NCBI RefSeq assembly: GCF_024506395.1
Contig: NZ_JANIBO010000001.1
Location: 1 to 64,000 of the forward strand
Length of the DNA: 64,000 nt
From: Cetobacterium sp. NK01
Lineage (GTDB): Bacteria > Fusobacteriota > Fusobacteriia > Fusobacteriales > Fusobacteriaceae
Direction of reading: 5' to 3'
How positions within the stretch are numbered: position 1 is the stretch's first letter; each line of letters opens with the position of its first letter. Positions 1 through 64,000 of the stretch are shown here, piece after piece. A model generated the notes under the pieces. It was not told where the DNA came from. It saw nothing but the letters and a program-made list of their open reading frames with translations, and searched no databases. The position numbers were made by a program, and so were the translations under genes.

Positions 1-1398
1 TTGAATTCAACAAATGTGGGGATACTAAATCTTTTGTATCAAGGAAGTTTTCATCCAAAAGATTTATCAACGTACTTAGAGATAGATAGTAAAACTTTAG
101 TTAAAAATATATCTCAATTAAATAGAGAGTTAGGGGATTTAAAGCTAAATGAAATCCAGTTAATAGATGGAAAATATCAGCTGCACTTAGAAAGAAATCA
201 ATGGAATTTTATTTTAAATAGTAAAGAGTTTATGAGTTCAGATGATATTATAGATTATTTGTATTTAAAGTTTATTTTTAATGGTTTTATAAATTTAGAG
301 TCTGAAAAAAATCATTTTCAAATATCTAGAAGCTCTATAAATAGATATTTTTTAGTAGTAAAAAATATCTTAGGTAAAAATAAAAGTACCTATAGGTATG
401 AAAATGGAAAAGGACTTAGACTTATAGAGCTGTCAACTTTAGATAAGAATCTATTTTGTAAAAAGTTAATAAAAGTATTCGTAAAGTGTGAGTTTATTAT
501 AACTCCAGAGACTGTTTATTATTCACTCTTTAAAGATTCTAAAAATGATGGATTTTTAGAGAAAATATATGACGTCTTTGTAAAAATAGATGTTCCAGCG
601 ACAAAGTTTATGATTGCTTTTTCTTTTGCATTAAAAATATGTGTAGACACTTTTGGTGGATTTGAAAATATTGGTAAAAAATATAATCACTTAGAGGAGT
701 ATAAAGAGAGTGAAAAAGAGATTAATTTCATTCTAAAAGGGTATTCTAAAAAATATAAAGAACAGATTTTTTCATTTTTATTAAATTTAAAAAATAAAGA
801 AAGTTTTTTTGAAAAAGAAACAGCAGAACGAGCAAAGATACTGATGAAAGAGTTGAAAAAAAGGTTAAATATTGACTATATAGAAAAAGGATTTGAAGAG
901 CTTTTAATGAAGAAGCTTTATATGTCTCTTTTTAAATATGAAAACAACATTTTAAAAGTATATTCTTCTAAACTTAATAATGATGATAAGAGATTGTTAA
1001 AAATAGTTGAAGAAAGTTTAACAAAAACTGAGTTAAAAATATATTTTTATGATAAAATGGTTCTTTTAAATATACTTAAAAAGATTATAATAGAAAACAA
1101 TAAAAAACATATAAATAACATATTGCTACTTTTTAATGAGATAATTTTACCAAATGACCTTTACTTAAAAGAGAATTTAAAGAAGCAGATACCACATATA
1201 AATATAGATATAATGCCATCTTTCCATTTGAGATTTAATTACTCAAATTGTATTAATAATTATGATCTAATACTTAGTGATGAAAAGTATCAAGATGAAA
1301 ATGTTGAAAAGTTAACAACTTTTAGTTATTTAAAAGTTTTAGAAAAAATAGATAAAAGAGCTATGGAAAATGGTCTTAAAAATATAAAAATAGTTTAA
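1..1398 (+). CDS. Mga/BglG-like transcriptional regulator, family A, copy 1
   Basis: Predicted cytoplasmic DNA-binding regulator of 465 residues. A first helix-turn-helix lies at about residues 18-45 (KDLSTYLEIDSKTLVKNISQL) and a second near 105-125 (ISRSSINRYF), the paired-HTH layout of Mga and BglG/MtlR-type regulators. The C-terminal part around 370-440 (HINNILLLFNEIILPND) resembles the degenerate EIIB-like end of Mga proteins, but that match is weak. It begins with TTG at base 1, and the paralogue at 7527 begins with the matching TTG and sequence, so the gene is probably complete although its ribosome site is outside the window. The two copies align along their whole length. A family B regulator remnant follows 21 bp downstream. 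Target unknown; the surface locus at 13.7-43.8 kb is a reasonable guess only. Confidence 0.7.
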   Translation: MNSTNVGILNLLYQGSFHPKDLSTYLEIDSKTLVKNISQLNRELGDLKLNEIQLIDGKYQLHLERNQWNFILNSKEFMSSDDIIDYLYLKFIFNGFINLESEKNHFQISRSSINRYFLVVKNILGKNKSTYRYENGKGLRLIELSTLDKNLFCKKLIKVFVKCEFIITPETVYYSLFKDSKNDGFLEKIYDVFVKIDVPATKFMIAFSFALKICVDTFGGFENIGKKYNHLEEYKESEKEINFILKGYSKKYKEQIFSFLLNLKNKESFFEKETAERAKILMKELKKRLNIDYIEKGFEELLMKKLYMSLFKYENNILKVYSSKLNNDDKRLLKIVEESLTKTELKIYFYDKMVLLNILKKIIIENNKKHINNILLLFNEIILPNDLYLKENLKKQIPHINIDIMPSFHLRFNYSNCINNYDLILSDEKYQDENVEKLTTFSYLKVLEKIDKRAMENGLKNIKIV

Positions 1399-1419
1399 TT
1401 AGGGAAAGAGGGAAAAGTT

Positions 1420-2556
1420 ATGAATGTGACATCGATACACTTTAAAATAATGTATTGTTTAAGAAGAAATGTCTACTCAGTTGGAGAGTTAGCTGAGATA
1501 TTAAATATCTCTGAGTTCAAAGTAAAAAGACATATAAAAGATTTAGAGTATCTTTTAGAGGAAGAGTCTATAGAGAACATTCATAATAAAATTAGTAAAA
1601 ACCCTAAGATTATAGAAAAAATGAGAAGAAAACAGAGTTTTACTCCAGAAGAGAGACAGATGTATGTTATCTTAAAATTTTTAAAAATGGATACAATAAA
1701 TCTTAGTCAAATAAGTGAAGAGATCGGAGTAACAAGGCGTACTTTAACAAATGATTTAGTAGAGATAAAAGAGATTTTAGAAAAGTTTAATCTAGAGATA
1801 AAAAATCAAACAAGATATGGAATTATTTTAGAGGGTGAAGAAAAAGAGAAAAGATATTTTTTTTAACTTTATTTAATAAAGATTTTCATAGAACAAAAAT
1901 ATCTGCCTAAGATATTTGATAAAATGTTTGAAGAGTTTGAAGAGTTTAAGGTATTGATAGATTATTTAAAAGAAAGTTCTATCTATAGTGCTTTTGAGAT
2001 AAGCTCAATAATGGAGTTTTCAAAGAGAAGAGATAAACAAAATCTTTTAGAACTAAATCCAGAAAAAGCAAGGGAAGCTGAAGATCTAGTTCAATATATG
2101 TCAAAGAATCTAAAAAGAGAGATAAAGATTACCAGAGATGTTTTAGAAAGAATAATGCTAATTACAATAGTTAGAGATTATAAAATAAACTTCAATATAG
2201 ATAGTTTTGATTTAGCTAATTTAACAATGATTTTTTTAAGTATTGTGTATTATGACACAAAAAAAGAGATAGATAAGTTAAAAGAGATTGCAGTTGTATA
2301 TAATTTTTTACATAAAAATATGATAATAGATCTATGTGAAGATATTGGATTAAAAGAGAATGAAGGGATGTATAAATTAGTTCCTATATTTGATTTAGAG
2401 GATTTTTTAAAAGAGAGTGCACCTAAAGCTGTTATAACTTTTGAAGATTTAGATCTTTCTAAATACAATATAGATGATAAGATTATAGAGTTTAATTTTC
2501 CAATAACAAAATATGACAAACTAAAGTTAAAACCTCTTATAGAAGGGGTAGAATAA
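1420..2556 (+). pseudogene. Mga/BglG-like regulator, family B, broken copy
   Basis: This is a decayed relative of the intact 471-residue regulator at 45046-46461. Codons 1-148 give the two N-terminal HTH segments (VGELAEILNISEFKVKRHI and ISEEIGVTRRTLTNDL). An in-frame TAA then sits at 1864-1866 where the intact gene has GAA (glutamate). The same frame continues at once with recognisable homology (FIEQKYLP against LIEEKYLP) and runs on to 2556. The remainder has lost about 65 and about 30 codons relative to the intact copy, both in frame, so the full span encodes about 378 codons instead of 471. The nonsense codon plus two internal deletions indicate a pseudogene. A 5' product of 148 residues with both HTHs could still be made. 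Confidence 0.8.
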
Positions 2557-2563
2557 AAAGGAA

Positions 2564-2590
2564 AGGGTTAGAGAAATCTAACCCTTTTAA
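2564..2590. terminator. Bidirectional hairpin between convergent genes
   Basis: GGGTTAGA and TCTAACCC form an 8-bp stem with loop GAAA, flanked by A- and T-rich tails. It lies between the regulator remnant and the cysteine-cluster gene. Confidence 0.7.
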
Positions 2591-3393
2591 ATTTTTTGTA
2601 TATACTGGAACTCTTGGAGTTTGTCATCATTTAAATTTAACTCTTTTGTAAGATCCTCTATAAAAGAGTCACCTAAAATATACTTTAAAATAGAGTAGTA
2701 TGAGACAATAAAAGGTTTATATTCATCTAAGTCAAAACCTATGGGATTTTCTCTTCTAAAGTGAGGGGATTTAGCTTTTTCAATATCCATACATGGGAAA
2801 TCAGAATCATTCATAGCGAGATAACTGTTTTTCTTAGTTGGAACAAATATATATAGACTATCCTCCTCTTGAATAATCTCAAGTGGATAGATAGAGCACC
2901 AAAGGGGCTTAGTATCAATAATCTCCTCTAAAGAAAAACCGTTGTCTATGCATATCTTATGTATAGCACAAAGGTGTCTGTCAATATGAACACAAGAGCA
3001 GGTACATCTGTCAAAAGTTGTATTTACATGCTCCTCTGGAATAAGCATTTTATCTTTTTTTATAGATGTTAGAATTTCACTTTCTGTAAGTCCCTCATAT
3101 TTTAAAATAGAAATAGCTTTTGTTAAGTTGTCATACTCTTTTAAATTTTTTGATATAACATCTCTAGATTTTTTATTGAACTCATATGGAAACTGTACAC
3201 AGCAGTTAGTTAAGCAGTTGAAGCAATCAAAATTTGTAAGATGAAGGAAACTGTTAACATCTACAATAGCTTTATACTCTTTATTTTTTATAAAAACTTT
3301 TGTGGTAATAGTTTTAATACTTTGAAAATATTTATATACTCTGACTCTATTTTTCTCAGAGATTAGAAAATCTTTATGTAAGAAATAATTCAT
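2587..3393 (-). CDS. Cysteine-cluster (YkgJ/DUF3109-like) protein
   Basis: A soluble 268-residue protein with clustered cysteines: CFNCLTNCC near residues 57-65, CTCSCVHIDRHLC near 129-141, then C147 and the WCSIYPLEI segment near 165. This spacing resembles the zinc/iron-chelating YkgJ-like and DUF3109 families, whose biochemical roles are poorly known. No signal peptide or membrane segment is evident. It converges on the broken regulator at 1420-2556. The hairpin GGGTTAGAGAAATCTAACCC with a T tail at about 2565-2586 can serve both genes. Start chosen at the ATG after a CCTAAAATTT-containing leader; the ribosome site AGGAGTG is plausible. Confidence 0.6.
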   Translation of the reverse strand: MNYFLHKDFLISEKNRVRVYKYFQSIKTITTKVFIKNKEYKAIVDVNSFLHLTNFDCFNCLTNCCVQFPYEFNKKSRDVISKNLKEYDNLTKAISILKYEGLTESEILTSIKKDKMLIPEEHVNTTFDRCTCSCVHIDRHLCAIHKICIDNGFSLEEIIDTKPLWCSIYPLEIIQEEDSLYIFVPTKKNSYLAMNDSDFPCMDIEKAKSPHFRRENPIGFDLDEYKPFIVSYYSILKYILGDSFIEDLTKELNLNDDKLQEFQYIQKI

Positions 3394-3539
3394 GAAACAC
3401 TCCTAAAATTTTATTAGCAATATTAAAATGCTATCCTAAATTATAATATAAAATTTTAAAAAAACCAAGAAAAAAATTTGACAAAAGAAAAAGTATAAAG
3501 TATATAAAGTTATTGAAACTAATAACAAGGAGGGGTTTT

Positions 3540-4682
3540 ATGAAAAAAGTTATTTTAGGGTTATCGTTGGCAACTTTAATGCTAACAGGATGTACGGGGA
3601 ATACAGTTAAAACTGGAGGAAACCAAGATATAGCTTGGAAGTATATAAAGGATCTACCAGTTCCAAAGGGGTATGAAGTACAAAAAGGTGTAGCAGGACC
3701 ATTAGCAGGAAGCATAGGTGACTATGTAGTTGTAGCAGGAGGAGCTAACTTCCCACACAAATCAGTATTAGAGGGTGGACCAAAGGTAGTGTATTCAGAT
3801 CTATATTTAATGAAAAAGGTTGGAAGTGGTTTAGAGTTAGTTAAACATACTCAATTACCAAAAGAGATAGGTTATGGAACAGCTATTTCAACAGATAAGG
3901 GAATCTACTATGTTGGAGGAACATATCAAACTGGAGTATCAAATGAGATACTATTTATAACTTTAAATGCTGACAAAACAGATGTTGTTGTAAAAACAAT
4001 AGGAAAATTACCATTTGAATATCACAGTGGAGTAGCAGCACTACGTGGAGATGACATCTACATTGTAACTGGAAAACAGGATAATAAAAATAGTAAGAAT
4101 TTTTATAAATATAATTTAACAACTGGAAAAACAACAGCTTTAAAAATGTTCCCGGGAACAGAAAGAAGTCAGTCAGTTGGACAGATCTTAAATAATGGAA
4201 CAGAGGACCTTTTATATGTATTTGGAGGGGGAACTGGAGTTGCCTTTACAGATGGATATGCATATAATTTTGCTAAAGACACTTGGGTAAAAGCAAAAGA
4301 TGTAGAGGTAAAAGGAAAAGAGATCTCTCTTTTAGGAGCTAGCTCTGTAAAATTGAATAACAATGAGATGTTAGTAATTGGTGGATTTAATAAAGAGGTT
4401 TGGGATGATGCAAACCTTAAGTTAGGTTCTTTAAAAGGAAAAGAGTTAGAGCAGTATAGACATGATTATTTCACAAAAGATCCTCAAGATTTTAACTGGA
4501 ATAAGGATATGTTAGTATATGATGCAAAAAATAACACTTGGAAATCAATAGGTCAAGTTCCATTTATGGCTCCTTGTGGAGAGGGACTAGTAAAAGTTGG
4601 AGATACAATTTTCTCAATAAATGGAGAGATTAAACCAGGAGTTAGAAGTGAGCGAATATATCAAGGAACTTTAGTTAAATAA
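3540..4682 (+). CDS. NanM-like cyclically permuted mutarotase lipoprotein
   Basis: Kelch-type beta-propeller of 380 residues related to N-acetylneuraminate mutarotase (NanM/YjhT), which interconverts sialic acid anomers in the periplasm. A lipoprotein signal ends in the lipobox LTGC (Cys18), so export and lipidation are predicted. Glycine-rich kelch segments recur (VVVAGGANFP, IYYVGGTYQ, LYVFGGGTG, MLVIGGFNKE). The C-terminal INGEIKPGVRS matches the conserved NanM end. The early GPLAGSIGDYVVVAGGANFP block fits the family described as cyclically permuted relative to YjhT. An AAGGAGG ribosome site at 3528-3534 decides the ATG at 3540 rather than 3513. No other sialic acid genes are visible here, so the substrate is inferred from family only. 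Confidence 0.85.
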   Translation: MKKVILGLSLATLMLTGCTGNTVKTGGNQDIAWKYIKDLPVPKGYEVQKGVAGPLAGSIGDYVVVAGGANFPHKSVLEGGPKVVYSDLYLMKKVGSGLELVKHTQLPKEIGYGTAISTDKGIYYVGGTYQTGVSNEILFITLNADKTDVVVKTIGKLPFEYHSGVAALRGDDIYIVTGKQDNKNSKNFYKYNLTTGKTTALKMFPGTERSQSVGQILNNGTEDLLYVFGGGTGVAFTDGYAYNFAKDTWVKAKDVEVKGKEISLLGASSVKLNNNEMLVIGGFNKEVWDDANLKLGSLKGKELEQYRHDYFTKDPQDFNWNKDMLVYDAKNNTWKSIGQVPFMAPCGEGLVKVGDTIFSINGEIKPGVRSERIYQGTLVK

Positions 4683-4720
4683 TAATAAAAAAAGATCATA
4701 TTATGAACATAAGTTAACCG

Positions 4721-4866
4721 CTTAAAACTTCGACAAACTGGGAGTTTTAAGATATAATTCAATTACTGAACTTTTAATGCTCATCAATTTTCTCTCAAAT
4801 TGATGAAAAAATTTTCTAATTTAAAATAAGCAGGTACATTCCCAGTACCTGTTTATTTATTTTTTG
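4721..4866 (+). terminator. Three consecutive hairpins after the mutarotase gene, the last a T-tailed terminator
   Basis: Stem 1: CTTAAAACT at 4721-4729 with AGTTTTAAG at 4743-4751. Stem 2: CATCAATTT at 4782-4790 with AAATTGATG at 4797-4805. Stem 3: CAGGTAC at 4831-4837 with GTACCTG at 4845-4851, followed by TTTATTTATTTTTT. The third is a good intrinsic terminator; the first two lack strong T tails. Confidence 0.7.
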
Positions 4867-4966
4867 CATTTTTTTTGAAAAAATAAAAATATTTATTAAC
4901 AAAAAACAGGAAAAAAGAACGGAGAATGGTAGAAAGATATTAACGAAATGAATGGGAGGGGAGATT

Positions 4967-5662
4967 ATGATTGGTGGGCTTTTTAAAAGTAAAAAAGTTA
5001 TTGCAGCTGAAAAGGATAAAAGAATAATGGAGAATGAGATAAAAAGATTATCACTAGAGATTGTGAGAAAAGATGGTTTTTTAAAATGTAAAAATGATCT
5101 ATTTATCTCTAAAGAGAAAGCTGGAAAAAATGTTTATGACTGGGAAAAAATGGGAGATGAACTTAAAAAGTACCACGAGGAAAATCAAGCCTTAAAAAAA
5201 GAGCTAGAAAAGATAGATAAAATATTATCAATAGAGACTTTAGATAATAACTATTTAATAAAAATAGAAAGATTCATACCTGAAATTAGATTTTCTAATG
5301 CTCTAGAAAGTTTAAAAGAGAGCGGAATAATATATGTTCAATGTTTAAATGACTATGTTATAGAAAAATTAGTTGTAGATGTGAAATTAAGAGCAGAGAT
5401 TATAAAAAGATATAATAACTTCTTAGATGGGGTTATGCCTTGGGATTTAAAAACAAACCTTTTAAAAGGGGAAAAAATAACAAAGATCTATTCAAAATAT
5501 AGAAAAGTGGTAAATGTTTTAAGTGAAAGATCTATATCTTATATGGATGAGTTAAATTATAATGTTTTAGAGAGTTTTATAGACTATGGATACAATGAAG
5601 ATGATATAAAAATCCTAAAAGATATATATGATGACTATAGAAAAAAATACCTTATAAGATAA
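4967..5662 (+). CDS. Coiled-coil protein of unknown function
   Basis: A 231-residue protein I do not recognise. Residues about 10-90 are strongly heptad-like and charged, with a likely coiled coil. The remainder (LIKIERFIPEIRFSNALESL onward) looks globular and helical. No signal peptide is seen, though the first residues MIGGLF could be weakly hydrophobic. The ATG at 4967 is chosen because the GGAGGGGAG ribosome site lies 5 bases upstream and would be inside the reading frame of the earlier ATG at 4952. It is monocistronic and converges on the sigma-factor gene, sharing a terminator. Confidence 0.6.
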   Translation: MIGGLFKSKKVIAAEKDKRIMENEIKRLSLEIVRKDGFLKCKNDLFISKEKAGKNVYDWEKMGDELKKYHEENQALKKELEKIDKILSIETLDNNYLIKIERFIPEIRFSNALESLKESGIIYVQCLNDYVIEKLVVDVKLRAEIIKRYNNFLDGVMPWDLKTNLLKGEKITKIYSKYRKVVNVLSERSISYMDELNYNVLESFIDYGYNEDDIKILKDIYDDYRKKYLIR

Positions 5663-5683
5663 AAATAAAATTACAAAGTTATA

Positions 5684-5716
5684 AAAAAGCACAGGAGTAA
5701 TTTCTTGTGCTTTTTT
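5684..5716. terminator. Bidirectional terminator
   Basis: AAAAAGCACA and TGTGCTTTTTT form a stem of about 10 bp with A and T tails. It lies between the convergent coiled-coil and sigma-factor genes and overlaps the last codons of the latter. Confidence 0.8.
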
Positions 5717-6311
5717 ATTCTTTATCACTATAAGTACTAAGGTATTCAAGTATCTTTCTACGAATTCTTTGTATAGTATTGTCTATCTTTTTAGGAGATT
5801 CATCTAAAATATTTGCAATCTCTATGTATGTATATTGTTTACAAAGCCAGTGAAAAACATTTTTTTCTAGTTGAGAAAAATTTTCTGTAATATAAAGTTT
5901 CAGAAGAGCTGCTAACTCTTTGCCTAAAAGTATATTCTCAGGAGAAGAAAATGGAGTGTTTAAAGATTTATAACTAGTTTTTTCCTGATGTTCACAGTAA
6001 CCTTGACTGGCCATAGAGTCATTTAAAACTCGATGCTTATCAACATTATGCTTTTTAATAGTTGAGATTATATGTCTTCTTATGCAAAGACTAGCAAAGG
6101 TTGAAAAACAAGCATCTTTAGTTTCATCAAAGTTTTTTATAGCTTTAAAAAGACCAATGTATCCCTCTTGAAGCAGATCGTGATGATCAGCACCTTTTAA
6201 AAATAAAAATTTAGTATTTTTGTAAACTAATGCATGATATTGTTCAATAATTTTTTCAATAGCTTCTTCATTCCCTTGTTGCGCTTGAGTTAATACACGA
6301 TTATCAATCAT
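5715..6311 (-). CDS. SigH-like sigma-70 family RNA polymerase sigma factor
   Basis: Sigma factor of 198 residues that would direct RNA polymerase to alternative promoters. Region 2 spans about residues 18-95, with DHHDLLQEGYIGLFKAIKNF as core-binding region 2.2 and FSTFASLCIRRHIISTIKKH as the -10 recognition part. Region 4 lies at about 145-190 (YTYIEIANILDESPKKIDNT), a normal HTH for -35 recognition. Length and the lack of regions 1 and 3 fit the Spo0H/SigH-like group. An AGGAGG-type ribosome site is visible on the minus strand at about 6317-6323. It lies back-to-back with a divergent group and next to mscS but has its own terminator. Regulon not visible. Confidence 0.85.
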   Translation of the reverse strand: MIDNRVLTQAQQGNEEAIEKIIEQYHALVYKNTKFLFLKGADHHDLLQEGYIGLFKAIKNFDETKDACFSTFASLCIRRHIISTIKKHNVDKHRVLNDSMASQGYCEHQEKTSYKSLNTPFSSPENILLGKELAALLKLYITENFSQLEKNVFHWLCKQYTYIEIANILDESPKKIDNTIQRIRRKILEYLSTYSDKE

Positions 6312-6408
6312 ATTTTACCTCCTTTAATAAGCTTAACAACTGTTTGAAAAAGTATAGCATAAGTACTTTTTTTAAGCAATAGATCAATTTTTATTTTTTT
6401 TAGTAAAA

Positions 6409-6437
6409 AAAAAGCAGATATGAAAATCTGCTTTTTA
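6409..6437 (-). terminator. Terminator downstream of the MscS gene
   Basis: GCAGAT at 6414-6419 pairs with ATCTGC at 6426-6431 around a 6-base loop, extended by A/T pairs. On the minus strand it ends in a T run. Confidence 0.8.
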
Positions 6438-6445
6438 ATATAAAA

Positions 6446-7282
6446 TTATTCGCCAGTTGTTTTGCAATAAACATCAAGTTTGTTATATGGAATCTCAATT
6501 CCCTCTTGATCAAATCTCTTTTTAACAAGTTCTTGTAGATCGAAGAAAACATCCCAATAAGTCTCTTTTTTAGTCCAAACTCTCATTGTAAAATCAAGTG
6601 AGCTTGAATTATGCTTGCTAAGTCTTACAAAGATATCTTTATCTTGAAGAATTAAAGCATGGTTTTTAGCGATATCAGTTAAAAGCTCTTTAACTTTATC
6701 AATAGATGTGTCATATGAAACAGAGAATACACAGTCTACTCTTCTTTCATCATTAGCCCCAGCATTAACAATAACTTCACCAGAAAGTTTACCGTTAGGT
6801 ACAACAACAAACTTGTTATCTACAGTGTGTAAAACAGTGTAAAGGAAAGTTATTCTTTGAACAGTTCCTTCAACGCTACAAGTTATAATATAGTCTCCCT
6901 TAGTAAAATATCTAGAAGCAAGTATTTGCATACCACCAGCAAGGTCAGATAAACTTCCTTTTAAGGCAAGTCCAATACCGATACCAATAGATCCAAGAAG
7001 TGCTAAGATAGATGTCATTTCAATGCCAAGTATCTGAATTATATTTAAAGCATAAAATATAATTATTAAAATATTTAAAAAAGACTGTAAAAAATGTACT
7101 AAAAGTTCGTCAAGTTTTTTTAGTGATAAAAACTTATTAAAAGCTTTCATAACAAAACCTTGAACAGGTCTATAAGTGATCCATAAAACTCCTAAAAAAA
7201 TCATTTTTTTAATGAATATAGGTGCTGATTTTGCAAGAGCAGCAGTAAACTCATTAATAAAAGTTGATAATGTTTGTTCCAT
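6446..7282 (-). CDS. mscS: MscS-family small-conductance mechanosensitive channel
   Basis: Inner-membrane channel of 278 residues that opens on membrane tension and releases solutes during hypo-osmotic shock. Three hydrophobic segments are seen at about residues 22-40, 62-85 and 88-112. The third is the glycine/alanine-rich pore helix (LLGSIGIGIGLALKGSLSDL), followed by the conserved beta-domain start FTKGDYI and VVPNGKL. Length equals the classic MscS (about 280). The extra cysteine in ITCSVEGTVQ replaces the usual residues before EG but is unlikely to matter. It has a ribosome site AGGAGGAAT on the minus strand and its own terminator. Confidence 0.9.
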   Translation of the reverse strand: MEQTLSTFINEFTAALAKSAPIFIKKMIFLGVLWITYRPVQGFVMKAFNKFLSLKKLDELLVHFLQSFLNILIIIFYALNIIQILGIEMTSILALLGSIGIGIGLALKGSLSDLAGGMQILASRYFTKGDYIITCSVEGTVQRITFLYTVLHTVDNKFVVVPNGKLSGEVIVNAGANDERRVDCVFSVSYDTSIDKVKELLTDIAKNHALILQDKDIFVRLSKHNSSSLDFTMRVWTKKETYWDVFFDLQELVKKRFDQEGIEIPYNKLDVYCKTTGE

Positions 7283-7526
7283 TAAATTATTCCTCCTAAA
7301 AATTAAACTCCAAGATAAATTATAAAAGATTTTGAAGAATAAGTCAAAGGAAATTTATACTATTAAAATAGAAATTAAATACTTTTCCATTGTAAAGAAA
7401 TTTCAAAAGAGTAAAAAAAGAGTAAAAAAAGGAAACTGGAATTTTTTGCACTTAAAATGTTGCAAGTTTTTCATATTTATTTTTTTTATAAGTATTGTTA
7501 GTATATTCATGTTGGGGGTGATTAAT

Positions 7527-8909
7527 TTGAATTGTACAAATATAAATATTTTAAATTTATTATATCGTGGAAAATTTTCACAAAGTGATTTAGCTTTATA
7601 TTTAGATATAGATGATAAATCTATAAGTAAAAATATTCTTCAGCTTAATGTTGAACTAGAGGATTTGGGGTTAAATAAAGTAGAATTAAAAAAAGGGAGA
7701 TACTATTTAAATTTAACAAAGGATAAATGGAGGGCTCTTTTAGGAAGCAAAGAGTCTATGAGTCCAGAGGATATAGTTGATTATTTATATATAAAATTTA
7801 TCTATAAAGGATTTATAAATTTAGAACAAGAGAAAAGTGAGTTTCAATTATCAAGAAGTACTATAAGTAGATATTTTACCAATGTAAAAAATATATTAAA
7901 TGAAAATAAAAGTATCTATAAAGTTGAAGTATCTAAAGGAATGAAGTTGTTAGAACTTTCAGAAGAGGATAAAAGAATATTCTGTAAAAAACTTATTAAA
8001 GTTATAGTTAAATTAGATTTTTGTTTAACCTCTTCAGTAGTTTATAAAGAGTTATTTAAAAATTTTAAAGTAGATGATATTTTACACAGGTTATATAATA
8101 TATTTGTTTTGGAAAAAATTCATATAACGAAGCTTATAATGGCATTTTCTTTAGTGTTAAAAATTTGTGTAGACAAATTTGGAGGGTTTAGTTTTTGTCA
8201 AAAAATTGATGATGATATCTTAAAAAATAGAGTGGAAAGGGAATTAAGTGAGTGCTCTAAAGAGTATAAAAATCAGCTGAGTTTATTTTTAATAAATCTA
8301 AAGAATAATCATAGTTTTTTAGAAGAAAAAATTATAGAAAAAGCCAAGCTTTTTACAAGAGAGTTAAAAAAAGAGCTAAAAGTAGAGACTATTGAAAGTG
8401 AAGTTGAGCAACTTTTAAGAAGAAAAATAGATATATCTATTTTTAAATATGAGAATAAGATTTTAAATGTATGCTCTTATAAGCTTACAGTAGAGGATGA
8501 AAAAATACTTAGTTTAGTAAGAAGAGTTTTAAAAAAAATAGATTTAGATATCTATTTTTATGACAAGATAACTATTGTAAATGTAATAAAAAAGATTTTA
8601 ATTGAAAGTAATAAAAGAAAAATAAATAAAATATTGTTACTTTTTAATGAGACTATTTTGCCAAATGACACATACTTAATAGCTAATTTAAAAAAGCAGA
8701 TCTCTCATATAAAGGTGGATATAAAATCAATTTTTTATTTGCAATTAAACTATGAAGAGTGCTGTAAAAAGTATGATTTAGTAGTGAGTGATGAGGATAT
8801 GAAAGAGAGCGTTGTTCAAAAGATATCAACATTTAGCTATTTAAAAATATTAGAAAAAATAGAGGAGATCTCTTTAAAAAAAGCCATATTTAAACTAAAT
8901 ATTATCTAG
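7527..8909 (+). CDS. Mga/BglG-like transcriptional regulator, family A, copy 2
   Basis: Full-length paralogue (460 residues) of the protein at 1-1398. The TTG at 7527 is chosen because GGGGGTG lies just upstream and because translation from it starts in the same way as copy 1 (NCTNINILNLLYRGKF against NSTNVGILNLLYQGSF). An upstream in-frame ATG at 7332 would add 65 lysine-rich and hydrophobic residues with no counterpart in copy 1. HTH segments lie near residues 18-45 (SDLALYLDIDDKSISKNI) and 105-125 (LSRSTISRYF). The C-terminal KINKILLLFNETILPND block is the best conserved part. Probably a DNA-binding regulator; target unknown. Confidence 0.72.
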   Translation: MNCTNINILNLLYRGKFSQSDLALYLDIDDKSISKNILQLNVELEDLGLNKVELKKGRYYLNLTKDKWRALLGSKESMSPEDIVDYLYIKFIYKGFINLEQEKSEFQLSRSTISRYFTNVKNILNENKSIYKVEVSKGMKLLELSEEDKRIFCKKLIKVIVKLDFCLTSSVVYKELFKNFKVDDILHRLYNIFVLEKIHITKLIMAFSLVLKICVDKFGGFSFCQKIDDDILKNRVERELSECSKEYKNQLSLFLINLKNNHSFLEEKIIEKAKLFTRELKKELKVETIESEVEQLLRRKIDISIFKYENKILNVCSYKLTVEDEKILSLVRRVLKKIDLDIYFYDKITIVNVIKKILIESNKRKINKILLLFNETILPNDTYLIANLKKQISHIKVDIKSIFYLQLNYEECCKKYDLVVSDEDMKESVVQKISTFSYLKILEKIEEISLKKAIFKLNII

Positions 8910-8919
8910 ATATTATAGT

Positions 8920-8950
8920 AGGAGTTTGTAAAATACAAACTCCTTTTTTA
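8920..8950 (+). terminator. Terminator of the family A regulator, copy 2
   Basis: AGGAGTTTGTA at 8920-8930 pairs perfectly with TACAAACTCCT at 8934-8944 across a 3-base loop, followed by T6. Confidence 0.9.
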
Positions 8951-9021
8951 TACTACGAAATTGAAAAATTATTCTTAAAAACTAATCACAAAGGGATAAG
9001 GGAAACAATGTTGAAATTTTA

Positions 9022-9714
9022 TCAATCTTGTCCAGGTTTTAAAAGAAGATGAATATTAGAAAATCTTTTTAACGAGTTATTATCTTTTTTTATAAATTCC
9101 CATGTTTCTGAATAACTACCTTTTACAGCAAACTCTTCACTTGTAATAAAATCTTTGAACTCATCAAAATTATCTTCATACTGATCATTAAACTTTTCTG
9201 CAAGAATTCTTTTTTGATTATCTGGAACATCAATTAAATTATGAAGAACATGCTCTTGATTACATGAAAAATAATAAAGAGAATAGTCTAAAGAAACATT
9301 AATCTTATTAAGGCAAGATAGAACGTTTAAATTTTTAGACTTTCTTTCATTACGTTCTACTACTTTTTCTATATGTGGAGCTAGTATATAAGTTTCAGTA
9401 TATTTAAAGTCTTGTGTTTTAGACGATTTTTTTATTGCATCTTCGCTAATATATGCACCATCCATATCTACTATATGTATAACTTTTAAAATGTCCTCTC
9501 TATCTAAAGAAGACCTAGACATCTCTGATTTTATAAGTTCTGCAACTTTTGCCTTTATATTATTATTGCTACTATATCTATCACTTGTTATATCGCTTCT
9601 AACAACTTTAAATCTGACCTCTTTACTCTTGTATAAATTTCTTAAACTACCTTCTAAAGCCATTTCATCACTGATACCCTCTACTATTACTATTACAACT
9701 TTTTTTCTAGCCAT
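9022..9714 (-). CDS. TOPRIM-like protein of an ATPase-TOPRIM pair
   Basis: Soluble 230-residue protein. The start VVIVIVEGISDEMAL carries the TOPRIM glutamate (E12), and IVDMDGAYI carries the paired aspartates (D83, D85), so a metal-dependent nuclease-type TOPRIM fold is likely. The rest resembles DUF4435/RloB-like partners only in general layout. Its ATG overlaps the stop of the ATPase gene by one base (TAATG), which suggests translational coupling. In OLD-like, PARIS (AriA/AriB) and AbiL-type systems an ATPase senses phage and a TOPRIM partner acts as effector; the same role is inferred here. The exact family is not identified. Confidence 0.6.
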   Translation of the reverse strand: MARKKVVIVIVEGISDEMALEGSLRNLYKSKEVRFKVVRSDITSDRYSSNNNIKAKVAELIKSEMSRSSLDREDILKVIHIVDMDGAYISEDAIKKSSKTQDFKYTETYILAPHIEKVVERNERKSKNLNVLSCLNKINVSLDYSLYYFSCNQEHVLHNLIDVPDNQKRILAEKFNDQYEDNFDEFKDFITSEEFAVKGSYSETWEFIKKDNNSLKRFSNIHLLLKPGQD

Positions 9715-11108
9715 TACTTATCACTTCCGGCTTTTTTAAAAGCTTTTTTTATTTCATAGCTATCAGTTTCATTATATAACTCATCCTTTTTATCACTACT
9801 TCCGAGCATTACATTTTTCATATATACATTTCTGATATTGTTTGTAACTTTTATATTTGAAAGTTTTGTATAATTATTTTCTTTATCAGTTGTTGTAAAA
9901 ACTAAGTTATCTTTATTAAGTACTTCTAAAGGTCTTAAATTATGAGAAGTGAAAATAAGCTGACCTTTTCCATACTTAGAAACAATTTCCAATATTTCAC
10001 CTAAAAGATACTCAAATATTCCAGCATCTAGCTCATCAACTACCAAACAATAATCAGAATTATTATAAACAACAGTAAATGAACTTAGTATTGAAATTAT
10101 TTTTTTTATTCCATCAGACTCATATCTTAATGGGATTTCTATATCTCCATTTTTAGAAAACAATTGAAATTTTACCATCTGTGATGATTTTTCATTAAAT
10201 GACCTAGAAAGTTCTTTAGTAGTAACTGTTAATCCAGGGATTATTTTACTTAAAACTATATTCATTTGCTCTAAAACATTTTGAATGAGATTGTACTCAT
10301 CTACTTGAACTTCATTAGGTTGATTTAAATAGAGTCCTATCTTTCCATGAGATACTTTGTCATTATTGCTATGTCTAAAACTTAATGGAATTAAAAAGTT
10401 TGCATTAATAACTCCTGAATCTCTATTTTCTACAACAGTTAAATTCATAGCTCCATAATATCTCATTGCTTCTAAAACATCAGTTAATTCTTTAAAATTA
10501 TCTTTTGGTAGTTTATCTAAAAAAACTTTTGAGAAAATTAAACTCCTTCTTTCACTTTGTAATCTACTTTCTAGAACTCTAAATTCTACTCTTGCATCTT
10601 CATCAGAAATAAGATAATCTTTTAAATTTTTAGGTGAAATTTCCTTTGTACTGAAAAAAGCTCCTAATACTTTGTATCTTTTACCTTTTTCTCTAGGTAA
10701 ATCTAAAGAATAAATCTCTTCATCTATTACTCTAAAATCATGTTTTAATACATCACTATCATCATCTTTTACAGTTGATTTTTCTAAAGTAACTTTATAT
10801 TTTATTGAGCTTAATTTATCTTTAATAAATGCATAAAACTTATATTCTAAGTTTGCACTTCCAGCATCTGCTGATATTAAGTTTATTGTATCTTTAGGTA
10901 ACTTTTCTCCTGAAATCAAAATTTTTAGTATATTTAAAGATTCAACCACTGCTGTCTTTCCAGAACCATTTTGTCCATAAATACCTATTATATCGGATTG
11001 TTTAACATATCCACTTTCATCTATCGATTGAGGCAATTCAATAGATCCATTTTTTACATTTTTTATATTTTTTATGCTTATAGATTTTAATCTAGTAACT
11101 GATTTCAT
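9714..11108 (-). CDS. OLD/AAA15-like ATPase of an ATPase-TOPRIM pair
   Basis: P-loop ATPase of 464 residues with SMC/ABC-type layout. Walker A is GQNGSGKT (about 45-52), right after the GIYG strand. A signature-like region IPLRYESDGIKKIISIL and Walker B YCLVVDELDAGI are near residues 330-375, and an H-loop LIFTSHNLRPLEVL follows. There is no coiled-coil arm long enough for SMC, and the size fits AAA15/AAA21 defence ATPases. It is the first gene of a two-gene minus-strand operon with the TOPRIM protein. An AAAGGAAG ribosome site precedes the ATG. An anti-phage function is inferred from this pairing and from the replication-type mobile genes next door. Confidence 0.75.
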   Translation of the reverse strand: MKSVTRLKSISIKNIKNVKNGSIELPQSIDESGYVKQSDIIGIYGQNGSGKTAVVESLNILKILISGEKLPKDTINLISADAGSANLEYKFYAFIKDKLSSIKYKVTLEKSTVKDDDSDVLKHDFRVIDEEIYSLDLPREKGKRYKVLGAFFSTKEISPKNLKDYLISDEDARVEFRVLESRLQSERRSLIFSKVFLDKLPKDNFKELTDVLEAMRYYGAMNLTVVENRDSGVINANFLIPLSFRHSNNDKVSHGKIGLYLNQPNEVQVDEYNLIQNVLEQMNIVLSKIIPGLTVTTKELSRSFNEKSSQMVKFQLFSKNGDIEIPLRYESDGIKKIISILSSFTVVYNNSDYCLVVDELDAGIFEYLLGEILEIVSKYGKGQLIFTSHNLRPLEVLNKDNLVFTTTDKENNYTKLSNIKVTNNIRNVYMKNVMLGSSDKKDELYNETDSYEIKKAFKKAGSDK

Positions 11109-11192
11109 ACTACACTTCCTTTCTTAAAAATGAAATTTGGAATAAAATATTCTTTTTTCTATTTTAAGCTTTTTTTTAAAAAATTGCAAACT

Positions 11193-11220
11193 AAAAAAGA
11201 GAAATTTTACTTTCTCTTTT
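11193..11220 (-). terminator. Terminator downstream of the replication-initiator gene
   Basis: AAAAGAGAAA and TTTCTCTTTT form a 10-bp stem around TTTTAC. On the minus strand it is followed by a T run. It lies about 70 bases beyond the stop of the gene at 11288. Confidence 0.7.
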
Positions 11221-11287
11221 AAATAGCACTTTCTAGGATTTAATTAAGTATTTGTGTAAATCTTTAAGTTATCTAATTTTTTAGAGT

Positions 11288-12217
11288 TTACATAAAATTT
11301 GAAGAAGTCTCATTTAGTGAAGAGAGTTCCTCTCTTAAAATAGCTTCGTATTCATCAATAAGTTCTTTTACACATTTAGAGCAAGCTACTCTAAATCTAC
11401 TTACAATTTCATCATGAGTTTCTCTAGTTTCTAAGTAAAGCTCTTTAAAATATCTCACATTTATCTTTAAAGTTTTTCTATCTTTTTCAAGTTGATCAGA
11501 GATTTTACGATCACTTTGAAATCGCCACTCTTTTTTTAAAGCTAGAATTAAAGTGGAGTTTATATTTTTAGAGTATCCCAGTTTATATTCAACTTGACAC
11601 TTTTCAAAGATAGTTTTAAACTCCTCTAAGGATATTTTAGGAGCTATTTTAAGAACGTTGTTTTTAGTGATCTCATCTAAGTGGAAATTTAAGTAATCTA
11701 AAAATAGAGAGTCATATTTATTATTATTCTCTTTTTTTATATTTTCTTTATTTTTAGAAGATAAATAATTAATATTAATATCTATATTGTCAGCAGGATT
11801 TTTAGTGAAAGAGTTTTCCGGTAACGGATTTTTAGTAAGTGGTATTAAAGTGTTTTGTTCATAAGTAGTGAGATTAGATTTTATATCTCGAGAGATAATC
11901 TCCTCATAGAGATACTCTTTAGAGTCGGAGATATAATAAAATACTGATTGTTCATTTTTTTTAGCAAAAGTAGTGTGACGACATTTGTGCATATATCCGT
12001 GAATAATAAGTTCATTGAATATTTTTTTTAATTTGTCTCTTCCAATTTCAAGTTCTTTAGAGATGTTTTCTTGATTTATAACCCAGTTGTTAGGTTTAGA
12101 AAGTAAAAATACACCAAGACCACGAGCTAAGATAGATATTTTATTATCTTGTATAAATCCATTTGAAACTTGTGTGAAGTTAGAAGAAAGGCTTCTTTTT
12201 AAAATAAAACTAGTCAT
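11288..12217 (-). CDS. Plasmid/phage-type replication initiator (HTH) protein
   Basis: Protein of 309 residues. The N-terminal 100 residues look like a winged-helix replication initiator: FTQVSNGFIQDNKISILARG, then LLSKPNNWVINQENISKELE, then a helix-turn-helix with GRDKLKKIFNELIIHGYMHK. This pattern is typical of plasmid Rep and phage replisome-organiser proteins. A low-complexity linker follows (about 130-170), then a DnaD-like helical C-terminal half. The start overlaps the end of the next upstream gene by 4 bases (12214-12217), so the two are coupled. With an HTH protein and iteron-like repeats just beyond, it probably belongs to an integrated replicon or its remnant. Confidence 0.6.
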   Translation of the reverse strand: MTSFILKRSLSSNFTQVSNGFIQDNKISILARGLGVFLLSKPNNWVINQENISKELEIGRDKLKKIFNELIIHGYMHKCRHTTFAKKNEQSVFYYISDSKEYLYEEIISRDIKSNLTTYEQNTLIPLTKNPLPENSFTKNPADNIDININYLSSKNKENIKKENNNKYDSLFLDYLNFHLDEITKNNVLKIAPKISLEEFKTIFEKCQVEYKLGYSKNINSTLILALKKEWRFQSDRKISDQLEKDRKTLKINVRYFKELYLETRETHDEIVSRFRVACSKCVKELIDEYEAILREELSSLNETSSNFM

Positions 12218-12528
12218 ATTTTACCACTTCTAAGTTTTCTTTTATAAGAGTTTATAACAATTTTAGAAAAATCTTTTGTAGATAAAACTATATATTTATC
12301 GTTGTCGTTGTAATTTTCAAAGGGGATGTTGTTGTTTAAAATAGCCTCTTCCACATATTGTGAGTGAATTAGAGTTGTATTGCAAAAAGATGTTTTAAAA
12401 TCATAGTCCCCATGTAGTGTTTTTAAAAAGTTGAAGATATAGTTTTCAAGCTGTGAATCACTCATATTTTTAAATAAAGCTAGATCTTTTTTCAAAGTTC
12501 CTATAAAAATATCAGATTTTTTCATCAT
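12214..12528 (-). CDS. Small protein of unknown function in the replication module
   Basis: A 104-residue protein without recognised motifs; slightly acidic, predicted helical and cytoplasmic. It sits between the HTH gene (2 bases away) and the replication-initiator gene (4-base overlap), so it is clearly part of the same transcript. An accessory role in replication or its control is only a guess from position. Confidence 0.55.
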   Translation of the reverse strand: MMKKSDIFIGTLKKDLALFKNMSDSQLENYIFNFLKTLHGDYDFKTSFCNTTLIHSQYVEEAILNNNIPFENYNDNDKYIVLSTKDFSKIVINSYKRKLRSGKI

Positions 12529-12530
12529 AA

Positions 12531-12725
12531 TTATAACCCCCTAGCTATAATAAATGCCTCAATACTTTTTTTAGAAAACAAAAGTCTATTTTTAGGACCA
12601 TTAGATTCTAAAAAACCAGCAACTTTGTAACGTCTAATCGTTCTAGGTGAACGATTTAAAAATTTTGCAACATCCAATGTTGAATTTGCACCCTTTAAAA
12701 GATATAATTTTTCAATTAAAAACAT
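12531..12725 (-). CDS. Small MerR/excisionase-type HTH protein
   Basis: A 64-residue DNA-binding protein. LDVAKFLNRSPRTIRRYKVAG is a typical MerR/HTH_17 helix-turn-helix, and the LFSKKSIEAFI end fits excisionase-like proteins. The ATG at 12725 is chosen because AAGGGAGGG lies 7 bases upstream on the minus strand; the longer reading frame to 12848 has no ribosome site and runs through the repeat region. It is first in the replication-module operon and faces the iteron-like repeats at 12807-12850, which it or the Rep protein may bind. Confidence 0.65.
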   Translation of the reverse strand: MFLIEKLYLLKGANSTLDVAKFLNRSPRTIRRYKVAGFLESNGPKNRLLFSKKSIEAFIIARGL

Positions 12726-12806
12726 AAAATCCCTCCCTTGTCTTATTTGGATACGTATAAAATATACTATTATAAAACACATGTCAAGAAAAAAACGAAA
12801 AATTTT

Positions 12807-12850
12807 TTCTAGAGAGGACAAAAAAATAAATAATTCTAGAGAGGACAAAA
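12807..12850. repeat. Two iteron-like direct repeats
   Basis: TTCTAGAGAGGACAAAA occurs at 12807-12823 and again, identical, at 12834-12850 (27-base spacing). They sit between the minus-strand replication module and the plus-strand small genes. Iterons or operators of the module are both possible. Confidence 0.6.
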
Positions 12851-12874
12851 TCTATTCTCAAATTTTTTAATTGT

Positions 12875-12900
12875 GATATGATTAAACTATCTCGAGATAG
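12875..12900 (+). promoter_or_regulatory. Extended -10 promoter with overlapping palindromic operator
   Basis: TGATATGAT is an extended -10 (hexamer TATGAT). A perfect 14-bp palindrome CTATCTCGAGATAG (12887-12900) lies at the expected transcription start. This is the layout of a self-limiting repressor site ahead of the gene at 12941. Confidence 0.45.
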
Positions 12901-12940
12901 AAATGAAAAAATAGAAAATAAAAAATGAAGGAGGTAGTAT

Positions 12941-13252
12941 ATGAGTATGACAGTAGGAGGAGCAAAAGCAACATTAGAAGCAGTAATTATAAAAACGGAA
13001 AAGAGTATTGAAAGAGAGAACGCTTACCAGAAAGAGTTAGCAGATGATAGAGCAACACTTTCTTATATTGAAAAGTTACAAACAGATGGAGAACCATTGC
13101 CAGCAGGAAGCCCATATCTTTCATTTACAGAGTGGAAAGAGCAGATAGAAAAAGAGATAAAAGCAGGACAGAACTCAATAGATAGAATCTTAGTTGAAAA
13201 GGCAGAACTTATGGCTTTTAGATATTTTGTGGATAATGCTCCAGAGGCGTAG
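12941..13252 (+). CDS. Small alpha-helical protein of unknown function
   Basis: A 103-residue protein with a strongly helical, charged sequence: a coiled-coil-like stretch at residues 10-50 and another after 65. There is no signal peptide or transmembrane segment. A GAAGGAGG ribosome site precedes the ATG. Small proteins of this kind are common next to phage and plasmid modules. It is followed within 5 bases by a small membrane-protein gene and a strong terminator. Function not recognised. Confidence 0.6.
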   Translation: MSMTVGGAKATLEAVIIKTEKSIERENAYQKELADDRATLSYIEKLQTDGEPLPAGSPYLSFTEWKEQIEKEIKAGQNSIDRILVEKAELMAFRYFVDNAPEA

Positions 13253-13256
13253 GCCT

Positions 13257-13412
13257 ATGATGAAAATGTTAAAAATAGTTTATACTGTACTAACTTTAGT
13301 AGGAGTTTTAGTAACAGGAAATAATACCCTCGTTTTAAGAAATATAGGCGTGAAAGTTGAAAAGATGGCTATCCCCCAAGTCACTTCTCACTCACAGATA
13401 AATATCAATTAG
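13257..13412 (+). CDS. Small single-pass membrane protein
   Basis: A 51-residue product starting at tandem ATG codons. It has one hydrophobic segment (IVYTVLTLVGVLV) and a short polar tail. It begins just after the stop of the preceding gene and ends immediately before a strong terminator, so the two form a minimal operon. The ribosome site (GAGG within CCAGAGGCG) is weak. Function unknown; a holin- or toxin-like peptide cannot be excluded. Confidence 0.45.
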   Translation: MMKMLKIVYTVLTLVGVLVTGNNTLVLRNIGVKVEKMAIPQVTSHSQININ

Positions 13413-13415
13413 TAG

Positions 13416-13444
13416 AAAACCCCTAGAAAACTCTAGGGGTTTTG
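13416..13444 (+). terminator. Strong terminator closing the mobile island
   Basis: AAAACCCCTAGA at 13416-13427 pairs with TCTAGGGGTTTT at 13432-13443 around a 4-base loop. Confidence 0.9.
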
Positions 13445-13497
13445 TTATGAAATTATAAAAAATAAAAGTTTCAGCTTCTAAGTAAAGCATAAAACGA

Positions 13498-13555
13498 TAT
13501 AATTTAATCATATTAAGAAACAATGATATTCTTTTTTTAAAAAATATGATATAAT
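13498..13555 (+). promoter_or_regulatory. Candidate promoters for the surface-structure operon
   Basis: Two good -10 hexamers face the operon: TATAAT at 13498-13503 and TATAAT at 13550-13555. The latter is preceded by TG to give an extended -10, TGATATAAT. No -35 box is convincing. Both lie upstream of the left 26-bp site at 13719, that is, outside the proposed invertible segment. Transcription from either would give a leader longer than 200 bases that contains the duplicated hairpin. Confidence 0.45.
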
Positions 13556-13572
13556 ATTTATGAATAAAAAAA

Positions 13573-13706
13573 TTTCAAAAAAGGAAGAGATAAAGTTTTC
13601 GGTATAAAACTTTTGTGAAATATTTAAAATAAAAAAAATTCTTTCAAAAAAGGAAGAGATAAAGTTTTCGGTATAAAACTTTTGTGAAATATTTAAAATA
13701 AAAAAA
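13573..13706 (+). repeat. Tandem 65-bp duplication, each copy with a hairpin, in the operon leader
   Basis: A 65-base sequence starting TTTCAAAAAAGGAAGAGATA occurs at 13573-13637 and, identical, at 13642-13706. Each copy holds an 8-bp inverted repeat, AAAGTTTT and AAAACTTT around CGGTAT (13592-13613 and 13661-13682). It is non-coding on the + strand. A duplicated operator or RNA leader element are both plausible. Confidence 0.75.
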
Positions 13707-13718
13707 TTTAAGTTAACA

Positions 13719-13744
13719 GTCCAAAATATCAAGATATTTTAGAC
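13719..13744. repeat. Left candidate serine-invertase crossover site (26 bp)
   Basis: Two 12-base arms, GTCCAAAATATC and GATATTTTAGAC, flank a central AA. The arms are inverted repeats of each other except at one position per arm. The site matches the one at 43954-43979 at 25 of 26 positions when inverted. The flank GTTAA.TTAA (left side here) is also shared. It lies 33 bases before the first gene of the surface operon. Confidence 0.75.
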
Positions 13745-13777
13745 CTTAAAAATGATTGTATGAGAGGGGATGAATAA

Positions 13778-14494
13778 ATGAGTTTAAAAAAATTAATATC
13801 AATATTCTTTTTGATAAGCAACTTTATCTTTGCTTTAGAAATACAACCAACTATGTTTGAACAAAGAATTGATGGTTCAGGTGGTTATAGAGAATTTATT
13901 GTTTCTAATAATACAAATTCAACTCTTAGATACAAGCTAACTATATTTCCTGGGAGTAAAAAAGATAGAGATATGAGTAAATGGACTGAGGTTTCTCCTA
14001 AAATTTTAACAATAAAACCTGGAAGAAATGGTATATTTAAAATATTTGTCCAAACTCCTAAAGAGATATCTGATGGAGAGTATGATTATACTTTAAGTTT
14101 AAAAACTATGGATTTGCCTAAACTACCTGGAGAAACTGATAAAATAGCATCTGCTGCAAAATTAAATTTTGATTTTAGACTAAACTTTATTGGATATGCA
14201 GGAGATTTAAATCCTGATATTGATTTTATCAACCCTGTTGTTTCAACTAATGCTAATGGTAAAACTGTTATTAGCGGAACTATTGTTAATAAAACACCTA
14301 AAAGAGGGATATACTGTGCTGTCAACGTGATTAGTGGTGAAAATTCTTTGAATTATTCTGAGATCAGAGTTCCAGTAAATGGAGAAAAACAATTTTCTGT
14401 TACACTAGAGCCGAACGTTAAAAAATCTGATATTACAGGAATAACAATACGAAATTTAGAAAATAGTGACATTATTCTTAAAAAACCAATTTAA
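13778..14494 (+). CDS. Periplasmic pilus-assembly chaperone-like protein 1
   Basis: Exported Ig-fold protein of 238 residues, predicted to hold and deliver pilin subunits in the periplasm. A signal peptide of about 20 residues ends near FIFALE. The N-terminal domain has the chaperone-type pattern: the opening strand IQPTMFEQRIDGSGGYREFI, VSNNTNSTLRYKL, WTEVSPKILTIKPG, then KIFVQTPKEISDGEYDYTL, matching the FGS-strand layout of fimbrial chaperones. A second beta domain follows. It is clearly homologous to the second chaperone at 15901, with about the same length (usual chaperones are 230-250). It is the first gene of the operon, directly ahead of the two pilin-like genes, with a GAGGGGATG ribosome region. 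Sequence similarity to PapD itself is remote, so the call rests on the pattern and the operon. Confidence 0.7.
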   Translation: MSLKKLISIFFLISNFIFALEIQPTMFEQRIDGSGGYREFIVSNNTNSTLRYKLTIFPGSKKDRDMSKWTEVSPKILTIKPGRNGIFKIFVQTPKEISDGEYDYTLSLKTMDLPKLPGETDKIASAAKLNFDFRLNFIGYAGDLNPDIDFINPVVSTNANGKTVISGTIVNKTPKRGIYCAVNVISGENSLNYSEIRVPVNGEKQFSVTLEPNVKKSDITGITIRNLENSDIILKKPI

Positions 14495-14516
14495 GTATCA
14501 AACTAGAAACGTTATT

Positions 14517-14534
14517 AAGAAGGGGAACCTTTTT
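14517..14534 (+). promoter_or_regulatory. Leader hairpin with GGAA loop before pilin 1
   Basis: AAGAAGG and CCTTTTT (one G-U pair) close a GGAA tetraloop 39 bases before the ATG. The same hairpin precedes pilin 2. A role in mRNA processing, stability or attenuation is inferred. Confidence 0.55.
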
Positions 14535-14572
14535 GATATATAAAATACAAGAAAAACTTAGGAGGTAACAAA

Positions 14573-15109
14573 ATGAAAAAACTATTATTCGGTTTATTAG
14601 CATTATCAGCAGCTACATTCGCTGCTAACCCTGGAACAGCAACTTCCGCAGATATGCAAATACAAGCAACACTAGCTATAGTAGATGCCACAGATAAGTT
14701 AGTTATAGAAGAACTTACTGGCGCAGGAACTTGGCGAGTAGTTTCAGCAATAGTTTCTTTTGATCATGGTACAGTAGCCAAAGGCTCAACAACAACTCCT
14801 ATTCCAACACTTCAAAGAAGCTTTAGAGTTAGAAAGCTTAATACTACTGGAGTCGATAACTTGACAGGAACAGTTGAAATCGCTTTAGATGGAAATAAAA
14901 CAGGTATATCTGATGGAAGCTTAGAGTCAGGACCTAATAAAATTAATCATACTTTCAGATTTACTCCAACTGTTACTGTTCCAGTAGCATCTACTGACAA
15001 ACTTGCTAAGTTTAATATTGAATCTAGTATTCCTAACACTCTTTCTGCTACTCAAGCAGTTGGAGTTTATAGCAGAGTTCAAACAGTTACAGTTGAATTA
15101 AAGCCATAG
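14573..15109 (+). CDS. Major pilin-like secreted subunit 1
   Basis: Secreted 178-residue protein with a classic signal peptide (FGLLALSAATFA, cleavage before ANPG). The mature part is small, beta-rich, threonine/serine-rich and free of cysteine. It ends in the hydrophobic strand YSRVQTVTVELKP, as expected of a fimbrial subunit. It is a tandem paralogue of the next gene: signal peptides are identical and the first 30 mature residues nearly so, while the centres diverge. It lies between two chaperone genes and ahead of the usher, has an AGGAGG ribosome site, its own leader hairpin and its own terminator, all consistent with high expression. Assignment as the shaft subunit is inference. Confidence 0.7.
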   Translation: MKKLLFGLLALSAATFAANPGTATSADMQIQATLAIVDATDKLVIEELTGAGTWRVVSAIVSFDHGTVAKGSTTTPIPTLQRSFRVRKLNTTGVDNLTGTVEIALDGNKTGISDGSLESGPNKINHTFRFTPTVTVPVASTDKLAKFNIESSIPNTLSATQAVGVYSRVQTVTVELKP

Positions 15110-15125
15110 TAATTTCTTTAAATTT

Positions 15126-15155
15126 AAGGAGAACTACAACTCTGTTCTCCTTTTC
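15126..15155 (+). terminator. Terminator after pilin 1
   Basis: AAGGAGAAC at 15126-15134 pairs with GTTCTCCTT at 15144-15152, then T-rich. It is nearly identical to the terminator after pilin 2; read-through must feed the downstream genes. Confidence 0.8.
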
Positions 15156-15242
15156 TTTAAGCAAATTAGAATCAAAGATAGATTTAAAAAATAATGATAT
15201 TTTTCTAAAAACTAATTTCAATATGTAACTAGATATATTCTT

Positions 15243-15260
15243 AAAAAGGGGAACCTTTTT
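15243..15260 (+). promoter_or_regulatory. Leader hairpin with GGAA loop before pilin 2
   Basis: AAAAAGG and CCTTTTT form a perfect 7-bp stem with a GGAA tetraloop, 40 bases before the ATG. It is the duplicate of the element before pilin 1. Confidence 0.55.
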
Positions 15261-15299
15261 GTATATAAGAAACATAACAAAAATTTAGGAGGTAACAAT

Positions 15300-15821
15300 A
15301 TGAAAAAACTATTATTTGGTTTATTAGCTTTATCAGCAGCTACGTTCGCTGCTAACCCTGGAACAGCAACTTCTGCAGATATGCAAGTACAAGCAAGATT
15401 AGCTATAGTAGATGCTACAGATAAATTAGTTATCGAAGAACTAAATGGTATCGGGAATTGGGGAGTAGTTTCATCAGTAGTTTCTTTTGATCATGGTTCA
15501 GTAACTAAAGGAACAACAATAGTTCCTAATCCAACGCTTTTAAGAAAATTTAGAGTTAGAAAACCTAATTCTACTGGAGGTAATTCCTCGTTAGGAACAG
15601 TTGCAGTTACTTTAGATGGAAACAATACAGGAACATCTACTGGAACTTTAACTTCAGGAGCTAACTCAATTCCCCATACTTTTAAATTTACTTCAGCTCC
15701 TGTAGCAGTTAGTAACATTGCTAATTTTGATATAGAATCTATGATACCTACTCTTGCTGCAGATAAAGCAGTTGGAATTTATAGTAGAGTTCAAACAGTT
15801 GAAGTTAAAGTTACTCCGTAA
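15300..15821 (+). CDS. Major pilin-like secreted subunit 2
   Basis: Secreted 173-residue paralogue of subunit 1, sharing the signal peptide, the ANPGTATSADMQ start, the VSFDHG..TKG motif, the RKFRVRKPN motif and the C-terminal strand YSRVQTVEVKVTP. The variable centre (about residues 85-150) differs in sequence and length, like antigenic variants. The whole unit of leader hairpin, gene and terminator is duplicated, so it arose by tandem duplication. Position before the second chaperone and usher supports a role as pilus subunit. Confidence 0.7.
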   Translation: MKKLLFGLLALSAATFAANPGTATSADMQVQARLAIVDATDKLVIEELNGIGNWGVVSSVVSFDHGSVTKGTTIVPNPTLLRKFRVRKPNSTGGNSSLGTVAVTLDGNNTGTSTGTLTSGANSIPHTFKFTSAPVAVSNIANFDIESMIPTLAADKAVGIYSRVQTVEVKVTP

Positions 15822-15837
15822 TAGTTTCTTTAAATTT

Positions 15838-15870
15838 AAGGAGAACGAAAGTTCTGTTCTCCTTTTTTTT
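15838..15870 (+). terminator. Terminator after pilin 2
   Basis: AAGGAGAAC at 15838-15846 pairs with GTTCTCCTT at 15856-15864, followed by a T run. Confidence 0.8.
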
Positions 15871-15900
15871 AAGGAAATTAAAACAAGGGGGGATTTTTTT

Positions 15901-16620
15901 ATGTTAAAAAATATTTGTTTAATCTTTTTTTCCATTGCTTTAAATTTAGCCGCGTATGTAAATATATATCCGGTTTCTTTTGACAAAGCAATTGATGGGA
16001 AAGGAAGTGGTCAAGAGTTTACACTGTACAACAAAACAAACAAGGCACTCAGATACAATATCTCACTAAGTGACGATAGATTTCAAACAAATAGCATGAA
16101 GAATTGGGTTGAGTTTTATCCTAAAAATATAACAGTTAAACCTGGTAAAAGTGAAAAAATTAAAATGTATATAAAAGCGCCTAAAAATACTCCTAAAGGA
16201 GAATATTTAGCTACAGTTGAAATAAAAGAAAATATATTACCTAATTTAGAAAAAAAAGTATCTCAAAACAACATACAATTATTAACTCATTTAAAAATGG
16301 ATATTGTTGGATATGTAGGAAATTTAAAACCAATATATAAAATTGATAACTTTTCTTACAATATTCAAGAAAATACTCTCTCTGTTAAAGGAACTATTAA
16401 AAATAGTGGTGATAGAAGAGGAAGAGTAGCTCTAATCCTATCTAATGGAAAAAATAAATATAACTATAAACTTGGAAATTTAAAACTTAACAAGGGTGAA
16501 AGTATTAATATCTCAAAACTTTCTCACAACATTAAAGATCAAAAACTACCTAAAAATTTTAATAAACTTATTTTGAAAGATGAAGATAGCGGTCATATTC
16601 TTTCTGAAATCTCTTTATAA
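15901..16620 (+). CDS. Periplasmic pilus-assembly chaperone-like protein 2
   Basis: A 239-residue exported Ig-like protein homologous to the chaperone at 13778. The signal peptide ends near LNLAAY. The chaperone-type pattern is visible: YVNIYPVSFDKAIDGKGSGQ, LYNKTNKALRYNI, WVEFYPKNITVKPGKSEK, MYIKAPKNTPKGEYLATVEI. The ATG at 15901 is set by AAGGGGGG 8 bases upstream; an in-frame start at 15754 would run through the previous gene and its terminator. Two chaperones in one operon suggest separate clients, for example the shaft pilins and the tip or minor subunits. Confidence 0.7.
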   Translation: MLKNICLIFFSIALNLAAYVNIYPVSFDKAIDGKGSGQEFTLYNKTNKALRYNISLSDDRFQTNSMKNWVEFYPKNITVKPGKSEKIKMYIKAPKNTPKGEYLATVEIKENILPNLEKKVSQNNIQLLTHLKMDIVGYVGNLKPIYKIDNFSYNIQENTLSVKGTIKNSGDRRGRVALILSNGKNKYNYKLGNLKLNKGESINISKLSHNIKDQKLPKNFNKLILKDEDSGHILSEISL

Positions 16621-16661
16621 GTTTACTCTAGTTAATTTAAAAATGGAGGTGTATCGTTCAA

Positions 16662-19280
16662 ATGTTTAAGAAAATTCTGACTTTTTTTTTACTTTCAGTT
16701 AGTATTTTTTCAGCAGAATACACATTGGAAGAGCTAAATAAATTAAAGGAGTTAAACTACATTTCTCAAGAAGACTATGAAATTTTTAAAAATGAGCTAC
16801 TTGGTACAAGCGAAGGAGAGATGTTGTATTCTTTAAAAGTTAACGACCTAAAAGTTAGTAATATTTATCCAATACTTCAGAGAGATGGTAAAACATTTTT
16901 TTCTATTATATCTCTTTTTAATAGTATCGGCTTTACAAACTATAGTGTCTTAAGTGGCATTTTAACTTTCAAATTAGGAGTTGATCTTAGAGAAATAACT
17001 ATAAATAGTAATAACAATACTATAAAAGGAATTGATTCTCTAAACTCTATAGAAGATAATTTAATAGTTGAAAATAATGATTTTTACCTAGAAGACAATC
17101 TATTTAAAGAAGTTTTCCTAAAAAATTATATCATTGACTCTGAAGAGTACAAAGTTGCTATGGATTTATCTTTTGAAACTCCTCAAGAGATAAAAATGTA
17201 CCTTAGAAATGTACAAGATGGTGTAATAGATTCTCAAAATGCCGGTGAAATTATTTTTGGAAGCAAACGTTCCCTCTTTGATCTAGGAAATGTTGGACTT
17301 AATATCGAAGGATATACTGAAAAAACTAATGGAGATAAAAAGTTTAATACTGATTGGATTGGAACAGTTGAATATCAAGGTGGACTTCTTTATGGAGAGT
17401 TCACAGTTAACTATGATTTTAGAAATAATGAATTAAATGACACTTCTTTATATTATCCTGATATTTGGAAGCAACACTCTCTTGAAATTAGAAATAATAG
17501 ATCAGGTGATAATTCTAGAGAATGGGAAATGACATTTAGAAAAGAACGAGGTTTCTTCAGAATTGGAAAAAACTTTGTAATTAGAGAAAATGTCCCTATT
17601 GGAAGTAAAGTAGAGCTTCTTTATTTAGGCTTTCCTATAGATGTAAAAGAGGCTGATAATGGCATTGTTGAATTTGATAACCCTGAAATTCAGGAGGATA
17701 GACAATATGTGTTAAGAGTTTATACACCAGATGGGAAAATTTATAACATTGATATCAATACTACAAGTGATTATAATCAACAGAAAAAAGGGGAAATTGA
17801 GTATGATATAAGTGTTAGAGAAAATCATGAATACAGTAAATTAGAAACAAATGCAAATATATACTACGGTATTACAGAAAACTTCACTGGTGGTTTCAAT
17901 TACTCTAGAACTGTAGAAACAGACGATAATAAAATAGGATATTTGGATACAATTAGAGGAGAGGCTGTTTATTCTAATACTGCTTTCTCATTTCCTTATA
18001 CTTTAGTTCTAGGAGGAGACAAAGCTCTTAGTAGTTATAAAAATACTGAAAATTATAGCACTAAAGATAGATACGGTTATGATTATACAGGACAAGTCGA
18101 TATTAAAGATTTTAGATTCATTATATCTCAACAACATTTCGGAAAATATTTTGAAGAAAAAAAATCTGAAGATTATTCAATTATTTATAGTCCATTTGGA
18201 AGCAACTTTCAAATAAATTACAATTGGGAAAAAACTAAGTATTATGAAGGGGATAGAGATAATTATGAATCAATTGGGTTTAACGCAAGTAAAACTTTTA
18301 AAGAGCTTTTAGTTAGTTTAGACTATCAAAAATCTTTAAATAGTAAGGATACTTATGGCTTAAATCTTTATTATAACGGTTTAAAAAATTACAATGTACA
18401 ACTTAGAAATACTTGGAATGAAGATGGTCGGGATTTTGAAACTACTTTAGCTGTAAGTAATAAAAATATGTTTGATATTTTAGATTATACGGTTGAATTT
18501 TCCTATAGTGATAAAGAAAAAGAGAAATTTACATTTAGTATTAGCTTAGATTATGATAGTTGGTTTAAAACAGATATCCATGTTAGCGAAAGTTGTCAAA
18601 TATATTCAGTTGGTGTCGATAAAGTTTTTGACTTAAGAAATCTTTCTAATCCAATTGAAACTATTGATAGTTCAAGGGTTAAAATAACGACATATTTAGA
18701 TGAAAATAATAATGGAGTTAGAGAAAAACATGAAAAAGTTGTAGATAATGTCGCCGTTAAACTAAGAGAGCAAGAGATTATTACAGATGAAAATGGTGTA
18801 GCTTGGTTCCATGGACTTCCTAATGATGTGACATATGATTTAAAACCAACAATTAGAAAACCTAACTATACAATGGGGGATACTAAACTTAAAGTTTTAG
18901 GTAGACAAGTTGGAACAATTGAAGCTGAGCTTCCGATAAAACCTATGTTAAACCTTACAGGAATTCTTTTATTTGATAACTCTCTAAAGTTATCTTCTAG
19001 TGAAAAAGAAGGCATCTTAGAAAATACACTTATAAAAATAATAAACTCAAAAGGAAAACTTGTTGAGTATATAAATCCTGAATTAGATGGTTCTTTTGAA
19101 ATAAATGGACTTTTCAGCGAAAAATATACTTTAGAAATTCTTTATACAGGAACTGATTATACAATAAATGGAGTTGCTGAAAATATCCAGTTAAGTTATA
19201 AGGAGGATAATAACTATCTTGTTCAATATAAAAATGGTCAATTTAGTCTTGTTAAAAATAAAAAGGAGGAGAAAATATGA
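16662..19280 (+). CDS. Usher-like outer-membrane assembly protein
   Basis: Exported 872-residue protein, the size of fimbrial ushers (800-900). A signal peptide ends near IFSAE. A periplasmic N-terminal part (to about residue 190) precedes a beta-barrel-like region rich in alternating aromatic strands. The segment VPIGSKVELLYLGFPIDV, then NGIVEFDNPEIQEDRQYVLR and VYTPDGKIYNI (about 310-365), follows the usher pattern after the plug. The C-terminal part has an EF-hand-like LDENNNGVREKHE and TDENGVAWFHGLP, as in carboxypeptidase-regulatory-like ends of CS1/alpha-type ushers. It would secrete chaperone-bound subunits across the outer membrane. Its stop overlaps the next start (ATGA). Similarity to known ushers is weak and needs a profile search. 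Confidence 0.65.
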   Translation: MFKKILTFFLLSVSIFSAEYTLEELNKLKELNYISQEDYEIFKNELLGTSEGEMLYSLKVNDLKVSNIYPILQRDGKTFFSIISLFNSIGFTNYSVLSGILTFKLGVDLREITINSNNNTIKGIDSLNSIEDNLIVENNDFYLEDNLFKEVFLKNYIIDSEEYKVAMDLSFETPQEIKMYLRNVQDGVIDSQNAGEIIFGSKRSLFDLGNVGLNIEGYTEKTNGDKKFNTDWIGTVEYQGGLLYGEFTVNYDFRNNELNDTSLYYPDIWKQHSLEIRNNRSGDNSREWEMTFRKERGFFRIGKNFVIRENVPIGSKVELLYLGFPIDVKEADNGIVEFDNPEIQEDRQYVLRVYTPDGKIYNIDINTTSDYNQQKKGEIEYDISVRENHEYSKLETNANIYYGITENFTGGFNYSRTVETDDNKIGYLDTIRGEAVYSNTAFSFPYTLVLGGDKALSSYKNTENYSTKDRYGYDYTGQVDIKDFRFIISQQHFGKYFEEKKSEDYSIIYSPFGSNFQINYNWEKTKYYEGDRDNYESIGFNASKTFKELLVSLDYQKSLNSKDTYGLNLYYNGLKNYNVQLRNTWNEDGRDFETTLAVSNKNMFDILDYTVEFSYSDKEKEKFTFSISLDYDSWFKTDIHVSESCQIYSVGVDKVFDLRNLSNPIETIDSSRVKITTYLDENNNGVREKHEKVVDNVAVKLREQEIITDENGVAWFHGLPNDVTYDLKPTIRKPNYTMGDTKLKVLGRQVGTIEAELPIKPMLNLTGILLFDNSLKLSSSEKEGILENTLIKIINSKGKLVEYINPELDGSFEINGLFSEKYTLEILYTGTDYTINGVAENIQLSYKEDNNYLVQYKNGQFSLVKNKKEEKI

Positions 19281-19819
19281 AAAAAATTATAGCACTAATA
19301 TGTTTTTCCATAATACTTGGAAAATTATCATATTCAAATGACCAAAATACTACTACAGAAACTCCTCCTTCTGTAAGTATTCCAATGATTCCAATGATTC
19401 CTGCTACACCAACAACAGACACAACTGTTGATGAAGAAGAAAATATAACTGAATGGCAGTTAGAAAAAATCTCTACATTTCATTTAGAAACAAAGGTTAA
19501 TGTTCTGGTTCCATTAGAAATTATAACTGATGTTGAAATAAAGGCTTTAGTTATAGATAATGCTAAAGTTACAGTTCCTTTTGAATTAGAGATGAATAAA
19601 GCTCCTGATAAAAAAGATTTTTATAAACTTAACTACAGTGAAACAGAGATAGATATTGATAGCGATGGGGTTATTGATACAAAGATTTATTCTCCAACTT
19701 ATATAAATGAAAAAGTTGTAAAAGATAATTACTTAGTTATAGACGGAACAAATATATCTAAAGAGGGTGTTCATAAAAAAAGAGTTTATATTACAGTAGA
19801 ACTTAAGGAGGAGATTTAA
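19277..19819 (+). CDS. Secreted minor subunit-like protein A
   Basis: Secreted 180-residue protein with a signal peptide (IIALICFSIILGKLSYS) and a low-complexity Pro/Thr stretch at about 28-55 (repeated IPMIP). A beta-rich domain with the acidic IDIDSDGVIDTK motif, possibly calcium-binding, follows. Its C-terminal strand KKRVYITVELKEEI resembles the ends of the two pilins (RVQTVTVELKP), which suggests the same donor-strand fold. The start overlaps the usher stop by 4 bases, so it is translationally coupled. Likely a minor or adaptor subunit. Confidence 0.55.
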   Translation: MKKIIALICFSIILGKLSYSNDQNTTTETPPSVSIPMIPMIPATPTTDTTVDEEENITEWQLEKISTFHLETKVNVLVPLEIITDVEIKALVIDNAKVTVPFELEMNKAPDKKDFYKLNYSETEIDIDSDGVIDTKIYSPTYINEKVVKDNYLVIDGTNISKEGVHKKRVYITVELKEEI

Positions 19820-19824
19820 TAGTT

Positions 19825-20412
19825 ATGAAAAAAATATTATTTTTAGTTTCCATACTATCAACAATATCCTTTGCAGAGATTAAAGTTAGAATTGTTGAAC
19901 CTCTTAAATTTAGAGATATCAATAGTACAGAGATTGGACCAAATCAAGTTCTAGCAACATCTCAAATAGAAGTTTATACAGACAATAAAGAGGAAGACAT
20001 TGGAAAAAGAGTTGTATTTAAATATCCTGATTATCTTTTAATGACCAATAGAAAAAAATGGATAAAGGTAAAAAAAATAGGCATGGAAGTAAAAGAGAAT
20101 GAGATTATCCTAGAAAGGGAAAGGGTTCCTATAATTTTTTATGCTATTTTAGATAAAAGAGAATTAGATAAGGGTGAAAATATAGAAACAATCGAAGGGG
20201 AATATAGTGGAAGCTTTCCTGTTAACTTCTCTGTTTATAGAAGAAAGGATAACTTCCCTGTAACACTTCCAGAACTTGCACCTGCTGACACACCTATGAT
20301 TTTACCTATTTTTCCACACGAAGATGAAATTAACAAACCTACAATTCTTCCATCTTTTCCACATGAAGAGATACATAGACCAGTAACACTTCCTTTAAAT
20401 CATAAAGAATAG
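19825..20412 (+). CDS. Secreted minor subunit-like protein B with proline-rich tail
   Basis: Secreted 195-residue protein with a short signal peptide ending LSTISFAE. A beta-rich domain (IKVRIVEPLKFRDINSTEIG) extends to about residue 140. The tail is a repeated proline-rich motif, ILPIFPHEDE then ILPSFPHEE then VTLPLNHKE, reminiscent of an extended surface-exposed or periplasm-spanning linker. A GGAGGAG site precedes it. Position in the operon suggests a structural or anchoring subunit. No family recognised. Confidence 0.5.
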   Translation: MKKILFLVSILSTISFAEIKVRIVEPLKFRDINSTEIGPNQVLATSQIEVYTDNKEEDIGKRVVFKYPDYLLMTNRKKWIKVKKIGMEVKENEIILERERVPIIFYAILDKRELDKGENIETIEGEYSGSFPVNFSVYRRKDNFPVTLPELAPADTPMILPIFPHEDEINKPTILPSFPHEEIHRPVTLPLNHKE

Positions 20413-20422
20413 GGGGATATTT

Positions 20423-20746
20423 ATGAAAAAAAAAATTTTATTGGGATTATTTATTATTTTTACTAATCTATTTTCCGCAGAAAGTAAGCTAGAGTATAAG
20501 GTAGATTATTCTCAGGATAATTTTATTGTTGTTACTATTTCAAAGGCAAGTGATACTTCAATTTTAAAAGATTATCATATTATTCAAAGAGAAGAGAGTC
20601 TAGAAGAAATTGCTGAAAAATATAAAGTTTCAATTGAAGATTTAGAAAAAATAAATAACATTAGTAGATTTGATAATTTAAAAAAGGGTAAACTTATCTA
20701 TTTAAAAGAAAAACAAAGGGGGAAAGACAGTGAAAATAAAAAATAA
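20423..20746 (+). CDS. Exported LysM-domain protein
   Basis: A 107-residue exported protein with a signal peptide (LLGLFIIFTNLFSA) and one LysM domain at about residues 55-100: YHIIQREESLEEIAEKYKVS, then IEDLEKINNI and LKKGKLIYL. LysM binds peptidoglycan, so this protein may anchor the assembly to the cell wall in the periplasm. It is unusual in a chaperone-usher-type operon. The gene overlaps the next by 17 bases. Confidence 0.7.
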   Translation: MKKKILLGLFIIFTNLFSAESKLEYKVDYSQDNFIVVTISKASDTSILKDYHIIQREESLEEIAEKYKVSIEDLEKINNISRFDNLKKGKLIYLKEKQRGKDSENKK

Positions 20747-23700
20747 ACTTACTTTAACTTTTCTATTTGTCTCTTTTTTGAATATTAGTGCTTCTCATTT
20801 TTCACCAGATAATGAGATAAAAACTATTCAAACTCTTCCGAGAAAACCTCAGGGAGCAACATTAGATATTGAAGTTACTAAAGTTAAAACTGAAAAAATA
20901 AATGGATTTATTGATGAAAAAAACAAAAAAATAAAAATTGATTTCAGTGATAAAAAAAATGAAAATGCTAAAAAACTTTCACTAGAAGAAAAACAATATG
21001 ATGTATTTGTATTCGATGATCCAAATGACATTAGCTTCTTTTCTAATACAGGAACAAAGGATAGGCGTTCAATACTAAAATTACCAAAACTTTATGATTA
21101 TAATTTAGATGAAAGTAACAATAACATTATTTCTGTAAATTATGAAAATAAACCTGAAGCACTTTATGTAGGAATAAGAGATAAAAACAATAACGAAATA
21201 AAAAAAATATACAGTGTGGATACAATGATAACTCCAGTAGCTTTCACAGTTGAAAACAGTATAATTTTAGCTAGTCCTTTTGCAGTGTCAAATTCCCTTA
21301 CGAAAGCATACCCTATGAATAAAGTAGGAGAATTTTACGCTGAAACCTCTCCTGGTGGGAACGAAGTAAATGCATGGAAAGCTAAAGGAGTCTTAGGATC
21401 AGCAGCCATCATGGGAAACTATGGTTTACTTGAAGATAATCGATGGGAAAATGGAGAAATTACAATAACTGCAAATGGAAATGAGTTGCCAGCTTATCTT
21501 TTTGGTGATGGAATAAAAAAAATCGAACGAATTAAAGTATCAAATAATTCATCTTATTTGGCTTTTAAAAATTCAGCAGGAACTGAAGTCTCGCCATCAA
21601 AACCTGCAGAACGAGAAATCACAGGAATAACACTCTTCCTTTCTCAGTATGAAAGTCCTTCTAAGCATTTGGATGTTGGCTTTCCTGCGATTGGTGGATG
21701 GAATAGAAAACAACAAACAATTATGTTATCTATAAAAAACTCTTACAATCAAGAGCAAAAAACGTATATTCATATACCTCCTTTAGATCTTGAAGCATTT
21801 TATGATAATGCCGGATCTAGTATAAAAATAGACAAAACCGAGGGAAATATTGACACCTTAAGCTTTTGGAAAAATACCGCTAGTGTAACAGCTCCTACTT
21901 ATGAACATGAACATCAAGGCGCACAAATAACTTTAAGTGATAAGGAAAATGCTGAAAATTTTTCAGAAGACTTCAAAGGACAGCTAGTTTATTTAGGCAC
22001 AATTAAAACTAAGGACAATATTCCAGCACCCTATATACAGAAAGTAGAAGGTAATACTTCTGAAATAATTTATGCTGGAGGATCTTTTAAGCTCACAGAC
22101 GAAATTACAGGGGAAACAATATCAGGAAACGTATTATTTGGAGAAAATGCAAGTAATGCAACTAGTACTCCACTTAAATTAGCCGAAGTAATAACAGCAA
22201 AAAAGGTATATTTATTGTTACAAAAGAATACTTTAAAAAATGGAACCTTTACAATTACAGCAAAAAACGGTACTTTGCCTGGGGAACGAGTTAGTATTTT
22301 AACAATAACACAATCTAACTCTATCGCTCCGGCATTTGAAAATATCATCGATAAACTTACTATAACGTTAACTAAAATTCCAGAGCCTTTTAAAGTAAAA
22401 AATGTTATTAATTTAAGTAATCCTGTTGCTCTAACTGGAACATCAACTAATCTGACATCAAGCCAAGGTATTTATCCTTTAAATATAAGTGGATCTTTTA
22501 CGGCAAAGAATTATTCAGGAGGAGATCCTGTTGGGTATAAAGGTGTTATAGCTAATCAAGGATATATTGAGGGTGGAACTTTAGGTTCTTACGGTTTGAT
22601 TAAAAATAAAGACTGGAGAACAGATAGGGTTAGCATCTCAGGGGAAATTAATGGAATTCGAATGGGATTTTCACCAGAACAATATGATAGTGCAATAAAG
22701 GGAGTTCAACTTATTCAAAATCTTGAACCACGTGGACCATACTTTCAATTTTATGGAACAAGCTTAAATAATGTCATTGTTCCCTCGGCTGAAAAAAAAT
22801 GGCTTCCTTCAAGCTCATTTTTCTATGCTACAACACCATTTATATCACAATCACAATCAGGAGGATCTACTTATTTATCTTTTGGTTTTGCTAAATGGAA
22901 CTATAAACTTAATAGATTACTACTTAAATATTCTCTAAGAAGTGTTGACGGTAATACATTTGATCGCTTTCAAGAGACATATATAAATATACCACCTTTT
23001 GAACCAGAGGCTTATTATGATAACGTTAATTCGAGCATAAAAATAGATGGGACTAATCAAAATATAGATACTATGAATTTCTGGAGTTCTTCATCTAATA
23101 CAGCAAGTTATAATCATAATGTAAATGGTAAAGCTATTCATAGTGGGGCTGAAATAGAAAAAGTTTTAGAAAATAATTCTAGTAATACAATGATTGAACT
23201 TGGAACAATAAGAGCCAGAGATCTTTTTTATGCTTCTGATTCTCAAGGAGATATCTTAAAATTTTATTCTTCAGGAACACCAATAACCTTAATTGACTCA
23301 ACTAACAGTGAAAATAAAATTAATGGTCAAATAATTATAAAGGTTAATAACGGTGAATATAGTGAATACAATGCTAAAAATTTAATAACTCAAAATGCTA
23401 CTATTTACTTAAAACTCTCTGAAGCATTATCAGAATCTAAATCTGGAGATTTTACTCTAACAGCAGGAATGAATACAAATATATTAAGACTTGGACTTAA
23501 AGCTAGTGCAAATATACAAAGTGATATTTATGATGACATAATTTCTAAAATCACTCTTAAAATATCACCTCCTAATCTATCTTTCATCGTCGATTATCAA
23601 CCTAAGGTATTAGATTTTGGAAAAATCCTAAAAGGGAAATTTAATGCCAATGAAGCTAAAACTAGGATAAATATAACTTACGATAATGAGAAGTTAAATG

Positions 23701-23972
23701 GTTCAAATTTAATTTACGAGCTAGAAAGAGATGGTGGTTCAAAAGGTAGTTACTACAATGATTTTAAACTTTATCAAAACGGAGATAAAGTCTCAGAAAA
23801 TTTTGCAACAACTGATATTTGGTTAGGAAAAGAAAGCATTCCTAATAAGAATGAACCTAACAAGCGAACAATCGATTTAAACGGTATACTTAAAAGCATT
23901 AGTGATAAGGCCCCCGTTGGAAATTATACAAATACAGTTAATATAGTGGTTTCTCTTGAGGAGGCTTTATGA
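20730..23972 (+). CDS. Large two-domain putative tip adhesin
   Basis: Exported 1080-residue protein. GTG start at 20730, with GGGGGAAAG upstream; signal peptide to about SASHF. Two long homologous units are visible, at about residues 170-540 and 560-930. They share the markers YGLLEDNRWENGEITI and YGLIKNKDWRTDRVSI, THIPPLDLEAFYDNAGSSIK-type and YINIPPFEPEAYYDNVNSSI-type motifs, and the following NIDTLSFW/NIDTMNFW. The C-terminal 130 residues (KVLDFGKILKGKFNANEAKT to VGNYTNTVNIVVSLEEAL) look like a pilin domain. That fits a tip adhesin carried by a chaperone-usher fibre, with lectin-like or other binding domains ahead of it. Ligand unknown. The stop overlaps the next start (ATGA). Confidence 0.55.
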   Translation: MKIKNKLTLTFLFVSFLNISASHFSPDNEIKTIQTLPRKPQGATLDIEVTKVKTEKINGFIDEKNKKIKIDFSDKKNENAKKLSLEEKQYDVFVFDDPNDISFFSNTGTKDRRSILKLPKLYDYNLDESNNNIISVNYENKPEALYVGIRDKNNNEIKKIYSVDTMITPVAFTVENSIILASPFAVSNSLTKAYPMNKVGEFYAETSPGGNEVNAWKAKGVLGSAAIMGNYGLLEDNRWENGEITITANGNELPAYLFGDGIKKIERIKVSNNSSYLAFKNSAGTEVSPSKPAEREITGITLFLSQYESPSKHLDVGFPAIGGWNRKQQTIMLSIKNSYNQEQKTYIHIPPLDLEAFYDNAGSSIKIDKTEGNIDTLSFWKNTASVTAPTYEHEHQGAQITLSDKENAENFSEDFKGQLVYLGTIKTKDNIPAPYIQKVEGNTSEIIYAGGSFKLTDEITGETISGNVLFGENASNATSTPLKLAEVITAKKVYLLLQKNTLKNGTFTITAKNGTLPGERVSILTITQSNSIAPAFENIIDKLTITLTKIPEPFKVKNVINLSNPVALTGTSTNLTSSQGIYPLNISGSFTAKNYSGGDPVGYKGVIANQGYIEGGTLGSYGLIKNKDWRTDRVSISGEINGIRMGFSPEQYDSAIKGVQLIQNLEPRGPYFQFYGTSLNNVIVPSAEKKWLPSSSFFYATTPFISQSQSGGSTYLSFGFAKWNYKLNRLLLKYSLRSVDGNTFDRFQETYINIPPFEPEAYYDNVNSSIKIDGTNQNIDTMNFWSSSSNTASYNHNVNGKAIHSGAEIEKVLENNSSNTMIELGTIRARDLFYASDSQGDILKFYSSGTPITLIDSTNSENKINGQIIIKVNNGEYSEYNAKNLITQNATIYLKLSEALSESKSGDFTLTAGMNTNILRLGLKASANIQSDIYDDIISKITLKISPPNLSFIVDYQPKVLDFGKILKGKFNANEAKTRINITYDNEKLNGSNLIYELERDGGSKGSYYNDFKLYQNGDKVSENFATTDIWLGKESIPNKNEPNKRTIDLNGILKSISDKAPVGNYTNTVNIVVSLEEAL

Positions 23973-24484
23973 AAATAATAAGTTTATTTATTTTATTAGT
24001 ACTTATTTTTACAGGCTGTACTAAAGAGGTAGATATTTCAAATTTAATAGTCGGAACAAATGAATTGGTCTATGAAAAGGGGGAGCACTCTCCTTTTTCA
24101 GGGACTGCTATTTTAAAAAAAAATAATAACGTGCTTACTCTTTGGAACTACAAAAATGGAAAAGCAAATGGAATTTGCAAAAATTATTATGAAAATGGAA
24201 GCTTAAAATTTCTAGGAGAGTTTAAAGATGGACTTCTTAATGGAGTTTTAAGAGAATTCAATAATGATGGAACTTTAATCCTCGAAGAAAATTACTTAAA
24301 AGGTTTTTTAAATGGAGAAAAAAAAGAGTTCTATGAAAATGGAACACTTAAAAGTTTAGAAACTTATAAACATGATTTTTTAGATGGTCCTAGGATAACT
24401 TACAATAGTGATGGTAAACCTAAAATAAAAGAGATTTATAAATTAGATGAGGCTATCGAAACAATTATCTGGCCAAATGATTAA
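23969..24484 (+). CDS. MORN/YwqK-type repeat lipoprotein
   Basis: Exported 171-residue lipoprotein with lipobox IFTGC (Cys17). About five MORN-variant repeats of 20-24 residues follow (NGICKNYYENGSLKFLGEFK, NGVLREFNNDGTL, NGEKKEFYENGTLKSLETYK). YwqK-type proteins with such repeats are often named antitoxins in databases, but that role has no support here. Translationally coupled to the adhesin gene, it may be an outer-membrane anchor or assembly factor. It ends the first transcription unit. Confidence 0.65.
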   Translation: MKIISLFILLVLIFTGCTKEVDISNLIVGTNELVYEKGEHSPFSGTAILKKNNNVLTLWNYKNGKANGICKNYYENGSLKFLGEFKDGLLNGVLREFNNDGTLILEENYLKGFLNGEKKEFYENGTLKSLETYKHDFLDGPRITYNSDGKPKIKEIYKLDEAIETIIWPND

Positions 24485-24547
24485 AAGAGCAACATTACAA
24501 TAATGATTTTAATATCCAAAATATTAACCTGCCAAAAAGTTTAGCTG

Positions 24548-24580
24548 AAACCTAGAATATAAAAATCTAGGTTTTTTAGA
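24548..24580 (+). terminator. Terminator separating the chaperone-usher operon from the giant-protein gene
   Basis: AAACCTAGA at 24548-24556 pairs with TCTAGGTTT at 24566-24574, followed by TTTT. It lies 63 bases after the last stop and 32 bases before the next ATG. Confidence 0.8.
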
Positions 24581-24611
24581 CTTTAATAATATATAAATTA
24601 GGAGTAAAAAA

Positions 24612-27600
24612 ATGAAAAAACAAAATTTATTATTCTTTTTAATGATTTTAATATCTAAAACCATATTTGCCAACTTGGATCTTAGTATTGAATCTTTAAA
24701 GACAAAATATGACAACGGAGACAGATTATTTTTTAAAGTTCGAGTAACAAATAACTCAGAATCACCTGTTGAAAATCTTCAATTAAAAATGCCTTTAAGC
24801 AGTATTATCTCTTCTACTGAAGATGGGATTGAGGATTCTGTTTTCCAAGATTTAAGAAATACACCGCTACCATCTTCTGATGATAGTTTTCATGGAAATT
24901 TTGGAACAACTACCGATTTTGAAGCAACTGGAGTTAAAATTCCTGCTGGAGGCTACATAGATTATGAAATTAGTGGAGTCGTAAAAAATAAAATATCAGG
25001 AGATATTAAAGGAATAACACTAACTTCTATATTAAACGGAGAGGAAAAAAGTATCTCCTACTCTGATCCACCTATTACAAGAGTTCAGTATGATTATATC
25101 GCTACTTTAGAGGCACCTGACACATATTACTCTTTAAATCCTTTTAACTATACAGTTAAAATTACAAATACTGGAGAGGCTAGAATAAAAAACTTATCAT
25201 TAGATTTACCTACTCCAGATGGATTTACAATTACTCAAATTAATGGAACAGTTATAGGAACTGGAGGAAGTCTAGGAAATTATTCTTCAACTGCACTTAC
25301 TAATGTTACTGGAGTTAATGTTCCTTTAAATGGTAGTATAACGTACTCTATTTATGGAAAAATCAATGGTGACAAAACAGGAGATTTAGTGGCTAACTTA
25401 ACAACAGCAGTTAGAAATAATCCTCCAAAAAATGCTAGCAAAACCTCTCTTGAAGGAGAAACTAGATTAAACTTTTCAGAGGTTATTGTTAATCCCACTA
25501 CTGGTTATAAACCTCTTACCCCTGTTTCTATTGAATTTGTTCTAAATAACACTATTCCTGCTAAACAGGATAATATGACCTTAACATTTAAAGTAGGAAA
25601 TGATTTAAAAGAAAATGGCAAACCTATTTTTGATACAAGTAACGCTGTTTTAGCTGTGGATAGTGAAAATATTGGTGGAAATAATGGTACCCTTGATAAA
25701 ACTAACGGAAATCTTATTCTATCAGGATTTTCAATTGATTCAGAAAGAGAAGTTAGATTTAAGGTTAAAGATCTTATTGTTAATAAAGAGATTAGAGGAA
25801 CAATAAATATTGAAGCTACTTTAACAACTTATGATGGAAAAGAGACAAAAATAAATATACCTATAAACTTTGATAAAACTAAAATTCCTTTAAAAATCTC
25901 AGCTAATAATAATGTATCAACAGTTTATATTAAAGATCTACCAGGAGCTATTCCTAGAGATAACGGAAGTATGATTATCGATATAACTAATGTAGGAAAT
26001 CAAGTAGCTGTGGTAGATGTTGAAGAACAACTAACTAGTATTAAAGGAAAGTTAGCTTTTGCAAAATCTGATAATCCCTTACAAGATCCAACAGATATAC
26101 CTATAGATGATGTTATACTAGAAACTCAAATAACTTCAAGATATTTAAATAGCTCTAATGGTGTTGTAGCTACACCTCTTTATAATACCTCAATTTATAC
26201 AAGCGGAGTAGGAAATGTAAACACTCCAGAAATTGAGAATAAATCAAACTTAAAAGATGAGATTGTTTTAAAACCTGGTGATAGAATTCAGTATCTCATT
26301 AAAGTTAGATTAAAAAATGGAGTAGTTTCCGCCGTTAATTTAGAAAATAACAAAGAGATTCGATTCTCAAATAAAATAAAAGAAATTGGAGATTCTAATT
26401 ATGTTGAAAACTATAATTTTGCATATGTTCCTATTTCTTGGGTAGCCGTAGGAGTTGCTAAAACAAATATTTCAACTCATTATAATTCAGGAGGAGAAAT
26501 TGAATATCGTATCCATATTACAAACCCTCGTCCAGATTTTTCTGATAATAATTATAAAATAGAATATAACCTAAAGGGAATTTTAACTAGCTCTCTTCCA
26601 AATGGAAACAAAGCCCCAGCCTTTGAAGATTGGAGTATTACTAGAACATCTATTAATGAGAATGCTGCAAGTAAGGCTATTAAAACAGAGAATGGTTATG
26701 AAATTATCTGCGATATCCTTCCTGGAGGAGATATTGAATACATTCTTACGGGAAAAACTAATAAAGCAGCTATAGGACTTATAACTGATGGCGTAACAGG
26801 AGAAGGAGTTAAACTTTTAAAACCTAAATTAGACATTAATATGAGTGTTGACAAAAATGAGTATCAACCTGGACAATCCCTTATCTATACACTATCAATA
26901 GATAACAAAAGTGATAATGTATATGCAGGTCTACCTATTGAATTTAATTTTAATAATATTAAAACAGAAATTGTTGAGGGATTAAAAGCAGAACTAAAAG
27001 AAGGCCTTGCTTATAAAAATTGGACAGTAGTAGCTAAAATATATGATTCTAATGGCAATATAATACCTATAAATGAATTTTCTAATCCTGGATTTACAGG
27101 AACTTTATCTGGAACTTTACCTGATGATTTTCCTCAAAATATAAAAGCAGTTATTGATGGAAAATCAAAAATAGAGTATATCGTAACAGCTACAATTAAT
27201 GAAAATGCAGTAGGAAGAATTGAGAATAGTGCTAAAGTTGGAGAATTTGGAATTATTAGCGATAGCGGAAGTGTAAAAAAACAATCTCAATTAAGTATAC
27301 AAAAAACAGTTGATCAACCAGATTATGCTCATGGGGACAATACTTTAGTCTTTACAATAAAGGTTTCTAATGCAACTGATGCAGGATATGCTCCTGGTAT
27401 AAGAGTAGAGGATCTTTTAGAAAATGTTAAAGTAGAATCAATAAGCAATACAAATACAGAAACAATAAATGAAAATAGAGAACCTAAAAATTTTGTTTCC
27501 CCTTTTGCTAGTTGGACAATTGACGTACCAACTCTAAGAGGAGAAGGGACAAGAAGTCTTATGTCAGCTTCTATGAGAAGTTCTAATTTAAATGATATTA

Positions 27601-30600
27601 TAAATATCCCAAGCGGTGGTGAAGTAGAATATAAAATTATTACTGAACTTTCCAAATTTGGACAAGAAAATAAAAAGTCTATTCCTTGGAGCGATATTTT
27701 GAGTGCTGCTACAATAACCGAACCAGATAATTCTGTTAAAACAGCTACAGTTACAGTTAAAGCTAAAAAGCCAAATTTAATTATATCAAAATCATCTAAT
27801 TATACAGGTGGTTCGGAATTAAATTATACAATAGCTATTCATAACGCTGGAAATGGATTTGCAAATAATATTGAAGTAATGGATGAAATTAGTAAATTAA
27901 TGCCTGATAATTCAGGTAAATTAGCATTTCTTCCAGAATGGACAATAAGTGCAGCTAAAAATCCAGGAAACCCTGGAACTACAATTGGAAGCTTTGAAAA
28001 CAATAAAGATCTAAATACAGTTATTGATATAGCACCAGGTGATACTGTAACATATACAATTACAGCTAAAAGAGATATAGAATCACACGGTATTCTTACT
28101 AATACTGCAACCGTTAAAGATACTATAACAGACGTATCTCAAACAGCCTCTGTGACAGTTAATCTACCTGAAGGAGAAGGAGAAGGAGAAGTTCTAGGAT
28201 CTTTAACTTTTAAAAAGAGATCTGACAATAATTTTTTCTATCCTAGACAAAAGAAAATTTATTATATTGATTTAAAAAATCTTTCTGATAAACCTTTAAA
28301 TAATTTAAAAGTTTTAGATGATTTAAATATAGAAGGAACTTACGCCAACTTAAATACTACTCCCGGAGGAACGAATGTAAATGACGTTGGAGAACAGCCG
28401 TTCTTTACAGGAAAGAAGGTTTGGAAAAAAGCTGGAAATAATAGTGAAGTTGAAGTAACATTAACTTCAGGAAATTTAGAGGATACTGTTTCTTTAAATC
28501 CAAATGAAACTATTACATATAGAGTAGAAGTAGATATTGCTGATAAAATTGTCAATTCTACATTGAAAAATACTGCACAACTTTATTATAACTCAAGCAA
28601 AATTGCAGAAAGTTATATAATTGCTAATAAAGATTCTACACTAGGTGGCGTATATAGAGATGTTAACACTGTAAAATATAAACCTGGGGATGAAATTATT
28701 TATACTATCGGATTTAAATCTTTAGGTCCTGGATATTTAAATAACTATCCTATAGAAGAAAAGCTATTGGAAGATATGTCTGTTGGTCTTTTTAGTGGGG
28801 GAAAAGGACATCCTTTTGTCAATTCAAATGGGGAGACTCAGTTTACAGTTACTCTTACTAAAGCAGCTGAAAAAAGTGGAACTGCAGCTCACTATACTAG
28901 TGGTCCTAGCGATAATAAAAATATAATAGGAACTACTGATATTGAAGAGGGAGATTCATTTGAATTCCAAGTTAAAGGAAGAGTTAGAGAAGATGCTATA
29001 GGAGATATAGTTTATAATGAAACAGCTATAAAACCTGAATCTGCATCTATAACAGGTACTATGAGAAGTGGTACTCCTAACTATACTCCTGGAAAATCAA
29101 CACGTTATATTCTTACTTTAAATAACGACACTGATCTTAATTTAACAAATATACCTGTTTATGTAGATTTTAAAAATACAAAAGTTAAAAATTATTTAGG
29201 AAATCTAGAGAATGCTTTTACAGAGATAAATTTTGTTTCATCTACAAGTAACACTGGATCAACTAACTTTAAAGATGGTATTTTAAATGATCGTATAAGC
29301 ATTTCAAAGGGAACTACAGCTACATATATATTTGATGTTATAAATAGTGAAACTGCTGTGGGTGAGATTAATGTAAAATATAATATAAATGAAAAAGAAG
29401 CTTTAAGCGTTATTCAGCCTATTGATTTTAACATAAAAATTTCTAATACCGGTATTTCATCTAAAGAAATAGATGGAACAGTATCTGCTGCCCCTAATTT
29501 TTACACTCCTGGTGGTACAGTTCAATACAGTGTAAAAATTGAAAACACTGGAGATGCTATAGCCACTATAAAGGAATTTAAAGATGATTTTTCAACAGTG
29601 ACTACGCAAGGAATAACTACAGCTAGTGACAACGTATTAGTTCCAGCTTTTAAAAGCTGGAAAATTGTTGACGTAAAACCAATAGGTAAATATACCACTG
29701 AAGGAAATCCAACATCTGATGAAGTAGGAGTTAAAGCCTCTCCTACAATTTCTCCTGGAGGATCAATTGAATATATTATAGAGGCTGTTATGGCTGATAA
29801 TATTTATAAAAACGTAAAAACTAGAGCAGTTGTAACTGATTTTAAAAATGAAACTTATATTGGAATCAATGATAGAATTGCCCCTTCTGCTGAATACTAT
29901 ATTACCAAAACTCCTCTAAGGGGAACATATGTTCCTGGACAATATATTACTTATACAATAACATTGGGAAACAAATGGGGATCATACCTTATACTTAATC
30001 AAAGTCATATAAAATATGAGATTAGTAAAATTTTAGCCGAATATGCTCCTGCTGATGTAGTAGGTAGTAAAAAATTTCCATTTGAAGATGACTATACTAT
30101 AACTCTTAAACAATCCACTGGACTTGAAGGTTTAAAAGCTTATAATTATCCTACAAGTCAAAGCTTTGGAATTAACGGAGTTCAAACAGGAGGAGATTTA
30201 ATCTTACCAAGAGTTAATATCTCTCCAAGAGGAACTTTAGTTTTTGAAGTTAAAGCTAAAGTTAAAAGTGATATAGTCGGTGATATTGTAAGTACTTTAT
30301 ATAGTACTTATGGATCTAATAGAGTTCTTACATCAACTTATACTCCTGAGCCAGGAAAGGTTGAAGGTATTAAAAAAATAGCTGACATAATGAGAGTAGA
30401 TGGCAAAACTGTTCCGTTTGGACAAGGAACTAAAGTTAATCCAGGTGATACAGTTATTTACAAAGTCACTGCTAAAAATACAGGAACTGGAATTATTAGA
30501 GATGCCTTTAATCATGATGATCTTAAACCAGCAACAACTAAATTATCAGATGGAACTGATGGAATGGTTTTTGATGACCTTACAAAATTTGAAGTTACTT

Positions 30601-33600
30601 CTGAAGTAAAAAGAGATGATGGACAAAATCCGAGTACAAGATCTAATCCTATAAAAGGAAACTTCTCTTTTACTGATAGTTTCAATTGGTATCCTGGAGA
30701 TATAGTAGAATATACAATAAAAGCTAAGACAAAAGAAATTGCTACAAATGCCTATGCAAGCAATGGAAATAACGGAATTATGCCGAATGTTATATATCTA
30801 GGAAATGATAATACTCAAATAGCTTCTACTAGAGCTGATATTGCTAGCGGCAATTTAGCAGTTAAAAAAGAGGTTATTTCTATCGGTGGAGTTGGTCAAG
30901 GAGAGGTCCCTGATATTTATAGAAGAGGAGAAAGTATAAAATACAGGGTAAGTATTGAAAACAAAGGTAGTGGATTTGCTTATGAAATCCCTGTAACAGA
31001 TTCTTTATCTCAAATAAAAACAGATCATACAGGTGGAGCAGAAGGTCAGGCATTTTCAACATGGACATTCTCAACACCTTCTGTGACATATGGAGATGAT
31101 AGATATATTGGAAAAACAATTGTACGTTCTTTTACAAATAATGCAGATTTAAATACAACAATGACAATTGCTCCAAAATCTAAAGTGGAATTTGAAATTA
31201 CCACAGTAGCTCACACTAGTGCTTTAGGGAGTATTCAAAATGTTATTTCTGTAGATGGAAATACTTATAATTCACCAGAACTTAATACAATCAAGGGATT
31301 TGTTTTTGGACATAAGCAAGTTAAAATGGATACAGACTCTGGTTATAAAAATAATTCAATTTATAAACCAGGACAAAAATTTAACTTTAGAATTACTCTT
31401 AAAAATGAAAATACTGACTTAGAAATTAACGAACTCTTTTTTAAAGACGACATTCCTAATTTAAGAGTTCAAACTCCTGAAGGACTTAAGTTTCCGTTTA
31501 AGGATGGGTATAAAATCAACTTAGTTGCTGGTGGCGGAAGTTACATTCCGTCAGCAAATCCTGATAAGACAATAGATATGGAAGGAATCATAGTCGGAGC
31601 AGGACAAACAATTACTACTACAATTAGTGGGGAAATTATTGATGATGCCATTGGAGATATAGTCAATACTGCAAGTTATAGCTATGGAACTAACTCTAAC
31701 ACAACAACAAGTATAATTAAACCAACATTAGGAAATGTTAATATATCTAAATCTGTGGATAAACAAGAGTATATTCCTGGTGATGAATTAACTTATACTA
31801 TCACTATTGGAAATAATAGCGATGGTTGGGCAGCAGGAATTAATATAGTTGATGAAATATCAAAAATAGAGACTAAGTTTGCTGATGGAACAACTGCACC
31901 AGCTTTTGAAGAGAATTGGGCATGGAAGCTAGAAGAAGATACCTCTTGGAATACAGTAACTGGAGATTTAGATACTTCAATAAATGTTTCTCCAAGAGCA
32001 GAGAAAAAGATTTTCATTAAAGCTAAATTAAAACCTAATACTATTGGAGAAATAAAAAATACTGTTAGATTTGTTTATAAAGAGCAATCTGGAGATTCTA
32101 GCATAATATCTACTCCAAAAAATGCTCCAACAAATGAAATAGACATATACAAAGAAGCCAACTCTATTACATATTTCCCTAATGGAGAATTATCATATTA
32201 TATAATGATAACGAATAGGAGTAAAAGTTTTGCACAAAATATTGCTGTTAAAGACTTGATTAGTGGAGTGACATCAAGCGCAAGTGGAGAATTAAATCCA
32301 ATTCCTGTATTCTCAACATGGACAGTAGATATTGAAAGTAAGGGAGATAATTCATCTACTACTAAAACATACCCAAGACCAGAAAAGGAAGACTTGCAAG
32401 ATACATTGTTGATAGCACCTGGAGAGCAAATAATATTTAAAGTTACAGGAAGAGTTAAAGACAATATAACTGGTGTAATTGAGAATATGGCTACTATAAC
32501 ATTACCCGACGGATCATTGAAGGGATCGGGAGCAGAAGTTGATCAACCTCCAGCACAATACGATGAATTGGATATTGAAAAGATTGGACCTGATAACTAT
32601 GTGCCTGGTGAAGAACTAGCATATACAGTCAGCATAACAAACAACAGTGAAAGCTTCGCGCAAAATGTTGCTATTGAAGACTTGATTAGTGAAGTGACAT
32701 CAAGCGCAAGTGGAGAGGCAAATCCAATTCCTGTATTCTCAACATGGACAGTAGATATAAGTAAGGGAGCTAATTCATCCACTACTAAAATATACCCAAG
32801 ACCAGAAAAGGAAGATTTACAAGATACTTTAACAATAGCTCCAGGAGATACTGTAACATTTACTATTTCAGGAACTGTTAAAGAAAACATTACAGAAGAT
32901 ATCATAAATACAGCTACTATGACTTATGCTGGTGAAGAGACAGTTGTTGATACAACAGCAGCACCAACACCTGGAATAGTGACAATCACTAAAACAGTTG
33001 ATAAGGGCATCTATGATTACAGATCAGATACTTCTGATATCCTTACATATACAGTTACGCTTTCGAACAGCGGAACTGGATGGGCAACAGGAGTTCGAGT
33101 GACAGACCTGATTAGTGAAATTAAAACAGATTTCGTAGATGGAACTGAAAAAACACAGGCCTTTGCAAGCTGGGCTGTATATGAAGGAGCAACTCTTCTT
33201 GGAGAAAAAATAAATCTAGACAAGACAGTAGTTCTTGCTCCTACAGATAAAGACGGATCTACAAAGACCTTCACGATAATAGCGAAGCTTAACCCGGGAG
33301 CAATGGGAGAAGTTAGCAATACAGCAAGCTATACATACAAAGGTGAAACTGATGATTCTGAACCAGCTGTATCTAACCCGGCACCTTCAGCGATAGGAGT
33401 AACTAAGTCAGTTAGCGGACCGTATACACCTGGACAGTCTCTGACTTATACGATAAATGTTGAAAATACTGGAAAAACACCACTTAAGAATCTAGTTATT
33501 ACAGATGCACTTAAGGATGTAATGGTTGAAGGAACTGAAAGATCTATCAATGCCTTTACAACTTGGACAGTAACAAGCGTAACAGGAGGAAATATTACTT

Positions 33601-35840
33601 CAATAGCTCCAGCGCTTAATACTTCTAGTACAACTGATGATGTTGTAATAGAAGGAAACTTAGAAGTTGGAGCAACAGTAACAGTGGTAGTAGAAGCTAC
33701 TGTAAACGTAGGAAGCCCTGAAACAGGATACCCTACTGGAACAATCACAAACACTGCCAAGGCAGATGCAGCCAATGCGGAGGAAAATAGCGGAAACGTT
33801 GATTCCAACTTAGGCGATGCTGCAACTGGAGATATCATAATCACAAAAGCAGTTGATAAAGCAGCATATGTTTCAGAGGACACTATCACATACACTGTAA
33901 CAGTAGAAAACAAAGGTGTTACAGCTGTTAAAGGATTAGTTATCACTGACGCAATTACAGGTATCACAACTGAGTTTGCTGATGGAAGAACTGAAAATAA
34001 AGAAGCTTTCGCATCTTGGAAGATAGACGGTGTAGCATCTACAGAAGATTTAAGCGCAACAATCGCCTTGAACCCAGGAGAAAGGGAAATATTTACAATA
34101 GCAGGAAAACTTAAACCGGGAGCAATAGGAACAGTAGCAAATACAGCAAGCTATATATACAAAACAAATGATCCTGTTATCTCTAACCAAGTTATTTCTG
34201 TCCCTAAAGACCCTGCAACTGGAGATATCGAAATCACAAAAGCAGTTGATAAAGAAACATATGTTTCAGAGGATACTATCACATATACTGTAACAGTAGA
34301 AAACAAAGGTGCTGTAGCTGTTAAAGGATTAGTTATCACTGACGCAATTAAAGATATCACAACAGAGTTTGCGGATGGAAGTAATGCACAAGCTTTCGCA
34401 TCTTGGACTATAGACGGTGTAGTATCTACAGAAGATTTAAGCACAACAATCAACTTGGATAAAGACGAAAGTAAAGTATTTACAATAGCAGGAACACTTA
34501 AACCGGGAGCAATAGGAACAGTAGCAAATACAGCAAGCTATACATACAAAACAAATGCTCCTGTTATCTCTAACGAAGTTATTTCAGTCCCTGCAGATCC
34601 AGCAACTGGAGATATCAAAATCAAAAAAGCAGTTGATAAAGCAACATATGTTTCAGAGGATACTATCACATATACTGTAACAGTAGAAAACAAAGGTGCT
34701 GTAGCTGTTAAAGGATTAGTTATCACTGACGCAATTAAAGATATCACAACAGAGTTTGCGGATGGAAGTAATGCACAAGCTTTCGCATCTTGGACTATAG
34801 ACGGTGTAGTATCTACAGAAGATTTAAGCACAACAATCAACTTGGATAAAGACGAAAGTAAAGTATTTACAATAGCAGGAACACTTAAACCGGGAGCAAT
34901 AGGAACAGTAGCAAATACAGCAAGCTATACATACAAAACAAATGCTCCTGTTATCTCTAACGAAGTTATTTCAGTCCCTGCAGATCCAGCAACTGGAGAT
35001 ATCAAAATCAAAAAAGCAGTTGATAAAGCAACATATGTTTCAGAGGATACTATCACATATACTGTAACAGTAGAAAACAAAGGTGCTGTAGCTGTTAAAG
35101 GATTAGTTATCACTGACGCAATTAAAGATATCACAACAGAGTTTGCGGATGGAAGTAATGCACAAGCTTTCGCATCTTGGACTATAGACGGTGTAGTATC
35201 TACAGAAGATTTAAGCACAACAATCAACTTGGATAAAGACGAAAGTAAAGTATTTACAATAGCAGGAACACTTAAACCGGGAGCAATAGGAACAGTAGCA
35301 AATACAGCAAGCTATACATACAAAACAAATGCTCCTGTTATCTCTAACGAAGTTATTTCAGTCCCTGCAGATCCAGCAACTGGAGATATCAAAATCAAAA
35401 AAGCAGTTGATAAAGCAACATATGTTTCAGAGGATACTATCACATATACTGTAACAGTAGAAAACAAAGGTGCTGTAGCTGTTAAAGGATTAGTTATCAC
35501 TGACGCAATTAAAGATATCACAACAGAGTTTGCGGATGGAAGTAATGCACAAGCTTTCGCATCTTGGACTATAGACGGTGTAGTATCTACAGAAGATTTA
35601 AGCACAACAATCAACTTGGATAAAGACGAAAGTAAAGTATTTACAATAGCAGGAACACTTAAACCGGGAGCAATAGGAACAGTAGCAAATACAGCAAGCT
35701 ATACATACAAAACAAATGCTCCTGTTATCTCTAACGAAGTTATTTCAGTCCCTGCAGATCCAGCAACTGGAGATATCAGAATCAAAGAGCAGTTGATAAA
35801 GCAACATATGTTTCAGAGGATACTATCACATATACTGTAA
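24612..35840 (+). CDS. Giant DUF11-repeat surface protein, first reading-frame block
   Basis: Exported protein starting with a signal peptide (LLFFLMILISKTIFA). It consists of roughly 30 beta-sandwich DUF11-type units of about 110-130 residues (recurrent GxxxxYTVTVxNxG, AFASWTI and TITYTV motifs). Units are diverged in the first 9 kb and almost identical from 33828 on. The block stays open for 3742 codons and ends at a TAA (35838-35840) just after a one-base deletion at about 35785, in the sixth repeat of the identical array. Without that and a second deletion at about 36173 the frame would join the block ending at 40221, giving about 5,200 residues. DUF11 proteins are stalk-like cell-surface proteins. 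It has a GGAG ribosome site and its own upstream terminator, so probably its own promoter. Confidence 0.75.
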   Translation: MKKQNLLFFLMILISKTIFANLDLSIESLKTKYDNGDRLFFKVRVTNNSESPVENLQLKMPLSSIISSTEDGIEDSVFQDLRNTPLPSSDDSFHGNFGTTTDFEATGVKIPAGGYIDYEISGVVKNKISGDIKGITLTSILNGEEKSISYSDPPITRVQYDYIATLEAPDTYYSLNPFNYTVKITNTGEARIKNLSLDLPTPDGFTITQINGTVIGTGGSLGNYSSTALTNVTGVNVPLNGSITYSIYGKINGDKTGDLVANLTTAVRNNPPKNASKTSLEGETRLNFSEVIVNPTTGYKPLTPVSIEFVLNNTIPAKQDNMTLTFKVGNDLKENGKPIFDTSNAVLAVDSENIGGNNGTLDKTNGNLILSGFSIDSEREVRFKVKDLIVNKEIRGTINIEATLTTYDGKETKINIPINFDKTKIPLKISANNNVSTVYIKDLPGAIPRDNGSMIIDITNVGNQVAVVDVEEQLTSIKGKLAFAKSDNPLQDPTDIPIDDVILETQITSRYLNSSNGVVATPLYNTSIYTSGVGNVNTPEIENKSNLKDEIVLKPGDRIQYLIKVRLKNGVVSAVNLENNKEIRFSNKIKEIGDSNYVENYNFAYVPISWVAVGVAKTNISTHYNSGGEIEYRIHITNPRPDFSDNNYKIEYNLKGILTSSLPNGNKAPAFEDWSITRTSINENAASKAIKTENGYEIICDILPGGDIEYILTGKTNKAAIGLITDGVTGEGVKLLKPKLDINMSVDKNEYQPGQSLIYTLSIDNKSDNVYAGLPIEFNFNNIKTEIVEGLKAELKEGLAYKNWTVVAKIYDSNGNIIPINEFSNPGFTGTLSGTLPDDFPQNIKAVIDGKSKIEYIVTATINENAVGRIENSAKVGEFGIISDSGSVKKQSQLSIQKTVDQPDYAHGDNTLVFTIKVSNATDAGYAPGIRVEDLLENVKVESISNTNTETINENREPKNFVSPFASWTIDVPTLRGEGTRSLMSASMRSSNLNDIINIPSGGEVEYKIITELSKFGQENKKSIPWSDILSAATITEPDNSVKTATVTVKAKKPNLIISKSSNYTGGSELNYTIAIHNAGNGFANNIEVMDEISKLMPDNSGKLAFLPEWTISAAKNPGNPGTTIGSFENNKDLNTVIDIAPGDTVTYTITAKRDIESHGILTNTATVKDTITDVSQTASVTVNLPEGEGEGEVLGSLTFKKRSDNNFFYPRQKKIYYIDLKNLSDKPLNNLKVLDDLNIEGTYANLNTTPGGTNVNDVGEQPFFTGKKVWKKAGNNSEVEVTLTSGNLEDTVSLNPNETITYRVEVDIADKIVNSTLKNTAQLYYNSSKIAESYIIANKDSTLGGVYRDVNTVKYKPGDEIIYTIGFKSLGPGYLNNYPIEEKLLEDMSVGLFSGGKGHPFVNSNGETQFTVTLTKAAEKSGTAAHYTSGPSDNKNIIGTTDIEEGDSFEFQVKGRVREDAIGDIVYNETAIKPESASITGTMRSGTPNYTPGKSTRYILTLNNDTDLNLTNIPVYVDFKNTKVKNYLGNLENAFTEINFVSSTSNTGSTNFKDGILNDRISISKGTTATYIFDVINSETAVGEINVKYNINEKEALSVIQPIDFNIKISNTGISSKEIDGTVSAAPNFYTPGGTVQYSVKIENTGDAIATIKEFKDDFSTVTTQGITTASDNVLVPAFKSWKIVDVKPIGKYTTEGNPTSDEVGVKASPTISPGGSIEYIIEAVMADNIYKNVKTRAVVTDFKNETYIGINDRIAPSAEYYITKTPLRGTYVPGQYITYTITLGNKWGSYLILNQSHIKYEISKILAEYAPADVVGSKKFPFEDDYTITLKQSTGLEGLKAYNYPTSQSFGINGVQTGGDLILPRVNISPRGTLVFEVKAKVKSDIVGDIVSTLYSTYGSNRVLTSTYTPEPGKVEGIKKIADIMRVDGKTVPFGQGTKVNPGDTVIYKVTAKNTGTGIIRDAFNHDDLKPATTKLSDGTDGMVFDDLTKFEVTSEVKRDDGQNPSTRSNPIKGNFSFTDSFNWYPGDIVEYTIKAKTKEIATNAYASNGNNGIMPNVIYLGNDNTQIASTRADIASGNLAVKKEVISIGGVGQGEVPDIYRRGESIKYRVSIENKGSGFAYEIPVTDSLSQIKTDHTGGAEGQAFSTWTFSTPSVTYGDDRYIGKTIVRSFTNNADLNTTMTIAPKSKVEFEITTVAHTSALGSIQNVISVDGNTYNSPELNTIKGFVFGHKQVKMDTDSGYKNNSIYKPGQKFNFRITLKNENTDLEINELFFKDDIPNLRVQTPEGLKFPFKDGYKINLVAGGGSYIPSANPDKTIDMEGIIVGAGQTITTTISGEIIDDAIGDIVNTASYSYGTNSNTTTSIIKPTLGNVNISKSVDKQEYIPGDELTYTITIGNNSDGWAAGINIVDEISKIETKFADGTTAPAFEENWAWKLEEDTSWNTVTGDLDTSINVSPRAEKKIFIKAKLKPNTIGEIKNTVRFVYKEQSGDSSIISTPKNAPTNEIDIYKEANSITYFPNGELSYYIMITNRSKSFAQNIAVKDLISGVTSSASGELNPIPVFSTWTVDIESKGDNSSTTKTYPRPEKEDLQDTLLIAPGEQIIFKVTGRVKDNITGVIENMATITLPDGSLKGSGAEVDQPPAQYDELDIEKIGPDNYVPGEELAYTVSITNNSESFAQNVAIEDLISEVTSSASGEANPIPVFSTWTVDISKGANSSTTKIYPRPEKEDLQDTLTIAPGDTVTFTISGTVKENITEDIINTATMTYAGEETVVDTTAAPTPGIVTITKTVDKGIYDYRSDTSDILTYTVTLSNSGTGWATGVRVTDLISEIKTDFVDGTEKTQAFASWAVYEGATLLGEKINLDKTVVLAPTDKDGSTKTFTIIAKLNPGAMGEVSNTASYTYKGETDDSEPAVSNPAPSAIGVTKSVSGPYTPGQSLTYTINVENTGKTPLKNLVITDALKDVMVEGTERSINAFTTWTVTSVTGGNITSIAPALNTSSTTDDVVIEGNLEVGATVTVVVEATVNVGSPETGYPTGTITNTAKADAANAEENSGNVDSNLGDAATGDIIITKAVDKAAYVSEDTITYTVTVENKGVTAVKGLVITDAITGITTEFADGRTENKEAFASWKIDGVASTEDLSATIALNPGEREIFTIAGKLKPGAIGTVANTASYIYKTNDPVISNQVISVPKDPATGDIEITKAVDKETYVSEDTITYTVTVENKGAVAVKGLVITDAIKDITTEFADGSNAQAFASWTIDGVVSTEDLSTTINLDKDESKVFTIAGTLKPGAIGTVANTASYTYKTNAPVISNEVISVPADPATGDIKIKKAVDKATYVSEDTITYTVTVENKGAVAVKGLVITDAIKDITTEFADGSNAQAFASWTIDGVVSTEDLSTTINLDKDESKVFTIAGTLKPGAIGTVANTASYTYKTNAPVISNEVISVPADPATGDIKIKKAVDKATYVSEDTITYTVTVENKGAVAVKGLVITDAIKDITTEFADGSNAQAFASWTIDGVVSTEDLSTTINLDKDESKVFTIAGTLKPGAIGTVANTASYTYKTNAPVISNEVISVPADPATGDIKIKKAVDKATYVSEDTITYTVTVENKGAVAVKGLVITDAIKDITTEFADGSNAQAFASWTIDGVVSTEDLSTTINLDKDESKVFTIAGTLKPGAIGTVANTASYTYKTNAPVISNEVISVPADPATGDIRIKEQLIKQHMFQRILSHIL

Positions 35841-37695
35841 CAGTAGAAAACAAAGGTGCTGTAGCTGTTAAAGGATTAGTTATCACTGACGCAATTAAAG
35901 ATATCACAACAGAGTTTGCGGATGGAAGTAATGCACAAGCTTTCGCATCTTGGACTATAGACGGTGTAGTATCTACAGAAGATTTAAGCACAACAATCAA
36001 CTTGGATAAAGACGAAAGTAAAGTATTTACAATAGCAGGAACACTTAAACCGGGAGCAATAGGAACAGTAGCAAATACAGCAAGCTATACATACAAAACA
36101 AATGCTCCTGTTATCTCTAACGAAGTTATTTCAGTCCCTGCAGATCCAGCAACTGGAGATATCAAAATCAAAAAGCAGTTGATAAAGCAACATATGTTTC
36201 AGAGGATACTATCACATATACTGTAACAGTAGAAAACAAAGGTGCTGTAGCTGTTAAAGGATTAGTTATCACTGACGCAATTAAAGATATCACAACAGAG
36301 TTTGCGGATGGAAGTAATGCACAAGCTTTCGCATCTTGGACTATAGACGGTGTAGTATCTACAGAAGATTTAAGCACAACAATCAACTTGGATAAAGACG
36401 AAAGTAAAGTATTTACAATAGCAGGAACACTTAAACCGGGAGCAATAGGAACAGTAGCAAATACAGCAAGCTATACATACAAAACAAATGCTCCTGTTAT
36501 CTCTAACGAAGTTATTTCAGTCCCTGCAGATCCAGCAACTGGAGATATCAAAATCAAAAAAGCAGTTGATAAAGCAACATATGTTTCAGAGGATACTATC
36601 ACATATACTGTAACAGTAGAAAACAAAGGTGCTGTAGCTGTTAAAGGATTAGTTATCACTGACGCAATTAAAGATATCACAACAGAGTTTGCGGATGGAA
36701 GCAATGCACAAGCTTTCGCATCTTGGACTATAGACGGTGTAGAATCTACAGAAGATTTAAGCGCAACAATCAACTTGGATAAAGACGAAAGCAAAGTATT
36801 TACAATAGCAGGAAAACTTAACTTAGGAGCAATAGGAACAGTAGCAAATACAGCAAGCTATACATACAAAACAAATGCTCCTGTTATCTCTAACGAAGTT
36901 ATTTCAGTCCCTGCAGATCCAGCAACTGGAGATATCAAAATCAAAAAAGCAGTTGATAAAGCAACATATGTTTCAGAGGATACTATCACATATACTGTAA
37001 CAGTAGAAAACAAAGGTGCTGTAGCTGTTAAAGGATTAGTTATCACTGACGCAATTAAAGATATCACAACAGAGTTTGCGGATGGAAGCAATGCACAAGC
37101 TTTCGCATCTTGGACTATAGACGGTGTAGAATCTACAGAAGATTTAAGCGCAACAATCAACTTGGATAAAGACGAAAGCAAAGTATTTACAATAGCAGGA
37201 AAACTTAACTTAGGAGCAATAGGAACAGTAGCAAATACAGCAAGCTATACATACAAAACAAATGATCCTGTTATCTCTAACGAAGTTATTTCAGTCCCTG
37301 CAGATCCAGCAACTGGAGATATCAAAATCAAAAAAGCAGTTGATAAAGCAACATATGTTTCAGAGGATACTATCACATATACTGTAACAGTAGAAAACAA
37401 AGGTGCTGTAGCTGTTAAAGGATTAGTTATCACTGACGCAATTAAAGATATCACAACAGAGTTTGCGGATGGAAGCAATGCACAAGCTTTCGCATCTTGG
37501 ACTATAGACGGTGTAGAATCTACAGAAGATTTAAGCGCAACAATCAACTTGGATAAAGATGAAAGCAAAGTATTTACAATAGCAGGAAAACTTAACTTAG
37601 GAGCAATAGGAACAGTAGCAAATACAGCAAGCTATACATACAAAACAAATGATCCTGTTATCTCTAACCAAGTTATTTCAACTCAACAATTAGGA
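33828..37695 (+). repeat. Array of ten tandem DUF11 repeats of about 387 bp
   Basis: Unit starts (GGAGATATC) are at 33828, 34221, 34608, 34995, 35382, 35769, 36155, 36541, 36928 and 37315. Spacing is 387 bases except 393 for the first and 386 for the sixth and seventh. Units 3-5 look base-identical. Units 8-10 form a second subgroup marked by GVESTEDLSATI and GKLNLGAIG in place of GVVSTEDLSTTI and GTLKPGAIG. Confidence 0.95.
35785..36387 (+). pseudogene. Out-of-frame middle segment of the giant DUF11 gene
   Basis: In intact units the join reads ATC AAA AAA GCA GTT. Unit 6 (from 35769) reads AAAGAGCAG with one base lost plus two substitutions, and unit 7 (from 36155) reads AAAAAGCAG with one A lost. 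Each moves the frame by -1, so unit 6 is encoded in a third frame and the correct frame for the rest opens at 36175. The short frames here are not separate genes. Confidence 0.85.
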
Positions 37696-40221
37696 GATCC
37701 AAATAGCCTAAAAATTATTAAAACTGTAGATAAGGATACTTTTGACAATGGAGACAGCAATATTCCATTAACATACACAATTAGATTACAAAATGATGGA
37801 CCTACTAATTTCACAAATGTTTCAATAAAAGATTTTATTTCTGAAATTTCAGGAATAAATTCAAAAGGCGAAATTGTAAATCCATTTAACGGTAAGTGGA
37901 ATATAGAAATTTCTTCTTATCAAGGAGTATTCGGAGCATTCTTAGAAAAAGATTTAGATCCAGATAAAGATTTAAATATAAATTTATCTATATTAAAAGG
38001 CGGATTTATTGAATTTAAAATAAAGACAGAAGTTATAGCTGGATTTGTAGATGATATAACTAATAGAGTTTATTTATATCTAGACAATAAAGAGATTAAT
38101 AGCTCAGAAACTACAACTCTTTCTGGAGCACCATTACTTGCTATTACGAAATCTGTTATAACTGAATCAGAAGCTGTTTTACTTTCAAAAAATACTGAGA
38201 TTAAGACAATTGGTAATGGCGATAAACTTATATATGTTACAAAAATTGAAAATAACTCTAATATTACAGCTCATAATGTTAAAGTAGTTTCAGATTTATA
38301 TAATTTAAAGGTTAAATCGGGTGATAATTTCTTAGATTTAGATAAAATTAAATTGTTAAAAATTTTAAGTTCTACAGGAGATTCTGTTACTTATGAGATT
38401 GGAACTACAAGTGGAGAAATTATCATTGATAACATATCTCCTAATTCATATGTTACTATCGAAGTAGAAGGATTTGTAAATGATACTGCACATTTAACAA
38501 TAGGAGAATTAATAACTTCAGTTTCAACAGCTCAATATAATCAAAAAAATGAAGGTAATAATGGTAGAGCTTTATTTTCTGTTGGATTAGGACCTATTAT
38601 TAAAAGTAATGATGTCATTTTAACTCCTATAACTCCAAAATTAGAGTTAGTAAAAGAAATTAGTGTTCAAAACTCCGATAAAACGATTTATCCAGGAGAC
38701 GCGATAGAATATACTCTTTCTATTAAGAATAATACAAATTTAAATATATATAAAACACCTGAAGGAAAATCAGTAACTATAACTGATGCAATAAATAAAA
38801 TTACTTCAAGTTATGAAACAAAAGTATTTACTGATATAAAAATCCAGAGTGTTTTAGCTAATGGAAATCCTCTTGATTATACTGGAAATATATCAGATAC
38901 TGATGATACTATAACTCTTTCATATATACCTAAACAAAGCGAGGTTATTGTAACAATCTCTGCTAAAGTAAGTGAAAATGCTATATTTAAAGCAGAAGAG
39001 GAAATAACAAATATATTCACAACAAGTTACGATAATCTTGAAGCTGAAGTTTCTGTAAAAGCAAATATGGAAAATGCAATAATAATTAATAAAACAACAC
39101 CTATAAAAGAGACATCTGTTGGTAAATTTGTTCCATATACAATAAGTGTAACAAATAACCAAAAGAATAATGCTAACAATATTTTCTTAAAAGATATACT
39201 TCCTGCTGGATTTAAATATCAAGAAGATTCAGCAATTTTAGTTGATTCTTCTGAAAATAAGGAAAAAATAAAAGTTGAAGGTGTTAGAACATTAAATATT
39301 GGACCATTTAGTGTAAAATCTGGAGAAACAGTAGAAATAACTTATTTAGCAAAAGTTTCTGTAGGAGTAGTAAATGGTAAATATATCAATAGAGCAGTTG
39401 CTATTAATTCAGGTGGAAATACAATTTCAAATGAATCTACTGCTAAAGTATATGTTATAGAGGACAAACTTTTCCAAACATCAACTATTCTTGGTAAAGT
39501 ATTTAATGACATTGATGGTGATGGATATCAAGATCCAGCTGAAGCTAGCAAAATAAAAATATATCATTCTAATGAAAAGCAACCAATATCAATAAAGAAA
39601 GTTCTTCCAGGAAGAAAAAGTTCAAAAGAGGATTTAAGTGAAAATACTGAAATAGTTTACTTAAAACTTGAATCTCCTGAAAAACTTCAAGATGTTAGAG
39701 TAACAACTGCTGAAGGAACTGATATAACAATTACAAAAGATGGAAAAGTTATTCAAAACCACACTGGACTTGTTAAAAATGGAATGTCTGGACAAAACAT
39801 TGTTGTTAACAGAAAAGTGATGAAAACTAAAGATAAAAAACCAGTTTATAAAAATGTAACAAATAAAGGTAAAGAAGCTGTTATAGCTTATTACGATATT
39901 CCTGAACAAATTGTTTATGTTGAAGTAATTACAATTATAAATACAGGAGTTCAAGAAGTTGGAATACCAGGAGTTAGATTAGCTACAGTTGAAGGACTAA
40001 TTATTGAAACTGATCAATATGGTAGATATCATATTCCTGAGGTTTCATCTAGTAAAGGTAAAAACTTTATAATCAAAGTTGATCCAACAACTTTACCTCA
40101 AGGTTTTGATTTTACTACAGAAAATCCAAAAGTTTTAAAACTTGGAAATGTACCTGTTAAAGCTAACTTTGGAGTAAAAAACAAAAATACTAAACTAAGC
40201 AACAATAAGGAGGGGAGATAG
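36175..40221 (+). CDS. Giant DUF11-repeat surface protein, C-terminal block
   Basis: The remaining 1348 codons of the giant protein. They cover repeats 7-10, then four to five diverged DUF11 units, then a C-terminal module: an SdrD-like LGKVFNDIDGDGYQDPAEAS segment, a charged region (about 39600-39900) and a final carboxypeptidase-regulatory-like beta domain (VGIPGVRLATVEG, TDQYGRYHIPEVS). The frame has no start codon at its upstream end; the first candidate start, a TTG at 36388, is just a leucine codon of the repeat. Whether this part is expressed depends on whether the two deletions are real. The next gene starts 3 bases after its stop, so they are one operon. Confidence 0.75.
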   Translation, partial: AVDKATYVSEDTITYTVTVENKGAVAVKGLVITDAIKDITTEFADGSNAQAFASWTIDGVVSTEDLSTTINLDKDESKVFTIAGTLKPGAIGTVANTASYTYKTNAPVISNEVISVPADPATGDIKIKKAVDKATYVSEDTITYTVTVENKGAVAVKGLVITDAIKDITTEFADGSNAQAFASWTIDGVESTEDLSATINLDKDESKVFTIAGKLNLGAIGTVANTASYTYKTNAPVISNEVISVPADPATGDIKIKKAVDKATYVSEDTITYTVTVENKGAVAVKGLVITDAIKDITTEFADGSNAQAFASWTIDGVESTEDLSATINLDKDESKVFTIAGKLNLGAIGTVANTASYTYKTNDPVISNEVISVPADPATGDIKIKKAVDKATYVSEDTITYTVTVENKGAVAVKGLVITDAIKDITTEFADGSNAQAFASWTIDGVESTEDLSATINLDKDESKVFTIAGKLNLGAIGTVANTASYTYKTNDPVISNQVISTQQLGDPNSLKIIKTVDKDTFDNGDSNIPLTYTIRLQNDGPTNFTNVSIKDFISEISGINSKGEIVNPFNGKWNIEISSYQGVFGAFLEKDLDPDKDLNINLSILKGGFIEFKIKTEVIAGFVDDITNRVYLYLDNKEINSSETTTLSGAPLLAITKSVITESEAVLLSKNTEIKTIGNGDKLIYVTKIENNSNITAHNVKVVSDLYNLKVKSGDNFLDLDKIKLLKILSSTGDSVTYEIGTTSGEIIIDNISPNSYVTIEVEGFVNDTAHLTIGELITSVSTAQYNQKNEGNNGRALFSVGLGPIIKSNDVILTPITPKLELVKEISVQNSDKTIYPGDAIEYTLSIKNNTNLNIYKTPEGKSVTITDAINKITSSYETKVFTDIKIQSVLANGNPLDYTGNISDTDDTITLSYIPKQSEVIVTISAKVSENAIFKAEEEITNIFTTSYDNLEAEVSVKANMENAIIINKTTPIKETSVGKFVPYTISVTNNQKNNANNIFLKDILPAGFKYQEDSAILVDSSENKEKIKVEGVRTLNIGPFSVKSGETVEITYLAKVSVGVVNGKYINRAVAINSGGNTISNESTAKVYVIEDKLFQTSTILGKVFNDIDGDGYQDPAEASKIKIYHSNEKQPISIKKVLPGRKSSKEDLSENTEIVYLKLESPEKLQDVRVTTAEGTDITITKDGKVIQNHTGLVKNGMSGQNIVVNRKVMKTKDKKPVYKNVTNKGKEAVIAYYDIPEQIVYVEVITIINTGVQEVGIPGVRLATVEGLIIETDQYGRYHIPEVSSSKGKNFIIKVDPTTLPQGFDFTTENPKVLKLGNVPVKANFGVKNKNTKLSNNKEGR

Positions 40222-40223
40222 AT

Positions 40224-43200
40224 ATGAAGAAATCAATGAAAATTAAACTCTTTATACTTGCTTTGTTATTAGTTCCATATAAAAATATAAATGGACAAAT
40301 AGATATCAATAACCTTGAAGTTGTTTCAGAAGTTCAAAGTGAAACAATAAAAGATAAAGAAGAGGATAAGTCTACTTTAGAAGACAATCAAGTTTATCTA
40401 AATGAAGGTGTTATATATACTGTAACTGATCCTCTAGCTATATCTTCAAAATTAAACATCTCTTCAAAGGGAGTTACCTACATTAATAATGTAGGTAACC
40501 TTGAAGATGTTAAATTCTTTTTATATACTAACTATGATAATTTTATAGATAGATATGAGATTTTAATTTATGATTCTTTAAACTCCTTAAATAACCCTAT
40601 AGATGTTATAAAAGGAGAAAAAATATCTATTGATGAACCGATAATTTGGAGCTACGATAATAGCAAAATGGGTAAAATAAAAACAGGAGATACACTGTAC
40701 TATATTTTAAAAGTATTTGGCAAAAATGGTAATTTTGATGAAACTTTTCCCAAAGCAATTAAAGTTGAAAAATCATCATCATTTCTACCAGAAGATTTAA
40801 ATTTAGATACTAAAATAAAAGAAAGTATCTACGCTGAATCAAACATAAAAACAAAAAATATAATGGTTTCAGGAGCTAATATTAAGTTCTATGGCCGTGG
40901 TTTATATGACACAAAAGAACTTAAAATAGATAATCAAACAGTTGAAATTGATGAGCAAGGAAATTTTTTATATGAAACATTAAGTAATGAGCAAGGAAAA
41001 ATTTATAGCATTGATGTTACAACTGAAGAGGATAGTATAGAAAATTATAATCTAACAGTTTTTTATCCTGAAAACTATGAATTTTTAGTTGGAATAGCAG
41101 ATTTTTATCTTGGTAAAAATACAGTCGATGGAAGTACAGCTATTTTAGAAAATGACCCTAATTATCAAGAAGATTTTTTTAACACTGGAAGGTTAGCGTT
41201 TTACTATAAAAAAATATATGATAAATATAGAATAACTGCTCAAGCTGATACTTGGAGTAAAGAGATTAAGCATATGTTCTCTGACTTTAATGAAAAAGAT
41301 CCTCAGAAAATATTTAGAAAAATTGATAGAGATGATATTAAATTTAATTATGGTGATGATTCTACAATGTACAGTGATGTAGAAACTGAAGGAAAAATGT
41401 ATTTAAGAGTAGATTGGGATAAATCTCAAGTTTTATGGGGAAGTTACAACACTGGTGTAACTGGAACTAGATTTGCTGAATATAATAGAAGTTTGTACGG
41501 AGCTAGAGCTGAATATAATAGTCTTTCTACAAATACTTTTGGAGATTCAATAGATCACATTGTAGTTTTTGGTTCTGAACCAGATACATCTTACAACAGA
41601 GATCAGTTTTTAGGAACAGGTGGAAGCATCTATTACCTAAGTAAAAGTGATATTGTTGTTGGAAGTGCAAAGTTAACTGTAGAATTAAGAGATAACCAAA
41701 CAGGAAGGCTTCTAAATAAAGCATCTTTATCAGAAGGACAAGATTATGAGATCAATGAATTAACAGGTAGAGTTTTATTGGAAAAACCTTTAAGTCAAGG
41801 AAGTTTCAATCTTACTTCAGATGAAATTATAAAAGATTCTCCATCTGGATCTTATAAATACTATTTAGTTGTTGATTATGAATATTATAATTTAGAAAAC
41901 AATAGTGATGATTATGCTGGAGGAGTAAGAGCTAAAAAATGGATTACAAATAATCTTGCTTTAGGTGGAACTTATATTAAAGAAAAAAGAGATTCTAATA
42001 TTGAAGATTACGATTTAAAAAGTGTAGATTTAACATATAAACACTCTAATGGAACATACTTAATTGGGGAGTTTTCAGAAACAGAGGGAAATCAGCTAAC
42101 AAAAGATAGTAACTGGTTTTCTCCAGATGGAGGATTTGATTTTGTTGAGCAACCTTCTATTAGAATAGGAGATAGCGGTAGAGCTTACTATATAGAAACA
42201 GGGCTTCAACTTTCTGATTACAATCCAAGTTTCAGTAATTCTGATAAAATAAATTTCTGGTATTCTAAAAAAGAAAAAGGATTTTCTACTGCAAGTGAAA
42301 CAAGCGGTACAGCTAAAGAGGAATATGGAGCTGAAATCTCGTATCAACAATCTGAAACTTTACGTTATGAAGCAAAAGGGTCTGTCTATACAGAAAATAC
42401 ATATGACGATGAGTCTAATGATTTTTCAGGAAAAAATACACAAAAAGAGGTTTCCATTGCAGCTATAAAAGATCTGACAGATAGATTAACTGTGGGATTA
42501 GAAACTAAATACATAAATGATAAAGAACAAGATCAAACTCTTGCTATTTTAGAAAATGAAGATATTGATTCTGGAGAAGCTATCTTGGTAGGTACAAAAA
42601 TTTCTTATGACTTAACAGAGCAAACAGAGGTATATACAAAATTACAAGGTACAGCAATGAAAAAAGATGGTTACGGAGAAAATAATTTAATCTCTTTGGG
42701 AACTGTATCACAACTAACAGAAAAAGTATTTGTTGAAGCTGAAGGAAGTACTGGTAATAGAGGACAAGCAGTCGATTCTAAAGTTTTATATAAGTATGAT
42801 GAAAACTATGAAATTTATGCAGGATATGCTTTAGAAAATGAAGATGATTTAGATTCTGCTATAACTTTTGGACAAAAATATCAAATTAGTGATAGAACTA
42901 GTTTATATCAAGAAAATCAATTTGTTACTAATAACTCTGAAAAAGGAGTTTTACAAACTTATGGAGTTGATTTTAATTTAAATCAAAAGGTAACTTTATC
43001 ATTACTTTATGAAAATGGAAAAGTTGAAGTTTTAGAAGGAGATGTTACAAGAAATAGTATAAGTGGAATGTTAAAATATACAAATAATAACTTTACATCA
43101 AAGCACAGATTAGAATTTGCTAAAGATACTGGAGCTGAAACAAGAGAATTATATGGTACTACTAATAGATTTAAATGGACACCAACTAAAGAATATACAA

Positions 43201-43811
43201 TATTTGGAGTTGGAAACTATGTTTTAGGGAAAGGAGACTTAGGACTAGTTAGTTATAATGAGTCTGGAAACATTATTGAAGATAGAAATCCTGATAATGA
43301 TGATTCGAAATATTTAGAGTTAGGTTTAGGATTTGCTTATAGACCAATCTATAACGATCGTTTAAATCTGATAACTAAATATTCATACATCTATGATGAT
43401 GGTTCTAGAACACAACTAAATAGAAATTATTCTGAAAAAGCAAATATAGTATCTTTTGAAGGAATTTATGATCTAACTAAGAGATTAAGTATTTCTGGAA
43501 AATATGCTTTTAGAAAAGAAGAGGTTAAATTGTATATGGGTGACGATTGGTATTCAAATACTTTAAATCTTTACGCAGTTAGATTATCTTACGAAGTAAT
43601 CAAAAAATGGGATCTTTTTGGAGAATACCATTGGTTACAAGGTAAAACTGATGGAGATTTAAAACATGGAGCAATTGTTGGAATCTATAGAGAGATTAAT
43701 GAAAATTTAGAATTTGGAGTAGGGTACAATTTTACAGAGTTTACAGATGATCTAACAAATTTAGATTACAGAAGTAAAGGATGGTTTATTAATTTAATTG
43801 GTAAGTTTTAA
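40224..43811 (+). CDS. Large outer-membrane beta-barrel partner of the DUF11 protein
   Basis: Exported 1195-residue protein: signal peptide (LFILALLLVPYKNINGQ), a periplasmic N-terminal region with Ig-like beta domains to about residue 290, then a long barrel-like part of alternating aromatic strands ending in GWFINLIGKF. The terminal Phe is the classic BAM-complex signal. A domain near 465-540 (GGSIYYLSKSDIVVGSAKL, LRDNQTGRLL, GQDYEINELTGRVLL) also occurs in other very large DUF11-associated outer-membrane proteins. The 3-base gap from the giant gene implies co-translation. It is a candidate membrane anchor or secretion partner for the stalk. No catalytic motif seen. Confidence 0.65.
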   Translation: MKKSMKIKLFILALLLVPYKNINGQIDINNLEVVSEVQSETIKDKEEDKSTLEDNQVYLNEGVIYTVTDPLAISSKLNISSKGVTYINNVGNLEDVKFFLYTNYDNFIDRYEILIYDSLNSLNNPIDVIKGEKISIDEPIIWSYDNSKMGKIKTGDTLYYILKVFGKNGNFDETFPKAIKVEKSSSFLPEDLNLDTKIKESIYAESNIKTKNIMVSGANIKFYGRGLYDTKELKIDNQTVEIDEQGNFLYETLSNEQGKIYSIDVTTEEDSIENYNLTVFYPENYEFLVGIADFYLGKNTVDGSTAILENDPNYQEDFFNTGRLAFYYKKIYDKYRITAQADTWSKEIKHMFSDFNEKDPQKIFRKIDRDDIKFNYGDDSTMYSDVETEGKMYLRVDWDKSQVLWGSYNTGVTGTRFAEYNRSLYGARAEYNSLSTNTFGDSIDHIVVFGSEPDTSYNRDQFLGTGGSIYYLSKSDIVVGSAKLTVELRDNQTGRLLNKASLSEGQDYEINELTGRVLLEKPLSQGSFNLTSDEIIKDSPSGSYKYYLVVDYEYYNLENNSDDYAGGVRAKKWITNNLALGGTYIKEKRDSNIEDYDLKSVDLTYKHSNGTYLIGEFSETEGNQLTKDSNWFSPDGGFDFVEQPSIRIGDSGRAYYIETGLQLSDYNPSFSNSDKINFWYSKKEKGFSTASETSGTAKEEYGAEISYQQSETLRYEAKGSVYTENTYDDESNDFSGKNTQKEVSIAAIKDLTDRLTVGLETKYINDKEQDQTLAILENEDIDSGEAILVGTKISYDLTEQTEVYTKLQGTAMKKDGYGENNLISLGTVSQLTEKVFVEAEGSTGNRGQAVDSKVLYKYDENYEIYAGYALENEDDLDSAITFGQKYQISDRTSLYQENQFVTNNSEKGVLQTYGVDFNLNQKVTLSLLYENGKVEVLEGDVTRNSISGMLKYTNNNFTSKHRLEFAKDTGAETRELYGTTNRFKWTPTKEYTIFGVGNYVLGKGDLGLVSYNESGNIIEDRNPDNDDSKYLELGLGFAYRPIYNDRLNLITKYSYIYDDGSRTQLNRNYSEKANIVSFEGIYDLTKRLSISGKYAFRKEEVKLYMGDDWYSNTLNLYAVRLSYEVIKKWDLFGEYHWLQGKTDGDLKHGAIVGIYREINENLEFGVGYNFTEFTDDLTNLDYRSKGWFINLIGKF

Positions 43812-43828
43812 TTAATAAACTTGAATTA

Positions 43829-43878
43829 AATAGGCTGTTTATGGTACATTATATATACTTAAACAGCCTATTTTTTAT
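43829..43878 (+). terminator. Terminator of the giant-protein operon
   Basis: AATAGGCTGTTTA at 43829-43841 pairs perfectly with TAAACAGCCTATT at 43860-43872, followed by T6. Confidence 0.9.
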
Positions 43879-43953
43879 TATTTTTATTTGATTTTTTTAA
43901 AATATCCTGCTATTCTATAAGATGAGTCAAAAAAGTGTTCTTTTATAAAATGA

Positions 43954-43979
43954 GTCTAAAATATCTTGATATTTTTGAC
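43954..43979. repeat. Right candidate serine-invertase crossover site (26 bp)
   Basis: Arms GTCTAAAATATC and GATATTTTTGAC flank a central TT. The inverse complement of the left site (13719-13744) differs at a single position. Ten of the next 12 bases to the right (CGTTAATTTAAA) also match the inverted left flank. A TTGACC -35 box for the recombinase gene overlaps its right edge. Confidence 0.75.
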
Positions 43980-44001
43980 CGTTAATTTAAAAGAATATAA
44001 A
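43975..44001 (+). promoter_or_regulatory. Candidate promoter of the recombinase gene, overlapping the right site
   Basis: TTGACC (43975-43980) and TATAAA (43996-44001) are separated by 15 bases. Because the -35 lies in the crossover site, a bound recombinase would repress its own gene. Confidence 0.4.
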
Positions 44002-44028
44002 TAGTTATAGAACATCGGAGGAAACAAA

Positions 44029-44631
44029 ATGGTATACGGATATTGCAGAGTTAGCACGAAAAATCAAAGTTTAAAGAGACAGGTAGACGCTTTAATAACC
44101 TATGGTATTAAAGAGGAAAATATCTATGTTGATGAGATAAGTGGAGTTGTTTTAAAAAGGCGAGGTTTAGAGAGTCTAAAAAACGTTCTTAATGCAGGGG
44201 ATACCCTAGTAGTGAAGGAGATTGATAGACTTGGAAGAAATCGAAAGCAAACAACAGAGCTTATAAAGGAGTTTATTGAAAAAGACATAGAGATAGTCGC
44301 TTTAGATATTCCGTATCTAAAAGAGTTTATACTAAAAGAGATTAAAAGAGAAAAAGGTTTTATGGAGATTACGGCAACAACTATGCTTTCTTTACTTCTT
44401 GAGGTAGCAGAGCAAGAGAGAAATAAGATTTTAGAGCGAACTAAAGAGGGAAAAGAAAAAGCTTTAGAAGCTGGAGTAAAATTTGGAAGAAAACAAAAAT
44501 TAACTAGACAAAAGTTTGTGAGAACGTATAATGAAATGTTAAAAGATGAAAGAACACCAAGGGAGATACAGGAAAAACTAGGAATTTGTAAACAGACATA
44601 CTATAACTATAAAAAAAGATATATAAAATAA
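44029..44631 (+). CDS. Serine recombinase (DNA invertase/resolvase family)
   Basis: A 200-residue site-specific recombinase, the size of Hin/Gin (about 190). The catalytic motif YCRVSTKNQ places the nucleophile at Ser9 and the conserved Arg at 7. DRLGRNRKQ supplies D66, R67 and R70, matching the resolvase/invertase active site. The long E helix (LSLLLEVAEQERNKILERTK) and a C-terminal HTH (TPREIQEKLGICKQTYYNYK) complete the fold. It starts 49 bases beyond the right 26-bp site and runs away from the surface locus. It is followed 17 bases later by an OrfA-like gene. A role in inverting the 13.7-43.98 kb segment is inferred. A GGAGG site precedes the ATG. Confidence 0.85.
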   Translation: MVYGYCRVSTKNQSLKRQVDALITYGIKEENIYVDEISGVVLKRRGLESLKNVLNAGDTLVVKEIDRLGRNRKQTTELIKEFIEKDIEIVALDIPYLKEFILKEIKREKGFMEITATTMLSLLLEVAEQERNKILERTKEGKEKALEAGVKFGRKQKLTRQKFVRTYNEMLKDERTPREIQEKLGICKQTYYNYKKRYIK

Positions 44632-44648
44632 TAAGGAGATGGATATTT

Positions 44649-44984
44649 ATGGGAAGAGTAAACAATAAATACCCAAGTGAATTAAAAATAAAAGTAGTAA
44701 AAAAATATTTAGAAGGTGGAGTGAGTACTCAAGATTTAGCAGAGGAGTTTGGAGTTCCATCGAAGACACAGATACATAACTGGGTAAAAAAATATGAGGA
44801 ACTTGGAGAGGAAGCTTTTAAGTTTGAGACGAGGGGAAATCCTAAGGACAAAAGGTCGTCAGGAAATGATTTTCTCTTTAATAATTTAGAGGATGAACTA
44901 AGATTTTTACGTATGGAAAACGAGTATTTGAAGAGGTTTTGTGATATGTTAAAGAAAAACTTAAAAGGTAAATCTGAAAATTAA
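44649..44984 (+). CDS. Stand-alone IS3/IS150 OrfA-like HTH protein
   Basis: A 111-residue protein with the OrfA layout: an N-terminal HTH (YPSELKIKVVKKYLEGGVST, then QDLAEEFGVPSKTQIHNWVK) and a C-terminal leucine-zipper-like helix (NLEDELRFLRMENEYLKRFC). There is no OrfB (DDE transposase) after it, and no IS ends are obvious. It is spaced 17 bases behind the invertase gene with its own AAGGAG site, so it is probably co-transcribed and may be a domesticated accessory DNA-binding protein. An IS remnant is the alternative. Confidence 0.7.
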   Translation: MGRVNNKYPSELKIKVVKKYLEGGVSTQDLAEEFGVPSKTQIHNWVKKYEELGEEAFKFETRGNPKDKRSSGNDFLFNNLEDELRFLRMENEYLKRFCDMLKKNLKGKSEN

Positions 44985-45045
44985 ACTTTTTAAAATACTA
45001 AAAATATGTTACAATACTTCTCTTAAAACTAAAAAAGGAGAAAAT

Positions 45046-46461
45046 ATGAGTATAACATCACAGCATTTTAAAATGCTAAGCTGTCTAGTTGTAAATAATT
45101 ACTCTATAAATGAACTTTCAGAGATACTAAATATTTCTATATTTAAAGTTAGAAGATATATAAGTGATTTAGAATACATCTTAAAAGATGAAGGCATTTT
45201 ATTAATACACGAAAAATTAAAGGAAACCCCAAATATTTTAGGAGAGATAAAAAATATTCAAAGGTTTACCCCAAAAGAGAGAGAGAGTTATTTGATTTTA
45301 CAGTTTTTAAAATCCAATACAATAAATCTCACATCAATTAGTGAAGAGATATCTGTAACAAGAAGAACTTTAGCTAATGATATAAAACATTTAAAAAAAG
45401 AGTTGGAGTTTTTTCATTTGAAAATTGTAAGCTATAACTCCTATGGAATATCCCTTGAGGGATTGGAAAAAAATAAGAGAAAGTTTTTTGAACTACACTT
45501 TATAAAAATGCTTATAGAGGAAAAGTATCTACCAATAGCTTTTCAAGAGTTTTTTATAGAACTTAAAAAATTAAAAAAGGAGTACAAACTCTCAGATAAA
45601 ATAGATAAAATATATGAGATATATGAAGGGTGGGGGATTTCACGACATACTTATGTGAATCTTCATATAGAGGTTTTAATGTATTTAGCTATAATTAGAA
45701 AAGAGTTTGAAGATGAAAGCCTAGAAAAGCATATGGAGATTAACGAAGAGTATGAAGTTAGAGATATTAAAAAGTTAAATTTAGTTCTAGAGGAGATAAA
45801 GTTTTTTTCTAACTATGAAAGATTTTATATTAGGGAGTTTTATTTAAAAAGAAATAGAGATAAATTTTTTGAAGCTAACAGAGATGAGGTTTTAGAACTA
45901 AGAAATCTTTTAAACTATCTTGGTAAAAAGTTAAAAATAGAGATAATTTTAAGTGAGGATATTTTAATTAGATTAACTGCAGTAATAGCAGTTATGAAAT
46001 TTAAAGAACTTTTTGAAATAGTAGAGATCTATCTTTTTAATAATAAAGTAGCTGAAGATTATTTTAATAAATTTAAATTGATCTCTAACCTGGTTAAAAA
46101 GTACTATAAAAATATAGATAGCTTTGATAGAACAATACTATCTATGACTATTTTAAACGGGATAAATCAAGAGATTGAAAGGAAAATAGAAAAGTTAAAA
46201 GATATAGTTATTGTTTATAATTTTTTAGGTATTGAGTTTATTAAAGATATTTTTAAAGAGTTAGAATTAAAGGGACTAATGGACAGTATTAAACTTATCT
46301 CCTATAGGGATATAGATGATTATTTAGAAGATAATGGGATAAAAGGGATAATACTCTTTGAAGATATTAAACTAGATGAAAAATATGACAATATAAAAAA
46401 AGTTAGATTTAATTTACCAATAACAAAGTTGGATAAATTCAGATTAAGTGTTTTTATTTGA
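45046..46461 (+). CDS. Mga/BglG-like transcriptional regulator, family B, intact copy
   Basis: A 471-residue regulator. HTH 1 is at about residues 18-40 (INELSEILNISIFKVRRYIS) and HTH 2 at about 95-120 (ISEEISVTRRTLANDIKHL), followed by the BglG-type SYNSYGISLEGLEKNKRKFF. The middle and C-terminal parts are helical, PRD-like. It is the intact version of the pseudogene at 1420-2556. It sits downstream of the recombinase and OrfA-like genes, so it may form a control module for the adjacent surface locus. No phosphorylatable PRD histidine can be assigned with confidence. AAGGAG ribosome site. Confidence 0.7.
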   Translation: MSITSQHFKMLSCLVVNNYSINELSEILNISIFKVRRYISDLEYILKDEGILLIHEKLKETPNILGEIKNIQRFTPKERESYLILQFLKSNTINLTSISEEISVTRRTLANDIKHLKKELEFFHLKIVSYNSYGISLEGLEKNKRKFFELHFIKMLIEEKYLPIAFQEFFIELKKLKKEYKLSDKIDKIYEIYEGWGISRHTYVNLHIEVLMYLAIIRKEFEDESLEKHMEINEEYEVRDIKKLNLVLEEIKFFSNYERFYIREFYLKRNRDKFFEANRDEVLELRNLLNYLGKKLKIEIILSEDILIRLTAVIAVMKFKELFEIVEIYLFNNKVAEDYFNKFKLISNLVKKYYKNIDSFDRTILSMTILNGINQEIERKIEKLKDIVIVYNFLGIEFIKDIFKELELKGLMDSIKLISYRDIDDYLEDNGIKGIILFEDIKLDEKYDNIKKVRFNLPITKLDKFRLSVFI

Positions 46462-46587
46462 AATACAATATAGAAAAAAATGCACACTTTGTTTAGCAAT
46501 AATTTCTTATTTTAATATTATATAATTATGATATTATTTATATATACAATAAATTATATTAAAATATGAAAAGAGGTTAATTAAAAG

Positions 46588-46866
46588 GTGAAAACGAGGA
46601 TAAGGGTACTGATGTTTATAAATGAAAATCCAGGTATAGATTTAAAAAAGCTTTGTAAAGTGACAGATTTGACTAAGCAGAATACAATATTTCATTTAAA
46701 TATTTTAGAGGAAAGTGGTTTAATAGAGAAATTAAAAGTTTTAGATATAAAAGGGATTAAGTTTCATCCAACTAAAAAGGGAAAGGATGTATATCTAAAG
46801 ATAAAGTTAGACCTTCTTGTGAAATCAAGTGCTAAATTTTGCGAAAAAATTGGTATGACCAGCTAG
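46588..46866 (+). CDS. Small winged-helix transcriptional regulator
   Basis: A 92-residue protein with an ArsR/MarR-type winged helix: LKKLCKVTDLTKQNTIFHLN, then ILEESGLIEKLKVLDIKGIK and FHPTKKGKDVY, a normal recognition helix and wing. GTG start. It lacks metal-binding cysteine pairs, so metal sensing is unlikely. It lies between the family B regulator and the second recombinase, with more than 120 bases of AT-rich non-coding sequence upstream. Confidence 0.65.
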   Translation: MKTRIRVLMFINENPGIDLKKLCKVTDLTKQNTIFHLNILEESGLIEKLKVLDIKGIKFHPTKKGKDVYLKIKLDLLVKSSAKFCEKIGMTS

Positions 46867-46950
46867 CAATTTTTTCCAATTGTAAGTCAATACTTTTTAT
46901 ACTAAACTATTTAAGTTGTACGATTTAAAAATTTAAGGAGGGTATTATTG

Positions 46951-47556
46951 GTGGTATATGGGTATTGTAGAGTGAGTACAAAAAATCAAAGTTTAACAAG
47001 ACAGGTGGAGTCTTTGTTAGATTATGGAGTAAAATATGAAAATATATATTCCGATACCTATACAGGGGTTGAACTAAAGAGAAAGGGTTTAAATGAATTA
47101 AGGGAGCTTTTAAATCCAGGGGATACTTTAGTTATTAAAGAGATTGACAGATTGGGGAGAAATAGAAATCAAACAATTGAACTTATAAAAGAGTTAATTG
47201 CTAAAGATATTGATTTGATAGTTTTAGATACTCCATATCTAAAGGATTTTATAATTAGGGAGTTAAAAAAGAATGAAGGATTTATGGAGATAATGGCAAG
47301 CACTCTTTTAGCTTTAATTTTAGAGGTAGCTGAACAGGAACGTAAAAAAATTCTTCTTAGAACAAGTGAGGGGAAAGAGAAGGCAAAGAAAAAAGGGGTA
47401 GTTTTTGGAAGGAAAATCAAGTTAACAAAAGAGGCATTTTTAGAAAAATACAAAGATGTGGTGAATAAAAAAAAGTCTCCTAAGGAGATACAGGAGATGT
47501 TTTGTATCTCTAAGCAGAGCTATTATAACTATATAAAGAAGTATGTGGAACAATAA
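46951..47556 (+). CDS. Second serine recombinase, paralogue of the invertase
   Basis: A 201-residue paralogue of the protein at 44029. Catalytic YCRVSTKNQ (Ser9), DRLGRNRNQ, the E-helix LILEVAEQERKKILLRT and the C-terminal HTH SPKEIQEMFCISKQSYYNYI are all conserved. GTG at 46951 is preferred because it gives the same N-terminus as the paralogue (MVYGYCRVS); the TTG at 46948 is also possible, with AAGGAGGG at 46935-46942. Its targets are not visible in the window. It could act on the same 26-bp sites or on others outside. Confidence 0.85.
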   Translation: MVYGYCRVSTKNQSLTRQVESLLDYGVKYENIYSDTYTGVELKRKGLNELRELLNPGDTLVIKEIDRLGRNRNQTIELIKELIAKDIDLIVLDTPYLKDFIIRELKKNEGFMEIMASTLLALILEVAEQERKKILLRTSEGKEKAKKKGVVFGRKIKLTKEAFLEKYKDVVNKKKSPKEIQEMFCISKQSYYNYIKKYVEQ

Positions 47557-47582
47557 TAAATTAATTTTTAGGAGTGTTAATT

Positions 47583-48317
47583 TTGAAAGATGAAGATATT
47601 TTAAAATATAATTTAGAAAAAGAGTTAAAGATAAGTTTCCAAGCAATATTTTCTTTAAAAGAGGAAAAAATAGTAAGTTATGAGGTTTTTTCTAAATTTG
47701 ATGGTGAAAATTTTAACGATTTATCCACAGAGGAGATTATAAAAAAATTAGAAAATCTTGATATTGTCCATATTTTAGATTTTATAGTTTTGGAAAAAAT
47801 AGAGAGATATTTAACTGAAAAAAATATCAGTTTGTGTATAAATATATCTTCTAAGACTATTGTAAAAGAGGAGTTTTTAGAAAGAATAGAGAGATTGAAA
47901 GAGGGGGTTAAAAATCTTCAAATAGAGATAACTGAAAGGGGGAGTTTTAGCTATACAGATTTTATTCACAAAATTATAAGATTGAAAAAAATGGGAATTA
48001 AGGTAGTGATGGATGATTTTCCCATTGCAAGTTCTAATTTAGAGAATCTTTTGAAAACACATATAGATGGGGTTAAGCTAGATAGAGAGCTTATAAAATA
48101 TATGGGAAATGATAAGGGAAAAAGAATTTATAAAAAAGTTGTAGACCTTTTAAAAGCTATAGGAAATGAGATAACTGCTGAGGGAGTAGAGACAGAGGAT
48201 GAGCTAAATTTTGTTAAAGAGGCAGGGGTAGATTTAGTTCAGGGATACTTTATTCATAGACCTATAACAGAAGAGAAATTTATAAAAAAATTAAAGCAAA
48301 AAAAGGAAAGTGTTTAA
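47583..48317 (+). CDS. EAL-domain cyclic-di-GMP phosphodiesterase
   Basis: A stand-alone EAL domain of 244 residues that would hydrolyse cyclic di-GMP, a signal that usually favours surface attachment. The EAL glutamate is kept although the motif reads EVF (SYEVFSKF). The other metal and catalytic positions are present: INIS asparagine, EITERG glutamate, MDDF aspartates, GVKLDREL lysine, AEGVETEDEL glutamate and VQGYFIHRP glutamine. It is therefore probably active. TTG at 47583 is chosen because AGGAG lies 8 bases upstream; a GTG at 47574 overlaps that site. It follows the second recombinase by 26 bases, which links it to the surface-locus control region. Confidence 0.75.
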   Translation: MKDEDILKYNLEKELKISFQAIFSLKEEKIVSYEVFSKFDGENFNDLSTEEIIKKLENLDIVHILDFIVLEKIERYLTEKNISLCINISSKTIVKEEFLERIERLKEGVKNLQIEITERGSFSYTDFIHKIIRLKKMGIKVVMDDFPIASSNLENLLKTHIDGVKLDRELIKYMGNDKGKRIYKKVVDLLKAIGNEITAEGVETEDELNFVKEAGVDLVQGYFIHRPITEEKFIKKLKQKKESV

Positions 48318-48364
48318 TAAATTAGTATATGTATAGTAGAAAATAACTATACTAAGGGGGAATC

Positions 48365-48772
48365 ATGGAGAGAACGCTTCTGATAATAAAGCCTGATGCT
48401 GTGGAAAGAAAACTAATTGGAGAGATCATCCAAAGGGTAGAGAGAAAAGGATTAGAGATCAAGGCTTTAAAAATGGAGAACATAACTTTAGAAAAAGCAG
48501 AGAAACATTATGAGGTACACAAGGGGAAAGATTTTTATAATGGCCTTATAGAGTTTATAACTTCTGGGCCAGTTGTGCTTATGGTGTTAGAAGGAAAGGA
48601 TTGTATTAGTATAGTGAGACATATGGCTGGAAGTACGTCTCCAGTGGATGCAGTTCCTGGAACTATTAGAGGGGATTTTTCTATGGATACTTTAAAGAAT
48701 ATTGTTCATACTTCAGATAGTATTGAAACAAGTTCAAGAGAGATTAAGAATTTCTTTAAAAATATAGATTGA
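48365..48772 (+). CDS. ndk: Nucleoside diphosphate kinase
   Basis: Transfers the terminal phosphate between nucleoside triphosphates and diphosphates through a phosphohistidine, maintaining NTP/dNTP pools. The 135-residue protein has the family start [20 protein letters not shown], the [20 protein letters not shown]-type binding segment, and the active-site histidine in NIVHTSDS (His115). Length is normal (about 135-150). GGGGG upstream of the ATG is the ribosome site. Monocistronic with its own terminator. Confidence 0.95.
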
Positions 48773-48788
48773 AGAGATTAAAATGTTT

Positions 48789-48826
48789 AAAGAGCTACTT
48801 TTAATTACAAAAGTAGCTCTTTTTTA
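48789..48826 (+). terminator. Terminator after ndk
   Basis: AAAGAGCTACTTTT at 48789-48802 pairs with AAAAGTAGCTCTTT at 48809-48822, followed by a T run. Confidence 0.9.
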
Positions 48827-48914
48827 TTCAACAAAAATAATAAGTGAATTATTTGAAACTAAAATTTTAGAAACTCAAAATTTTGAATGTTTAGAATCTA
48901 ATAAAAGAAATAGA

Positions 48915-48942
48915 TTGTATAAAGCGTATTATATGGTATAAT
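48915..48942 (+). promoter_or_regulatory. Promoter of the toxin-antitoxin pair
   Basis: TTGTAT (48915-48920), 16-base spacer, TATAAT (48937-48942), with TGG just before the -10 (extended -10). It lies about 40 bases before the antitoxin ATG. Confidence 0.65.
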
Positions 48943-48981
48943 ATAATATAAGATTAATAAAACAATAAGGAGTGATATAAA

Positions 48982-49128
48982 ATGAAAAATGCGAATAATT
49001 CTTCGGTACTTATTGTAAAGGGAGCAATAGCAAAACAAATACATAAAGAAGCCCTTTCTAAACCTACAAAAGAAGCATTAATAAGAAATGAAAAAGCTTC
49101 TAAACTTGTAGCTAGTTTAAGAGGTTAA
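48982..49128 (+). CDS. Small antitoxin-like protein paired with a GNAT toxin
   Basis: A 48-residue protein with AAGGAGTG before its ATG. The sequence is helical and basic; the C-terminal half (KEALIRNEKASKLVASLRG) looks like the toxin-binding tail of short antitoxins. It lacks a full ribbon-helix-helix domain, so it may be a minimal or shortened antitoxin. It ends 6 bases before the GNAT gene, and no other partner is near. Confidence 0.5.
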   Translation: MKNANNSSVLIVKGAIAKQIHKEALSKPTKEALIRNEKASKLVASLRG

Positions 49129-49134
49129 TTATAC

Positions 49135-49701
49135 ATGAGTAATAAAAAAGATATAATAAATGATTTTCAAAATTTTCAATTAGTTAAACTTTCGAAAGGA
49201 TATAGAGTTGAAGATTTTAATTGTAATTTAGAGGAATACAATAGTTTTTTAAAACAAGAAGCTTTGAATATCCAAGAGAAGAATATATCTAAAGTACATT
49301 TAATAATAAATAAAAAAAATGGTGATATTGTAGCTTATTTTACTCTTTCATCATGTGCTATAAATTTATCATCAGATGAAAAAATTTCTCATGGAGTTGA
49401 TGATGTAGTATTTAATTCATTTCCATGTGTAAAAATTGGAAAATTAGCTTCTGATTCAAAATATTCTGCAAAATATTCTAATATAATTAATTTTTTAATT
49501 CAAATTATAATAGGAATTGTTAATGATTCTATAAATTTAGGAGTAGCAAGTAGATTCTTAATTGTAGACGCAGATATAGAAAATAATCCTGATATTAACG
49601 AGATTTATTTGAAAAATGGATTTAAATATAATGAAGCATTAAAAAAAGGAAAACATAAAAAAGTTAGCACTGTCAGTATGAGATTAGATATGTTTGCATA
49701 G
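49135..49701 (+). CDS. GNAT-family acetyltransferase toxin
   Basis: A 188-residue GNAT-fold protein resembling TacT/AtaT-type toxins, which acetylate aminoacyl-tRNA and stop translation. Visible features are the acetyl-CoA-binding region around FPCVKIGKLASDSKYSAKYS, the helix-strand pair GVASRFLIVDADIENNP, and YLKNGFKYNEA near the C-terminus. Such toxins keep a catalytic Tyr late in the chain; Y in EIYLKNGF is the candidate. Pairing with the short upstream gene supports a type II toxin-antitoxin module; an ordinary acetyltransferase is the alternative. Confidence 0.65.
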   Translation: MSNKKDIINDFQNFQLVKLSKGYRVEDFNCNLEEYNSFLKQEALNIQEKNISKVHLIINKKNGDIVAYFTLSSCAINLSSDEKISHGVDDVVFNSFPCVKIGKLASDSKYSAKYSNIINFLIQIIIGIVNDSINLGVASRFLIVDADIENNPDINEIYLKNGFKYNEALKKGKHKKVSTVSMRLDMFA

Positions 49702-49723
49702 TATAATAATAAAAAAAGAGAAC

Positions 49724-49795
49724 TATTTTAAAATGGACCTTATAGAATGGACACGTAAAAAAAGCGAGTCTATCTTGTAGGGTCTTTTTTTGTAT
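49724..49795. mobile_element. Possible left end of an IS3-type element remnant
   Basis: GGACCTTATAGAATGGACAC at 49734 is followed by an imperfect inverted copy ending TATCTTGTAGGGTC, then T7. Terminal sequences of this kind with a hairpin occur in IS3/IS150-type elements. It lies just before the truncated transposase gene. Confidence 0.35.
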
Positions 49796-49819
49796 AATAA
49801 TGTTTAAGAGGTGATTTTT

Positions 49820-49999
49820 ATGAGTAAAATAAGATTTACAAAAAGCCAAATTGAAAAGTTATCTAAAAATAAATATGTCCTTAGGATAAGTGACAAGTTA
49901 ATAACATACTCTAATGAGTTTAAAATACATTTTATTGCAGAATATGAGAAGGGAAAAAATGCTGAAATTGAATTTCTAAAAGCAGAGGTTGAACTTTAA
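49820..49999 (+). pseudogene. Truncated IS3-type OrfA transposase fragment
   Basis: A 59-codon reading frame with GAGGTG upstream. Its start (KIRFTKSQIEKLSKNKYVLR, then ISDKLITYSNEFKIHFIAEY) matches the usual N-terminus of OrfA HTH transposases of low-GC bacteria. It stops at 49997-49999, before the leucine zipper is complete, and no OrfB follows. Directly after it comes a partial copy of the fic gene start, so a rearrangement removed the rest. Confidence 0.6.
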
Positions 50000-50112
50000 A
50001 AAAAGTAAGATGGGTGATATAAATGATTGAAAAAAACATTTTTGAAGAAATCTAAATTTAGGGTTTTTAGTGAAAGGCATTGATTTTATTAAAAAAGTTG
50101 CAAATTTGACAA
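50000..50112 (+). pseudogene. Duplicated 5' fragment of the fic gene plus a short tail repeat
   Basis: Bases about 50002-50052 repeat the ribosome site and first codons of fic (51491-51541: AAGTAAGATGGGTGATATAA, then ATG with MIEKNIFEEI), ending in a stop after ten codons. At 50074-50100, CATTGATTTTATT then a near match of AAAGTTGCAAATTT recurs; the same pair of words is at 51297-51325. Both are debris of an older duplication. Confidence 0.6.
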
Positions 50113-50188
50113 AGAATAATTAAAAGTTAGAAGGAATAAAGATATGTTGCCGGTAAATAGTGAAAAAAGCTATAAAAAGGAGGAAAAA

Positions 50189-50776
50189 ATGGAGATTTTA
50201 GATTTGATAAAAAATGCTCGTTCTCACAGAAGTTTTAAAAATGTAACTATTCCCATGGAAGATTTAGTAAAAATTGTAGAAGGTGCTCACTTTTCATCTG
50301 CTGGTGCAAATAAACAATTTTTAAGATATTTTTTAGTAAATGATAATGAGATTTGTTCAAAACTTTTTAAAGATGTCGTTTGGGCAAGTCAAATAACATG
50401 GAAACCTTCAGAAGAAGAAGCTCCAGGAGGATATATAATAATTCTTACAGATAATCCACCTAAATTACCCTTAAATTTTATTTATGCTGATTGTGGAATA
50501 TCTCTTCAAAATATGAAATTAATTGCTACGTCCTTAGGTTATGGAGTTAACTTTATGGAACCTGTGAAAAAAGATGATATTTTATCTTTATTAAATCTAT
50601 CAAATGAATACATTCCTCTTTTTGTTATGCCAATAGGCGTTCCAACAGATGAAATCATTTTAACAGATTCTGAAAATGATAATATGAAATATTTTAGGGA
50701 AGATTTAGGGGAACATAACTATAAACACTATGTCCCTAAATTACCTTTAGATGAATTAATAATTGGTAAAAAATAA
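50189..50776 (+). CDS. Nitroreductase-family flavoprotein 1
   Basis: A 195-residue FMN-dependent nitroreductase-fold protein that would reduce nitro compounds, quinones or similar substrates with NAD(P)H. ILDLIKNARSHRSFKNVTIP and FSSAGANKQFLRYFLV are the N-terminal FMN-binding parts; IYADCGISLQNMKLIATSLG and FMEPVKKDDIL are the helix and loop that follow. ATG at 50189 is chosen because AAAAAGGAGG lies immediately upstream; the earlier in-frame ATG at 50144 has no ribosome site. It is separate from the second nitroreductase at 58322 and is not closely related to it. Confidence 0.8.
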   Translation: MEILDLIKNARSHRSFKNVTIPMEDLVKIVEGAHFSSAGANKQFLRYFLVNDNEICSKLFKDVVWASQITWKPSEEEAPGGYIIILTDNPPKLPLNFIYADCGISLQNMKLIATSLGYGVNFMEPVKKDDILSLLNLSNEYIPLFVMPIGVPTDEIILTDSENDNMKYFREDLGEHNYKHYVPKLPLDELIIGKK

Positions 50777-50896
50777 AATTTATTAAGAGATCCATTAAAA
50801 AAATATGAAAGTTACATAAAGGAAACTTAGTATAATAATGGAAATCTCTTATAAAGACTTGTAAATAAACATAAAATATTTTAGGAGGAGTCGATT

Positions 50897-51175
50897 ATGG
50901 AAGTTAAAAAAAGTATTGATAATGTAAAAAAATGTATTTGTAAAGATTGTAAGTCATATACTATGGGCTGCAAATTAAAAGAAATGCCTAAAAATATGAT
51001 AGAAATGGTTGCTCATCATAAAGATTTTGAAACAGTGGAACATTTTGAGGGGTTATTTTGTGCCTTTGGGAAAAGCAAGTGCATTTCAGAAGAAAAAGAG
51101 TGCATATGTGGGAAATGTGAAGTTTTTAAAGAGAATAATCTAACTAAACCTTATTACTGCACTAGAGGATTATAA
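50897..51175 (+). CDS. DUF2769 cysteine-rich protein
   Basis: A 92-residue cytoplasmic protein with ten or more cysteines: CICKDCKSYTMGCK at the start, then GLFCAFGKSKC, CICGKCEVFKEN and PYYCTRGL. The pattern LFCxxGKS, then CIC..C and YYCTRG, is characteristic of DUF2769, a family of unknown function that probably binds metal or iron-sulfur. GGAGGAG ribosome site. Monocistronic, with its own terminator, near redox-type genes. Confidence 0.8.
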   Translation: MEVKKSIDNVKKCICKDCKSYTMGCKLKEMPKNMIEMVAHHKDFETVEHFEGLFCAFGKSKCISEEKECICGKCEVFKENNLTKPYYCTRGL

Positions 51176-51186
51176 AAGAATTATTG

Positions 51187-51213
51187 AGAGCTATCTTTAG
51201 ATGGCTCTTTTCT
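51187..51213 (+). terminator. Terminator after the DUF2769 gene
   Basis: AGAGCTATC at 51187-51195 pairs with GATGGCTCT at 51200-51208 (one G-U pair) around TTTA, followed by T-rich sequence. The remaining bases to 51514 hold no gene, only the tail repeat noted at 51297-51325 and AT-rich sequence. Confidence 0.7.
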
Positions 51214-51514
51214 TTTTTAAAAATCCTTACTCTTGTCTTCAAGAAAAGCTTTATTTTCATCCACATATTTAATATTTTTAAAATATCTATTAAAACATTG
51301 ATTTTATTGATAAAGTTGCAAATTTAGTGCCGAAAGACAAAAAAACGATGTAAATTCAAATTAAAAATTAAGTAAATAAATATTTAAAGCTTTTAAAGAT
51401 TCTTTTGCCATTTCTTCTTGCTTTTTTCTATATGTTCATTGTATTATAAATTAAAATGGAAAAAGGTTCTTAAAGAAAGAGAAGTACTTTAAAAAAGTAA
51501 GATGGGTGATATAA

Positions 51515-52267
51515 ATGATTGAAAAAAACATTTTTGAAGAGATAAATAAAAAGAAGTTAAAATTAGATGAATTAAGACCACTATCTAAAGAAACGGTTAA
51601 AAGTTTGAGAGAAAGCATTTTGTTAGAATGGACATACAATTCAAATGCTATTGAAGGGAATACTTTAACTTTACTTGAAACAAAAGTGGTTTTAGAGGGA
51701 ATAACAATAGGGGGTAAAAGTTTAAGAGAACATTTAGAAGTTGTAAACCATAAAGAAGCTATACTATATTTGGAAGATATTATAAAAAATGAAGAGGCTT
51801 TTAGTGAATGGCAAATAAAAAATATACATCATTTAGTTTTAAAAGGAATTAATGATAAATATGCTGGAAATTATAGAGATCAACAAGTTATGATTTCTGG
51901 AGCAGAACATATTCCACCAGCACCATTTTTACTAAAAGAAAAAATGAATGAATTTATAAAATGGTATAATACTGAAGCTCAATATTTACATCCAGTAGAA
52001 AGAGCAGCAATGGTTCATATTATATTTGCAGGAATACACCCATTTATAGATGGAAATGGAAGAACCTCTAGGTTACTTTTGAATTTAGAACTAATGAAAA
52101 ATGGTTATCCTCCAATAGTTATAAAAAATTCAAATAGATTAGAATATTATTCGGCTTTAGATAAAGCTCATACAATAGGAGATAATTTTGATTTTATTTC
52201 TTTAGTTATAAAAGAGACAAATGATATGTTAGATCGTTATATTTCTCTTTGCAGTAACAACATCTAA
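51515..52267 (+). CDS. Fic-domain protein (AMPylator/toxin family)
   Basis: A 250-residue Fic protein that would transfer AMP (or another nucleotide part) onto target proteins. The Fic motif HPFIDGNGR is complete (catalytic His175). An inhibitory motif of the S/TxxxEG type is present near the N-terminus (SNAIEG, Ser43-Glu47-Gly48), so this is a class II, self-inhibited Fic protein. The flap region lies around GNYRDQQVMISGAEHIPP. No antitoxin gene is needed. A decayed copy of its first codons lies at 50002-50052. Confidence 0.88.
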   Translation: MIEKNIFEEINKKKLKLDELRPLSKETVKSLRESILLEWTYNSNAIEGNTLTLLETKVVLEGITIGGKSLREHLEVVNHKEAILYLEDIIKNEEAFSEWQIKNIHHLVLKGINDKYAGNYRDQQVMISGAEHIPPAPFLLKEKMNEFIKWYNTEAQYLHPVERAAMVHIIFAGIHPFIDGNGRTSRLLLNLELMKNGYPPIVIKNSNRLEYYSALDKAHTIGDNFDFISLVIKETNDMLDRYISLCSNNI

Positions 52268-52329
52268 TATTTTTTTTATTAACTAAAATACATGGTTGTA
52301 AAAAAAAGGTAGATTTTTTTAACAATATA

Positions 52330-52338
52330 TGGTATACT
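52330..52338 (+). promoter_or_regulatory. Promoter and long leader of the cold-shock gene
   Basis: TGGTATACT is an extended -10 with TATACT at 52333-52338. The ATG is 126 bases further on, so the mRNA has a leader of about 120 bases, as is usual for temperature-sensing csp transcripts. Confidence 0.55.
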
Positions 52339-52463
52339 TAAGAAGTAGTAAAGATATAACACAGTTAATAAGAGATTTTGAAGCACTATTTTAGGCGAGT
52401 ACTTCTTTAAATGTTATTATGTTGAGGCAATAGTTACTAACAAAAAATAACGGAGGTACTTAA

Positions 52464-52661
52464 ATGAAAGGTACAGTAAAATGGTTTAACGAAGAAAAAG
52501 GATTTGGATTTATCACTGGTGAGGATGGGAAAGATGTATTCGCACACTTCTCTCAAATTAAAAAAGATGGATTTAAAACATTAAAAGAAAACGAAGAAGT
52601 AGAATTCGATGTTGTTAAAGGTGACAGAGGATTACAAGCTGAAAATATTAAATCAAGATAA
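52464..52661 (+). CDS. csp: Cold-shock protein (CspA family)
   Basis: A 65-residue single-stranded nucleic-acid-binding protein of one OB fold, acting as RNA chaperone. RNP1 is KGFGFI (residues 12-17) and RNP2 is VFAHF (25-29), with the family start [12 protein letters not shown]. Length is normal. GGAGG ribosome site, long leader and a strong terminator show an independent unit. Confidence 0.95.
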
Positions 52662-52670
52662 TAATATATC

Positions 52671-52696
52671 AAGAGTTCCAGTAGGAACTCTTTTTT
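52671..52696 (+). terminator. Terminator after the cold-shock gene
   Basis: AAGAGTTCC at 52671-52679 pairs with GGAACTCTT at 52684-52692 around AGTA, followed by T4. Confidence 0.9.
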
Positions 52697-52722
52697 GTAT
52701 ATTAAATTTTGAGGTGATTAAT

Positions 52723-52968
52723 ATGGAAGAGATTAAAATATTAAAACAATTAAAAACAGAAGAAGAGATTTATTCTTATTTTGAAAGATATGTTTATGGG
52801 GTTTTTACTAAAAGAAATATTAATAGTTTAGACTTAAAAACATTTGATTATAAGAAAAATATAAAAAATGCTATTACATTATGGGAGATGTTATATCTAT
52901 CATTATGTAAAAATGATATTGGTATGAGTTCTGTACTAAGGTATTTAAATGATTTTAAAGTTGTTTAA
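52723..52968 (+). CDS. Small protein of unknown function
   Basis: An 81-residue predicted cytoplasmic helical protein (KILKQLKTEEEIYSYFERYV). I do not recognise it. ATG at 52723 is chosen because GAGGTGAT lies upstream; an upstream in-frame ATG at 52609 lies within csp. It starts 27 bases after the csp terminator and could be expressed by read-through. Confidence 0.5.
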   Translation: MEEIKILKQLKTEEEIYSYFERYVYGVFTKRNINSLDLKTFDYKKNIKNAITLWEMLYLSLCKNDIGMSSVLRYLNDFKVV

Positions 52969-52991
52969 AAAATAAAAATTAAATATAAAAT

Positions 52992-53032
52992 AAAAAGCAC
53001 ATTAAGTATTATACAGTAATGTGCTTTTTTTA
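52992..53032. terminator. Bidirectional terminator
   Basis: AAAAAGCACATTA at 52992-53004 pairs perfectly with TAATGTGCTTTTT at 53017-53029. It lies between the small plus-strand gene and the convergent HxlR gene. Confidence 0.9.
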
Positions 53033-53074
53033 ATTATCTATTTAAAATTTTTTCTATCTCCTTAAAAATTTAAT

Positions 53075-53422
53075 TCAAATATCTATATTAAAATTTGTAA
53101 AATTTATAGCTTCTGCATAATCCTTGCCCCAATTTATAAGTTCTTTTAATATTGGAATTAATTTTTGTCCATGTTCTGTTAAAGTGTATTCAACCTTTGG
53201 AGGTACAACTGGATATACTTTCCTTTTTATTAAACAATCCTCTTCTAACTCTCTTAATTGTCTTGTCAACATTCTTTCGTTGATACTTGGAATAAACCTT
53301 TTAAGCTCACTATGTCTTGCTACTTCATTTAAATTTATATAATAGAGTATTATTGGTTTCCATTTTCCACCCATAATATCTAAAGTCATTTCAAAGTAAC
53401 AATTATATTTTTTATCCTTCAT
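53075..53422 (-). CDS. HxlR-family redox-type regulator 1
   Basis: A 115-residue winged-helix regulator. CYFEMTLDIMGGKWKPIILY is the HxlR signature start, FIPSINERMLTRQLRELEED the recognition helix region and YTLTEHGQKL the wing end. The N-terminal Cys8 aligns with the redox cysteine of YodB/HypR-type members, so thiol sensing is likely. It is transcribed divergently from the CoA-disulfide reductase gene, its probable target; a shared motif lies between them. Confidence 0.85.
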   Translation of the reverse strand: MKDKKYNCYFEMTLDIMGGKWKPIILYYINLNEVARHSELKRFIPSINERMLTRQLRELEEDCLIKRKVYPVVPPKVEYTLTEHGQKLIPILKELINWGKDYAEAINFTNFNIDI

Positions 53423-53486
53423 AAGTTTCCTCCAAAATATTTTTATAAAGATATTTTATCTGTTTCTGATAAAAAAGTAAATATGG

Positions 53487-53503
53487 ACAAAAAAGACTGT
53501 ACT
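53487..53503. promoter_or_regulatory. Shared HxlR-associated motif, copy 1
   Basis: ACAAAAAAGACTGTACT, identical at 14 of 17 positions to the sequence at 60544-60560 in the other HxlR intergenic region. Confidence 0.5.
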
Positions 53504-53559
53504 TTACATTTTAGATGAAAAGAAATATAATCCAAGAAAAAATAAAAGGAGTAATAATT

Positions 53560-55986
53560 ATGAAAAAAATATTAATTGTTGGTGGAGTGGCAGGTGGAGC
53601 TTCTACTGCCACTAGACTTAGACGTTTAGATGAAACCTCTGAAATAATTATGTTTGAGAAAGGGGAATATATATCTTTTGCCAACTGTGGATTACCTTAT
53701 TATATTGGAGATGTTATCCAAAACAGAGATAGTTTGATTCTTCAAACTCCAGAAAAAATTAAAAATCGTTTTAATATTGATGTACGTAATAACAGTGAAG
53801 TTATTGCAGTGGATTCTATAAATAAAAATGTTTCTGTAAAAAAAATAAATGGAGAAGTATATACAGAAACTTTTGACTATCTTGTGCTTGCTCCAGGAGC
53901 AAAACCAACTCAACCGTCTATTGAAGGAATTTCTAATAGTAAAATATTTACTTTAAGAAATATCAAAGATATGGATATGATTAAAAATTCTTTAAAAGAT
54001 AAGAATATTAAAAATTCAGTTGTTATAGGTGGTGGATATGTTGGAGTTGAAACTGCTGAAAATTTAAAGCATTTAGGTATTGGAACTACTCTTATTGAAG
54101 CTGGAGATAATATTTTATCACCTTTTGATTATGAGATATCAAACCATTTAGAATACGAACTAATTAGTAATGGAATCAATCTTCTTTTAAAAGAAAAAGT
54201 TGTTAAATTCCAAGATAATAATAATACTATAAAAATTTATTTAGAGTCTGGAAAAGTTATAGAAACTGAACTTGTTATTCTATCTATTGGAGTTTCTCCT
54301 GATACAAAATTTTTAGAAAACTCTGGGATTTCTCTTGGAGAAAAAGGACATATTATTGTTGACGAATATTTAAAAACTAATATTGAAAATATCTATGCTC
54401 TTGGGGACGCTATCTTAGTTAATAATTTAATTACTGATGCTCAATCTTTTATTCCATTAGCTGGTCCTGCTAATAGACAAGGGCGTATTGTAGCTAATAA
54501 TATTTTTGGAGAAAAAGAAAAATATAAAGGGAGCTTAGGTACTGCTATTTTAAAAATTTTTAACCTTACTGCTGCTTCTACTGGAATGAATGAAAAATCT
54601 TTAAAAAATAGTGATATACCTTTTGATAAAATATATCTTCATCCTAATAATCACGCTAACTATTATCCAGGAGCTTCGCCTCTTTCAATAAAAGTACTTT
54701 TTAATAAAGAGAATAAAAGAATCTTAGGAGCTCAATGTTTTGGAAAAGAAGGTGTAGATAAATTTATTGATGTCATAGCTACAACACTTCATTTTAAAGG
54801 AACTGTTGATGACTTAAAAGAACTTGAATTAGCATATGCTCCACCTTTTTTATCAGCAAAATCTCCTGCAAACATGGTTGGTTTTATTGGGAATAACATT
54901 TTAGATGGTAGATTAAATCAGATTTTTCTTGAAGAGTTAAGAGATTATGATAGCTCTAAACATTTTATTTTAGATGTTAGAGAAACTATTGAATTAGTGA
55001 GTGGATCTTTTGAGAATAGTGTAAATATTCCTTTAAGTGAACTTAGGAAAAGAATGAAAGAGATTCCAAAAGATAAAGAGATTTGGACATATTGTGCTGT
55101 TGGATTAAGAGGATATTTAGCTGAAAGATTTTTAAGTCAAAATGGGTACAACGTTAAAAATATTGCTGGAGGATATAAAAATCATTTGAAAGTTTTAGAT
55201 GATAAAGAGCAATCCCCTACAATTAAAGAGCTTCCTCAAAATAAAGAAAAAATAAATTCAAATGATTATACAGATTTGTGTGGATTATCATGTCCAGGTC
55301 CTTTGGTAAAAGTTAAAGAAAATATGGATAAAATTGGAGATGGAGAAGTTTTTAAAGCAAAAGCATCTGATCCTGGTTTTTATAATGATATCCAAGCTTG
55401 GGCTAAATCTACAAACAATGAAATTCTATCTTTGAAAAAAGAGGGTGATAATATATTTGTTGATATTTTAAAAAATAAAAAAAATAATTCTTCAAAAGAA
55501 AATAGAGTTATTGAAACAAATGATGGATTAACAATAGTTGTTTTTAGTGGAGATTTAGATAAAGCTATTGCTGCATTTATAATAGCTAATGGCGCTTTAA
55601 CTATGGGGAAAAAAGTTACTATGTTTTTCACATTTTGGGGATTATCTATTTTAAAAAGAAAAAACATAGATACTAATAAGAGTCTTATAGAAAAAATGTT
55701 TAGCTTTATGCTACCTAAAAATAGTAAAGAGTTACCAATTTCTAAAATGAATATGTTTGGAACAGGCCCTAAAATGATTAGATGGGTTATGAAAAAAAAG
55801 AATATCATGTCTTTAGAAACTCTCATGGCTGAATCTCTTAAAAATGGAGCCAACCTTGTTGCCTGCACTATGTCTATGGATGTTATGGGCGTAAAAAAAG
55901 AGGAGCTTATTGATCAAATCTCCTTTGGTGGTGTTGGACAATATTTAGGAGAAGCAGATAAAGCTAATAAAAATTTATTTATTTAA
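53560..55986 (+). CDS. cdr: CoA-disulfide/polysulfide reductase fusion (CoADR-rhodanese-TusA-DsrE)
   Basis: An 808-residue multi-domain flavoprotein. Residues 1-440 form the pyridine-nucleotide-disulfide oxidoreductase part: FAD motif IVGGVAGGASTATRLRRL, redox cysteine FANCGLPYYIG (Cys43, the CoA-disulfide reductase position), NAD(P) motif VIGGGYVGVETAE and FAD-binding YALGDAI. A rhodanese domain follows near 460-545 (FILDVRE, then WTYCAVGLRG with active Cys), then a TusA-like domain near 575-640 (CGLSCPGPLV), then a DsrE/DsrF-like domain to the end. Such fusions reduce polysulfide, CoA persulfide or CoA disulfide. ATG at 53560 is set by AAAGGAG. Divergent from an HxlR regulator and followed by a polyferredoxin gene. 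Confidence 0.9.
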   Translation: MKKILIVGGVAGGASTATRLRRLDETSEIIMFEKGEYISFANCGLPYYIGDVIQNRDSLILQTPEKIKNRFNIDVRNNSEVIAVDSINKNVSVKKINGEVYTETFDYLVLAPGAKPTQPSIEGISNSKIFTLRNIKDMDMIKNSLKDKNIKNSVVIGGGYVGVETAENLKHLGIGTTLIEAGDNILSPFDYEISNHLEYELISNGINLLLKEKVVKFQDNNNTIKIYLESGKVIETELVILSIGVSPDTKFLENSGISLGEKGHIIVDEYLKTNIENIYALGDAILVNNLITDAQSFIPLAGPANRQGRIVANNIFGEKEKYKGSLGTAILKIFNLTAASTGMNEKSLKNSDIPFDKIYLHPNNHANYYPGASPLSIKVLFNKENKRILGAQCFGKEGVDKFIDVIATTLHFKGTVDDLKELELAYAPPFLSAKSPANMVGFIGNNILDGRLNQIFLEELRDYDSSKHFILDVRETIELVSGSFENSVNIPLSELRKRMKEIPKDKEIWTYCAVGLRGYLAERFLSQNGYNVKNIAGGYKNHLKVLDDKEQSPTIKELPQNKEKINSNDYTDLCGLSCPGPLVKVKENMDKIGDGEVFKAKASDPGFYNDIQAWAKSTNNEILSLKKEGDNIFVDILKNKKNNSSKENRVIETNDGLTIVVFSGDLDKAIAAFIIANGALTMGKKVTMFFTFWGLSILKRKNIDTNKSLIEKMFSFMLPKNSKELPISKMNMFGTGPKMIRWVMKKKNIMSLETLMAESLKNGANLVACTMSMDVMGVKKEELIDQISFGGVGQYLGEADKANKNLFI

Positions 55987-56054
55987 AGGAGAAAAGCCAC
56001 ATTCATAACACAAAGGAGGTGTATTATAGAAAAAAAGAAAAAAGGAGAGTTAAA

Positions 56055-57200
56055 ATGATAAGAAATGTATCTAAGTTTAAGTGGAGTGTAAAATTAATTC
56101 TGTTTATTATTATCTGCACAGTGGCTATTTTACATCAAAAAGTTGGTGGTGGTTTTAATGGAGTTGCCACAGTTCACGCATTATGTCCTTTTGGAGCTTT
56201 AGAAAGTTTAGGTAATTTAATTTCAGGGAAAAGTTTTATATCTAAAACATACTATTCAAATCTTGTTTTTTTAGGAGGAAGTATAGCTTTAACAATTTTT
56301 TTCGGTAGATTATTTTGTGGGTGGCTTTGTGCTTTTGGAACACTACAAGATATATTTTCAGCTATTGGAAAAAAGATTTTTAAAAAAAGATTCTATATAA
56401 ATGAGAAGCTAGATGGGTATTTAAAATATTTAAAATATTTTATTTTAGCAATAATTTTATATTTAACTTGGAAAACTGGGGAGTTAATTGTATCTCCTTA
56501 TGACCCATTTGCAGCATTTAGTCATCTTCCTGCTGGAATATCTGAAGTTCTAAGTGGATATCTATGGGGGTTTATATTACTAATTGTAATTTTGATGTCT
56601 TCGTTATTTTATGACAATATTTTCTGTAAATATATGTGTCCCTTAGGAGCTTTCTATGGAACTATAGAAAAACTAAGTGCTTTTAAAATAAAAAGAGATA
56701 CATCGACATGTATAAAGTGTAAAAAGTGCGATAAAGTTTGTCCAGTTAGTATAAAAATAGAAAAGAATGAAATAGTAAAATCTTCAGAATGTTTAGCTTG
56801 TATGAAGTGTGTAAGTGTATGTCCAACAAATAAAAATTCATTATCTTTAAAGATAGGAAATCATATACTATCTCCATTAAAGGTTGGTAGTGCTGGAATA
56901 ATGACTTTTGCTGCAATAATTCTAGTAAGTAAAGGAATGGGATATATGCAAACTATGCCAAATACAATGAATGAAATTTTGGTAGGAGATCCAGATAAAA
57001 TAAGAGGGTGGATGAGCATGGAACAAATTATAACAGAATTTAAAATTGATAAAAATAGATTTTATAGTGAATTAGGAGTAGATGAGTTAGATCTGCCACT
57101 ATCAACAACAGTGAAAAAAAGTGAAGATATTTTAAAAGGTAAGGGGATAGAGTTTGATCATGATAAGATTGGAGAAGTTGTAAAAAGATTGATAAAATAA
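56055..57200 (+). CDS. NapH-like membrane polyferredoxin
   Basis: A 381-residue inner-membrane iron-sulfur protein that would pass electrons between quinone or cytoplasmic donors and a partner. About five membrane segments are seen (LILFIIICTVAIL, LVFLGGSIALTIFF, YFILAIILYLTW, LSGYLWGFILLIVILM, GIMTFAAIILVS). The paired motifs CGWLCAFGTLQD and CKYMCPLGAFYG match NapH/NosR. Two 4Fe-4S clusters follow: CIKCKKCDKVCPVSIKI and CLACMKCVSVCPTNKN. ATG at 56055 with AAAGGAG. About 70 bases behind the sulfur reductase gene, so probably co-transcribed and serving sulfur reduction. Confidence 0.8.
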   Translation: MIRNVSKFKWSVKLILFIIICTVAILHQKVGGGFNGVATVHALCPFGALESLGNLISGKSFISKTYYSNLVFLGGSIALTIFFGRLFCGWLCAFGTLQDIFSAIGKKIFKKRFYINEKLDGYLKYLKYFILAIILYLTWKTGELIVSPYDPFAAFSHLPAGISEVLSGYLWGFILLIVILMSSLFYDNIFCKYMCPLGAFYGTIEKLSAFKIKRDTSTCIKCKKCDKVCPVSIKIEKNEIVKSSECLACMKCVSVCPTNKNSLSLKIGNHILSPLKVGSAGIMTFAAIILVSKGMGYMQTMPNTMNEILVGDPDKIRGWMSMEQIITEFKIDKNRFYSELGVDELDLPLSTTVKKSEDILKGKGIEFDHDKIGEVVKRLIK

Positions 57201-57307
57201 TTTGTAAAAGAATAAATAAAAAAATTGGATATACAGCAAGGATAGCCATGGAATGGAGAGAATAAATAAATGAGGTAAAATAAAATAATTAATGAGGAGA
57301 GAGAGTG

Positions 57308-57490
57308 ATGTATCGAATAATTCTATTAGAAAATGAAGAAGTTGTATTATCTAAAGAAATAGAAAGTTATGATGAGACTTTTGACAACATTAAAATTTTA
57401 ATAAATCAGTTAAATAAAAATAAAAAAATTATGGTTCAAGAAAAAAGAGATGATAAATGGGCAAATTTTGGAGAGTGGGAGTTGGAGTAA
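57308..57490 (+). CDS. Small acidic protein of unknown function
   Basis: A 60-residue acidic protein (YRIILLENEEVVLSKEIESY, then DETFDNIKILINQL). ATG at 57308 chosen, with GAGGAGAGAGA upstream. No motif recognised and no signal peptide. It lies about 100 bases after the polyferredoxin gene. Confidence 0.45.
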   Translation: MYRIILLENEEVVLSKEIESYDETFDNIKILINQLNKNKKIMVQEKRDDKWANFGEWELE

Positions 57491-57519
57491 ACTATACTTT
57501 AATAAGTGGAATTTTATTA

Positions 57520-57550
57520 GGATTAGGAGCAATAACTCTTGCTCCAATCC
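57520..57550. terminator. Hairpin between convergent genes
   Basis: GGATTAGGAGC pairs with GCTCCAATCC (one bulged A) across a 10-base loop. Moderate T/A content on both sides. Confidence 0.55.
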
Positions 57551-57555
57551 AGTTA

Positions 57556-58155
57556 TTATTTATGCTCCTCCCATTTACAATCCATAAATTCAAGTGCTGT
57601 AAATTCTGCACAAAAACTTGAATTTTCAGGACTACAAGCATAAATTCCTATGTTAATTATTTCGTTAGCAGAGAAAAGATGAAAAATTCTCATTTGTTTA
57701 TAATTAATACCATCATAAGATGATTCTATGCAAAAATCATTTTCACGACGACTAAGACGATAATACATGAACTTATGTATAGCAGGAATATCTGTTGTTG
57801 CCCAATCAGAATAACCATTATTTGTAACAACACTTCCAAGTCTTTGAAACTCTTCATTTTCATACTCAATTGAAGCCTTAAACCAGTTATCAGAGTTTTG
57901 GTAAATAATAACTCCACATTGATCATACCGTTGTTTTGAATTAAACTCTGTTTTCACTACAAATGAAAAATATTTATCTGCAATTTTTGATAGTAAGGCT
58001 GGAGCATTATTATTTTGAAATCCATAATAAGTTCGTTGCCAAAAATCTGTTTGTGGATCTGTTATTATAGAGACTTTACCACTTTCAATTTTTGAATTTT
58101 TAGGTTCATTAATCCATTCTAATTTTAAATCAGTGAATTTAATACTATTTTTCAT
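57556..58155 (-). CDS. DUF1349 protein (concanavalin-like fold)
   Basis: A 199-residue cytoplasmic protein of the DUF1349 family, a beta-jelly-roll related to glycan-binding and laminarinase-like folds. WINEPKNSKIESGKVSIITD, DFWQRTYYGFQNNNAPALLS and DQCGVIIYQNSDNWFKASIE are family segments, followed by IGIYACSPENSSFCAEFTAL. ATG at 58155 is chosen by AAAGGAG; an upstream in-frame ATG at 58176 overlaps the operator. The promoter carries a LacI-type palindrome, so expression probably responds to a sugar. Confidence 0.75.
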   Translation of the reverse strand: MKNSIKFTDLKLEWINEPKNSKIESGKVSIITDPQTDFWQRTYYGFQNNNAPALLSKIADKYFSFVVKTEFNSKQRYDQCGVIIYQNSDNWFKASIEYENEEFQRLGSVVTNNGYSDWATTDIPAIHKFMYYRLSRRENDFCIESSYDGINYKQMRIFHLFSANEIINIGIYACSPENSSFCAEFTALEFMDCKWEEHK

Positions 58156-58181
58156 AAATTTTCTCCTTTTAATCAATTTTG

Positions 58182-58235
58182 TGCAAACGTTTGCATAATT
58201 TAGAAAAGTATAGCATATAATAATTTATTTGTCTA
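58182..58235 (-). promoter_or_regulatory. Promoter with LacI-family operator
   Basis: On the minus strand: TAGACA (58230-58235), 17-base spacer, TATACT (58207-58212). A perfect 14-bp palindrome TGCAAACGTTTGCA (58182-58195) lies over the likely start of transcription. This is the form of LacI/GalR-family and CcpA-like operators. Confidence 0.7.
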
Positions 58236-58277
58236 GGTTTGATTATATATAATAACTAGCAAAAAATATAAACTAGC

Positions 58278-58302
58278 CAAAGCCTTAAAAGATAAGGCTT
58301 TA
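58278..58302. terminator. Terminator after the second nitroreductase gene
   Basis: AAAGCCTTA pairs with TAAGGCTTT around AAAGA, extended by GC/GC pairs outside. Confidence 0.7.
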
Positions 58303-58321
58303 GCTACTTTAATATCATGTA

Positions 58322-58891
58322 TCATTTTTTTATATAAGTTATTGTTTCACTTTTCAATTTTTTAGGTGGTGTAGTGTCAGAAAGTTTGTGACCAAGAACA
58401 ACTGCATGATTGAAACTATATCCTTCAGGAATTGCAAGTTTTTTTAAGATAGAATCTGCTATAGGATTTTTTGTTGCAAATAAAAGTTCAACAAATTGAA
58501 TCCAACAACTTCCTAATCCTAAAGATTCAGCAGCCAATAAAATATTTTCAGTTGCTGCAGCACAACTTAATAAACCTTCTGGAGCATCATCTTTACAAGA
58601 TATTAAAATGGCAACTGGAGCTTTATAAAAAAGATGTAAATGTGGATTGTTTGCCATTGCTTGCATTTGTTTGTCAGGATGATTTTTTCCAACTTCTTTT
58701 GCAGCATCACTTATCTCTTGAAGAATGGCTTGGTCATTAACTACTGTAAAATGCCAAGGTTGAGAATTCATAGCACTTGGTGAGTTTACAGCAGCTTCAA
58801 GTATAAGATCTAAATCCTCTTGTTTTACTTCTTCAGTGGTATATTGTCTTGTACTTCTTCTCTTTAAAATAGTGTTTAACGTTTCGTTCAT
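58322..58891 (-). CDS. Nitroreductase-family flavoprotein 2
   Basis: A 189-residue nitroreductase. ILKRRSTRQYTTEEVKQEDL is the FMN-phosphate-binding start, NSPSAMNSQPWHFTVVND the second FMN element, ENILLAAESLGLGSCWIQFV the central helix and PPKKLKSETITYI the end. It is divergent in sequence from the one at 50189. Separated by 39 bases from the flavodoxin-fold oxidoreductase gene, upstream on the same strand, forming a two-gene redox operon. AGGAGG ribosome site. Confidence 0.88.
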   Translation of the reverse strand: MNETLNTILKRRSTRQYTTEEVKQEDLDLILEAAVNSPSAMNSQPWHFTVVNDQAILQEISDAAKEVGKNHPDKQMQAMANNPHLHLFYKAPVAILISCKDDAPEGLLSCAAATENILLAAESLGLGSCWIQFVELLFATKNPIADSILKKLAIPEGYSFNHAVVLGHKLSDTTPPKKLKSETITYIKK

Positions 58892-58930
58892 ATTTTCCTC
58901 CTAAAAAATATTTTTATTATACTTTTAAAT

Positions 58931-59515
58931 TTATAATCCACCTTTCTCTTCAAGCTCTTTTTTTATTCTTTCTAAAGCTACTTCAGGATTAAGCTCTGGA
59001 TTTAAAATATATTTTGGATATTCCTTTGTCTTAGATCTTAGTTCCTCATCTGTTAAAACTACGGCTGAGTGTACTTTAAATGGTGCTAAAAATTTCATAC
59101 CAGTTAAATTAGACATTTGTTGTATTGGTTTTAAAAGTTCGCTTATTGAATAATTATTATATCCTCCACTTTGATAAGATTCTTCAGGTCCTCCTATTGT
59201 AATTGCACATAAAAATTCTTTTCCATTTAATGCTGTTCCATTTGGTCCAAATGCCCAACCATATTCTAAAACAATATCTTGCCATTTTTTTAAAATATGG
59301 GGTGTGCTATACCAATAGAATGGAAATTGAAATACAATTCGATCATGTTTTAATAAAAGATCTTGTTCCTTGTGTTTATCTATATTTTCATCAGGGTAAA
59401 TTTCATTTAAGTTGTGTAGTGTTATTTCATTATATTTTTTTAACTCCTCTGCTAAACTTTTATTTACTCGAGAGTTAGAATAATTTAAATGGCTTAATAT
59501 TACTAAAGTTTTCAT
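58931..59515 (-). CDS. NAD(P)H-dependent flavodoxin-fold oxidoreductase (quinone-reductase-like)
   Basis: A 194-residue protein of the NQO1/MdaB/KefF type that reduces quinones through bound FAD or FMN. ILSHLNYSNSRVNKSLAEEL forms the flavin-phosphate loop, RIVFQFPFYWYSTPHILKKW the conserved central motif, and AITIGGPEESYQSGGYNNYS the isoalloxazine-binding loop. Length is typical. It is first in the operon with nitroreductase 2. Neighbouring HxlR and CGGC genes suggest response to quinones or electrophiles. Confidence 0.85.
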   Translation of the reverse strand: MKTLVILSHLNYSNSRVNKSLAEELKKYNEITLHNLNEIYPDENIDKHKEQDLLLKHDRIVFQFPFYWYSTPHILKKWQDIVLEYGWAFGPNGTALNGKEFLCAITIGGPEESYQSGGYNNYSISELLKPIQQMSNLTGMKFLAPFKVHSAVVLTDEELRSKTKEYPKYILNPELNPEVALERIKKELEEKGGL

Positions 59516-59667
59516 AGTTGGTCTCCTTTTATCTATTTATGAATAAGTTTATTACAATAATTTTTAGTATTAATCTTTTATATATTTATTATATTTTTTT
59601 ATAAAATTCCTTTTTATGAGTAGTTAAAAATATATAAACAAAAGAAGAAATTATTATTATTTATCGT

Positions 59668-59687
59668 AACTTTTATATATAAAAGTT
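59668..59687 (+). promoter_or_regulatory. 20-bp perfect palindrome next to the CGGC-gene ribosome site
   Basis: AACTTTTATATATAAAAGTT, ending 3 bases before the AGGAGG at 59690. It could be an operator or an RNA hairpin near the ribosome site. Confidence 0.4.
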
Positions 59688-59699
59688 TAGGAGGTTTTT

Positions 59700-60137
59700 A
59701 TGGAAAATATTGATTTTAATAATATTGAATTTATCATTATTATTCAATGTTCAATTGCAAAAAGAAGATGCAGTGGATTTTACTGCGTTCAATCATTTTA
59801 TGATAAGAAAGGCACATTTCTAGATTATCCAAAAGATAAAAATATAATGTACCTTTCAATGGAGTGTGGTGGCTGCTGCGGAAAAGGTGTTTCTAGTTTA
59901 ATAGGACATTTTAATAGAAAAATGATAGAGTTTTATAAAATTCCTAAAGATAAAACTGTAATTCACTTAGCTTCTTGTATGACAAATGATCAACATCATT
60001 ATGATAGATGTCCTCACATTGAATATATTAAAGATATTATTGTTAGAAAGTACGGTTTTAAAAATGTTGTAGAAGGGACTTATATATCAGCTAAATCAAC
60101 AAATTTAAGAGATAAAGAAATATATAATAAGTATTAG
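59700..60137 (+). CDS. CGGC-domain protein
   Basis: A 145-residue protein of the CGGC family, named for its cysteine motif and thought to bind metal. FIIIIQCSIAKRRCSGFYCV is the N-terminal part with cysteines; MECGGCCGKGVSSLIGHFNR contains the motif; IHLASCMTNDQHHYDRCPHI supplies further Cys/His ligands. AGGAGG ribosome site. It converges on an HxlR gene with a 2-base gap. Function of the family is unknown. Confidence 0.8.
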   Translation: MENIDFNNIEFIIIIQCSIAKRRCSGFYCVQSFYDKKGTFLDYPKDKNIMYLSMECGGCCGKGVSSLIGHFNRKMIEFYKIPKDKTVIHLASCMTNDQHHYDRCPHIEYIKDIIVRKYGFKNVVEGTYISAKSTNLRDKEIYNKY

Positions 60138-60139
60138 GC

Positions 60140-60481
60140 TTATTTAGAAATACTCTTTAATTCATCTAAATATATTTCACCTAATTTTTGGTATATTTTT
60201 AGAGCTTCAATAACTTTCATTCCTTTATCGTTAGTTATATAGTATTGAACGTTTAGTGGATAACCTAGGGATTTTTCTTTAGATACAAGTTTATATTCCA
60301 ATAATTCATTCAATTGTTCTAAAAGTATTTTTTGGCTAATTCCTTTAATGTCTTTTTGTAATTGTGAAAGTGAAGGATTTTTTCGATAATAAATCTGCCA
60401 CATAATAACGGTTTTCCATTTGCCTCTTAGAATATCATGAATAAATTCTAAAGGGCATGTGTATTCTTTTCTTAGTTTCAT
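60140..60481 (-). CDS. HxlR-family redox-type regulator 2
   Basis: A 113-residue winged-helix regulator. CPLEFIHDILRGKWKTVIMW is the HxlR signature with the sensor-type cysteine (Cys9), ISQKILLEQLNELLEYKLVS the recognition helix and YYITNDKGMKVIEAL the wing end. Divergent from the isochorismatase-family gene, sharing the motif ACAAAAAAG...GTACT with the first HxlR region, so likely a related binding site. Confidence 0.85.
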   Translation of the reverse strand: MKLRKEYTCPLEFIHDILRGKWKTVIMWQIYYRKNPSLSQLQKDIKGISQKILLEQLNELLEYKLVSKEKSLGYPLNVQYYITNDKGMKVIEALKIYQKLGEIYLDELKSISK

Positions 60482-60543
60482 GAATATTCTCCTTTTAGTT
60501 TATTTATTATTCTACTACATGCAAAAAAAAATTAAAAGTACCC

Positions 60544-60588
60544 ACAAAAAAGTAAGTACTATTCACTTTTTAAAAAGTAAATTATAAT
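60544..60588 (+). promoter_or_regulatory. Isochorismatase-gene promoter with HxlR-associated motif, copy 2
   Basis: ACAAAAAAGTAAGTACT (60544-60560) is followed by a TTCACT (60562-60567) and TATAAT (60583-60588) pair spaced by 15 bases. The motif would place the regulator at or just before the -35 box. Confidence 0.5.
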
Positions 60589-60621
60589 GAAGTATTACTT
60601 TATTTATAGGAGGTTATTTTT

Positions 60622-61140
60622 ATGAAAAAAGCTTTATTAATTATTGATTTACAAAATGATTATTTTTCGCAAGGTAAATTTCCCCTTTGGAATACAGAAG
60701 TAACTTTAAACAATATTCTAGAAGCTATAAAAATATGTAAAGATAAAAATTATCCAATAGTTCATATTCAACATATTGCTGATCCTAATTTAGGCTTAGC
60801 ACCATTTTTCATTAAAGATTCAGAGGGAGTTCAAATAGTTCCTGAAATATTAGAAGCTGCACCTAACGCTCCTATAGTTATAAAAACATATGCTGATGGC
60901 TTTGTAAAAACTAATTTAAATGAAGTTCTAGAAAAGTTAGATGTGGATGAGCTTTTAGTTTGTGGAATGATGACACAAAATTGTGTTACTCATACATCTA
61001 TTTCAAACAAAAAAACTAAAAATTATAAAACATCTATTTTAATGGATGCATGTACATCTGTATCAGAGCCAATTCATTTAATTGGTTTAGCTGCTACTTT
61101 AACTTGGGATATTTCTTTAATTTCATATAAGGATATCTAA
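60622..61140 (+). CDS. Isochorismatase-family cysteine hydrolase
   Basis: A 172-residue hydrolase with the family triad Asp9 (LLIIDLQNDYF), Lys88 (IVIKTYADGF) and Cys121 (CGMMTQNCVTHT), so the enzyme is probably active. Relatives act on isochorismate, nicotinamide, N-carbamoyl compounds or similar; the substrate here cannot be told. It is divergently placed from HxlR regulator 2 and 3 bases ahead of a small membrane-protein gene. AGGAGG ribosome site. Confidence 0.85.
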   Translation: MKKALLIIDLQNDYFSQGKFPLWNTEVTLNNILEAIKICKDKNYPIVHIQHIADPNLGLAPFFIKDSEGVQIVPEILEAAPNAPIVIKTYADGFVKTNLNEVLEKLDVDELLVCGMMTQNCVTHTSISNKKTKNYKTSILMDACTSVSEPIHLIGLAATLTWDISLISYKDI

Positions 61141-61143
61141 TTT

Positions 61144-61389
61144 ATGACTGAAAAAAACTTAAGAGTTTTAATTTTATTTATTTTATCTAATGTTTTATGG
61201 GGAATTGCATTTTTTTCTCCTTTTTTACCAATGAAGGTGCATGAAAAAATTATTGTAGGTGTTCTTTGTGCTACAATTGGTGAAATAGCCTTTTGGATTT
61301 TTGTATGGGTTGCAGGAAAAGAAGTAGCTTTAAAATATCGGCAATATTTTTCTTTTAAATATTATAAAAATAAATTCTTAAAACGCTAA
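61144..61389 (+). CDS. Small two-span membrane protein (transporter-suffix type)
   Basis: An 81-residue membrane protein with two hydrophobic segments (LRVLILFILSNVLWGIAFFS and IVGVLCATIGEIAFWIFVWV) and a basic C-terminus. It resembles the short proteins annotated as transporter suffix domain. It starts 3 bases after the hydrolase stop and is co-transcribed. Function unknown. Confidence 0.6.
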   Translation: MTEKNLRVLILFILSNVLWGIAFFSPFLPMKVHEKIIVGVLCATIGEIAFWIFVWVAGKEVALKYRQYFSFKYYKNKFLKR

Positions 61390-61402
61390 GTATTAGAAAT
61401 TT

Positions 61403-61429
61403 GAACTGCACCCTATCAAGTAGACAATA
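61403..61429. mobile_element. IS150-type inverted-repeat end, remnant
   Basis: TGAACTGCACCCTATCAAGT then AGACAAT resembles the terminal inverted repeat of IS150-type IS3 elements (TGAACTGCACCCC, then TTAGACA). No transposase gene is attached. Confidence 0.45.
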
Positions 61430-61445
61430 AAAAAGTATCTCAAGC

Positions 61446-61484
61446 GGTCTTAGTTCTGTATTTTACGGGACTAAGACCTTTTAA
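61446..61484. terminator. Bidirectional terminator before the third recombinase
   Basis: GGTCTTAGT at 61446-61454 pairs with ACTAAGACC at 61470-61478, followed by T4. It overlaps the last codons of the recombinase gene on the minus strand. Confidence 0.75.
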
Positions 61485-62058
61485 TTAGATTAGCTTGTAT
61501 CTCTTCCCACTCTCTAAGCAACTTATAAAAAGTTGTCTTTTTAAGATTTAGCATCTCCATAGCTCTAGTACCTGTGATTTCTCTAGTTTTCCAACTATTG
61601 TAAATCTCTTTCCAGTTCTCTGGAAAAGGTATAGGTTTACGCCCTTTATACTTTCCTAACTCCTTTGCGATCAATATTCCCTCCCTTTGACGCTCTAAAA
61701 GATTAGTCCTTTCAAACTCATTTATAGCAGCTATCATAGTTAACATTAGCTTTCCAGTAGGTGTAGATGTATCGATGTTCTCTTTAAATGACACTAAATG
61801 TACCTTTTTTTTGGCTAAAAGGTCAGTTATATGTAAAAGGTCCTTAGTAGATCTAGCTAATCTAGAGAAATCATGGACATATACAGTATCCCCTTCTCTA
61901 ACAAACTCTAGCATGTTTTTAAGCTCAGGTCTCCCCTCGATATCCTTACCTGATACTTTTTCAATATACAGTTTTTCCACCTTGGCCTCTTCCATCCTCA
62001 CTAATTGACGACTTTCATTTTGGTCCACAGTGGAGACTCTCACATATCCAACTTTCAT
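61471..62058 (-). CDS. Third serine recombinase (Tn3-type resolvase)
   Basis: A 195-residue resolvase. GYVRVSTVDQNESRQ gives Ser9 and the conserved arginine; DFSRLARSTKDLL carries the second and third active-site arginines; GKLMLTMIAAINEFERTNLL is the long E helix; ITGTRAMEMLNLKKTTFYKL the C-terminal HTH. It is nearer to Tn3/plasmid resolvases than the two invertase-like paralogues at 44029 and 46951. ATG at 62058 with GGAGGA just upstream; an in-frame ATG at 62127 would add residues without homology. Repeated CGTTCG words upstream may be its recombination site. Confidence 0.85.
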   Translation of the reverse strand: MKVGYVRVSTVDQNESRQLVRMEEAKVEKLYIEKVSGKDIEGRPELKNMLEFVREGDTVYVHDFSRLARSTKDLLHITDLLAKKKVHLVSFKENIDTSTPTGKLMLTMIAAINEFERTNLLERQREGILIAKELGKYKGRKPIPFPENWKEIYNSWKTREITGTRAMEMLNLKKTTFYKLLREWEEIQANLIKRS

Positions 62059-62100
62059 ACTTCCTCCGATAATTAAAATTCTCCATATATTATACAATAT

Positions 62101-62195
62101 CGTTCGTTTAAAGTAAATAACAATCATATGTTCATAAAATACGTTCGAAAATTATTTTTAAGGCTTTGTAATTTTAATTTTAAGGCGTTCGTTTA
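62101..62195. repeat. CGTTCG repeats upstream of the third recombinase
   Basis: CGTTCGTTTA at 62101-62110 and 62186-62195, and CGTTCGAAA at 62142-62150. Resolvase res sites contain up to three subsites over about 100-130 bp just upstream of the gene, which fits this spacing. Confidence 0.45.
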
Positions 62196-62405
62196 GGTTG
62201 TACCTTTTAGGATATAGAAAAAATTAAAAATAAAGAAAAGTGAGAAATATGAAGTTATAGGAGATTTTGTTTAAAAATCCTAAATTCTTAAATAAACACA
62301 TGGATATAATCATAAAAAACCACCAAAAATATGTATTTGTTAATGGTATAATAAAAGACTCTTGCTGTTTGCAGTCAGATTTTCTATATCCACAATAAAT
62401 AAAAA

Positions 62406-62513
62406 AATACGCCGGAAATACGCCGGAAATACGCCGGAAAAAATATTTATAATTAATAAAACCCTTAATTATAAAGAGATTTCAATAAAAAAATACGCCG
62501 GAAATATGCCGAC
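62406..62513. repeat. 11-bp AATACGCCGGA repeats around a perfect 11-bp hairpin
   Basis: AATACGCCGGA occurs head-to-tail at 62406-62416, 62417-62427 and 62428-62438, again at 62492-62502, and degenerate (AATATGCCGAC) at 62503-62513. Between them TTTATAATTAA (62446-62456) pairs with TTAATTATAAA (62465-62475). Its GC content stands out. Other than the repeats and the CGTTCG words I see nothing in 62059-62518. Confidence 0.75.
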
Positions 62514-62518
62514 GTAAA

Positions 62519-64000
62519 TTAAATGTTACTTTTTAAAGTTTCTAATATTTCACTAATATGTTCTAATTTTTTTATTTTTTCATCATCTTTAGAAAATTTT
62601 AATTTATAATGAGTTCCTTTTCCGTTACCAAATTTTTCAATATACTTTTTATCTAAAAGTAGATTAAAAGTGTCTGTAGCCTCATGTTTGGAAATATCTA
62701 AAAATTCTCTGGCCTCTTTATTAGTAATTTTTTCATTCTGAAGAATATAAGAAAGAATAGATTTCTCTTTTAAAGACAAATTCGAATCTTTCTCTAAAAT
62801 ATTAGTTTTCCAAAATCTAAAAATAAACCTAGAGTCTTTCTCCTCAATTTCAGGATATTTATATGCCTCTTTTTTTACAGCACTTAAAATTTTAGGAACA
62901 CCACTTCCAGCTCTTTCACAAAGATTTATAAATCTAAAAATCTCTTGAATAATATTATTTCGAGGTTTTGAATGTTCTCCTTTGAAGAAGTCACTTTTGC
63001 TTATTCTTAATTCTCCTGGATTTTGAAACTCATAGTAATTAGAATATTTAATTATTTTAACGGCTTCTTCTATTTTAAAGTCTGCATGTATTATAGAATT
63101 AACAAAAGCCTCTCTTAAAGCTATATGAACATCTCCTAGCTCCCTTCTAGTAAAGCCATCTTTCTCAGTTTCAAAAGGATTACCTAATGATGCATATAGT
63201 TTATTTATAACTAAAAAGAAAAAATTATATAAATTCCCCTCACCCCAAGTTCCATCATATACAACTCTTTCACTCCATCTTTCATCAGATAAATTACTTT
63301 TATCAATATATTCTAAATGAAAGTGTGGTAAAGCCTCTTTAATTGATTCCATCTTTCCAAAAACTAAAAGGCCGCCTAATGTTGGTTCTAATTTTGAAGT
63401 TGTTCTATTAACTCTTAAAGCCCCTAGTTTTTTTAATAGATCCTCATTAGACATTCCAACAAAAGGGTGATTGGGCTTAAGGTTTGTAAATCTATTTTTA
63501 TAAGAAGTGATTGTTAGTAAATCTAAATCTTCTATTGAAAATCCATTAACTAAAGTATTATCTAATGAATCATCACTAGAATCTCTAACCATAATTTTCA
63601 CTTCATTTTCAGAGCATTTGTAATCACCTTCATGGTTTCTCTTATATGATTGATATAAGTTCCCATTTAAATATATTGGCTTTTCTGTATAATGTGCTCG
63701 TGGTACTTCAATCATTATAATTATTTTTCCATCGATATTTTCAGTATAAACATGACTATTTGTAATTAAATTTTTACTAACTCTTGTTGGATTATTTAGT
63801 GTATCAAACATATCCTTTTTTATTTTATCAGGATCATTTACACCGACAGGAATAAAGTCACCATCTTTTTCTTCGATACCTAAAAAAAGTATTCCACCAT
63901 CTGTGTTAGCAAAAGCACTATATGTATTTAAAGCTTCCTTTGGAAAGCTATTTTTAGCAAGTTTACATTCAAATTTATCTGACTCTTTAAGTTCGATTAG
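62519..64000 (-). CDS. AlbA_2-type ATP-binding/DNA-binding protein, 5' end outside the window
   Basis: At least 493 residues; the frame stays open to base 64000, so the true start lies beyond the window and the ATG at 63811 is internal. The part upstream of it (IELKESDKFECKLAKNSFPK, then AFANTDGGILFLGIEEKDGD) is the AlbA_2/Schlafen-like domain. The C-terminal half has the GHKL-like HATPase segment VHIALREAFVNSIIHADFKI, FQNPGELRISKSDFFKGEHS and AGSGVPKILSAV, then a winged helix (ITNKEAREFLDISKHEATDT). Such proteins act as regulators or defence-associated ATPases. Five GC-rich 11-bp repeats follow its stop. Confidence 0.8.
   Translation of the reverse strand, partial: LIELKESDKFECKLAKNSFPKEALNTYSAFANTDGGILFLGIEEKDGDFIPVGVNDPDKIKKDMFDTLNNPTRVSKNLITNSHVYTENIDGKIIIMIEVPRAHYTEKPIYLNGNLYQSYKRNHEGDYKCSENEVKIMVRDSSDDSLDNTLVNGFSIEDLDLLTITSYKNRFTNLKPNHPFVGMSNEDLLKKLGALRVNRTTSKLEPTLGGLLVFGKMESIKEALPHFHLEYIDKSNLSDERWSERVVYDGTWGEGNLYNFFFLVINKLYASLGNPFETEKDGFTRRELGDVHIALREAFVNSIIHADFKIEEAVKIIKYSNYYEFQNPGELRISKSDFFKGEHSKPRNNIIQEIFRFINLCERAGSGVPKILSAVKKEAYKYPEIEEKDSRFIFRFWKTNILEKDSNLSLKEKSILSYILQNEKITNKEAREFLDISKHEATDTFNLLLDKKYIEKFGNGKGTHYKLKFSKDDEKIKKLEHISEILETLKSNI

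Follow-up and report, generated by a model that had tools for sequence, protein, structure and literature searches.

The question raised by this locus is whether some 30 kb of surface genes, enclosed between two short palindromes in inverted orientation, can be flipped as one unit, and what kind of enzyme would do it. The window analyzed here, a stretch of 64,000 nucleotides from Cetobacterium sp. NK01, is part of a 1.9-Mb contig. Reading of its sequence revealed two 26-bp palindromes with a 2-bp asymmetric core exactly where the first-pass annotation had proposed them, the left one at 13719-13744 (GTCCAAAATATC-AA-GATATTTTAGAC, core AA) and the right one at 43954-43979 (GTCTAAAATATC-TT-GATATTTTTGAC, core TT, or AA on the minus strand); the coordinates of these and of all genes and signals below refer to the plus strand. 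The two palindromes are identical at 25 of 26 positions in inverted orientation and at 22 of 26 in direct orientation, which reproduces the earlier figures, while the likeness of their outer flanks, also proposed earlier, is evident in the immediate vicinity of the site and weak farther out. The longest inverted repeat found in a scan of the 64 kb is a 22-bp exact match inside these palindromes, and the runner-up is 16 bp long.

The site pattern, searched with up to three mismatches, occurs at two places in the 3,095,946-bp genome, and these are the two window sites; a reversed control pattern gave no match in the same whole genome. A slightly looser pattern, applied without mismatches to 98 whole genomes of the phylum, returned two sites for the window, two for a genome designated G002 and one for G016, the last being a lone site 20 bp from a contig end in a genome without a close homolog of the window recombinase R1 (see below). 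No match was obtained in IMG/VR, and a scan for inverted repeats at the remaining usher loci, both in the genus and in the family, revealed no comparable short site pair (the long inverted repeats in the usher region of G012 are two paralogous usher operons). Each palindrome lies close to a gene start (49 bp separate the right one from the start codon of the recombinase gene), and they could therefore be operators for an Mga-like regulator, for HTH proteins or for autoregulation of R1, rather than recombination sites. The first-pass annotation had pointed out that an operator would be expected widely at unrelated promoters; the palindrome is not widespread, and its limited occurrence in the genome and in the 98 genomes of the phylum speaks against this reading. 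So do the breakpoint of an inversion between species, which lies inside the palindromes, and the Tn3-type relatives, which carry the same 26-bp form within a res-like site. We consider operators a highly improbable explanation.

The search of related genomes for the same sites with the segment inverted, suggested in the first-pass annotation, was positive in G002, a species of the same genus; the comparison is thus one between two species, with one orientation per genome. G002 contains two such sites 11 kb apart with an orthologous operon between them, whose usher is 89% identical to that of the window and whose other genes are about 41-94% identical. In the window, the start of the operon adjoins the gene at 12941 and its end adjoins the recombinase gene. 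In G002, the start of the operon adjoins the recombinase gene (the ortholog is 89.5% identical) and its end points toward the ortholog of the 12941 gene. The four flanks were aligned separately. The left outer flank of the window pairs with the outer flank of G002 site 2 (83% over 419 bp), the left inner flank with the inner flank of site 1 (74% over 574 bp), the right outer flank with the outer flank of site 1 (86% over 667 bp), and the right inner flank with the inner flank of site 2 (z 6.9, reached in 0 of 500 shuffles, versus z of 1.0 or less for other pairings). All four flanks are therefore paired in the swapped arrangement, and the exchange point must be located inside the 26-bp sites. 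Both G002 junctions lie within one 90.6-kb contig. Relative to its orthologous flanks in G002, a segment of 30,209 bp (13745-43953) is inverted in the window, precisely between the inverted sites that the earlier note had described as bracketing a chaperone-usher operon, and two species of one genus carry this segment in opposite orientations between the same sites. The segment ends after the MORN gene in G002, where it is 11 kb long, compared with 30 kb in the window, where it additionally holds a giant DUF11 gene and a gene for a 1195-aa outer-membrane-type protein.

A single orientation is known for each genome, so the inversion could also have happened once after the species split and become fixed in each species, with the recombinases serving otherwise or acting very rarely. 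The state of the sites and enzymes does not fit this well. Within each genome the two sites are identical at 24-25 of 26 positions, with identical AA cores, despite a synonymous divergence of 0.5-1.5 between the window and G002; purifying selection acts on both recombinases, in contrast to the divergence seen elsewhere in the locus. Without use, the two sites would be expected to degenerate, and their preservation therefore counts against a one-off event, which we regard as unlikely. The site pair and both recombinase genes, R1 and R2, occur together in both genomes that have the pair (2 of 98). Just inside the right site, a conserved block (43903-43953) aligns with the inner flank of G002 site 2 (the pairing with z 6.9, 0 of 500 shuffles); it contains a half-site, GTCAAAAAA, at 43926, 28 bp inward of the right site. 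This 50-bp noncoding block is kept in G002 although the preceding genes differ, and the half-site may be an accessory element.

The segment begins with a pilus-type operon. Its first gene (13778-14494) codes for a periplasmic pilus chaperone of the FimC/CsuC fold; the AlphaFold model (pLDDT 82) matches FimC (E 9.6e-10) and CsuC (E 1.4e-9) in Foldseek, as expected from a chaperone of the FimC/PapD type. Two secreted proteins follow (14573-15109 and 15300-15821), 70% identical to each other and with orthologs that occupy the corresponding place in the operon of G002 and of other species; they have no match in Pfam or PDB, and their position suggests a pilin role. A second chaperone of 238 aa (15907-16620, starting at an internal ATG of the 15754 open reading frame) is homologous to the first one and 85% identical in G002. 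The 872-aa outer-membrane protein encoded at 16662-19280 is usher-like by context; it is beta-rich and has homologs in 30 of 61 genomes of the family, a profile search with it was negative, and its structure model is poor (pLDDT 58). The remaining operon genes (19277-24484), which start at 19277, 19825, 20423 (LysM), 20730 (1080 aa, adhesin-like) and 23969 (MORN, lipoprotein-like), are co-linear in G002, the LysM and MORN_2 domains being assigned by Pfam. A terminator-like hairpin at about 24536-24584 (-17 kcal/mol, z -4.3) marks the boundary with the DUF11-repeat surface protein gene (24612-40221, Pfam DUF11). The latter is read as two open frames (24612-35840 and 36388-40221), apparently a single gene interrupted inside a 387-bp tandem repeat of 10 copies; the break may be a sequencing error or real variation. 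It is followed by the gene for the 1195-aa outer-membrane-type protein (40224-43811; homologs in 12 of 31 genomes, located immediately 3' of the usher operon in G006 and G009) and by a second terminator-like hairpin at the 3' end of the segment (43828-43873, z -4.9).

In the window, only 33 bp separate the left site from the first start codon, and the operon promoter must therefore be located outside the segment or overlap the site. The first-pass annotation had placed promoter candidates at 13498-13555; their position outside the segment holds, and the best candidate could be narrowed down to an extended -10 element, TG-A-TATAAT (TGATATAAT), at 13547-13555, 163 bp ahead of the left site and pointing inward. 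It is a match to the consensus in AT-rich DNA where promoter-like matches are no commoner than in shuffled DNA. The homologous outer flank in G002 contains TTGTAA-17-TATAAT 85 bp before the site and directed toward the operon from its 3' side. With putative promoter, site and operon in line in the window, and the putative promoter facing the operon 3' end in G002, the window would represent the ON-like and G002 the OFF-like orientation. Between the candidate promoter and the left site there is a leader (13573-13706) composed of 1.9 copies of a 69-bp unit (AAAAAAGGAAGAG and a hairpin; TRF, 100% matches). Similar AAAAAAAGGAAA leaders precede other operons of the genus; an Rfam search of 13253-13800 gave sub-threshold matches only.

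The recombinase gene beyond the right site (R1, 44029-44631) starts 49 bp past it and codes for an intact protein of 200 aa with conserved active-site motifs (Pfam Resolvase, E 2.6e-29; dN/dS 0.09), in agreement with the earlier description of a Hin-sized serine recombinase at this place. A second serine recombinase gene (R2, 46951-47556), absent from the earlier finding, codes for a 63% identical paralog with conserved active-site motifs (dN/dS 0.11) and a very similar recognition helix (GICKQTYYNYKKRY in R1 against CISKQSYYNYIKKY in R2). Both genes are intact and under purifying selection in the window species and in G002. Membership in the Hin/Gin/Cin family, which the first-pass annotation had suggested, was not supported by the analysis. 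In the tree, R1 and R2 cluster together (100/100), their neighbors being TnpR proteins that belong to Tn3-family transposons from the same bacterial family (93/96), away from a separate clade of Gin and SJ46 Pin (100/98). The best PDB matches of R1 are gamma-delta resolvase (97 bits) and Tn3 resolvase (92 bits), compared with 56 bits for Gin-type proteins. The helix-B residues 47, 48 and 51, which are basic in Fis-dependent invertases and contact enhancer DNA (PMC3798978), are E, S and N in R1 and N, E and E in R2 (Hin numbering). A stand-alone Fis gene was looked for in the genome and not found, the search matching only two proteins of about 470 aa, in their HTH portions. The genome does contain three HU-type genes. 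Based on the tree position and the helix-B residues, we drop the Hin/Gin label and prefer to describe R1 as a probable invertase of the Tn3-resolvase lineage that would operate in the manner of a Mu-G-type switch.

Enzymes of the R1/R2 type are 57% identical to the TnpR of same-family Tn3 transposons that lie beside PF01526 transposases, and an extra loop in the alignment is common to the switch recombinases and the Tn3-type TnpR. The TnpA genes adjoining the related TnpR were confirmed by Pfam in both cases and by NCBIfam in the case of G077. A scan of genome contigs with R1, with near records left out, returned two distant relatives from Bacilli only. A scan for res-like sites (GT...AC palindromes of 25, 26, 28, 33 and 34 bp) revealed, upstream of the recombinase genes in a Tn3 transposon of G002 (contig C27) and in G020, a 26-bp site separated from a 33-bp site by a 24-bp linker; a 33-bp site was also seen in the case of the G077 recombinase. 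The layout resembles the site I-linker-site II arrangement of Tn3 res. At the switch of both the window and G002, there is a lone 26-bp site at either end, without the 33-bp accessory site. Given the resolvase ancestry and the res-like sites of the relatives, R1, R2 and the sites could be leftovers of a Tn3-family transposon whose two relic res sites recombined to give the inversion. A relic is difficult to reconcile with the lack of a TnpA-sized open reading frame between R1 and R2, with the intact state and low dN/dS of both recombinases in two species, and with the conservation of both 26-bp sites while the accessory 33-bp sites are gone; we give this explanation next to no chance.

Tn3 resolvase disfavors inverted res sites about a thousand-fold, a bias ascribed to the interwrapped synaptosome that forms with accessory sites II and III (PMC9943657). 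Activated Sin mutants that are independent of site II recombine pairs of lone site I with equal yields of inversion and resolution (PMC2764113). In view of the way Tn3 resolvase achieves its bias and of the behavior of the Sin mutants, a resolvase lineage without accessory sites is the simplest account of the invertase: it seems that a Tn3-type resolvase became an invertase by losing its accessory sites and acting on lone site I. Resolvases are built to refuse inverted sites, and the invertase of this locus was seemingly made by accessory-site removal. The step from resolvase to invertase is directly testable, as two natural site types exist within one genus.

We therefore consider it very probable that the locus is a site-specific inversion switch, in which an enzyme derived from a Tn3 resolvase flips 30,209 bp and turns the pilus operon ON or OFF. 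R1, possibly helped or biased by R2, would bind both 26-bp sites as dimers, cut at the 2-bp AA core, swap strands and religate; owing to the asymmetry of the cores and the inverted orientation of the sites, the intervening 30,209 bp would be flipped. The enzyme would have kept the 26-bp crossover site (site I) of its Tn3-family ancestors and lost the 33-bp accessory site. With the segment oriented as in the window, transcription from the putative outside promoter near 13550 would cross the left site and enter the chaperone-usher operon (ON). After a flip, the operon start would adjoin the recombinase gene and be directed away from it, and the promoter would read into the 3' end of the segment (OFF). 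As judged from sequence, R1 is the presumed catalyst, and orientation would set operon expression. The same model predicts reversible flipping within a strain, to which R2 may contribute. The DUF11 genes may likewise come under switch control, although, given the hairpin between the pilus operon and the DUF11 part, flipping need not silence the latter.

The arrangement can be compared with several known systems. As in the Gin/G segment of Mu, and also in P1 Cin and Salmonella Hin, a small serine recombinase gene is located just beyond one end of the segment (at 67 bp from the annotated G boundary for the start of Mu gin, and at 49 bp from the site for R1), inverted 26-bp imperfect palindromes with a 2-bp core are present, here in both the window and G002, and a coding segment is flipped, or in our case predicted to be flipped, relative to a fixed outside promoter. 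The differences are that the enzyme of this switch is kin to Tn3 resolvases and falls outside the Gin/Pin clade, that there is a second recombinase gene, and that a whole operon would be flipped instead of a promoter or alternative gene ends. The invertible segments of Mu and P1 measure a few kb. The segment described here, at 11-30 kb, compares with about 1 kb for Hin (PMC3798978). With the TnpR/res systems of the Tn3 family the locus shares sequence kinship to TnpR encoded next to TnpA and a 26-bp crossover-type site; it differs in having neither a 33-bp accessory site nor a transposase. Action on direct repeats with resolution of cointegrates, as in TnpR, does not fit the locus, since the sites are inverted and not direct and the segment is inverted between species.

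The beta recombinase is grouped alongside Sin-type resolvases. The latter are serine resolvase relatives as well, and HU, for which three genes are present in this genome, helps Sin (PMC2764113). Sin, however, requires site II and direct repeats, while the natural state here is a lone inverted site I. Two further systems resemble the locus in part. The E. coli fim switch (FimB/FimE) controls phase variation of a chaperone-usher pilus and, like the window, has a local pair of recombinase genes, but its tyrosine recombinases flip a short promoter fragment, whereas here the recombinases are serine enzymes and the operon itself would flip. At the Campylobacter fetus sap locus, multi-kb inversions take place around the promoter of surface-protein genes, but there they depend on long homologous repeats and RecA, in contrast to the short dedicated sites and dedicated recombinase of the present locus. 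The phase switch proposed here is unusually large and moves a whole pilus operon instead of a promoter fragment. A read-based survey of inversions covers those of up to 5 kb (PMC5903667); surveys with such a limit would overlook a switch of this size. In the literature, mainly open-access, we found no invertible segment or serine-recombinase phase switch for Fusobacterium, Fusobacteria, Fusobacteriota or Cetobacterium.

Homologous operons without the switch put its origin in context. A c-di-GMP-I riboswitch is located just upstream of the homologous operon in G005, G006, G007, G008 and G009 (usher 53-57% identical), and the paralog of the operon in this genome, on contig C2, has one as well; none was found at the switch operon of the window or of G002. 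An exact coincidence between the loss of the riboswitch and the rise of the switch is made less likely by the nearest relative without a switch, G008:C162 (usher 65% identical), whose 8.4-kb contig contains neither riboswitch nor site. Replacement of a riboswitch by a DNA switch is therefore a suggestion and not a demonstrated swap. We see about an even chance that the full scenario is correct, namely, that a deregulated Tn3-type resolvase, duplicated into a pair of recombinases that act on inverted lone copies of site I, flips a complete 11-30-kb adhesion locus ON and OFF, and that heritable control through DNA inversion may here take the place of second-messenger control by the c-di-GMP-I riboswitch. 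The genes next to the recombinases code for a small HTH protein (44649-44984, Pfam HTH_Tnp_1/HTH_28), an Mga/HTH_11-type transcription regulator (45046-46461, Pfam HTH_11 and Mga), a small winged-HTH protein resembling ArsR/MarR (46588-46866, Pfam) and an EAL-domain protein, a putative c-di-GMP phosphodiesterase (47574-48317, Pfam EAL, E 8e-45). In the window as well as in G002, G005 and G008, the locus has an EAL-domain gene at its border, and in G008 a homolog of the small HTH protein is encoded between the operon and the EAL gene.

The leader between the promoter and the left 26-bp site (13573-13706) contains a 69-bp unit duplicated in tandem, with a hairpin (AAAGTTTTCGGTATAAAACTTT), and similar AAAAAAAGGAAA leaders are found in front of other operons of the genus. 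The duplicated unit might be a regulatory RNA element. In five related species, a c-di-GMP-I riboswitch (RF01051) is located immediately 5' of the chaperone-usher operon, and contig C2 of the genome studied here also has one near its paralogous usher operon; together, these riboswitches occupy L082:14542-14617, L083:5385-5460, L084:12327-12403, L085:12474-12552, L088:222-297, and L089:12918-12993. Within the giant DUF11 gene, a 387-bp unit is repeated in tandem 10 times with 98% identity (33822-37680). Because the frame is shifted near 35790 and 36170, in each case at a short A-run, the open reading frames 24612-35840 and 36388-40221 are probably a single DUF11 gene; the shifts themselves could be due to sequencing error or slippage.

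The regulator gene between the serine recombinase R1 and its paralog R2 (45046-46866 in the window) varies with species: an Mga/HTH_11-type regulator with a small winged HTH is encoded in the window, and an RpiR-type regulator (HTH_6+SIS) in G002, a genome of the same genus. G006, G007, and contig C162 of G008 carry a divergent gene for a ca. 450-480-aa regulator upstream of the operon. The closest non-switch relatives of R1 and R2 are the resolvases of complete-looking Tn3-family transposase-resolvase pairs in G002 and G077 (L034:3196-6577 and L033:1-3308).

In G016, from a different genus of the same family, a single perfect copy of the 26-bp site (L023:14136-14161) lies 20 bp from a contig end, with a transposase-like gene nearby; no close R1 homolog was found in this assembly. 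If DNA flips at such sites, assemblies are expected to break into contigs there. Genome G012 contains two oppositely oriented usher operons (L096:3727-19773) with inverted repeats, exact up to 71 bp; homologous inversion between these paralogous operons is therefore possible.
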